Shown: one piece after another, positions 1-22,595 of the stretch
Numbering within the stretch: position 1 is the first letter of the stretch
How the letters are laid out: each line of letters begins with the position of its first letter
Notes under the pieces: generated by a model
The model's input: the letters and a program-made list of their open reading frames with translations, nothing else
The model's database searches: none
What the model was told of the DNA's origin: nothing
Virus record (IMG/VR): IMGVR_UViG_3300042446_003457
Location: 1-22,595 of that record
Length of the DNA stretch: 22,595 nt
Origin: a virus
Reading direction: 5' to 3' (one strand)
Program-made: the position numbers and the translations under genes

Positions 1-629
1 TCATACCTTCCAAACCAATTGTTCCTTTCTTCTTCACTTGGTATTCCAAGAGCAACAACCCTGAAATATTTAGGATTCATATATTCAATGAATCTTTTTA
101 TTGTCGAACCTTTTCCAGCAGAATCCCTACCCTCAAATACAATTGCAACTTTTTTATTATTCTTAACAACCCACTCTTGTAGTTTCATTAATTCAACTTG
201 AAGTCCAAATTTCTCTTTTTCGTATTTTTTTCTTGGCAGAATTGAATATTCTCCCTCAAATTCATCAAAATGATCATCATCACTTATTTCTTTTTGACTA
301 TTCAATCTACTTTCTAAAGAATTTAAATATGAATCTATTTCATTTGAAATTCTTTCTTTTATGTTACTTCCTTTAAGTGAAATTATCTGATATAACTTTC
401 TAAGTAGTGCTTCTATATTCAAATCTCTAATAACATCCTCGCCAAACTCATCTTTTAAAAGATCTAATTCCTCTTTAACATCTATATTTGAATTGATTTC
501 TATAAGATTTAACAACTTAAATCTCATATCATTAATTATCCTTGATAAATTTTGGACAATTTGATTCACACCATCATCATCTCCAATAGAAGCAGACTCA
601 TTAAAAATTTTATAATTAAATATTCTCAT
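1..629 (-). CDS. ppk2: PPK2-family polyphosphate kinase with N-terminal tag and extension (3' end outside window)
   Basis: The gene reads leftward from ATG 629 and runs off the window; 209 residues are visible. The last 70 or so match the polyphosphate kinase 2 core: LQVELMKLQEWV, then the Walker A region FEGRDSAGKGSTIKRF (about residues 164-179), then YMNPKYFRVVALG and a PSEEERNNWFGRY block, in family order. PPK2 enzymes move phosphate between polyphosphate and nucleotides. Walker B and the lid lie beyond the edge, so the nucleotide class cannot be judged. Ahead of the kinase is an acidic, helical extension of about 135 residues that normal PPK2 lacks. It opens with MRIFNYKIFNES, the N-terminal tag shared with other genes here. 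A TTAATATATA element sits 5 bases before the ATG. The fold is secure; a role inside the virion is inference. Confidence 0.88.
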   Translation of the reverse strand, partial: MRIFNYKIFNESASIGDDDGVNQIVQNLSRIINDMRFKLLNLIEINSNIDVKEELDLLKDEFGEDVIRDLNIEALLRKLYQIISLKGSNIKERISNEIDSYLNSLESRLNSQKEISDDDHFDEFEGEYSILPRKKYEKEKFGLQVELMKLQEWVVKNNKKVAIVFEGRDSAGKGSTIKRFIEYMNPKYFRVVALGIPSEEERNNWFGRY

Positions 630-634
630 AGTAT

Positions 635-644
635 TATATATTAA
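635..644 (-). promoter_or_regulatory. TTAATATATA element of the ppk2 gene
   Basis: On the minus strand TTTTAATATATA ends 5 bases before ATG 629. That is too close for a usual leader if it is a -10 box. Confidence 0.5.
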
Positions 645-717
645 AATAAAATCTATATTTCCATATATTTATTTCATTTGATTCATTAATTTGATTAAAC
701 TTTAGTATCCTCACCAT

Positions 718-1623
718 TTAAATTTTTTTATCAAAAATATAAAGATCATAGATGCTATTGCCCTTTACATTTTTTATACTTTTCAATACTTTACCAGTTG
801 TTGAGTCAAGTACTTTAAAAACACCAATATTATTTCCCTTATCAGTAAGTACTTTTACGGTGTTGCCAGGCTCTCCAAGCGCACCAAGTATAGCAATATA
901 CTGATTTCCATAAATACTCTTTAAAAATGATATCCTTAGACTTTCTGAATCTTTCAAATTGTTTATATAAGGATTCTCAACTGCTTTCAATAGATCAAGT
1001 TTAGTATCAGTTGCTTTTATTCTAACAGTAGCGAATTTCCTTTCTTCTGTTCCAAGTGATACTTCATCTCTATTCTGAATCGCATTCTGCTGAACTAATT
1101 TCTGTTGATTCCTTCTTATTTGATTAAAATCTGCTTTAGCTATTATACCACCTCTCATTCCCTTATCATTCATATTATAACCAGCAGGAGGCAACCTATA
1201 AAAAGAACCAGTAAAAGTCATAGATAATATTCTATCAGCTCTGAAAAGTCTCCATATCTTATTAATATGCCTTCTGTTTGATACAGACCAACCGTTTAGG
1301 TGCCATCCCCTTATAAGCGTTTTTCCTTTTGAGGAACGTCCAATTACCATCGGATAGATAACCCTTTCATGTCCAGCAAAATTTTTATCTTTTTCTCCTT
1401 TATAGTTAATAAGGAAAACAAGGCCATATTCAATTGCTTTAATTATAAGTTTTTCATCGTACTTAATTGGCTCATTTACAGGAATTTTCTCAAATCCTTT
1501 AAATTTCTTTAAAGAAAATCGTGGAATAAATTCTCTATCCTCTTTAAGGTCATTATAAGTTTCTTTTATGATATATTCTATTGGTTTATTATTATAGAAT
1601 GTTTTTGTCTGTGTGAAATTCAT
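718..1623 (-). CDS. WYL-like domain protein
   Basis: 301 residues. Residues about 55-150 resemble the WYL-like fold of phage and bacterial proteins: an IEYGLVFLINYKG strand, then RVIYPMVIGRSSKGKTLIRG, a WHLNGWS block, KIWRLFRADRI, and a conserved TFTGSFYRLPPAGYNM segment. Residues about 220-301 look like a separate small beta-rich domain. WYL domains usually sense ligands or nucleic acid in transcription and defence regulators. No helix-turn-helix is evident here, so the role is open and it could be a virion protein. The ATG overlaps the stop of the upstream GIY-YIG gene by one base (TAATG), which suggests translational coupling. The ATG sits in a 13-base sequence repeated at the GIY-YIG start. 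Confidence 0.7.
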   Translation of the reverse strand: MNFTQTKTFYNNKPIEYIIKETYNDLKEDREFIPRFSLKKFKGFEKIPVNEPIKYDEKLIIKAIEYGLVFLINYKGEKDKNFAGHERVIYPMVIGRSSKGKTLIRGWHLNGWSVSNRRHINKIWRLFRADRILSMTFTGSFYRLPPAGYNMNDKGMRGGIIAKADFNQIRRNQQKLVQQNAIQNRDEVSLGTEERKFATVRIKATDTKLDLLKAVENPYINNLKDSESLRISFLKSIYGNQYIAILGALGEPGNTVKVLTDKGNNIGVFKVLDSTTGKVLKSIKNVKGNSIYDLYIFDKKI

Positions 1624-2528
1624 TATCTATTTATCATTTTAATTATATTGTTTATTCTCAATCCTTTTTCTTTTACTAAATGAAGTATATTTTTATACAT
1701 ATTTCCTTCAAATTCTATTTCAGAATCCATTAAATCAATATATTTTTTAAAATTACTATTTATTATTTCATCGAATTTAAGTTTATCTGTATGCCATTTA
1801 TATCTCCATAGATATCCAGATGTGTGGAATCTTTTCCCCATACAAACACTATTTATTTTTGATAGGTTTGCATTATTTTTTATTGCAGCATCTGTAAGAG
1901 AATCATATTCTACTATACTATTATTATAATCTATTCGTTCTACTACATATTGCTTTTTATTTCTTTCTCTTTTTTCAAACTTTTCGTTATGATATAAAAA
2001 AATAAAATTGTCTTTAGATATTTTAATTGATCCACTACAAAAACTGCTTATTGTTTGAGGTAGGATATTATTTTTTTCACCAGCTTCTTTTACAGATTCA
2101 TATTCTTCTAATTTATTGCCTTCTAAATCGTATTTTATAACTCTTTTATTTAACTTTTTTTTAAAATCTTCTTTGTGTTTATATCCAAGAAACGTTTCTC
2201 CTCCTTTTGAAAAATTTAAAAGAGGTCCACTATTTCTTATTTTTCTTCCTATTATATTTATTAATTTTATTTCTAAATTTAAGGCATCACTATTTGAAAT
2301 TTCTTCTTTTATCTTAATTATTATAGGGATCAATCCACTACCAATTATTTTTTTTATCTTATTTTTCTTTAGTTGATTGTGTTCATTATTAGGATCCAAA
2401 TGTCTTATCATTCTTGAATTTTTTCCTTTTCCTATATAAAATGGCTCATAATCAAATTCAATGTCCTCATATTTGAACTTTCCTGGATTTCTTGGATCTA
2501 AATAAGCATATACATAATAGATATTCAT
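1623..2528 (-). CDS. GIY-YIG homing endonuclease with NUMOD-like repeats
   Basis: 301 residues. The N-terminal nuclease shows YVYAYL (residues 5-10, the GIY position), FYIGKGKNSR (30-39, the YIG position with the catalytic Arg) and, further on, LNLEIKLINIIG, which carries the likely catalytic Glu. The C-terminal part holds two NUMOD1-like DNA-binding repeats. The first, at about 130-180, starts VIKYDLEGNKLEEYESVKEA; the second, at about 193-245, starts VERIDYNNSIVEYDSLTDAA. Such free-standing endonucleases spread by cutting related genomes and are common in large phages. The gene lies between a TTAATATATA element, 4 bases before its ATG, and the WYL-like gene. The start contexts of these two genes are identical over 13 bases, as if the element had entered at the start codon of the WYL-like gene. 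Confidence 0.9.
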   Translation of the reverse strand: MNIYYVYAYLDPRNPGKFKYEDIEFDYEPFYIGKGKNSRMIRHLDPNNEHNQLKKNKIKKIIGSGLIPIIIKIKEEISNSDALNLEIKLINIIGRKIRNSGPLLNFSKGGETFLGYKHKEDFKKKLNKRVIKYDLEGNKLEEYESVKEAGEKNNILPQTISSFCSGSIKISKDNFIFLYHNEKFEKRERNKKQYVVERIDYNNSIVEYDSLTDAAIKNNANLSKINSVCMGKRFHTSGYLWRYKWHTDKLKFDEIINSNFKKYIDLMDSEIEFEGNMYKNILHLVKEKGLRINNIIKMINR

Positions 2529-2532
2529 TATC

Positions 2533-2542
2533 TATATATTAA
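2533..2542 (-). promoter_or_regulatory. TTAATATATA element of the GIY-YIG gene
   Basis: TTTTTTAATATATAGATAATG on the minus strand; 4 bases separate the element from the ATG. If the endonuclease invaded here, this may originally have been the WYL-like gene's promoter. Confidence 0.5.
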
Positions 2543-2554
2543 AAAATTTTTTGC

Positions 2555-2587
2555 ATAAAAAAACCTCCACTTTGGGAGGCCTTTTTA
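2555..2587 (-). terminator. Rho-independent terminator of the lipoprotein gene
   Basis: Read on the minus strand: a CCTCC/GGAGG stem (plus-strand arms 2564-2568 and 2575-2579) with a 6-base loop, followed by seven T. A/T pairing on both sides extends the stem and could make it work in both directions. It lies between the end of the lipoprotein gene (2606) and the promoter of the GIY-YIG gene, so the two are separate units. Confidence 0.85.
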
Positions 2588-2605
2588 ATTTGATGTCTTT
2601 TTAGA

Positions 2606-2776
2606 TTATTGAGCAACAACAGTTGTATCAACAACTGTTGTATCAACTTCAACTACTTCAACTTCTGCAGCTACTACTTCAACTGCGGTTGTGTCAACAG
2701 CCTCTACTTCTTGTTCTGTGATAGCACCACAAGAAGCTAAAAGAACAACAAACATTAATGCGAAAACGTTTTTCAT
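2606..2776 (-). CDS. small lipoprotein, 56 residues
   Basis: A 56-residue frame from ATG 2776 to TAA 2606. It starts MKNVFALMFVVLLASCG: a charged N-terminus, a hydrophobic core and a lipobox LLASC with Cys 16 as the acylation site. The mature part is only about 40 residues and is acidic, dominated by Val, Thr, Glu and Asp, with a doubled VDTTVVDTTVV. It should be anchored in a membrane leaflet facing the periplasm. The residues after the Cys (GAIT) do not match the acidic Bacteroidetes surface-export signal, so surface exposure is not predicted. It has its own terminator and a palindrome upstream, so it is a single-gene unit. Exclusion or lysis control is possible, but nothing shows it. Confidence 0.85.
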   Translation of the reverse strand: MKNVFALMFVVLLASCGAITEQEVEAVDTTAVEVVAAEVEVVEVDTTVVDTTVVAQ

Positions 2777-2801
2777 TATTTTTTCTTTTTTGATTTTTTA
2801 T

Positions 2802-2813
2802 CGGAATATTCCG
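2802..2813. promoter_or_regulatory. 12-base perfect palindrome CGGAATATTCCG
   Basis: It lies in the divergent region between the lipoprotein gene (25 bases from its ATG) and the gene at 2886. TATATATA-type elements flank it on both sides (about 2817-2830 for the minus strand, 2866-2875 for the plus). Its size and position suit an operator for a dimeric repressor. Confidence 0.45.
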
Positions 2814-2865
2814 TAATACTATATATAAAGAAATTATTGTTTGTTTTAAAAATAATATATTTTTT

Positions 2866-2875
2866 TTAATATATA
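2866..2875 (+). promoter_or_regulatory. TTAATATATA element of the gene at 2886
   Basis: TTTTTTAATATATA ends 10 bases before ATG 2886. Confidence 0.5.
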
Positions 2876-2885
2876 TACTACTATT

Positions 2886-3602
2886 ATGATAAAAAATTCA
2901 GAAGACGCAAATAAGTATTATCAACTCGTAAATGAGTTTATAGATGATTATATTGATAATCATAAGATTAGACCTTCGAAATTAGGTAAATACCTTAGAA
3001 ATAGTGATAAATTGAAAAACTTTTTAGAAAGAAAAGGATTATCAGACATTAAAAATATAAATCGTGTAATAAATGATGTTCTCGATGATAGAGAATCAAT
3101 GGAAAAAGATGGTGTTTTAACATTTGAAAATTTTAAATTCTTTGAATCAGATGAATTTAAAATTATTTCTATTCGTGATTGTATATGGAAAGGAATAGAA
3201 CAATCATCTATATTACACGAAAAAATGATAGCAAATGAATTTGGTGTTTCTTTAAGTAGTATAAATGTTATAGACTCGGAAAAACATATATTCCAAGTCG
3301 AAGATATTCAAAATGATTTTGAAGTGATTGTATTCACTGAAGTAGAAATACAAATTATTAGAGAAAATATAAAAGAATATATTTTTAATAAAGTATCTAA
3401 TAAAAAAGTAGAAATCGAAGAAATTCCTCACTTAGATATAAATTTTCTATTAAATAAATTTATTGATAAAGATAAATTAGAATCAGATATTGATGATAAA
3501 ATAACTATCTCATTAACTATGAACTTTCTTAAATGGATTTTATCTTGTGAAGATGTTAAAGGTGATAGTGAATTTATAGGAATTAACCCTTCGCATTATT
3601 AA
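2886..3602 (+). CDS. unrecognised 238-residue protein with an internal copy of the tag motif
   Basis: I do not recognise a family. The protein is acidic and Lys/Glu/Ile-rich with mostly helical character, and has no signal peptide or membrane segment. The first 70 residues are helical and appear separate from the rest. At residues 78-90 is TFENFKFFESDEF, which closely resembles the N-terminal tag of other proteins in this window but lies inside, five residues after Met 72. This suggests either a fusion of an upstream domain onto a tagged protein or a second start at Met 72. The full-length ATG is chosen because the TTAATATATA element lies 10 bases upstream and the frame is open throughout. 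Confidence 0.75.
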   Translation: MIKNSEDANKYYQLVNEFIDDYIDNHKIRPSKLGKYLRNSDKLKNFLERKGLSDIKNINRVINDVLDDRESMEKDGVLTFENFKFFESDEFKIISIRDCIWKGIEQSSILHEKMIANEFGVSLSSINVIDSEKHIFQVEDIQNDFEVIVFTEVEIQIIRENIKEYIFNKVSNKKVEIEEIPHLDINFLLNKFIDKDKLESDIDDKITISLTMNFLKWILSCEDVKGDSEFIGINPSHY

Positions 3603-3679
3603 AAACATGTAACATCATGATATATAATATAATATATATATTAAAATTAGATCGAGATCTTCCCCTGATCTGAAAGACT
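3603..3679. other. convergent intergenic gap
   Basis: 77 bases between convergent gene ends, containing an AT-only stretch with a self-complementary TAATATATATATTA (near 3628-3642) and an AGATC/GATCT inverted pair. There is no clear terminator. The AT stretch resembles the promoter element but has no gene start after it on either strand. Confidence 0.4.
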
Positions 3680-4276
3680 TCATGAATGATGATCTACTGA
3701 TTTAATTTCTCTCTCCTTCATTATCTCTTTTACTTGAAGATAAGATACTGGTGTATAATCCCAACCGTTACAACCCATATCAAGAACTTTCCTCTCATAG
3801 AACCATTTCATATCAGGATTCTTACTCAGAGAATGATGGGTGTGTCCATGAAGATGCCAGGAAGAGTGATGTGATTTGTTCCAAGAAAGAATAGGATAAT
3901 GACACATTACAATATCTTGATAACCTCTGTTTGAATCAGAATCTTGAACTTGTATTGTAGCTCCACCAAGTCCAGTTGAATCTCCAAAAATCTTTTCAAA
4001 TCTTCCAAGTTCAACCATATCTCTCATTTTATCATGGTTCCCCATGATATGGTATATTTTGCCATTCAACTGACTGACAAACCATTTTGCAGTTTTTAAA
4101 TCCATTCAAAGACGTTAATGAGATGCACTCTGAATTAATTGAGAGGTGGAACTCTGTTGTTGGTGAGGATGATATTGTATTCAACTTAGGTGATCTTTTT
4201 CGTCAAATTTTATTACATTGGAATGGCCTATGTGCAGATCTGAAATGAAAAATATGTTTTGTGTTTCTATTCTCAT
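3680..4276 (-). pseudogene. calcineurin-like metallophosphatase gene disrupted by an internal inversion
   Basis: The 5' part reads on the minus strand from ATG 4276 and gives MRIETQNIFFISDLHIGHSN, with the DxH metal-binding motif. The 3' part reads on the minus strand from about 4105 and gives YHIMGNHD, VMCHYP and LHGHTHH, the remaining metal ligands. The middle, FKDVNEMHSELIERWNSVV and then IVFNLGDLF with the GD motif, is present only on the plus strand at about 4102-4203. Together the three pieces make a complete phosphoesterase of about 200 residues, of the short phage/bacterial type. In the present arrangement the minus-strand frame from 4276 stops after about 32 codons. The 141-codon frame beginning ATG 4105 lacks two of the metal-binding motifs and is not expected to be active. 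Confidence 0.85.
4102..4204 (+). other. inverted segment inside the metallophosphatase gene
   Basis: This piece encodes PFKDVNEMHSELIERW and then EDDIVFNLGDLFR on the plus strand, while the flanking parts of the same protein are on the minus strand. The nearest inverted match at the borders is GACG (4111-4114) and CGTC (4201-4204). Flipping that interval on paper restores one frame across both joints, leaving a single TGA (4106-4108). The PFK coding bases left of 4111 suggest the true left breakpoint is nearer 4102, with small losses at the joints. Confidence 0.8.
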
Positions 4277-4299
4277 ATCACAAATATATGAAAAGTATT

Positions 4300-4309
4300 T
4301 TAATATATA
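4300..4309 (+). promoter_or_regulatory. TTAATATATA element of the gene at 4319
   Basis: TATTTTAATATATA ends 9 bases before ATG 4319. Confidence 0.5.
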
Positions 4310-4318
4310 ATTCTCAAA

Positions 4319-4588
4319 ATGGATAATTTAAAAGGATTTTCAGAATTTAATTTAAAACATAAGTTAACAGCAGAATCATATGTTGAAAATAATATCAGAC
4401 AATTGATTCAAATTATGAATATTGAAGAAGAAGACTATGATTCTATTGATGAAATAAAATCTGACTTAGTGAAATACTTTACTAAATTCCCAGATCAGAT
4501 AACAGGATATCAATTGAAAACAACCGGTTATCCAAAACATATGAAATTAAGTACCAATAATATAGGAGGAGTTATAAAATATAGATAA
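4319..4588 (+). CDS. small unknown protein with a tag-like N-terminus
   Basis: 89 residues, with no recognised family. It begins MDNLKGFSEFNLKH, which fits the pattern of a short basic/hydrophobic start followed by a Phe-x-Glu-Phe core seen in other tagged proteins here. The middle is acidic and helical (NIEEEDYDSIDEIKSDL); the end is basic (STNNIGGVIKYR). There is no membrane segment. It has its own upstream element and converges on the gene ending at 4589 with no gap, so transcription from the two sides meets here. Confidence 0.7.
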   Translation: MDNLKGFSEFNLKHKLTAESYVENNIRQLIQIMNIEEEDYDSIDEIKSDLVKYFTKFPDQITGYQLKTTGYPKHMKLSTNNIGGVIKYR

Positions 4589-4786
4589 TCAAATTTCTTT
4601 TAGTTTCTTTAAAACCCCCCTTTGAAATAATTCTTGTAGAACAGATTGACAGGTATAGGGCTTATCATGATAGTATTCTATACTTAAAATAATATTATCT
4701 ATACCTGCCTTATAAAGCTCTTCTATATCATAACCTTTATTTAAAAGGTCTTTCTGACTTAAAATATTGAAGATAATCTGTTTCAT
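4589..4786 (-). CDS. small unknown protein downstream of uvsX
   Basis: 65 residues starting MKQIIFNILSQKDLL, two bases after the uvsX stop on the same strand and so probably co-transcribed with it. It has a helical pattern with one Cys (YTCQSVLQELFQRG) and a basic C-terminus. In T4-like phages small genes often follow uvsX, but I see no match to a named one. Confidence 0.65.
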   Translation of the reverse strand: MKQIIFNILSQKDLLNKGYDIEELYKAGIDNIILSIEYYHDKPYTCQSVLQELFQRGVLKKLKEI

Positions 4787-4788
4787 AA

Positions 4789-6015
4789 TTATTCAAATAA
4801 ATCTTCTGCGTCAAATGAATCACCATCATAATCAGTTGTTTCATCATCTTCAATAATTGAATTGAAATTTTTCTCAACTTCTTCAACTTCTTCAATCGAT
4901 TTGAATCTGAAATAATCATTTACTATTGGTTCCATTTTTTTTAAAACTTCTGATGTAAATACTTCTTGCGTAAATAATTGTTTAGTCGTTACTGATTTTC
5001 CCAAATGTGATACAAACCAACGGTTTCCTCCTGGTTTAAAAGTTATCTCACCAGTTGATTTATCTACTTCTTCTTTACCCTTTGCAATTCCTATTTTATC
5101 ATAATATTCCGGACGACAGAAGGCATCTAATCCAGTAAAGGAATTCATGCCAGTTGCAAAAGATATATCAAATCTTATTTTTTTAGGTTTTGCTAAACGA
5201 TTTTTTTGTGTTTTAAATAAAACAGTAATACCTGATTGTCCTAAATCCATATCATCTTCTTCACCAGTTTTCAATTTTGATTTGGTCATAAATCCAATAA
5301 CTGAAGCTGAATATAAAAGTGATAAACCTCCTTTCATGACTGCTTGTGGGAAAAGATCCATCGTCAAGTATGTATGGTTACACACAATCATAGGTATATC
5401 TAAGTATCCAAGATCATTATTAATAGATCGAAACATAGAACCAATTGCTTTTGCTTTGGTCATATCTTGTTTAATTTCACCTTTTAATAAGTCAGCTTTT
5501 TCTTTATTAGAAGCCATTTGTCCTAATGAGTCAAGTACAATCATTAATTTAGGCAATTCATATCCTGCTAATTTTTGTTCTTTTAATTCATCTACTAATT
5601 GAGTTAATGTTATATTAATATCTTCAACTTTATTTGATCTAACCAATCTAAATTTATCTAAGTCGTTACTTACTCCGAATTTTGGCAAATCTTCTAGATC
5701 GACAGCTTGTTCTGTATCAATATAAATTATTGAGTATCCAGATTTCTGAGCATTTTTAGCCACAGAGTATGCTAAAAATGATTTTCCTGAGCCACTTTCT
5801 CCTGCAAAAACACTAATACGGTTAGTTGCAACACCACCATTTAATAATCTACCAGACATTGCAGCATCTACTATGTAGACGCCTGTTGATATAAACTTTT
5901 TCTCTTTTATTTCTTTTTCAATTTGAATTGGAATTGACTTAGAGATGTTATCCAAAATCGATCCAACTTTTGAGAATTCAAACCTTTTTACTTCTTTTGT
6001 TTGTGTTTTAGCCAT
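4789..6015 (-). CDS. uvsX: UvsX-type RecA-family recombinase
   Basis: 408 residues, close to T4 UvsX (391). The RecA core is clear: the Walker A region AGESGSGKS (71-79), IIYIDTEQAVD after it, Walker B LMIVLDSLG (157-165), and conserved MVCNHTYLT-type and MKGGLSLLYSAS stretches typical of UvsX. The C-terminus is very acidic (from about residue 370), as in T4 UvsX, where this tail tunes DNA binding. The protein catalyses strand exchange in phage recombination-dependent replication and repair. There is no inserted intron or intein. Its promoter-like element lies 20 bases upstream of the ATG. A G/C-tract inverted repeat separates it from the divergent endonuclease gene. Confidence 0.95.
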   Translation of the reverse strand: MAKTQTKEVKRFEFSKVGSILDNISKSIPIQIEKEIKEKKFISTGVYIVDAAMSGRLLNGGVATNRISVFAGESGSGKSFLAYSVAKNAQKSGYSIIYIDTEQAVDLEDLPKFGVSNDLDKFRLVRSNKVEDINITLTQLVDELKEQKLAGYELPKLMIVLDSLGQMASNKEKADLLKGEIKQDMTKAKAIGSMFRSINNDLGYLDIPMIVCNHTYLTMDLFPQAVMKGGLSLLYSASVIGFMTKSKLKTGEEDDMDLGQSGITVLFKTQKNRLAKPKKIRFDISFATGMNSFTGLDAFCRPEYYDKIGIAKGKEEVDKSTGEITFKPGGNRWFVSHLGKSVTTKQLFTQEVFTSEVLKKMEPIVNDYFRFKSIEEVEEVEKNFNSIIEDDETTDYDGDSFDAEDLFE

Positions 6016-6035
6016 TTTATTTATTATTTTTTAAG

Positions 6036-6045
6036 TATATATTAA
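6036..6045 (-). promoter_or_regulatory. TTAATATATA element of uvsX
   Basis: TATTAATATATA on the minus strand, 20 bases before ATG 6015. This is the long-spacing class, giving a short A/T-only leader. Confidence 0.5.
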
Positions 6046-6052
6046 TAAATAT

Positions 6053-6118
6053 TTCCCCCTTTTGATTTTTTATGTGATTATGAAATATTTTTTTACAATA
6101 AAGAATCAAAGGGGGGAA
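6053..6118. repeat. 15-base inverted repeat with G/C tracts between uvsX and the next gene
   Basis: Left arm TTCCCCCTTTTGATT (6053-6067) and right arm AATCAAAGGGGGGAA (6104-6118) pair at 14 of 15 positions, with a 36-base spacer. It sits between two divergent promoter-like elements. G/C runs are rare in this DNA. The 11-mer CCCCCCTTTGA of the right arm also occurs at 4615-4625, beyond the other end of uvsX and in the opposite orientation. Confidence 0.7.
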
Positions 6119-6125
6119 GAAATAA

Positions 6126-6137
6126 TTTTATATATAA
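6126..6137 (+). promoter_or_regulatory. TTTTATATATAA variant element of the gene at 6141
   Basis: A variant of the common element, ending 3-4 bases before ATG 6141. Confidence 0.4.
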
Positions 6138-6140
6138 TTA

Positions 6141-7742
6141 ATGAATAAATATGATTTCCTCCAAAAAGCAAGAAATACGCATGGATTTAAATACTCTTAT
6201 TTAAATTTGAATGATATTATAAAATCAAATGATATAATTGATGTTGTATTTGATGATATACTATATAAGCAGCGTGTGGTAAAACATCTAATGGGTAGGT
6301 GTCCTGAGAAAAACACTCCCATTAAGACAACAGAAAATTTTTTAAAAGAAGCATATAGTATTTGGGGAGATAAATATGATTACTCATTGGTTAAATATGA
6401 AGGTGCTCATAAAAAAATAAAAATAATTTATGATGATATTGTTTTTGAACAAACTTCTTCATCACACCTTCAAGGACAATCTGTTGAATCAAATATGAAT
6501 TTAGAGTATTTTATAAAAAAATCTAAAGATAAATGGAAAGATAAGTATGATTATTCACTCGTTAAATTTAAAAATTGTAATGAGAAGGTTGAAATTATAT
6601 TCAATGGTATAGTTTATGAACAAACTCCATCGAATCACTTGATATATGCACCAGAAAGAAAAAAAGACAAAGTAGATACTCTTGAGTTCATTAGAAGGTC
6701 AAATAAAATTCATAACTCAAAGTATGATTACTCAAAAACAAATTATACTTATTCTAATGAGAAAGTTATTATTATCTGTATAGAACATGGTGAATTTCTC
6801 CAAGTTGCTAACTCACATTTAAGAGGAATGGGTTGTAAAAAATGTGGTGATAAATATAGAGACAGAATATACATACCGAAATATAGCACGGAGGAATTTA
6901 TAATGGATGCAAAATTAAAATGGGGAGATAAATATGATTATTCTTTAACTGAATACAAAAATTCAAAAACTAAAGTGAAAATACTTCATGATGGTATAGT
7001 CTATGAACAATTACCAAAATCACATTTAAAATATCCAGTAGAAGGTTTCTTAAATCAAGAAATTTTCTTAATTAAATCGAAAAGAAAATGGGGAGATAAA
7101 TATGATTATTCATTATCCAATTTTATTTCATGCAAATTTCCTATTAAAATCATTTACAATAATAAAATATATGAGCAATTACCACATAACCATTTGATAT
7201 ATGCACCTGAGTTAAGAAATTCACTAACTTTAGAAGAATTTATTGAACAATCAAATAAAATACATAATAATAAATATAATTATGAAAAATCATTTTATGT
7301 GAATAGTTTGGCAAAAATAACTATAAAGTGTCCACTACACGGACACTTTCATCAATTGCCGGGATCACATCTAAGCGGAAGTGGTTGTAGAATGTGTAGT
7401 GATTCGAAGGGTGAGAGAGAAATAAGTAAATTTCTTGAAAAATATAAAATCTCTTATATAAGAGAGCATATTTTTCCAGAATGTCGTAATAAATCTTACC
7501 TTAAGTTCGATTTTTATATCGAAAGTTTACGAACCTGTATAGAATTTGATGGTATTCAACACTTTCAACCAATTTCTTTTTTTGGTGGAGTTGAAGCTTT
7601 TGAAAAATATAAAATAAATGATGAAATAAAAAATAATTATTGTGAGGAAAATTTTATTAATCTAATTAGAATTAAATATGATCAAGATAATATTATTTGG
7701 GAATTGCTTTGGAATAATTTGAAATCATTTATAAATATCTGA
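6141..7742 (+). CDS. repeat-containing Vsr-like homing endonuclease
   Basis: 533 residues. Most of the protein is six or more copies of a repeat of about 55-70 residues, with the core W(G/K)DKYDYSL, a KVKI strand, YEQ and a closing HL. Two copies end in Cys pairs (GCKKCGDKY; GSGCRMCSD), suggesting zinc ribbons. These repeats resemble the DUF723-type DNA-binding repeats of phage and giant-virus endonucleases. From about residue 424 comes a nuclease-like domain: GEREISKFLEKYKI, LKFDFYI, IEFDGIQHF and a KINDEIKNNYC helix. This is the pattern of the Vsr/EDxHD class, to which the phage recA-associated enzyme I-Bth0305I belongs. It lies next to uvsX, divergently. The exact nuclease class is inferred from motifs only. 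Confidence 0.82.
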   Translation: MNKYDFLQKARNTHGFKYSYLNLNDIIKSNDIIDVVFDDILYKQRVVKHLMGRCPEKNTPIKTTENFLKEAYSIWGDKYDYSLVKYEGAHKKIKIIYDDIVFEQTSSSHLQGQSVESNMNLEYFIKKSKDKWKDKYDYSLVKFKNCNEKVEIIFNGIVYEQTPSNHLIYAPERKKDKVDTLEFIRRSNKIHNSKYDYSKTNYTYSNEKVIIICIEHGEFLQVANSHLRGMGCKKCGDKYRDRIYIPKYSTEEFIMDAKLKWGDKYDYSLTEYKNSKTKVKILHDGIVYEQLPKSHLKYPVEGFLNQEIFLIKSKRKWGDKYDYSLSNFISCKFPIKIIYNNKIYEQLPHNHLIYAPELRNSLTLEEFIEQSNKIHNNKYNYEKSFYVNSLAKITIKCPLHGHFHQLPGSHLSGSGCRMCSDSKGEREISKFLEKYKISYIREHIFPECRNKSYLKFDFYIESLRTCIEFDGIQHFQPISFFGGVEAFEKYKINDEIKNNYCEENFINLIRIKYDQDNIIWELLWNNLKSFINI

Positions 7743-7775
7743 GTTAATTTATGATAATTTAAAGAATATAAAAAT

Positions 7776-7785
7776 TTAATATATA
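7776..7785 (+). promoter_or_regulatory. TTAATATATA element of the tail-fibre gene
   Basis: Ends 19 bases before ATG 7805 (long-spacing class). Confidence 0.5.
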
Positions 7786-7804
7786 AGAAAATTAATTTAA
7801 AATT

Positions 7805-10657
7805 ATGCCATTAAATCAAGGAACATTAATTTCATCACCTATAAGGCCACTTTCGCCTGGCATGACAATTGCGACTGCTTTATCCAATGAGATCTTAGGT
7901 GGATTGCATTCAGTGCAAACTCTATCTGATAGAGATCTTATAACAACTGATAGAAGACAATTCGGAATGTTGGTTTATATTATAAATGATGATGATTTTT
8001 ATCAATTAAAACAAATAAGTTCACCTGATATTTCGGATAACTTAAACTGGGATATTATAAATATATCTGGTGTCCCAACAACTACTGAATGGTTAGATTC
8101 GGTTATATCTATAAGTGGAACACCTCCAGGATCGCCTACTATTGGTGATAGATACTTAGTTAGTTCTGGATCAGGTCTTTGGTCGGGTCTTGATGATTAT
8201 ATTGTTGAGTGGGATGGTTCAAACTGGAACCCAACTATACCAACTGAAGGTACTACGATAAGAGTTGATGATGATACTGATGCTATATTTTCATTTATAC
8301 AAGGAGTATGGACGAAATATGAGTTTGTAAAAGAGCCTTGGACTCTTAGATATGATGTGCCTTTAGGACTTACTCTAAGTGTAAGTACTGGTTCTCAGTA
8401 TCTTATCTATGGTGATCTTAATGTTGATGGTGGAATTGATTCTTGGGGAAATATAACTATTTTGAATGGTCAATTAACAGGATCTGGTTCGGTTGCTACT
8501 TTCAGTTTTGGAACTTTGCAACAGATTGAATTATTAACAGAGATAATTGGAGCAACTGGAATAACAATATCAACTGGTGGTTTAGGAGAAAGAATTATAT
8601 CAGCAAATTTGATTGCTGGAACTGGAATATCTTTTTCATATGGTCCTGGAACTGAAATAGAGATAAATAGTGTTTTCCCTACTTTACCTGAGGGAAGACC
8701 AAAATACATAATTGAGTCAGTTGAAACAATTACTGTGCCGGATAATGAGTTATATTACATATATGGTGATTTAGAGGTTCGTGGAACTTTGGATATTGGA
8801 ACTGCTGGTAAAGTTGTTGTAACGAATGGTGCTTTGATTGCTGCGTCTGGTTCAACAATAAATAATGTTGGCAATATTGAGATATATGATTTATTGACAG
8901 TTGCAGATGATAATACAAAAATAGATATATCTGAGATAAAGTATGGTAAAGAAGGTAGAATTCTTTTTGAGAGTGAGTTAAAGTATATTCCGATTCTTGG
9001 TGCTACTGCGAGAGTTGTAACTGAATCAGATGATTTAGTTTATTCTACATCAAGTTCTTATCCTTCATCTACATCATCTACTACTTTTGACAGATATTTA
9101 GGCATATCGGTTGCGGATCCTTTGAAGAAATTACATATAAATGGATCTGGTATATTGATTGATGGAATTGAATCAGAGCAAGATTTGTCATTAGGTGATC
9201 CTAATTGGGCAAGATTTGTTATTGATAGTGGAATTTCGGATACACATACTTTAATGGATCTAAGAAATGATGAGGGGCGTGTTCTTTATGTAAATGGTGA
9301 TATAGATGGTGGATTTAGATTTCCATCAGTATCAATTGGTAAGACACCATCAAATACATTATTTAATGTTTCGGATTATTATGGAAATGATTATTTCAGT
9401 ATAGGAATGACTGGAATGCCAAAAGTTGGAATATTAGAAAATGATAATTCAATTGATAAAGTTGTTGTGTGGGATGATTCAACAAATATATTAAGGTATA
9501 GGGATAATGTAGCGTTAAATGAAACAACACTGAGAAGAAATTGGGCGCAAACCACATCATATACTTTGATAGCGGGAGAAACATCATCAACGGTCTATTT
9601 TTTTGGCAACAATTCGTTTGCAACACCAACAGGGGATATTGTTGTTACTCTTGATCCTAATCTATCTGTAAGTGGGATAAATAGAGACTTTGAATTCATT
9701 TTATCAGACACGCTTAGAGTACATACATCAGGAACTTGGTCTGTTTCCTATGGGACAAGGTTATTGGAGTATGGTCCTGGTAGAATTCCTCCTCAAAAAT
9801 TAAGTTTTAGATGGAGTGATAATTTTAATAATTATCTTGTTACAAGAGAGATATTAAATAGATTAGAGGATGATTTTATAACAACTTCAACATCACTCGG
9901 ACATGATTTTGTTGATACAAAAAGATATATGAAGCAAGGTAATGATTTCTCAGTGAGTTCTATAAGTTCTCCAGGTGTCGGTGGATCTTCTGTGTTTCCA
10001 AGTGGATCTGTAATATTTGTGGAAGATGCTTTTATAATGACAGAAAACGCAATATCAACAACTGGGACATCTTTTATTTCAGTTGGATTAAGTACTGTGC
10101 AATCGTCTTCTTCTGGTGGATCTCTTTCAGGAACATCACCAATATCAATAACACCGTCTTTATCTGAATTTGGTTTATCAGATTCTAGAGAAGTTATAAT
10201 ACCCTATACAAATGTTACTGAAATAAATTCTTCTAAAATAATTAAAAGCCGTTCTAGAGTTGGTACAATAAGATTATCGGAACCATCTATGTTGACAATT
10301 GGATTAAGTGGAAATACAGTTAATGGAGGCATAGTCACAGTATATGTTCCTTATATTGTAGATAATGTAACAAATTTTGGAACATTCTCACAGATACATG
10401 AAAGATCAACATTAACAAGAAATAATATAATAAAATCAGGTGTAGTTAATGGAGCTTCCTTTTCCAGTGGAACTTTTTCTGTTATTTTTACAAGCCCTTA
10501 TCCAAATAATAGCTATTCAATAAACATTTCAGGCGAAGACGCTTTGTCATGGAGTGTAGATTCTAAAGCAAATACACAATTTGTTATAAATTCTAACACT
10601 ATGTCTTCTTTTACAGGAGAAGTATATTGGCAAACAATAACATATGGCGAATTATAA
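7805..10657 (+). CDS. tail-fibre-like virion protein with DUF2793-like region
   Basis: 950 residues with no signal peptide or membrane segment. The N-terminus (PLNQGTLISSPIRPLSPGMT, then DRRQFGMLVYII) is like virion-attached fibre starts. Residues about 100-180 (PPGSPTIGDRYLVSSGSGLW, then YIVEWDGSNWN) resemble DUF2793, a small domain common in phage tail proteins. The middle is Gly/Ser/Thr/Ile-rich beta repeat, including GDLNVDGGIDSWG and GDLEVRGTLDIGTAG, typical of fibrous beta-helical shafts. A segment HINGSGILIDG looks like the structural part seen before fibre tips. The last 200 residues (from about 750) form a probable beta-sandwich receptor-binding tip. It lacks an S74 domain. The likely role is host recognition. 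The gene's 3' end overlaps the convergent gene at 10652 by six bases. Confidence 0.8.
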   Translation: MPLNQGTLISSPIRPLSPGMTIATALSNEILGGLHSVQTLSDRDLITTDRRQFGMLVYIINDDDFYQLKQISSPDISDNLNWDIINISGVPTTTEWLDSVISISGTPPGSPTIGDRYLVSSGSGLWSGLDDYIVEWDGSNWNPTIPTEGTTIRVDDDTDAIFSFIQGVWTKYEFVKEPWTLRYDVPLGLTLSVSTGSQYLIYGDLNVDGGIDSWGNITILNGQLTGSGSVATFSFGTLQQIELLTEIIGATGITISTGGLGERIISANLIAGTGISFSYGPGTEIEINSVFPTLPEGRPKYIIESVETITVPDNELYYIYGDLEVRGTLDIGTAGKVVVTNGALIAASGSTINNVGNIEIYDLLTVADDNTKIDISEIKYGKEGRILFESELKYIPILGATARVVTESDDLVYSTSSSYPSSTSSTTFDRYLGISVADPLKKLHINGSGILIDGIESEQDLSLGDPNWARFVIDSGISDTHTLMDLRNDEGRVLYVNGDIDGGFRFPSVSIGKTPSNTLFNVSDYYGNDYFSIGMTGMPKVGILENDNSIDKVVVWDDSTNILRYRDNVALNETTLRRNWAQTTSYTLIAGETSSTVYFFGNNSFATPTGDIVVTLDPNLSVSGINRDFEFILSDTLRVHTSGTWSVSYGTRLLEYGPGRIPPQKLSFRWSDNFNNYLVTREILNRLEDDFITTSTSLGHDFVDTKRYMKQGNDFSVSSISSPGVGGSSVFPSGSVIFVEDAFIMTENAISTTGTSFISVGLSTVQSSSSGGSLSGTSPISITPSLSEFGLSDSREVIIPYTNVTEINSSKIIKSRSRVGTIRLSEPSMLTIGLSGNTVNGGIVTVYVPYIVDNVTNFGTFSQIHERSTLTRNNIIKSGVVNGASFSSGTFSVIFTSPYPNNSYSINISGEDALSWSVDSKANTQFVINSNTMSSFTGEVYWQTITYGEL

Positions 10658-10915
10658 AAATGAAATAACTCTATTTAAATTCTCTAAATTAAATCCGTGA
10701 AGAGGTTCTCCTCCTATTTTCAAATATTCCTGATAGATTGAGTTATAATCATCGTGGGTGTATATTTCACCAGTTAGATCAGAATATATGACTGATGTAT
10801 CATTTGAACTTATGGTTTTGTTTTTAACTTGAGTATCCCCATAATTTGGACCAAATGATCCAACAAATTCTGTTCCTGAAATTGATTCATTGAATTCCTT
10901 AAATCTTTTAATCAT
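10652..10915 (-). CDS. small unknown protein with N-terminal tag MIKRFKEFNES
   Basis: 87 residues if started at ATG 10915. The frame is open 10 codons further up, but ATG 10915 is chosen because it gives the tag MIKRFKEFNES at the exact N-terminus and overlaps the upstream stop by a few bases (stop at 10908-10910), a normal coupled arrangement. The body (residues 12-87) is not recognised. It contains a Gly/Asn/Thr-rich loop region and a C-terminal helix LENLNRVISFL. The pair 11366/10915 forms a two-gene minus-strand unit inserted between the large plus-strand virion genes. Confidence 0.72.
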   Translation of the reverse strand: MIKRFKEFNESISGTEFVGSFGPNYGDTQVKNKTISSNDTSVIYSDLTGEIYTHDDYNSIYQEYLKIGGEPLHGFNLENLNRVISFL

Positions 10916-11366
10916 TCTTAACTGGTATTTTTTCAAAGAATTCATCTGATGTTTCTAGTGAGTAATTGTCTTTATCAAAGTTATAATTTATCTCATAAAA
11001 GAAATTATCTTTTAGTTCTAATTTTTCACCACCGGAAACTTCTATTATGATCTTTTCGTTTTCATAATTCTTTTCAATCTTCTTTATGGGAAGTCCAATT
11101 GTGCCATTTCTATCAGAAATGTTGCATATTATTTTTTTATTTCTTTCTAAAAGTGTTATAATTTGATTGAATGTTGAATTTGCTGTAAGCATCTTTACAT
11201 CTTTAAATTCATCATCTATGATGTTATCATAGTTGTCGAGAAAATTCTGCTCACGACTAGTTATTGATACACCTTTGTTCATCTTATCAAGTATTGAATT
11301 AAGTTTAGAATCTTTGAAATAAGATTCTTTCAAACTGAAATAGGAAAGGAATTTTTTAAAGTTCAT
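10908..11366 (-). CDS. unknown protein with tag-like N-terminus
   Basis: 152 residues from ATG 11366 (MNFKKFLSYFSLKESYF), or 159 from ATG 11387. The inner start is preferred because it puts the basic-aromatic tag (FKKFLSYF, then KES) at the N-terminus and because the TTAATATATA element ends only 4 bases before ATG 11387, leaving no leader for it. The body is charged and mixed alpha/beta, with strands around KIICNISDRNGTIGLPIKKI and IIIEVSGGEKLELKDNFF that suggest a small beta-barrel. No family is recognised. It overlaps the next gene by 8 bases. Confidence 0.7.
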   Translation of the reverse strand: MNFKKFLSYFSLKESYFKDSKLNSILDKMNKGVSITSREQNFLDNYDNIIDDEFKDVKMLTANSTFNQIITLLERNKKIICNISDRNGTIGLPIKKIEKNYENEKIIIEVSGGEKLELKDNFFYEINYNFDKDNYSLETSDEFFEKIPVKND

Positions 11367-11391
11367 GACATTGACTTGTTTTTTCATATAG

Positions 11392-11401
11392 TATATATTA
11401 A
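11392..11401 (-). promoter_or_regulatory. TTAATATATA element of the 11366/10915 pair
   Basis: CTTTAATATATA on the minus strand, 4 bases before ATG 11387 and 25 before ATG 11366. The second distance matches the long-spacing class and supports the inner start. Confidence 0.5.
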
Positions 11402-11414
11402 AGAATAGAATATA

Positions 11415-11427
11415 TTTTATATATACT
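11415..11427 (+). promoter_or_regulatory. TTTTATATATA variant element of the tape-measure-like gene
   Basis: TTTTATATATACTTTATAAA lies 20 or so bases before ATG 11447. It also contains TATAAATA (near 11430), identical to the T4 late promoter core. Confidence 0.5.
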
Positions 11428-11446
11428 TTATAAATAAAAGTTAGAT

Positions 11447-14400
11447 ATGGACCAAAAGCTACTTGATGCTCTTAATAATATTTCTATTGCACTTGAACAG
11501 TTAAGTGAATCTCTTGATAAATCAAAATCGCCTGTAAAATCTGATGTAGGAAACTCATTACAATCAGGGGATTTTTCAAAACAATTAGTAGAGATAAATG
11601 AAGGAATAAAATCTATAAAAGAAGATACTAAAAAGATTTTAGATAATCAAGAAACTATAATAAAATTACAAAAACAACAAACATCCGGCGAAAGTAAGGT
11701 TTTTGAAGAAGCTGGTGGTGGTAAGACCAAACAAATGATAAAAGATGGGGTTGCTGTCATTGGATTGATTGCAGGTGCTATTTTAGCGATTGGGTTGGCT
11801 TTTAAACTTATTGGAAGTGTCGATTTTCTTTCTGTACTTGCAATTGCATTTGCTCTACCGCTAATGGCAGAGGCTTTTGCAAGAATTTCAAAAGTAGAGG
11901 GAATTGATGCAGGTAAAATTGTTGGCGCGACTGTTGCTCTTGTGGCGATGTCTTTTGCTATAATGGTGTCATCAAGAATACTTGCTGGTGTTGTTCCAGT
12001 AGGTCTTTTTCAACTTATAACTGTTGTATTTATTGCTGCTGCATTTGGCGCAGCCGCAGTTGGTCTTGGATTTTTATTAAATGCTCTTGGAAAAATTGAT
12101 CCTGCTGTTGCTATACAAGGTTCATTCTTACTTCCTATTGTTCTTATAGCAACATCCATCGCCATCGTCGCGTCATCAGTTATTTTACAAGCAGTTGTTC
12201 CAATAGGATTATTCCAAGCACTAACCGCCATTCTGATAGCAGCTGCTTTTGGAGTTATGGCTTATGGAATAGGGAAATTGATAGAATCTTTTAAAGGAAT
12301 TGATCCTGCAACTGCGGCGATAGCTGCTGCAGCTATCCCAATAGTTCTTATTGCATTATCACTAGCCATCGTAGGAGCTTCTTGGTATTTTCAAGCGATT
12401 GTTCCGATAGGATTATTTCAGGCACTAACAGCAATTCTTATATCTGCAACATTCGTAGTTCTTTCTTATGCTGTAAAACCCTTATTATCTGGTATAAAGG
12501 ATGTAAATTATGTGGATATTGAAAAAGGAACTATTGTTATACTCGCACTTACCGCTGCAGTTACTCTCGCTTCTTGGATTTTGATGGGTATGGCACCAGT
12601 TGAAATTTCAAGTATTTTTAAATTTCTTTTATTATCTGCATCAATATCACTTTCTGTTGTAGTACTAGCTTTGGCTGTAAAAGCGGTGAATAAGATGGGT
12701 GATGTAAATGAGTTCATAAAGGGTGGTAAATCAATATTAATTTTAGCATCAACAATAATGTTAGCTTCATTGATTTTATCTTTAGGTAGTTATGAAAAGT
12801 TTCCTGATTTAATGTGGGGAATGTCCACTGGACTATCTATACTTGCGTTTGGACTTTTGAGTTTTTCTATGAGTAAACTTGGAAGTCCTGGTGATTTCAT
12901 AAAAGGTGGAATTTCTATTGCAGTTATTGCAACCGTTATTATGTTAACATCTAGAATTCTATCATTAGGTGATTATTCTACTTATCCTAATCTTTCGTGG
13001 GCTTTAGGAGTTGGACTTTCTTTAGTTGGATTTGGAATGGCAGCACTTGTACTTGGTTTAATAGTATCAACTGGTGCTGGTGCGGTAGTTTTAGCAGCTG
13101 GTGCTTTAGCAATTGTGGGAATCGCTGGAACAATAGTTGCAGTAGATAAGATATTATCAGGTGGTGATTATACTAAGTATCCTGGTTTAGATTGGGCTAA
13201 AGGAGTTGGAACATCTTTGATTCTTTTTGGAGCAGCAGTTGTTTTACTTGGTGTTGTGAATTCAGTAGGAGGTATAGCAAGTACATTTAGTCTTGGATTA
13301 GTAGAGAATCCAATTGATGCTGGTATAGAAGCCGTACTGTCAATAGCTATGGCTATACCAATTGTTGATAAGATGATATCAAGTGGTGATTACACAAAGT
13401 ATCCTGGTTTAGAATGGTCATCTGGAGTTGGCATGAGTTTAATTGCTTTTTCCATGGGCATTATGGTTATCGGTGGAATAGATTCTGATGATTTAGAATC
13501 AGGAATATCTTCTATCAAAGGAATTGCTCAAACTATATCAGATATTTCATTCACATTGGCAACCGGAGATTATAAAGGTGGTCCGACAAAAGAATGGTCA
13601 TCTGGCGTTGGCATGAGTTTAATTGCTTTTTCCATGGGTATTATGGTTATCGGTGGAATTGATTCTGGTACTTTGGAAGTAGGTATATCTTCTATCAAAG
13701 GAATTGCTCAAACTATATCAGACATTTCATTCACATTAGCAACAGGAGATTATAAAGGCGGTCCGACAAAAGAATGGTCATCTGGAATATCATTGGCATT
13801 GGGAGCATTTCTTCCAGTTTATGGCATGTTAATGGCGAATAAAATATTATTCGGTGGTGTTGGACCTAAAGAATTTTCAGATGCAATAAGTACTATCACA
13901 GATGGTATAATAACTTCCGGTCAGAAATTTGCAGGTGTTGGTGATATCTGGAGTGGAGGTCCGACAGAATCTTGGGTGAGAGGAGTTGGTGGTGCTTTAA
14001 GTGCATTTACTCCTGTTTTTGAGGTACTCGCAAAAAGTTCTGGAATATTTAGTTCTGGACCATCCGTGGGTGATATGAAAGGTGCTATACTTATGATAAC
14101 AGAAGGTCTTATAGAATCTGCCAATATTTTCTCAAAATCAAATGCTAGCTTTTTAAATCCACCACCAGAAGAATGGGTAAGAGGGGTTTCAGGATCGATA
14201 CAAGCTTTTGTTCCAGTTTTTGAATTACTTTCGGGTAAGTCTATAAGTCCTAGAAAAATAAAGAGCACTTTAAAATCAATTGGTGAATCCATAAATGAGA
14301 TATCATTAGAAATATCGAAAGGGGATTATACTAAATATCCAAAACCAGAATGGATTGATGGAACTATTTATGCGCTTCAGAAATTTCAAGATATAATTTC

Positions 14401-15163
14401 ATTACTTAATTTCAGTGGATTGGGTTCTGGTGGAATAATGGGGAGTATTTCATCTTTTTTCGGTGGAAAAACTCCATTAGAACAAGCTGTCTCAAATATA
14501 ACAATGTTGGCAATTGCCTTTGATAAATTAGGATCTACTATGAATAAATTTTCTAATTCTATTCAAGGATTGGATGTTGAGAAACTTTCATTGGTAAAGG
14601 GAATGTCGAGTAATATGATTATGCTATCACTTATGGATCCTGATATGTTGGAAGATGTTCTTACCAGGATAGAAGAAAAGGGTGGTGTATTTGCTGAATT
14701 AATAAAGGATTTTGAAGATCAGAAAAAATCAACAAGTGAAAAAAGTACAGTAAAAACATCTGGTGGAACTTCTAAATCTGATCCTAATATAGTTGAGCTG
14801 CAGAAACTTGGTAAAAAAATGGATAATATGACGGGTATTTTATCAAGTATTTCAAGTGTTGTAAGTGGTGATCTTAGGAATTATTTAATGGACAACTCAA
14901 CAAATGAAAGGAATATACAAGTATCTTCTTCTGATAGAAGACTTAAAAACATTATAAGAAAAATAGGAACTTCTCCTCTTGGAATAAACATATATGAGTT
15001 CACATACAAATTCAATTCACATCAGATTTATGTGGGTGTTATTGCACAAGAACTTATAGGAACAGAATTTGAATCAGCTCTTGTGGATGATAAAAATGGA
15101 TATTATGCAGTAGATTATTCAAAGATAGATGTTAAATTTTCAAAATTAAACAAATTGGAATAA
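11447..15163 (+). CDS. tape-measure-like membrane-repeat protein with C-terminal S74 chaperone domain
   Basis: 1238 residues. Residues 1-80 are coiled coil (ALNNISIALEQLSESLDKSK and onward). From about 98 to 620 come many strongly hydrophobic segments in tandem units, such as VPIGLFQALTAILIAAAFG (near-identical copies) and units ending LGDYSTYPNLSWALGVG. From about 650 to 790 are two almost identical 60-residue units containing TGDYKGGPTKEWSSGVGMSL, repeated at DNA level. More diverged copies follow to about 960. The C-terminus (from about 1154) has SSDRRLKNIIRKIG, YVGVIAQEL and YYAVDYSKIDVKF, the S74 intramolecular chaperone with the Ser/Lys pair of its self-cleaving site (about S1162, K1167). 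Length, hydrophobicity and position after a fibre gene suit a tape measure or a host-membrane-penetrating tail protein; S74 on such a protein is unusual. Confidence 0.75.
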   Translation: MDQKLLDALNNISIALEQLSESLDKSKSPVKSDVGNSLQSGDFSKQLVEINEGIKSIKEDTKKILDNQETIIKLQKQQTSGESKVFEEAGGGKTKQMIKDGVAVIGLIAGAILAIGLAFKLIGSVDFLSVLAIAFALPLMAEAFARISKVEGIDAGKIVGATVALVAMSFAIMVSSRILAGVVPVGLFQLITVVFIAAAFGAAAVGLGFLLNALGKIDPAVAIQGSFLLPIVLIATSIAIVASSVILQAVVPIGLFQALTAILIAAAFGVMAYGIGKLIESFKGIDPATAAIAAAAIPIVLIALSLAIVGASWYFQAIVPIGLFQALTAILISATFVVLSYAVKPLLSGIKDVNYVDIEKGTIVILALTAAVTLASWILMGMAPVEISSIFKFLLLSASISLSVVVLALAVKAVNKMGDVNEFIKGGKSILILASTIMLASLILSLGSYEKFPDLMWGMSTGLSILAFGLLSFSMSKLGSPGDFIKGGISIAVIATVIMLTSRILSLGDYSTYPNLSWALGVGLSLVGFGMAALVLGLIVSTGAGAVVLAAGALAIVGIAGTIVAVDKILSGGDYTKYPGLDWAKGVGTSLILFGAAVVLLGVVNSVGGIASTFSLGLVENPIDAGIEAVLSIAMAIPIVDKMISSGDYTKYPGLEWSSGVGMSLIAFSMGIMVIGGIDSDDLESGISSIKGIAQTISDISFTLATGDYKGGPTKEWSSGVGMSLIAFSMGIMVIGGIDSGTLEVGISSIKGIAQTISDISFTLATGDYKGGPTKEWSSGISLALGAFLPVYGMLMANKILFGGVGPKEFSDAISTITDGIITSGQKFAGVGDIWSGGPTESWVRGVGGALSAFTPVFEVLAKSSGIFSSGPSVGDMKGAILMITEGLIESANIFSKSNASFLNPPPEEWVRGVSGSIQAFVPVFELLSGKSISPRKIKSTLKSIGESINEISLEISKGDYTKYPKPEWIDGTIYALQKFQDIISLLNFSGLGSGGIMGSISSFFGGKTPLEQAVSNITMLAIAFDKLGSTMNKFSNSIQGLDVEKLSLVKGMSSNMIMLSLMDPDMLEDVLTRIEEKGGVFAELIKDFEDQKKSTSEKSTVKTSGGTSKSDPNIVELQKLGKKMDNMTGILSSISSVVSGDLRNYLMDNSTNERNIQVSSSDRRLKNIIRKIGTSPLGINIYEFTYKFNSHQIYVGVIAQELIGTEFESALVDDKNGYYAVDYSKIDVKFSKLNKLE
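13411..13770 (+). repeat. two tandem copies of a 180-base coding repeat
   Basis: Bases 13411-13590 and 13591-13770 are near identical. For example, GAATGGTCATCTGG recurs at exactly 180-base spacing and a third time at the end. Each copy encodes 60 residues. The DNA-level identity points to a recent duplication or gene conversion. Confidence 0.85.
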
Positions 15164-15172
15164 TTTTATATA
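15164..15172 (+). promoter_or_regulatory. TTTTATATA variant element of the gene at 15179
   Basis: It begins right after the stop of the tape-measure-like gene and ends 6 bases before ATG 15179. Confidence 0.35.
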
Positions 15173-15178
15173 CATGAT

Positions 15179-15607
15179 ATGAGCTTAATTAAAGATATTA
15201 AAAACTATTTCTTCTTTAAAAGAATAATTAAATCCAAAAGAGTTGAATTAAAGTCTAATTTCAATATTAGAATCGATAATGCGGATCGTCTATATACAGT
15301 ACTGAATGTGCCTAGTGATGAGATAGGAGAAGCTTATGATCTTAAAAAATCTGATGTTGATAAAATTTCAGAATCTTATATAAGAGAATATGTTTCTAAA
15401 TTAAGTACTTACTTAAATTCAATTGGATTATCAGAATTATATGATTTTTACGAACCTGTTAAAAAAGTTGAAAAGTATTCCTATCTTATTATAATAGGAT
15501 ATAAACAATTAGATTCTTTGGAAATCAATAAGATTATTTATAGAATACTTTTGCCAATATGCTCTTTTATTTTATTAATTTATATTATTAAATTAATATT
15601 TTTTTAA
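15179..15607 (+). CDS. unknown protein with a C-terminal membrane anchor
   Basis: 142 residues. The first 115 are soluble and charged, with a basic start (LIKDIKNYFFFKRIIKSKRV). The last 24 (RILLPICSFILLIYIIKLIF) form one membrane helix at the very C-terminus, giving a tail-anchored topology with the body in the cytoplasm. No family is recognised. It follows the tape-measure-like gene by 15 bases. Confidence 0.7.
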   Translation: MSLIKDIKNYFFFKRIIKSKRVELKSNFNIRIDNADRLYTVLNVPSDEIGEAYDLKKSDVDKISESYIREYVSKLSTYLNSIGLSELYDFYEPVKKVEKYSYLIIIGYKQLDSLEINKIIYRILLPICSFILLIYIIKLIFF

Positions 15608-15646
15608 ACAAATTAACCATTTTTACTTATAATAAAGAAAAAGAAT

Positions 15647-16072
15647 ATGAACAAATTTTATGAATTAAGTGATGATACTGTTAATCAGTTCAATAGTGTT
15701 TTTAATACTAAATCTTTTCCAATCCAAGTTGGATTTCAGTTTGTTGGATCTGAGAGTCAAAAACAATTAATAAAGATCGCAAAATTGCCTGATCAATATT
15801 CTTTCCTATTAGGAAAAGAATTATTGGTGATGATGAATGAAGATCTTTTAAATATTTTTGATGCAGAATCGATAAAAATTCTAATTGAACAGGAATTGGA
15901 TAAAGTTTCAATTAATGTTGAAAGTGGTAAGATTAAGATGATCAGGCCGGATCTTAATACTTTCGCTAGTATTATTAATAAATGGGGAACTGAAAAAGTA
16001 ATGAGAGCAAATCAAGTTGAAGATCTATACCAAAAACAAAAGTCGGACGGTGTAGAAGAATTTGATTTTTAA
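15647..16072 (+). CDS. unknown protein, weakly like phage metallopeptidase-fold proteins
   Basis: 141 residues, acidic, no membrane segment. The second half (IKILIEQELDKVSINVESGK, then IKMIRPDLNTFASIINKWG) has the layout of putative phage metallopeptidases, where a helix carrying HExxH is followed by a strand and a DxxxF helix near a WG/YG turn. Here the metal-binding helix reads EQELDK with no His, so if the relationship is real the site is degenerate and the protein is not an active peptidase. A non-enzymatic role, for example in virion assembly, is as likely. It is first in a tight run with the genes at 16092, 16334 and 16986. Confidence 0.65.
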   Translation: MNKFYELSDDTVNQFNSVFNTKSFPIQVGFQFVGSESQKQLIKIAKLPDQYSFLLGKELLVMMNEDLLNIFDAESIKILIEQELDKVSINVESGKIKMIRPDLNTFASIINKWGTEKVMRANQVEDLYQKQKSDGVEEFDF

Positions 16073-16091
16073 AAAAGAAAAAAGAAAAATT

Positions 16092-16322
16092 ATGAATATA
16101 TCAAAAATTTATATAAGTGCCCTTACTAAAAAATATGAGTCTCAAATGGAAGAATCAAAAGCAAACTTATCTTTGTATCTATCAAATGCAAATTTAGCAG
16201 CAATTGGTGAGCATTCTGACTTATTGAGTGAACATGATAGATGGGTTACACAATATTGTGAATCTAAAGATAAATTAGAATCACTAAATTTACTAGTTGA
16301 AGAATTAGGATTAAAAAAATAA
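16092..16322 (+). CDS. small helical unknown protein
   Basis: 76 residues from ATG 16092. The frame is open upstream to 16062, but that start overlaps the previous gene and encodes only a Lys-rich run; the inner ATG follows an A-rich leader like those of the neighbours. The protein is almost wholly helical, with an EESKANLSLYLSNANLAAIG segment and a C-terminal coiled-coil stretch (KDKLESLNLLVEELGLKK). No family is recognised. It lies in the late plus-strand run. Confidence 0.68.
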   Translation: MNISKIYISALTKKYESQMEESKANLSLYLSNANLAAIGEHSDLLSEHDRWVTQYCESKDKLESLNLLVEELGLKK

Positions 16323-16333
16323 AAAAAAGAAAA

Positions 16334-16993
16334 ATGAAAGAAAAATTTGAAAATGTAGTGAATAAACCAGAGTTGACATTCTTTGAAAATGAAGAAATGT
16401 TTAGAATAATGGATTTTGATGTTGAATCTAGTCTAGATTCTAAAATGGAATCTGTAGAAAAATACATGAGTGACAACAATGGAGTTGGAATGAGTGATAT
16501 AGAGAAGGATTTGATTTATGCAAATGCTCAATCACTTTATGTAGATTATAAGAATGAGCTTAGAGAAGCAAAATTCAATTTCTATTTTAATCGACCACAA
16601 TACAATCTTCTTAGTGATTTATTGTTGAAAAAATTAGAATTTGATGTTAATACACTTTTTGTGGCATTGGAATTGGATAATATGCTAAAGTCTATATACG
16701 ACACTAAATTTAAGAATGATAGTGAGCTTGTCGCGGTTAAGATGAATGCAACCGAATTGACATATGTTTATCATCTTATACAAGGTTATAAAGTAAAAGG
16801 TCTTACAAAAGAAGCTCGTACTTTTGCTTCACTTCTAAATAGAATCGGAGATGCTTCTAAGATAATCAACTATTATGACGCAAAAGCAAAGTCTTTGGTA
16901 GAAGATATTCAAAAATGGGCACTTACTTTAGATGGAAGTGATCTCCTTATGGCTGAAGTTCTACCAACAAACACAGAGACAATTGATGAATGA
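16334..16993 (+). CDS. unknown 219-residue helical protein
   Basis: It starts MKEKFENVVNKPELTFFENE. The FEN and FFENE elements recall the tag motif, but the spacing differs and I do not count it. The rest is helical and soluble, with regions YANAQSLYVDYKNELREAKF and LNRIGDASKIINYYDAKAKS. It has no membrane segment or recognised domain. It is 11 bases after the previous gene and overlaps the next by 8 bases (ATGAATGA), so it belongs to the same transcript. Confidence 0.7.
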   Translation: MKEKFENVVNKPELTFFENEEMFRIMDFDVESSLDSKMESVEKYMSDNNGVGMSDIEKDLIYANAQSLYVDYKNELREAKFNFYFNRPQYNLLSDLLLKKLEFDVNTLFVALELDNMLKSIYDTKFKNDSELVAVKMNATELTYVYHLIQGYKVKGLTKEARTFASLLNRIGDASKIINYYDAKAKSLVEDIQKWALTLDGSDLLMAEVLPTNTETIDE

Positions 16994-17174
16994 TCTAAAG
17001 GATAGTATAAAAAAGATCAAAGAAAAGAGAAAGTTTTCAAAACGGATTCAGTATTCAGAATATATTTCTGAGAGCATTGATAAATCAATTTCTTATACAG
17101 ATTATCTTTCAGAATCATTTGATAAATCAATTTCTTATTCTGAACATTTGAAATCATCAAATGATAATATGTGA
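16986..17174 (+). CDS. small repeat protein with YSEYISES-type repeats
   Basis: 62 residues from ATG 16986, chosen because it overlaps the preceding stop in the pattern ATGAATGA; the longer frame from 16932 would lie inside the previous gene. After a very basic start (KDSIKKIKEKRKFSKRI) come three copies of a unit of about 17 residues: YSEYISESIDKSI, YTDYLSESFDKSI, YSEHLKSS. The same kind of (Y-x-E-Y-(I/L)-x-E) repeat occurs, from memory, in proteins of marine and other large T4-like phages, whose function I do not know. The 3' end overlaps the opposing DUF3008 gene by 40 bases. Confidence 0.72.
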   Translation: MNDLKDSIKKIKEKRKFSKRIQYSEYISESIDKSISYTDYLSESFDKSISYSEHLKSSNDNM

Positions 17175-17380
17175 TTAAAATTCTCTTTTATTTTCTCAGG
17201 AAGGCTCTTATGTTTTGTTTTGGCAAAATCTCTAAGAGCCTTTTTTCCTTTCTTTTTTCCAGATTTCATAAATGATTTAGCAACATTTTTTATTTCTTCT
17301 GGAACATCTTTGTTTTTTCCAGTAGCATAAGCGTAAGCTGCTCCCATTAAACGTTGTTGAGATTTTGATTTTGATGGCAT
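17135..17380 (-). CDS. DUF3008-like small basic protein
   Basis: 81 residues starting MPSKSKSQQRLMGAAYAYATG and continuing to KALRDFAKTKHKSLPEKI. This matches the DUF3008 pattern: a K-SQQRLMGAA start, a Lys-rich middle and the FA-TKHK-LPEK ending. Small proteins of this type are frequent in phages and bacteria and their role is not known; the high Lys content suggests nucleic-acid contact. The last 17 residues (NHILSFDDFKCSE) extend past the usual family end and are encoded where the gene overlaps the convergent neighbour. The plus-strand terminator of that neighbour's operon lies inside this coding region. Confidence 0.82.
   Translation of the reverse strand: MPSKSKSQQRLMGAAYAYATGKNKDVPEEIKNVAKSFMKSGKKKGKKALRDFAKTKHKSLPEKIKENFNHILSFDDFKCSE
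17201..17246 (+). terminator. Rho-independent terminator of the late plus-strand operon, inside the opposing DUF3008 gene
   Basis: Arms AAGGCTCTTA (17201-17210) and TAAGAGCCTT (17233-17242) pair perfectly over 10 bases and are followed by a T run on the plus strand only. The 22-base loop contains a small inner TTTTGGCAAAA pairing. It is 27 bases after the stop of the repeat protein at 17174. Confidence 0.88.
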
Positions 17381-17409
17381 ATGATATATTTTATTTTTTA
17401 TTTTTCAAA

Positions 17410-18027
17410 TTACCTTATAGGACAATGTGATGCAGAATATATGAATCTATGATCTCTTTTAATATCAACTCCCATCGATTTAGCAGAAATGTAAATATCT
17501 TGTAAACATTCGGAATCACTTCCTCCGGAAATCACAATTTCTTTTCCATTAATATTTGAAAATAGTTCATAAAGCTTTTTAGGAATATGAAACCAATTAT
17601 GATTATTCCCGATATAAACTATTGCAGTTCCCTCGGTTGTTTTAAACAAATCTCCTTTCTTTAAAGTGTTATTATCTTCTTTTTCTTTAGATTCTTTATA
17701 AGTTTCTTTATCTAAGATTTTTTTATAAAAATCAACATTCACATCATAGTTATATCTTTTTTCGATTATATCTTTTTGGTTTGGAAATGTATAGAGTTCA
17801 TCACTGATTGGAATATCTGGATTATCATCATATAGATAATCTTTATCAACATTTTTGCCTTCATGATGGTTATCGAAAATCTGATATACTTCTGTGAATT
17901 GTTTGCAATATTCCTTTAATTTATGAATATACATTTCTGTAAAGAATGATCGAAATGATCTCTGTACGTCAACAATTATTAGTATTGAATTGTTATTATA
18001 ATTTTCAAATTTTTTTATATATCTCAT
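17410..18027 (-). CDS. tagged isochorismatase-like cysteine hydrolase
   Basis: 205 residues. It starts with the tag MRYIKKFENY, and the enzyme fold begins at once: ILIIVDVQRSF (15-25, with the acidic residue Asp 20), then near the end EIVISGGSDSECLQDIYISA, with Cys 174 where the nucleophile of the isochorismatase/nicotinamidase superfamily lies. The middle (residues about 60-140) is charged and diverged, and I cannot place the third catalytic residue, Lys, with certainty. Family members hydrolyse small amides or vinyl ethers such as nicotinamide or isochorismate. The start follows the stop of the SET gene by three bases, so the two are co-transcribed. The substrate is unknown. Confidence 0.75.
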   Translation of the reverse strand: MRYIKKFENYNNNSILIIVDVQRSFRSFFTEMYIHKLKEYCKQFTEVYQIFDNHHEGKNVDKDYLYDDNPDIPISDELYTFPNQKDIIEKRYNYDVNVDFYKKILDKETYKESKEKEDNNTLKKGDLFKTTEGTAIVYIGNNHNWFHIPKKLYELFSNINGKEIVISGGSDSECLQDIYISAKSMGVDIKRDHRFIYSASHCPIR

Positions 18028-18030
18028 TAT

Positions 18031-18489
18031 CTAAACTATTCTATATTTATTTCTTTTCCAATATTTTTTTCCATAACTAACAAATATTTCCTCACCAGCC
18101 GAAATATCTCTCTTAGCAACCAAAACAACATTATCTTCATCATCCATTGAAATAAACGAATTATTCTTAAATCCACTATTTATTCCTTCTGAATCATTGG
18201 CATATTTAGCAAAACAATCTGATAATTTACAATCTAATATTTCACCAGATGGTAAATTCATGAAATAATCATCATCACCTCTATCAGCTCTGATATCTGC
18301 TTCATAATCTGATAAAATATCTCCTATGAATTTGGATATTATCTCATTTTTTTCTATATCAATTGATGTAAACAATCCTTTTCCGGCATTTGGAATTTGA
18401 GAATCTTCTACATATAAATATTCTGACTCATCTAAATCTATAGAATCAAAGTCAAAATCAAAGTTTTCAAAAGTCTTTAAATATCTCAT
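18031..18489 (-). CDS. tagged SET-domain protein (putative protein lysine methyltransferase)
   Basis: 152 residues. Tag MRYLKTFENF, an acidic linker (11-25), then a compact SET domain: QIPNAGKGLFTSIDIEKNEI (31-50), FIGDILSDYEADIR (54-67), DCFAKYANDSEG (91-102, at the place of the usual RFINHS motif), NNSFI (109-113), VAKRDISAGEEIFVSYGKKY (124-143). The order and spacing are those of SET enzymes, which use S-adenosylmethionine to methylate lysines. ND replaces NH in the pseudoknot motif, as in some diverged members, and there are no post-SET cysteines. Small viral SET proteins are known in giant viruses; in a phage this is rare. A TTAATATATA element lies 4 bases upstream. Activity and target are unknown. 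Confidence 0.85.
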   Translation of the reverse strand: MRYLKTFENFDFDFDSIDLDESEYLYVEDSQIPNAGKGLFTSIDIEKNEIISKFIGDILSDYEADIRADRGDDDYFMNLPSGEILDCKLSDCFAKYANDSEGINSGFKNNSFISMDDEDNVVLVAKRDISAGEEIFVSYGKKYWKRNKYRIV

Positions 18490-18493
18490 GACA

Positions 18494-18503
18494 TATATAT
18501 TAA
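18494..18503 (-). promoter_or_regulatory. TTAATATATA element of the SET/hydrolase unit
   Basis: AATTAATATATATGTCATG on the minus strand: the element ends 4 bases before ATG 18489. Confidence 0.5.
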
Positions 18504-18511
18504 TTTTTTAA

Positions 18512-18544
18512 AATAAAAAACCCACCTATTGGTGGGTTTAAATT
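18512..18544 (-). terminator. Rho-independent terminator of the Gly-Gln repeat gene
   Basis: CCCACC (18521-18526) pairs with GGTGGG (18531-18536) around a 4-base loop; A/T pairs extend the stem, and a T run follows on the minus strand. It separates the repeat-protein gene from the SET gene promoter. Confidence 0.85.
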
Positions 18545-18563
18545 AATTAATATTTAATAATTA

Positions 18564-19190
18564 TTAAATTGGAAGTTCATCTTCTTCTGACTCTTCTCCT
18601 TCTTCATCTACCTCTTCAAATTCTCCTTGTGCCTGACCTTGACCTTGTGCCTGACCTTGACCTTGTGCCTGACCTTGAGCCTGACCTTGTGCCTGACCTT
18701 GAGACTGACCTTGTGCCTGACCTTGACCTTGAGCCTGACCTTGAGCCTGACCTTGTGCCTGATCTTGACCTTGTGCCTGACCTTGAGCCTGACCTTGTGT
18801 CTGTACTTGTACTTGAGATTGTCCTTGTCCCTCTGGTTGACCTTGTGGTTGAGTTTGCATCTGAGCTTGACCTTGCATTTGACCTTGTCCCTGTGATTGT
18901 ATCTGAGCATCTCCAGTTAGTGCTCCAGCGGGTAACTGATCTACATTCAAGTAATTCTGTGCTATGAATTTAACAATTTCTTCTGCGATGACAACATCAC
19001 CGAATAGTTGTTTAAGATTTTTTCCAGTTGTGTCTTTTACTTTTTTAACATAAGCATTGATAAGAGATTGTGGAATATCAATCATGGTATTCACTCTATA
19101 GATATCATTTACTGTCATTACAGCTTCTTTGATAATCTCATCTCTTCTTTTCTTTGTTTGATAGTTTTCAAATTTTCTAATATGTTTCAT
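18564..19190 (-). CDS. tagged protein with a disordered Gly-Gln repeat and an acidic tail
   Basis: 208 residues in four parts. The tag MKHIRKFENY comes first. A helical domain (about 11-90) includes a KKRRDEIIKEAVMTVNDIYR stretch. From about 98 to 190 the chain is almost only Gly, Gln and Ala (units GQAQ and GQGQAQ), with a few Met, Pro and Ser. The last 18 residues are acidic (EFEEVDEEGEESEEDELPI). There is no family match. The repeat should be disordered, extended and uncharged. The gene has its own terminator and a promoter-like element 23 bases upstream. By the tag it may be an internal head protein; T4 internal proteins are also small and non-enzymatic. Confidence 0.82.
   Translation of the reverse strand: MKHIRKFENYQTKKRRDEIIKEAVMTVNDIYRVNTMIDIPQSLINAYVKKVKDTTGKNLKQLFGDVVIAEEIVKFIAQNYLNVDQLPAGALTGDAQIQSQGQGQMQGQAQMQTQPQGQPEGQGQSQVQVQTQGQAQGQAQGQDQAQGQAQGQAQGQGQAQGQSQGQAQGQAQGQAQGQGQAQGQGQAQGEFEEVDEEGEESEEDELPI
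18624..18900 (-). repeat. short tandem repeat coding for Gly-Gln-Ala-Gln
   Basis: The 6-base units GGTCAA, GGCACA and GGCTCA (minus strand) are shuffled in blocks of 12 and 18 bases, densest at 18624-18810. The plus-strand frame through it (Leu-Thr-rich) is a by-product. Length variation by slippage is expected without frameshift, because unit length is a multiple of three. Confidence 0.88.
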
Positions 19191-19213
19191 CCTTTAAGAT
19201 ATTTTTTATATTC

Positions 19214-19222
19214 TATATATTA
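19214..19222 (-). promoter_or_regulatory. TAATATATA element of the Gly-Gln repeat gene
   Basis: TACTAATATATA on the minus strand, 23 bases before ATG 19190. It is the only exact copy with C rather than T ahead of TAATATATA. The leader ends AAAGGATG, one of the few purine-rich (Shine-Dalgarno-like) start contexts in the window. Confidence 0.5.
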
Positions 19223-19240
19223 GTATAAAAAACTCGTTTT

Positions 19241-19858
19241 TTACCTAATTCCCAAATAAATCGTAAGAGCTAAAAGAGCAGCACCTATAGTGGTACTTGT
19301 TGATATTCCAATAATTTTTTTAGTTTTTTCTTTTTTTAAGTCATTTTTTAGATTCTCTATTATTATCTGATCATTTTGTATCTGTTCATCAGATAATTCA
19401 TTCACTTCTTTATATTTAGATACTTGATTTTTTAGGTCCTCAATAATTATACCTTTATCATTTGATAGTGATTTTAGTTCATTAATTGTTTTTTCTAATA
19501 CAATAATTTTAGAATTCTGATCATTTACTATGGTTATATAATATTCTTCTATACTTTTAGATTCAATTGTTAATTGTTTGAATAGTTTTAAAAGTTCAAG
19601 ATCTGAGTCTATATTTTGTAATTGTTTTATCGTCAATATAACACCGATAGTTTTATCATTTTTTGTAACATATTGTGGGAAATCACCATTTGGTATTTCA
19701 TATTCACAATCATTTGAATATGTTTCAATAGATGAAGAATCCTCATCTGAGATCTCGTAGATAGTTGTATCTGATCTTATGATAGATTCTTCATTTTGTG
19801 AAAAAGTCACATTTATTGAGAATAATAATATTATTATTGAAGTAAGTATTTTTTTCAT
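19241..19858 (-). CDS. exported coiled-coil protein with a C-terminal membrane anchor
   Basis: 205 residues. It has a signal peptide (MKKILTSIIILLFSINVTFS, likely cut near residue 20), an acidic region (21-60), a long coiled coil (about 85-175, including IVLEKTINELKSLS and IIENLKNDLKKEKTKK), and a C-terminal membrane helix (about 183-203, ISTSTTIGAALLALTIYLGI). The body should be periplasmic and anchored by its C-terminus. It starts 5 bases after the stop of another coiled-coil membrane gene. The pair recalls spanins, the two-part proteins that disrupt the outer membrane at lysis, but it has no lipobox, so this is tentative. Confidence 0.75.
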   Translation of the reverse strand: MKKILTSIIILLFSINVTFSQNEESIIRSDTTIYEISDEDSSSIETYSNDCEYEIPNGDFPQYVTKNDKTIGVILTIKQLQNIDSDLELLKLFKQLTIESKSIEEYYITIVNDQNSKIIVLEKTINELKSLSNDKGIIIEDLKNQVSKYKEVNELSDEQIQNDQIIIENLKNDLKKEKTKKIIGISTSTTIGAALLALTIYLGIR

Positions 19859-19863
19859 TTTAG

Positions 19864-20298
19864 TTAATTTACTTTTTCTTTGATAGATTCAATTAAATGA
19901 TTCCCTTCTTTTTTTATAGGATTTTTTTCCATCTCTTCTATTTTTTTCAAAGTTTCTGATCTTTTTATTTTTTCCTTTTTTAGTTCAGAATTGTTTTGTA
20001 ATAGCTTCCTATCATATTCTTTTAAACTTATTTCAAGTTTTTTTATTTTATCATCTTTTTCTTGAATATCTTTTGTGACTTTTTCAATATTAGTATCTAA
20101 TTTTTTTATTTCCTTTAATAGTTTTCCCTTTTCTATTTCTATTTCTTTATTGTCCTTTTCTATTTTATCTATTAGTTTTTTGCTACTGGTATCTGAATTT
20201 AACCATCCTAAACCAAGAATTAAAGACATTATTAAAAGTAGGATAATTGAAAATGTTTTGATATCAATTTTATCTAATAGTTTTTTAAATATTTCCAT
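19864..20298 (-). CDS. N-terminally anchored coiled-coil protein (i-spanin-like)
   Basis: 144 residues. A short basic cytoplasmic start, one membrane helix (about 17-35, FSIILLLIMSLILGLGWL), then a coiled coil to residue 125 with heptads of Ile/Leu (KLIDKIEKDNKEIEIEKGKL and onward). This is the architecture of inner-membrane spanins (N-in, C-out, coiled coil). No endolysin or holin gene is seen in the window. It could instead be a general phage membrane protein. Confidence 0.72.
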   Translation of the reverse strand: MEIFKKLLDKIDIKTFSIILLLIMSLILGLGWLNSDTSSKKLIDKIEKDNKEIEIEKGKLLKEIKKLDTNIEKVTKDIQEKDDKIKKLEISLKEYDRKLLQNNSELKKEKIKRSETLKKIEEMEKNPIKKEGNHLIESIKEKVN

Positions 20299-20367
20299 TT
20301 TTATAATATATTTTTTTATATTTGTATATATATGAGAAATGAGCCTCTATTAAAAAAAATATAAAAA

Positions 20368-20886
20368 ATGATTAAAAGAATAGTATCATATGATTTTGAT
20401 GGAACACTCTGTCATACGCCTGGTCCAGAAATTGGAAAAAAGGTTTGGGAAGAAAAAACTGGAACCGTTTTTCCTTATACAGGATGGTGGTCGAAAAAGG
20501 AAACTTTGGATTTGGATATTTTTGATATTCCTGTTGATAGAGATGTTTATATAAAATATCTAGAGGACATGGTAAGAAAAGAAGAAGATGCTGATACTAT
20601 GGTTATACTAGCAACTGGAAGAGTTGAAAAACTTAGAAAAGAAGTTGAAAAGGTTTTGAATCATCATAATCTCTCTTTTGATCTTGTTGCTTTGAATACA
20701 GGAGGTGATACCTACCATTTTAAAACCAGATTATTTGAAAAGTTGATAAATAAGTTCAATCCTGATGAATTTGTCATGTATGACGATCGCCAAGAGCATT
20801 TGGTTATGTTTGAAGATTGGGCTAAAAAGCAACCTTGTAGAGTAGAGATAATTGATGTTACAACATCAAATTTCAAAAATATTTAA
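20368..20886 (+). CDS. HAD-family phosphatase of the SAK (RNA-repair-like) type
   Basis: 172 residues. Motif I is SYDFDGTLCHTP (residues 7-18, nucleophile Asp 9 and acid Asp 11), motif II is ILATGR, and motif IV is VMYDDR. The TP after DGTL and the TGWW segment near residues 38-41 match the HAD 'Swiss Army Knife RNA repair' group, whose members remove 3'-phosphates or related ends from RNA or DNA. A basic helical region (VEKLRKEVEKVLNHHN) follows motif II. The gene opens a plus-strand run with clpS 34 bases downstream. The substrate is not shown by sequence. Confidence 0.85.
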   Translation: MIKRIVSYDFDGTLCHTPGPEIGKKVWEEKTGTVFPYTGWWSKKETLDLDIFDIPVDRDVYIKYLEDMVRKEEDADTMVILATGRVEKLRKEVEKVLNHHNLSFDLVALNTGGDTYHFKTRLFEKLINKFNPDEFVMYDDRQEHLVMFEDWAKKQPCRVEIIDVTTSNFKNI

Positions 20887-20920
20887 CTAAACTTTTTTAA
20901 AAAATTCAATATAATCACGT

Positions 20921-21202
20921 ATGAGCACAAAAACTAAAAAAAGGACAAAATCAATATCTAAAGAAATATTGTCAATGCCATATAAACTCATTTTACACAA
21001 TGATGAGTACAATTCTTTCAATTGGGTTATAGATTGTCTTATAAAAATATGTGGACATGAGTTACATCAAGCTGAACAATGTGCAAATATTGTACATTTT
21101 AATGGAAAGTGTGATGTTAAATGGGGAGAATTAGAGAAATTATCTATTATGAAAGAAAAGTTGCAAAATTCCGGTCTTTCTGTTACACTTGAACAAAATT
21201 AA
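20921..21202 (+). CDS. clpS: ClpS, N-end-rule adaptor of the Clp protease
   Basis: 93 residues with a short basic extension (KTKKRTKSISKE) and then the whole ClpS core: PYKLILHNDEYNSFNWVID (20-38), LIKICGHELHQAEQCANIVH (40-59), GKCDVKWGELEKL (62-74), and NSGLSVTLEQ at the end. The residues that hold the amino group of an N-degron substrate are present: Asn 27, Asp 28 and His 59. The form KICGHELHQAEQCANIVHFNGK is of the Bacteroidetes type, which points to the host clade. ClpS passes proteins with N-terminal Phe, Leu, Tyr or Trp to ClpA/ClpC. The phage copy may compete with host ClpS or redirect the protease. It is followed 9 bases later by the next gene. Confidence 0.92.
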   Translation: MSTKTKKRTKSISKEILSMPYKLILHNDEYNSFNWVIDCLIKICGHELHQAEQCANIVHFNGKCDVKWGELEKLSIMKEKLQNSGLSVTLEQN

Positions 21203-21211
21203 TTTAAAAAA

Positions 21212-22120
21212 ATGAGCGAAAAAGATTTACAAAATATAGAAGAAATAAAAGGTTTTCTAGATGAAAATAATATTGATTATAAAAGAGAGAATTTAAATTT
21301 CTCTTTGTGGCATGATAATCCTGGTGGAAGACGTAGTTATCAAATAGAATATGTTCCTTCTGAGAAATTTCCGATTGCTTATTCGAAATATAATATTGAA
21401 GGAGTTGATAAAAATTATTTTTATAACCTAAGTGTTGAATCTGAGAAGAATAACTCATTTAAACTTTGGATAAAAGATTTTGAGTGGAATGATGAGAATA
21501 AGAAAGAAGTTTTAAAATCATATATCTTACACGCTGCTGAGAAAACTCCTAATCAGTTTTATGCGAGAGAGTGTGAAGTACGAATAGTGGATTCTAAAGT
21601 GGCAAGAGAGTTTGAATCTATAAATTGTTTTTATGGGAAAAGAGGAGCTAGTTTAAATCTTGGATTGTTCACAAGAAAAGAAAAGAACGGAATTCCTGCT
21701 GGAACTTTGGTTATGTTATATACTTTTGGTAAGAATTTCTTTGGAAAGAATAATGATTATATCGAGATCATAAGAGTTGGTACACTAAGGTTTTCTCATG
21801 TATCAGGAGGTTCTTCAAAATTATTGAAACATTTCTTAAATAATCACAAAACAATAAAAATTGGAGACAATGTTGTAAATGTAAAATATATTAAGTTTTA
21901 TTCTGATTATGATCACAATATTGGAAATAGTATGGATAGTTTGGGATTTAAATTTGAAGGATATTCAAAGGGTGGATTCATGAATCTTTGGTTGGAAACT
22001 GGTAAGGTTAAAAATAGAGAACCTATGAGACATAAATGGGTGATGGAACAGATGAGTCTTGGAAATGTTTTGGCTATTCCAAATGCGGGTGTTAAGAATT
22101 ATATTCTAACAGTTGAGTGA
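21212..22120 (+). CDS. GNAT/Mom-like domain protein
   Basis: 302 residues. The first 80 (NIEEIKGFLDENNIDYKREN and on) resemble the small start domain found in front of phage endonuclease-type proteins. From about 125 there is an acetyltransferase-like pattern: a CEVRIVDSKVAREFESINCF start, ASLNLGLF, TLVMLYTFGKNFFGK, a GGSSKLLKHFL helix, YIKFYSDYDHNIGNSMDSLG and FKFEGYSKGG. This VGGSSKLLxHF-xx-YSDxxxxxGNxxxxLGF layout is the Mom/GNAT-like domain seen in phage DNA-modification and homing-associated proteins. The C-terminal 40 residues (NREPMRHKW and on) contain a basic segment. No nuclease motif is recognised. Confidence 0.72.
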   Translation: MSEKDLQNIEEIKGFLDENNIDYKRENLNFSLWHDNPGGRRSYQIEYVPSEKFPIAYSKYNIEGVDKNYFYNLSVESEKNNSFKLWIKDFEWNDENKKEVLKSYILHAAEKTPNQFYARECEVRIVDSKVAREFESINCFYGKRGASLNLGLFTRKEKNGIPAGTLVMLYTFGKNFFGKNNDYIEIIRVGTLRFSHVSGGSSKLLKHFLNNHKTIKIGDNVVNVKYIKFYSDYDHNIGNSMDSLGFKFEGYSKGGFMNLWLETGKVKNREPMRHKWVMEQMSLGNVLAIPNAGVKNYILTVE

Positions 22121-22198
22121 CGAATTAGAAAAAATAGATAAAACAAAATTTATTTCTTATATTTGTTGTTATAAGTAGTTATATAAAAAAATAAAAAT

Positions 22199-22417
22199 AT
22201 GGTAGAAGAATTAACATTTATAGTATTTATAGTATTAATGGGATTGATATTTTTAGTCCTTTATTTTATGTCATTGCCAGGATTGCCACCTGTTTACGGA
22301 AAACAAAGTGATGAAACAATGAGATTACATAGGATGTCTCATAAAATTGGGTGGTATGGGTTTATGGTATATCTTATTGTTTTTGTAGGTGGTTATTTTT
22401 TATATAATTACTTATAA
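22199..22417 (+). CDS. small two-helix membrane protein
   Basis: 72 residues with two membrane helices, about 7-27 (FIVFIVLMGLIFLVLYFM) and about 50-71 (GWYGFMVYLIVFVGGYFLYN), joined by a charged loop with Arg/His (RLHRMSHK). This would put both ends on the same side of the membrane. It could be holin-like by size, but nothing else supports that and no lysis enzyme is adjacent. A host-like TATATTTG box at about 22153-22160 lies upstream. Confidence 0.68.
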   Translation: MVEELTFIVFIVLMGLIFLVLYFMSLPGLPPVYGKQSDETMRLHRMSHKIGWYGFMVYLIVFVGGYFLYNYL

Positions 22418-22423
22418 CGTCCG

Positions 22424-22456
22424 ATGATAAACAATCGTTTTAATGTTGTTTATCAT
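22424..22456 (+). terminator. 11-base inverted repeat followed by T-rich DNA
   Basis: ATGATAAACAA (22424-22434) pairs perfectly with TTGTTTATCAT (22446-22456); an 11-base loop. A run of eight T follows at 22467-22474. It is AT-rich and so a weak terminator for the membrane-protein gene; an operator for the gene at 22507 is the alternative. Confidence 0.5.
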
Positions 22457-22475
22457 TTGTTAACCGTTTTTTTTA

Positions 22476-22485
22476 TTAATATATA
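22476..22485 (+). promoter_or_regulatory. TTAATATATA element of the gene at 22507
   Basis: TTATTAATATATAGAATATAAA; 21 bases before ATG 22507. The downstream bases GAATATAAA are the same as those following the element of the Gly-Gln repeat gene. Confidence 0.5.
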
Positions 22486-22506
22486 GAATATAAAAAAATT
22501 GTAATT

Positions 22507-22595
22507 ATGAAATACTTAAAAACATACGAAGAACTTAGTCCAGAGTATCTAGTTGGAAAAGCAGGTAATAGAAATACTCCACAAGAACAAAGGAT
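22507..22595 (+). CDS. 5' end of a tagged protein, continues outside
   Basis: Only 29 codons are visible. They begin MKYLKTYEELSPEYLVGKAG, the tag in its form closest to T4 capsid-targeting sequences (MKTYQEFIAE). The remainder (NRNTPQEQR) does not identify a family. It is the last complete start in the window and the only plus-strand gene here with the MKYLK-type tag at full strength. Confidence 0.75.
   Translation, partial: MKYLKTYEELSPEYLVGKAGNRNTPQEQR

Follow-up and report, generated by a model that had tools for sequence, protein, structure and literature searches.

The head-loading signal of phage T4 is a short N-terminal sequence in which, according to mutational analysis, residues 4 and 7 decide targeting (PMC9026906, section 2.6). 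The T4 relatives together have at least ten reported Ips (PMC12373910). For SPN3US and phiKZ, passages of PMC5694885 describe several propeptides exceeding 100 residues and a portal protein that is also cut.

The window (the whole stretch analysed, 22,595 nucleotides of IMG/VR record IMGVR_UViG_3300042446_003457) is a piece of a huge phage of Mahaphage type, with LR745206 as its nearest complete genome; LR745206, LR756502, LR756504 and the 735-kb LR756501 were the relatives used for comparison. Judged from their sequences, the largest known bacterial viruses bear the same kind of short N-terminal tag on dozens to more than 100 otherwise unrelated proteins. As this tag resembles the T4 signal, megaphages probably enter their host cells with a large stock of enzymes already made; we infer that the tagged proteins are packaged into the head and injected.

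Tagged genes in the window

The original prediction had read one motif at the start of eight genes, and all eight N-termini are present as read. The genes are as follows (arrows mark cleavage-like positions):

3..629, minus strand: kinase gene of PPK2 type, truncated where the contig ends; tag MRIFNYKIFNE↓S at 597-629
4319..4588, plus strand: gene starting MDNLKGFSEF, doubtful member; profile scores 6.2 and 9.7
10652..10915, minus strand: small protein; T4-like tag MIKRFKEFNE↓SISGTE at 10886-10915
10908..11366, minus strand: tagged protein; tag MNFKKFLSYFSLKE↓S at 11325-11366
17410..18027, minus strand: protein of unknown function; tag MRYIKKFENY at 17998-18027
18031..18489, minus strand: SET-domain protein; tag MRYLKTFENF at 18460-18489
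18564..19190, minus strand: Gly-Gln-repeat protein; probable propeptide MKHIRKFENYQTKKRRDEIIKE↓AV at 19125-19190
22507..22595, plus strand: tagged gene starting MKYLKTYEEL, cut by the contig end; profile scores 11.1 and 11.5, thresholds 5.0 and 4.8

Because the contig stops within the genes at 629 and 22507, each of the two is visible only in part. Scored with the profiles of two relatives, the genes at 629, 4319, 18027, 18489, 19190 and 22507 pass; those at 10915 (3.6) and 11366 (2.8 and 0.8) do not. The latter two starts are internal ATGs of slightly longer open reading frames (10945 and 11387), and homologues in other contigs, their N-termini taken at the Met nearest the window's start, align from the tag onward and show a second, T4-like form with a conserved terminal Glu. 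For the 10915 protein, Glu ends the tag in all ten distinct N-termini shown (of 16 matches, the window's own included), with varying letters upstream; for the 11366 protein, Glu-Ser is found in 10 of the 11 distinct N-termini shown (again of 16 matches including the window's own), the eleventh having Asp-Ser.

Two of the predicted protein labels hold: Pfam PPK2 matches residues 133-206 of the 629 protein (E 8.6e-23) and Pfam SET matches residues 36-140 of the 18489 protein (E 5.4e-14). Several homologues of the kinase retain a tag that ends in (F/I)NE but varies in its letters, others differ there or are without it; the SET protein's homologue in LR756502 has a nearly identical tag. The label 'cysteine hydrolase' for the 18027 protein is not supported: neither a Pfam family over the cut-off nor, for the predicted structure, a PDB match reaching E 0.001 was found. 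Its tag is kept in LR745206 and LR756502; the gene caller placed its start downstream of the tag (17934), and the homologues in the two complete genomes begin at the tag. In a predicted structure of moderate quality (the best of five models, pLDDT 73, the others 46-60), tag residues 1-10 have pLDDT values under 50 and no fixed structure, the first strand beginning at residue 14. Homologues of the 19190 protein have IIKE↓SV (LR745206), IIRE↓SV (LR756502), MVKE↓SA (LR756504) and PLTE↓NV (LR756501). Membership of the 4319 gene in the tag family is doubtful, since its homologues keep no cleavage-like end and two are without the stretch.

Recurrence and form of the tag

A genome-wide search for proteins with such starts showed that the tag recurs across the complete relatives. 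Profiles built per genome at a 5% false discovery rate, seeded with a loose core pattern, flagged 138 of 814 genes in LR745206 (6.0 for shuffled N-termini), 158/778 in LR756502 (5.7), 67/736 in LR756504 (3.2) and 58/903 in LR756501 (2.4). Internal methionines matched at rates of 18/2953, 16/3031, 5/2506 and 12/3825, respectively. Run on reversed proteins of two genomes, the same learner 'found' 10 and 11, so about ten tags per genome may be overfitting. Adding the second, T4-like form brings the totals to 160, 176, 77 and 123 in the same order; in genome W01 the second learner drifted back towards the first form, and its 22 additions there are therefore a mixture. A motif-free count in LR745206 gave the start-anchored triple K2-Y3-L4 45 times, 4.5 being expected. 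Paralogy was ruled out as the source of the common tag: by residues 23 onward, the 138 tagged LR745206 proteins fall into 128 families, 120 of them singletons.

Among start-anchored tags of three genomes (106, 124 and 41 tags), position 4 is hydrophobic in 100% and position 7 aromatic in 94-98%, percentages that are partly circular, the profile itself having selected those residues; the same positions emerge from the unsupervised triples, which were not profile-selected. These residues match the T4 targeting determinants. In LR756501 the commonest tag frame is shifted by one residue with its spacing unchanged. Among 31 orthologue pairs tagged in both W01 and W02, residue 7 alone stands out besides Met1 (0.75), the other tag residues being like the body.

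With the profile learner, no tag expansion was found in Lak-A2, PTm1, S-SSM7 or T4. T4 falls below its reach despite having real tags, so the learner detects expansions, not single tags. In PTm1 it flagged 13 of 216 genes with no visible common form. PTm1 is a relative annotated with a fused protease-scaffold gene. Ten large tag-rich contigs include eight without gp23, seven without the protease and seven without a strong UvsX match (one of these, G013, has a weak one), a possible counter-example that we read as fragments; with five markers (gp23, protease, UvsX, DNA polymerase and sheath), lineage genes were found in seven of the ten. By eye, the tag ladder of G012 is repeated in G009, G014 and G015 and that of G010 in G007; the ten are therefore not ten independent phages. 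As would suit soluble cargo, membrane-like segments are rarer in tagged proteins than in others in all four genomes (4/138 v 45/659; 5/155 v 59/608, p 0.009; 3/67 v 43/650; 1/58 v 73/815); the difference is significant in one and was therefore not used as evidence.

Cleavage-like site, protease and promoter

A gp21-like site, (I/L/F)xE↓(S/A/N), is enriched at the end of the tag. Within residues 5-34 it occurs in 65/129 tagged and 105/639 untagged proteins of LR745206 (p 3.6e-15), in 71/153 and 90/584 of LR756502, in 29/66 and 107/625 of LR756504 and, with a weak difference (p 0.011), in 20/56 and 155/757 of LR756501. Most sites lie at residues 8-14, the farthest at about 37. A recognisable site is missing from about half of the tags: in the first 40 residues, none was seen in 59/138, 72/158, 38/67 and 35/58 first-set tags, respectively. 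The same kind of site is present at the N-termini of the capsid proteins (INE↓N, IHE↓N, MNE↓N). By homology, the lineage has genes for a prohead protease of gp21 type and a capsid protein of gp23 type: the protease profile matches T4 gp21 (5jbl) with E 1.5e-8, in 8/10 records PF03420 matches at E up to 1 (over the cut-off in one), and gp23 is over the cut-off in 10/10. The window itself carries neither gene.

A promoter element, TTTAATATATA, is common to the tagged genes and the portal, protease, capsid and sheath genes. In the window, promoter-like TAATATA sequences are found at:

637..643, minus strand: 629 gene, 14 nt upstream of its ATG
4301..4307, plus strand: upstream of the 4319 gene
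11394..11400, minus strand: upstream of the 11387/11366 - 10915 gene pair
18496..18502, minus strand: upstream of the 18489 gene
19216..19222, minus strand: upstream of the 19190 gene
22477..22483, plus strand: upstream of the 22507 gene

As a simple pattern, the element precedes 144/181 tagged genes and 389/1482 others (p 1.8e-44). Median scores with a held-out matrix were 7.0 for tagged genes, 5.4 for T4-homologous virion genes and -0.8 for replication genes (virion v replication, p 2.8e-4; tag v virion, p 0.52); with the simple pattern, the difference between virion (11/24) and replication genes (14/50) is not significant (p 0.19). Some replication genes score high with the matrix: uvsX (8.9 and 8.8 in two genomes), gp52 (5.1-6.1 in three) and uvsW (7.6-8.9 in three). 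The T4 late promoter TATAAATA, considered as the shared element, is not enriched upstream of tagged genes.

Cargo proteins

Recognisable tagged enzymes include a NUDIX protein, a T4-type RNA ligase, a nucleotidyltransferase of the poly(A)-polymerase family and a 2H phosphoesterase-exonuclease fusion; a peptidase, methyltransferases, a lysozyme, SET and PPK2 proteins also bear tags. For one protein the name 'anti-CBASS Acb1' was rejected, as it scores below the Pfam cut-off (23.1 v 27 bits), and 2H phosphoesterase fused to a DEDD exonuclease is the safer label. Enrichment of defence functions is not claimed, the scan having covered tagged proteins. On alignment evidence, the tag is a removable extension on three enzymes: residue 29 of the NUDIX protein aligns to residue 1 of an untagged homologue, residue 20 of the RNA ligase to residue 2, and residue 27 of a glutamyl-tRNA synthetase to residue 3. 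The last, a clearly cytoplasmic enzyme encoded by LR756501, counts against packaging. A tag equally common on cytoplasm-only proteins would have spoken against the head reading, and a check on homologues of T4 genes, which are mostly tag-free, did not bear this out: the first profile flagged 3/64 replication/metabolism rows and 0/23 virion rows of the T4 core homologues. The three are weak or chance matches, one borderline and two lying in a conserved ATPase motif; the second profile flagged 0/64 replication/metabolism rows.

Cultured relative PAU

In Sphingomonas phage PAU (219-kb genome), 18 of 242 called genes start with MKTLxxLYE(S/A) or close variants. Thirteen of these are found no more than 10 kb from the portal-capsid interval (41 genes; p 7.3e-8). 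The region was defined by rule, from portal to capsid gene plus 5, 10 or 15 kb, giving 10, 13 and 13 of the 18 (p 1.3e-6, 7.3e-8 and 3.4e-6); it supersedes an earlier one (99-122 kb, p 4.5e-9) drawn after the tags were seen. PAU gp142, gp154 and gp270 carry the annotation 'internal capsid protein', whose basis is not stated in the part of the record examined; gp152 is annotated 'scaffolding'. Passages of the literature on PAU do not describe these genes as a tag family, and we found no virion proteome of a Mahaphage or of PAU.

Discussion

We think it likely that the tag is a T4-kind propeptide for capsid targeting and that its use has expanded enormously in this lineage. The likeness to the T4 capsid-targeting sequence, seen in the original prediction, is supported by the protease and capsid genes, positions 4 and 7, the enrichment of cleavage-like sites, the clustering in PAU and the shared promoter element. 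Also against this reading, cargo genes are many times more numerous than in T4, and PTm1 and Lak-A2 show no expansion. Under the proposed mechanism, tagged proteins would be made late in infection and attach through the tag to the prohead's scaffold core as the prohead grows. Cleavage after Glu by the gp21-type protease would then release the cargo inside the shell, and DNA would be packed around it. At the next infection the cargo would be ejected with the DNA and could be active ahead of all phage gene expression. Genes from unrelated sources may turn into cargo on gaining tag and promoter. We are inclined, with less confidence, to the broader view that the largest phages deliver a ready-made infection proteome, in which about a hundred enzymes and effectors would share one exchangeable tag, be loaded into the head and be co-injected with the DNA, an acquired gene becoming cargo through a ten-residue tag and a late promoter. 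The functions named for it are RNA repair, nucleotide clean-up, nucleases, peptidases, methyltransferases and kinases.

The tag might instead serve head assembly only, bringing proteins to the prohead core as scaffold helpers or for size determination, to be degraded or retained in the head rather than delivered as active enzymes. T4 IPIII influences head assembly, according to passages of PMC9026906, and one tagged PAU gene is annotated as scaffolding; scaffold helpers, however, need no activities such as those of the recognisable tagged enzymes, and we regard this as unlikely. Direction to some late phage structure or compartment other than the head is more improbable still. The link to the head comes from homology, gene position and the shared promoter element, but the T4-like key positions, the cleavage-like sites and the 13 of 18 PAU genes near the portal-capsid genes all point to it.

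That the shared 5' ends are relics of recombination, promoter and first codons having been copied together with no role for the peptide, would fit the joint travel of element and tag, the adjacency of tagged genes in LR745206 (51 v 23.4 expected) and a moderate departure from the genome's codon use at some tag positions. Yet every synonymous codon tabulated is used at tag positions, in most cases close to its genome proportion, the operon-internal genes at 18027 and 10915 have the tag without the promoter element, and in homologues the Glu persists as the rest of the tag varies; we give this account very little weight. Chance or start-codon composition is scarcely credible: Lys is common after Met in AT-rich genomes, with their Lys-rich N-termini, and a short motif looks simple, but the shuffle, internal-Met, column-shuffle and reversed-protein controls contradict it, as does a comparison in the viral collection, where at least 118 tag stretches have ATG and 15 have ATC.

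If the preferred reading, a T4-kind propeptide on injected cargo, is true, union counts would make virion cargo of about 10-23% of the called genes of four of the biggest phages, and part of the purpose of their very large genomes would be explained. Many unknown genes per genome would gain a function class, 'made late, delivered next time', and virion content would become predictable from sequence. Candidate injected counter-defence proteins would be on offer, together with a large natural set of capsid-targeting tags for loading proteins into phage heads.

With T4 IPI-IPIII and Alt, the system shares a short N-terminal tag on unrelated proteins, key residues 4 and 7 and a gp21-type protease, with an (L/I)xE-type end recognisable in about half of the tags; LR756501 starts such as MKTFNQFINEG are close to MKTYQEFIAEA of IPII and IPIII. 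It differs in scale, T4 having three IPs plus Alt and each phage here 58-158 genes of the first form (77-176 of either form), in the tags being mostly of other letters (MKYLKxFE, MKHLKxYNES, MIKKFKLFE) and in several cargoes being recognisable enzymes. The ejection-protein propeptides of SPN3US and phiKZ are alike in that large phages pack many proteins and the prohead protease cuts N-terminal propeptides; long propeptides, as described in parts of that literature, are not seen here, the visible sites lying close to the N-terminus. In PAU, similar tags surround the portal, protease and capsid genes, although they number only 18 in a 219-kb genome.

Tag counts across the genomes

The tag is real and genome-wide. 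Eight genes of the window, starting at 629, 4319, 10915, 11366, 18027, 18489, 19190 and 22507, had been proposed to share a short amino-terminal motif on otherwise unrelated proteins, and the sequence confirms all eight amino-termini as quoted. The UvsX of the window (4789-6015) shares 84.5% identity with its counterpart in LR745206 (634,780 bp), 78% with that in LR756502, 57.5% with that in LR756504 and 47% with that in the 735-kb LR756501; UvsX relatives are encoded at 52 IMG/VR loci. According to the passages seen of PMC7162821, the Mahaphage clade holds the largest genomes of that study (634, 636, 642 and 735 kb), with Bacteroidetes as predicted hosts.

The original prediction had proposed a genome-wide motif search, and in this search the tag recurs throughout the four genomes. 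LR745206, LR756504 and LR756501 were taken complete, LR756502 to base 640,000 and Lak-A2 (MK250019) to base 540,000; gene numbers are from a home-made caller, which gave 538 genes for Lak-A2. Among residue triples anchored at the start methionine, K2-Y3-L4 occurs 45 times in LR745206 (4.5 expected) and F7-N8-E9 23 times (1.2 expected), while I2-F5-F8 occurs 23 times in LR756501 (1.2 expected). Tags of a first form were collected with per-genome matrices at a 5% false discovery rate. Starting from the T4 form [FY]xx[FY][ILVCN]xE, a second learner added the further genes given in the table.

Tagged genes and cleavage-like sites, [ILVFM]xE[SANG], in four genomes (columns for residues 5-34 and 41-70: proteins longer than 70 residues; last column: all first-form genes; the enrichment is in part due to the tag itself, as in FNES)
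Genome; genes; first form (shuffled); second-learner additions; either form; site in residues 5-34, tagged; same, untagged; p; site in residues 41-70, tagged; no recognisable site
LR745206; 814; 138 (6.0); 22 (a mixture, as the learner drifted back to the first form); 160; 65/129; 105/639; 3.6e-15; 14; 59/138
LR756502; 778; 158 (5.7); 18; 176; 71/153; 90/584; 8.1e-15; 11; 72/158
LR756504; 736; 67 (3.2); 10; 77; 29/66; 107/625; 2.0e-6; 9; 38/67
LR756501; 903; 58 (2.4); 65; 123; 20/56; 155/757; 0.011; 6; 35/58

A separate matrix run gave 142 tagged genes in LR745206, 54 in LR756501 and 57 in LR756504 (the last without 16 kb). LR756501 uses MIKKFKLFE-like and MIKTFDEFINESDY-like tags about equally, and LR745206 and LR756502 mainly MK(Y/H)LKx(F/Y). 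Reversed proteins, treated by the same matrix method, gave 10 (LR745206) and 11 (LR756501) matches; the five tagged genes of Lak-A2 are therefore at background. In this phage, which is without tag expansion, the coding fraction rises from 60% to 87% when TAG is read as Gln, which fits stop recoding.

DNA encoding MKYLK-x-(F/Y)-E, with a sixth codon beginning in A, stands behind ATG in at least 118 IMG/VR stretches and behind ATC in 15 (a complete count); two or three matches per stretch were found in 20 of 80 ATG stretches among those listed and in none of the 15 ATC controls. In each of ten large contigs rich in tags, a looser pattern matches 3-24 times (reversed control, 0). Seven carry Mahaphage-lineage markers; judged by eye, the remaining three seem to have the same tag ladder as one of those seven.

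The tag as a peptide module

When compared from residue 23 onward, 138 tagged proteins of LR745206 fall into 128 families, 120 of them singletons, and 155 of LR756502 into 140. Every tag position uses all of the synonymous codons tabulated, mostly in proportions close to those of the genome and in some cases with moderate departures (Tyr3 TAC 0.32 versus 0.15 genome-wide in LR745206; Lys2 AAA 0.81 versus 0.61 in LR756502), a usage that fits selection on the peptide. Relative to untagged homologues found as reciprocal best hits, the tag is an extra amino-terminal extension: the alignment begins at residue 29 of the tagged and residue 1 of the untagged protein for NUDIX, at 20 and 2 for RNA ligase, and at 27 and 3 for glutamyl-tRNA synthetase. 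Among 378 orthologue pairs of LR745206 and LR756502, both members are tagged in 31, neither in 314 and one in 33, part of which stem from start calls or the second form.

Among the matches listed for the protein starting at 10915, its own sequence included, ten distinct amino-termini occur, such as MIKRFKEFNE|SISGTE, MIKNFKQFKE|SISGTE, MIKKFYQFINE|ISGTE and MILKFKEFNE|ANGIEW; the Glu is constant although the residues ahead of it differ, and the conserved body mostly begins right behind it. In the family of the Gly-Gln protein starting at 19190, the site before the conserved body reads IIKE|AV, IIKE|SV, IIRE|SV, MVKE|SA or PLTE|NV.

Targeting and cleavage

In PMC9026906 (section 2.6), mutants of the T4 IPIII tag assign targeting to residues 4 and 7 and processing to residues 8 and 10. 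Among start-anchored tags, all have a hydrophobic residue at position 4, and an aromatic one stands at position 7 in 97% (LR745206, n=106), 94% (LR756502, n=124) and 98% (LR756504, n=41), percentages that are partly circular as the selecting profile contains both positions. The major capsid protein gp23 is matched over the Pfam cut-off in 10 of 10 records; gp21-type protease matches (E up to 1, mostly weak) occur in eight, over the cut-off in one (Lak-A2). A profile of five protease sequences, from three Mahaphages, the cultured Sphingomonas phage PAU and the further relative PTm1, finds T4 gp21 in the PDB at E 1.5e-8, with two other matches near 0.5. The likeness to T4 capsid targeting that had been suggested is thus supported by positions 4 and 7, by the enriched gp21-like sites and by the gp21-type protease.

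Roughly half of the tags show a recognisable cleavage site. As none is recognised in 35 to 72 tagged genes per genome, cleavage may not extend to every tag. In tags without an early site, [ILVFM]NE at residues 11-35 is enriched in LR745206 (8/73 versus 16/582), LR756502 (9/97 versus 15/543) and LR756504 (13/58 versus 13/586) and not significantly in LR756501 (4/43 versus 31/677); a broader pattern is enriched only in LR756504. The amino-terminal part of the capsid proteins contains SINE|N, QINE|N, QIHE|N or QMNE|N, which may be their maturation site.

Functions of tagged and untagged proteins

A tag equally common on proteins working only in the host cytoplasm had been named as evidence against the original prediction. 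T4 homologues were sought with phmmer, each pairing of a T4 gene with a genome giving one row, and gp17, 18, 20, 23, 25, 54, 4, 5 and 13 made up the virion set. The first profile flags none of 23 virion rows and three of 64 replication and metabolism rows: UvsX of LR745206 (5.2, threshold 5.0) and gp46 of LR756502 and LR756504, where the match is a conserved IRGYKSFGN or IKNFKSFGN stretch. The second learner flags 0/23 and 0/64.

RNA ligase is tagged in LR745206 and LR756502 and untagged in LR756504 and LR756501; one lysozyme homologue of LR756502 is tagged. Pfam scans covered 108 of 111 tagged proteins of at least 110 residues in LR745206 (two cross piece borders; the UvsX row was left out) and 122 of 131 in LR756502 (seven cross borders; proteins of 797 and 544 residues were left out). 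Matches in LR745206 include NUDIX (2), RNA_lig_T4_1, PolyA_pol, PDDEXK_1, NFACT-R, M15 peptidase, Zn_protease and a protein uniting 2_5_RNA_ligase2 with RNase_T; those in LR756502 include NUDIX (2), SET, methyltransferases, HNH, GNAT, phage lysozyme and RNA ligase. Family matches are far outnumbered by the proteins scanned, so that most tagged proteins have no Pfam match, and as the lists cover tagged proteins only, functional enrichment is not claimed. Two loci lie by head genes:
LR745206, 202508-202897 (+), tagged NFACT-R (ribosome quality control RNA-binding) protein directly after the major capsid gene
LR756501, 61904-66169, four genes in tandem near the head gene cluster, about 350 residues each and by eye paralogue-like, whose T4-like starts all differ

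A shared upstream element

Comparing k-mers upstream of tagged genes in LR745206 and LR756502 brings out ATATATA, TAATATA and overlapping words. Where the intergenic space is 40 nt or more, T[AT]ATATA lies 10-50 nt before the start in 144/181 tagged, 11/24 virion, 14/50 replication (including nudE) and 389/1482 other genes; shuffled upstream regions of tagged genes gave 0.22-0.31 in a looser count. With this simple pattern, virion and replication genes do not differ significantly (p 0.19). With a matrix learned from three genomes at a time and applied to the one held out, the medians were 7.0 for tagged (n=181), 5.4 for virion (n=24), -0.77 for replication (n=48) and -0.76 for other genes (virion versus replication, p 2.8e-4; tagged versus virion, p 0.52; replication versus other, p 0.95), and portal and sheath genes score 6.4-9.6 (seven cases scored). 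The split is not clean: uvsX reaches 8.9 in LR745206 and 8.8 in LR756502, three genomes have gp52 at 5.1, 6.1 and 5.1, and uvsW, which is late in T4, scores 7.6-8.9 in three of four; gp17, gp25 and gp4 of LR756502 score below zero. From its presence at head genes, the element is a putative late promoter.

In the window, the element lies 13-34 nt before 629, 4319, 11387/11366, 18489, 19190 and 22507; 10915 and 18027, which both directly follow another gene, are without it. Three window genes were also noted:
11447-15163 (+), 1238-residue protein with long hydrophobic repeats, its carboxy-terminus matching phrog_6121, a virion structural family, at E 1.7e-9; tblastn matches in the phage collection come from four huge-phage records only
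16932-17174 (+), short reading frame with the successive repeats YSEYISES, YTDYLSES and YSEHLKSS in its carboxy-terminal part, which resemble the tag and a cleavage site (LxE|S)
17410-18027 (-), the tagged protein starting at 18027, with conserved VDVQxSF and GGxDxECL motifs, without a Pfam family over the cut-off or, for a predicted model of moderate confidence, a significant PDB fold match

Tagged genes in phage PAU

The PAU portal is 26.5% identical, and 18 of 242 called genes start with MKTLxxLYE(S/A) or close variants. Thirteen of the 18 lie at 99-122 kb (p 4.5e-9, the region being drawn after the tags were seen), in a cluster containing the portal, protease and major capsid genes. The portal-to-capsid interval extended by 10 kb, a simpler rule set afterwards, contains 41 genes, and 13 of the 18 are among them (p 7.3e-8); extensions of 5 and 15 kb include 10 (p 1.3e-6) and 13 (p 3.4e-6). 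In the record notes for 86-125 and 186-219 kb, tagged gp142, gp154 and gp270 are annotated as 'internal capsid protein' and gp152 as 'scaffolding'. Cleavage-like sites in the capsid protein (KLNE|S) and protease (LFE|A) are of the same kind as the tag ends. No PAU virion proteome was found in the parts seen of the open-licence literature, including PMC10537231 and PMC7824862.

Comparison with T4 internal proteins

Several lines of evidence support a targeting role, and the most fitting reading of the tag is a capsid-targeting propeptide of the T4 type. Tagged proteins would be packed in the head, ejected and act in the new host. No description of capsid-targeting tags in huge phages was found in the titles and abstracts of the open-licence papers listed. 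In T4 (NC_000866), gene 61.1 (18966-19130, -) encodes a protein with a capsid-targeting-like start, MKTFKEFIKED; gp61.1 is not named in the passages seen on T4 internal proteins. According to the part seen of PMC5694885, internal proteins amount to about 1,000 copies in the T4 head and Alt to 40. Ip1-3 have the leader alone in common and inhibit different GmrSD restriction enzymes, with at least ten Ips reported in relatives (PMC12373910, seen in part). The huge-phage tags are best read as an expansion of such a propeptide, to 58-158 genes per phage in the first form and 77-176 in either form.
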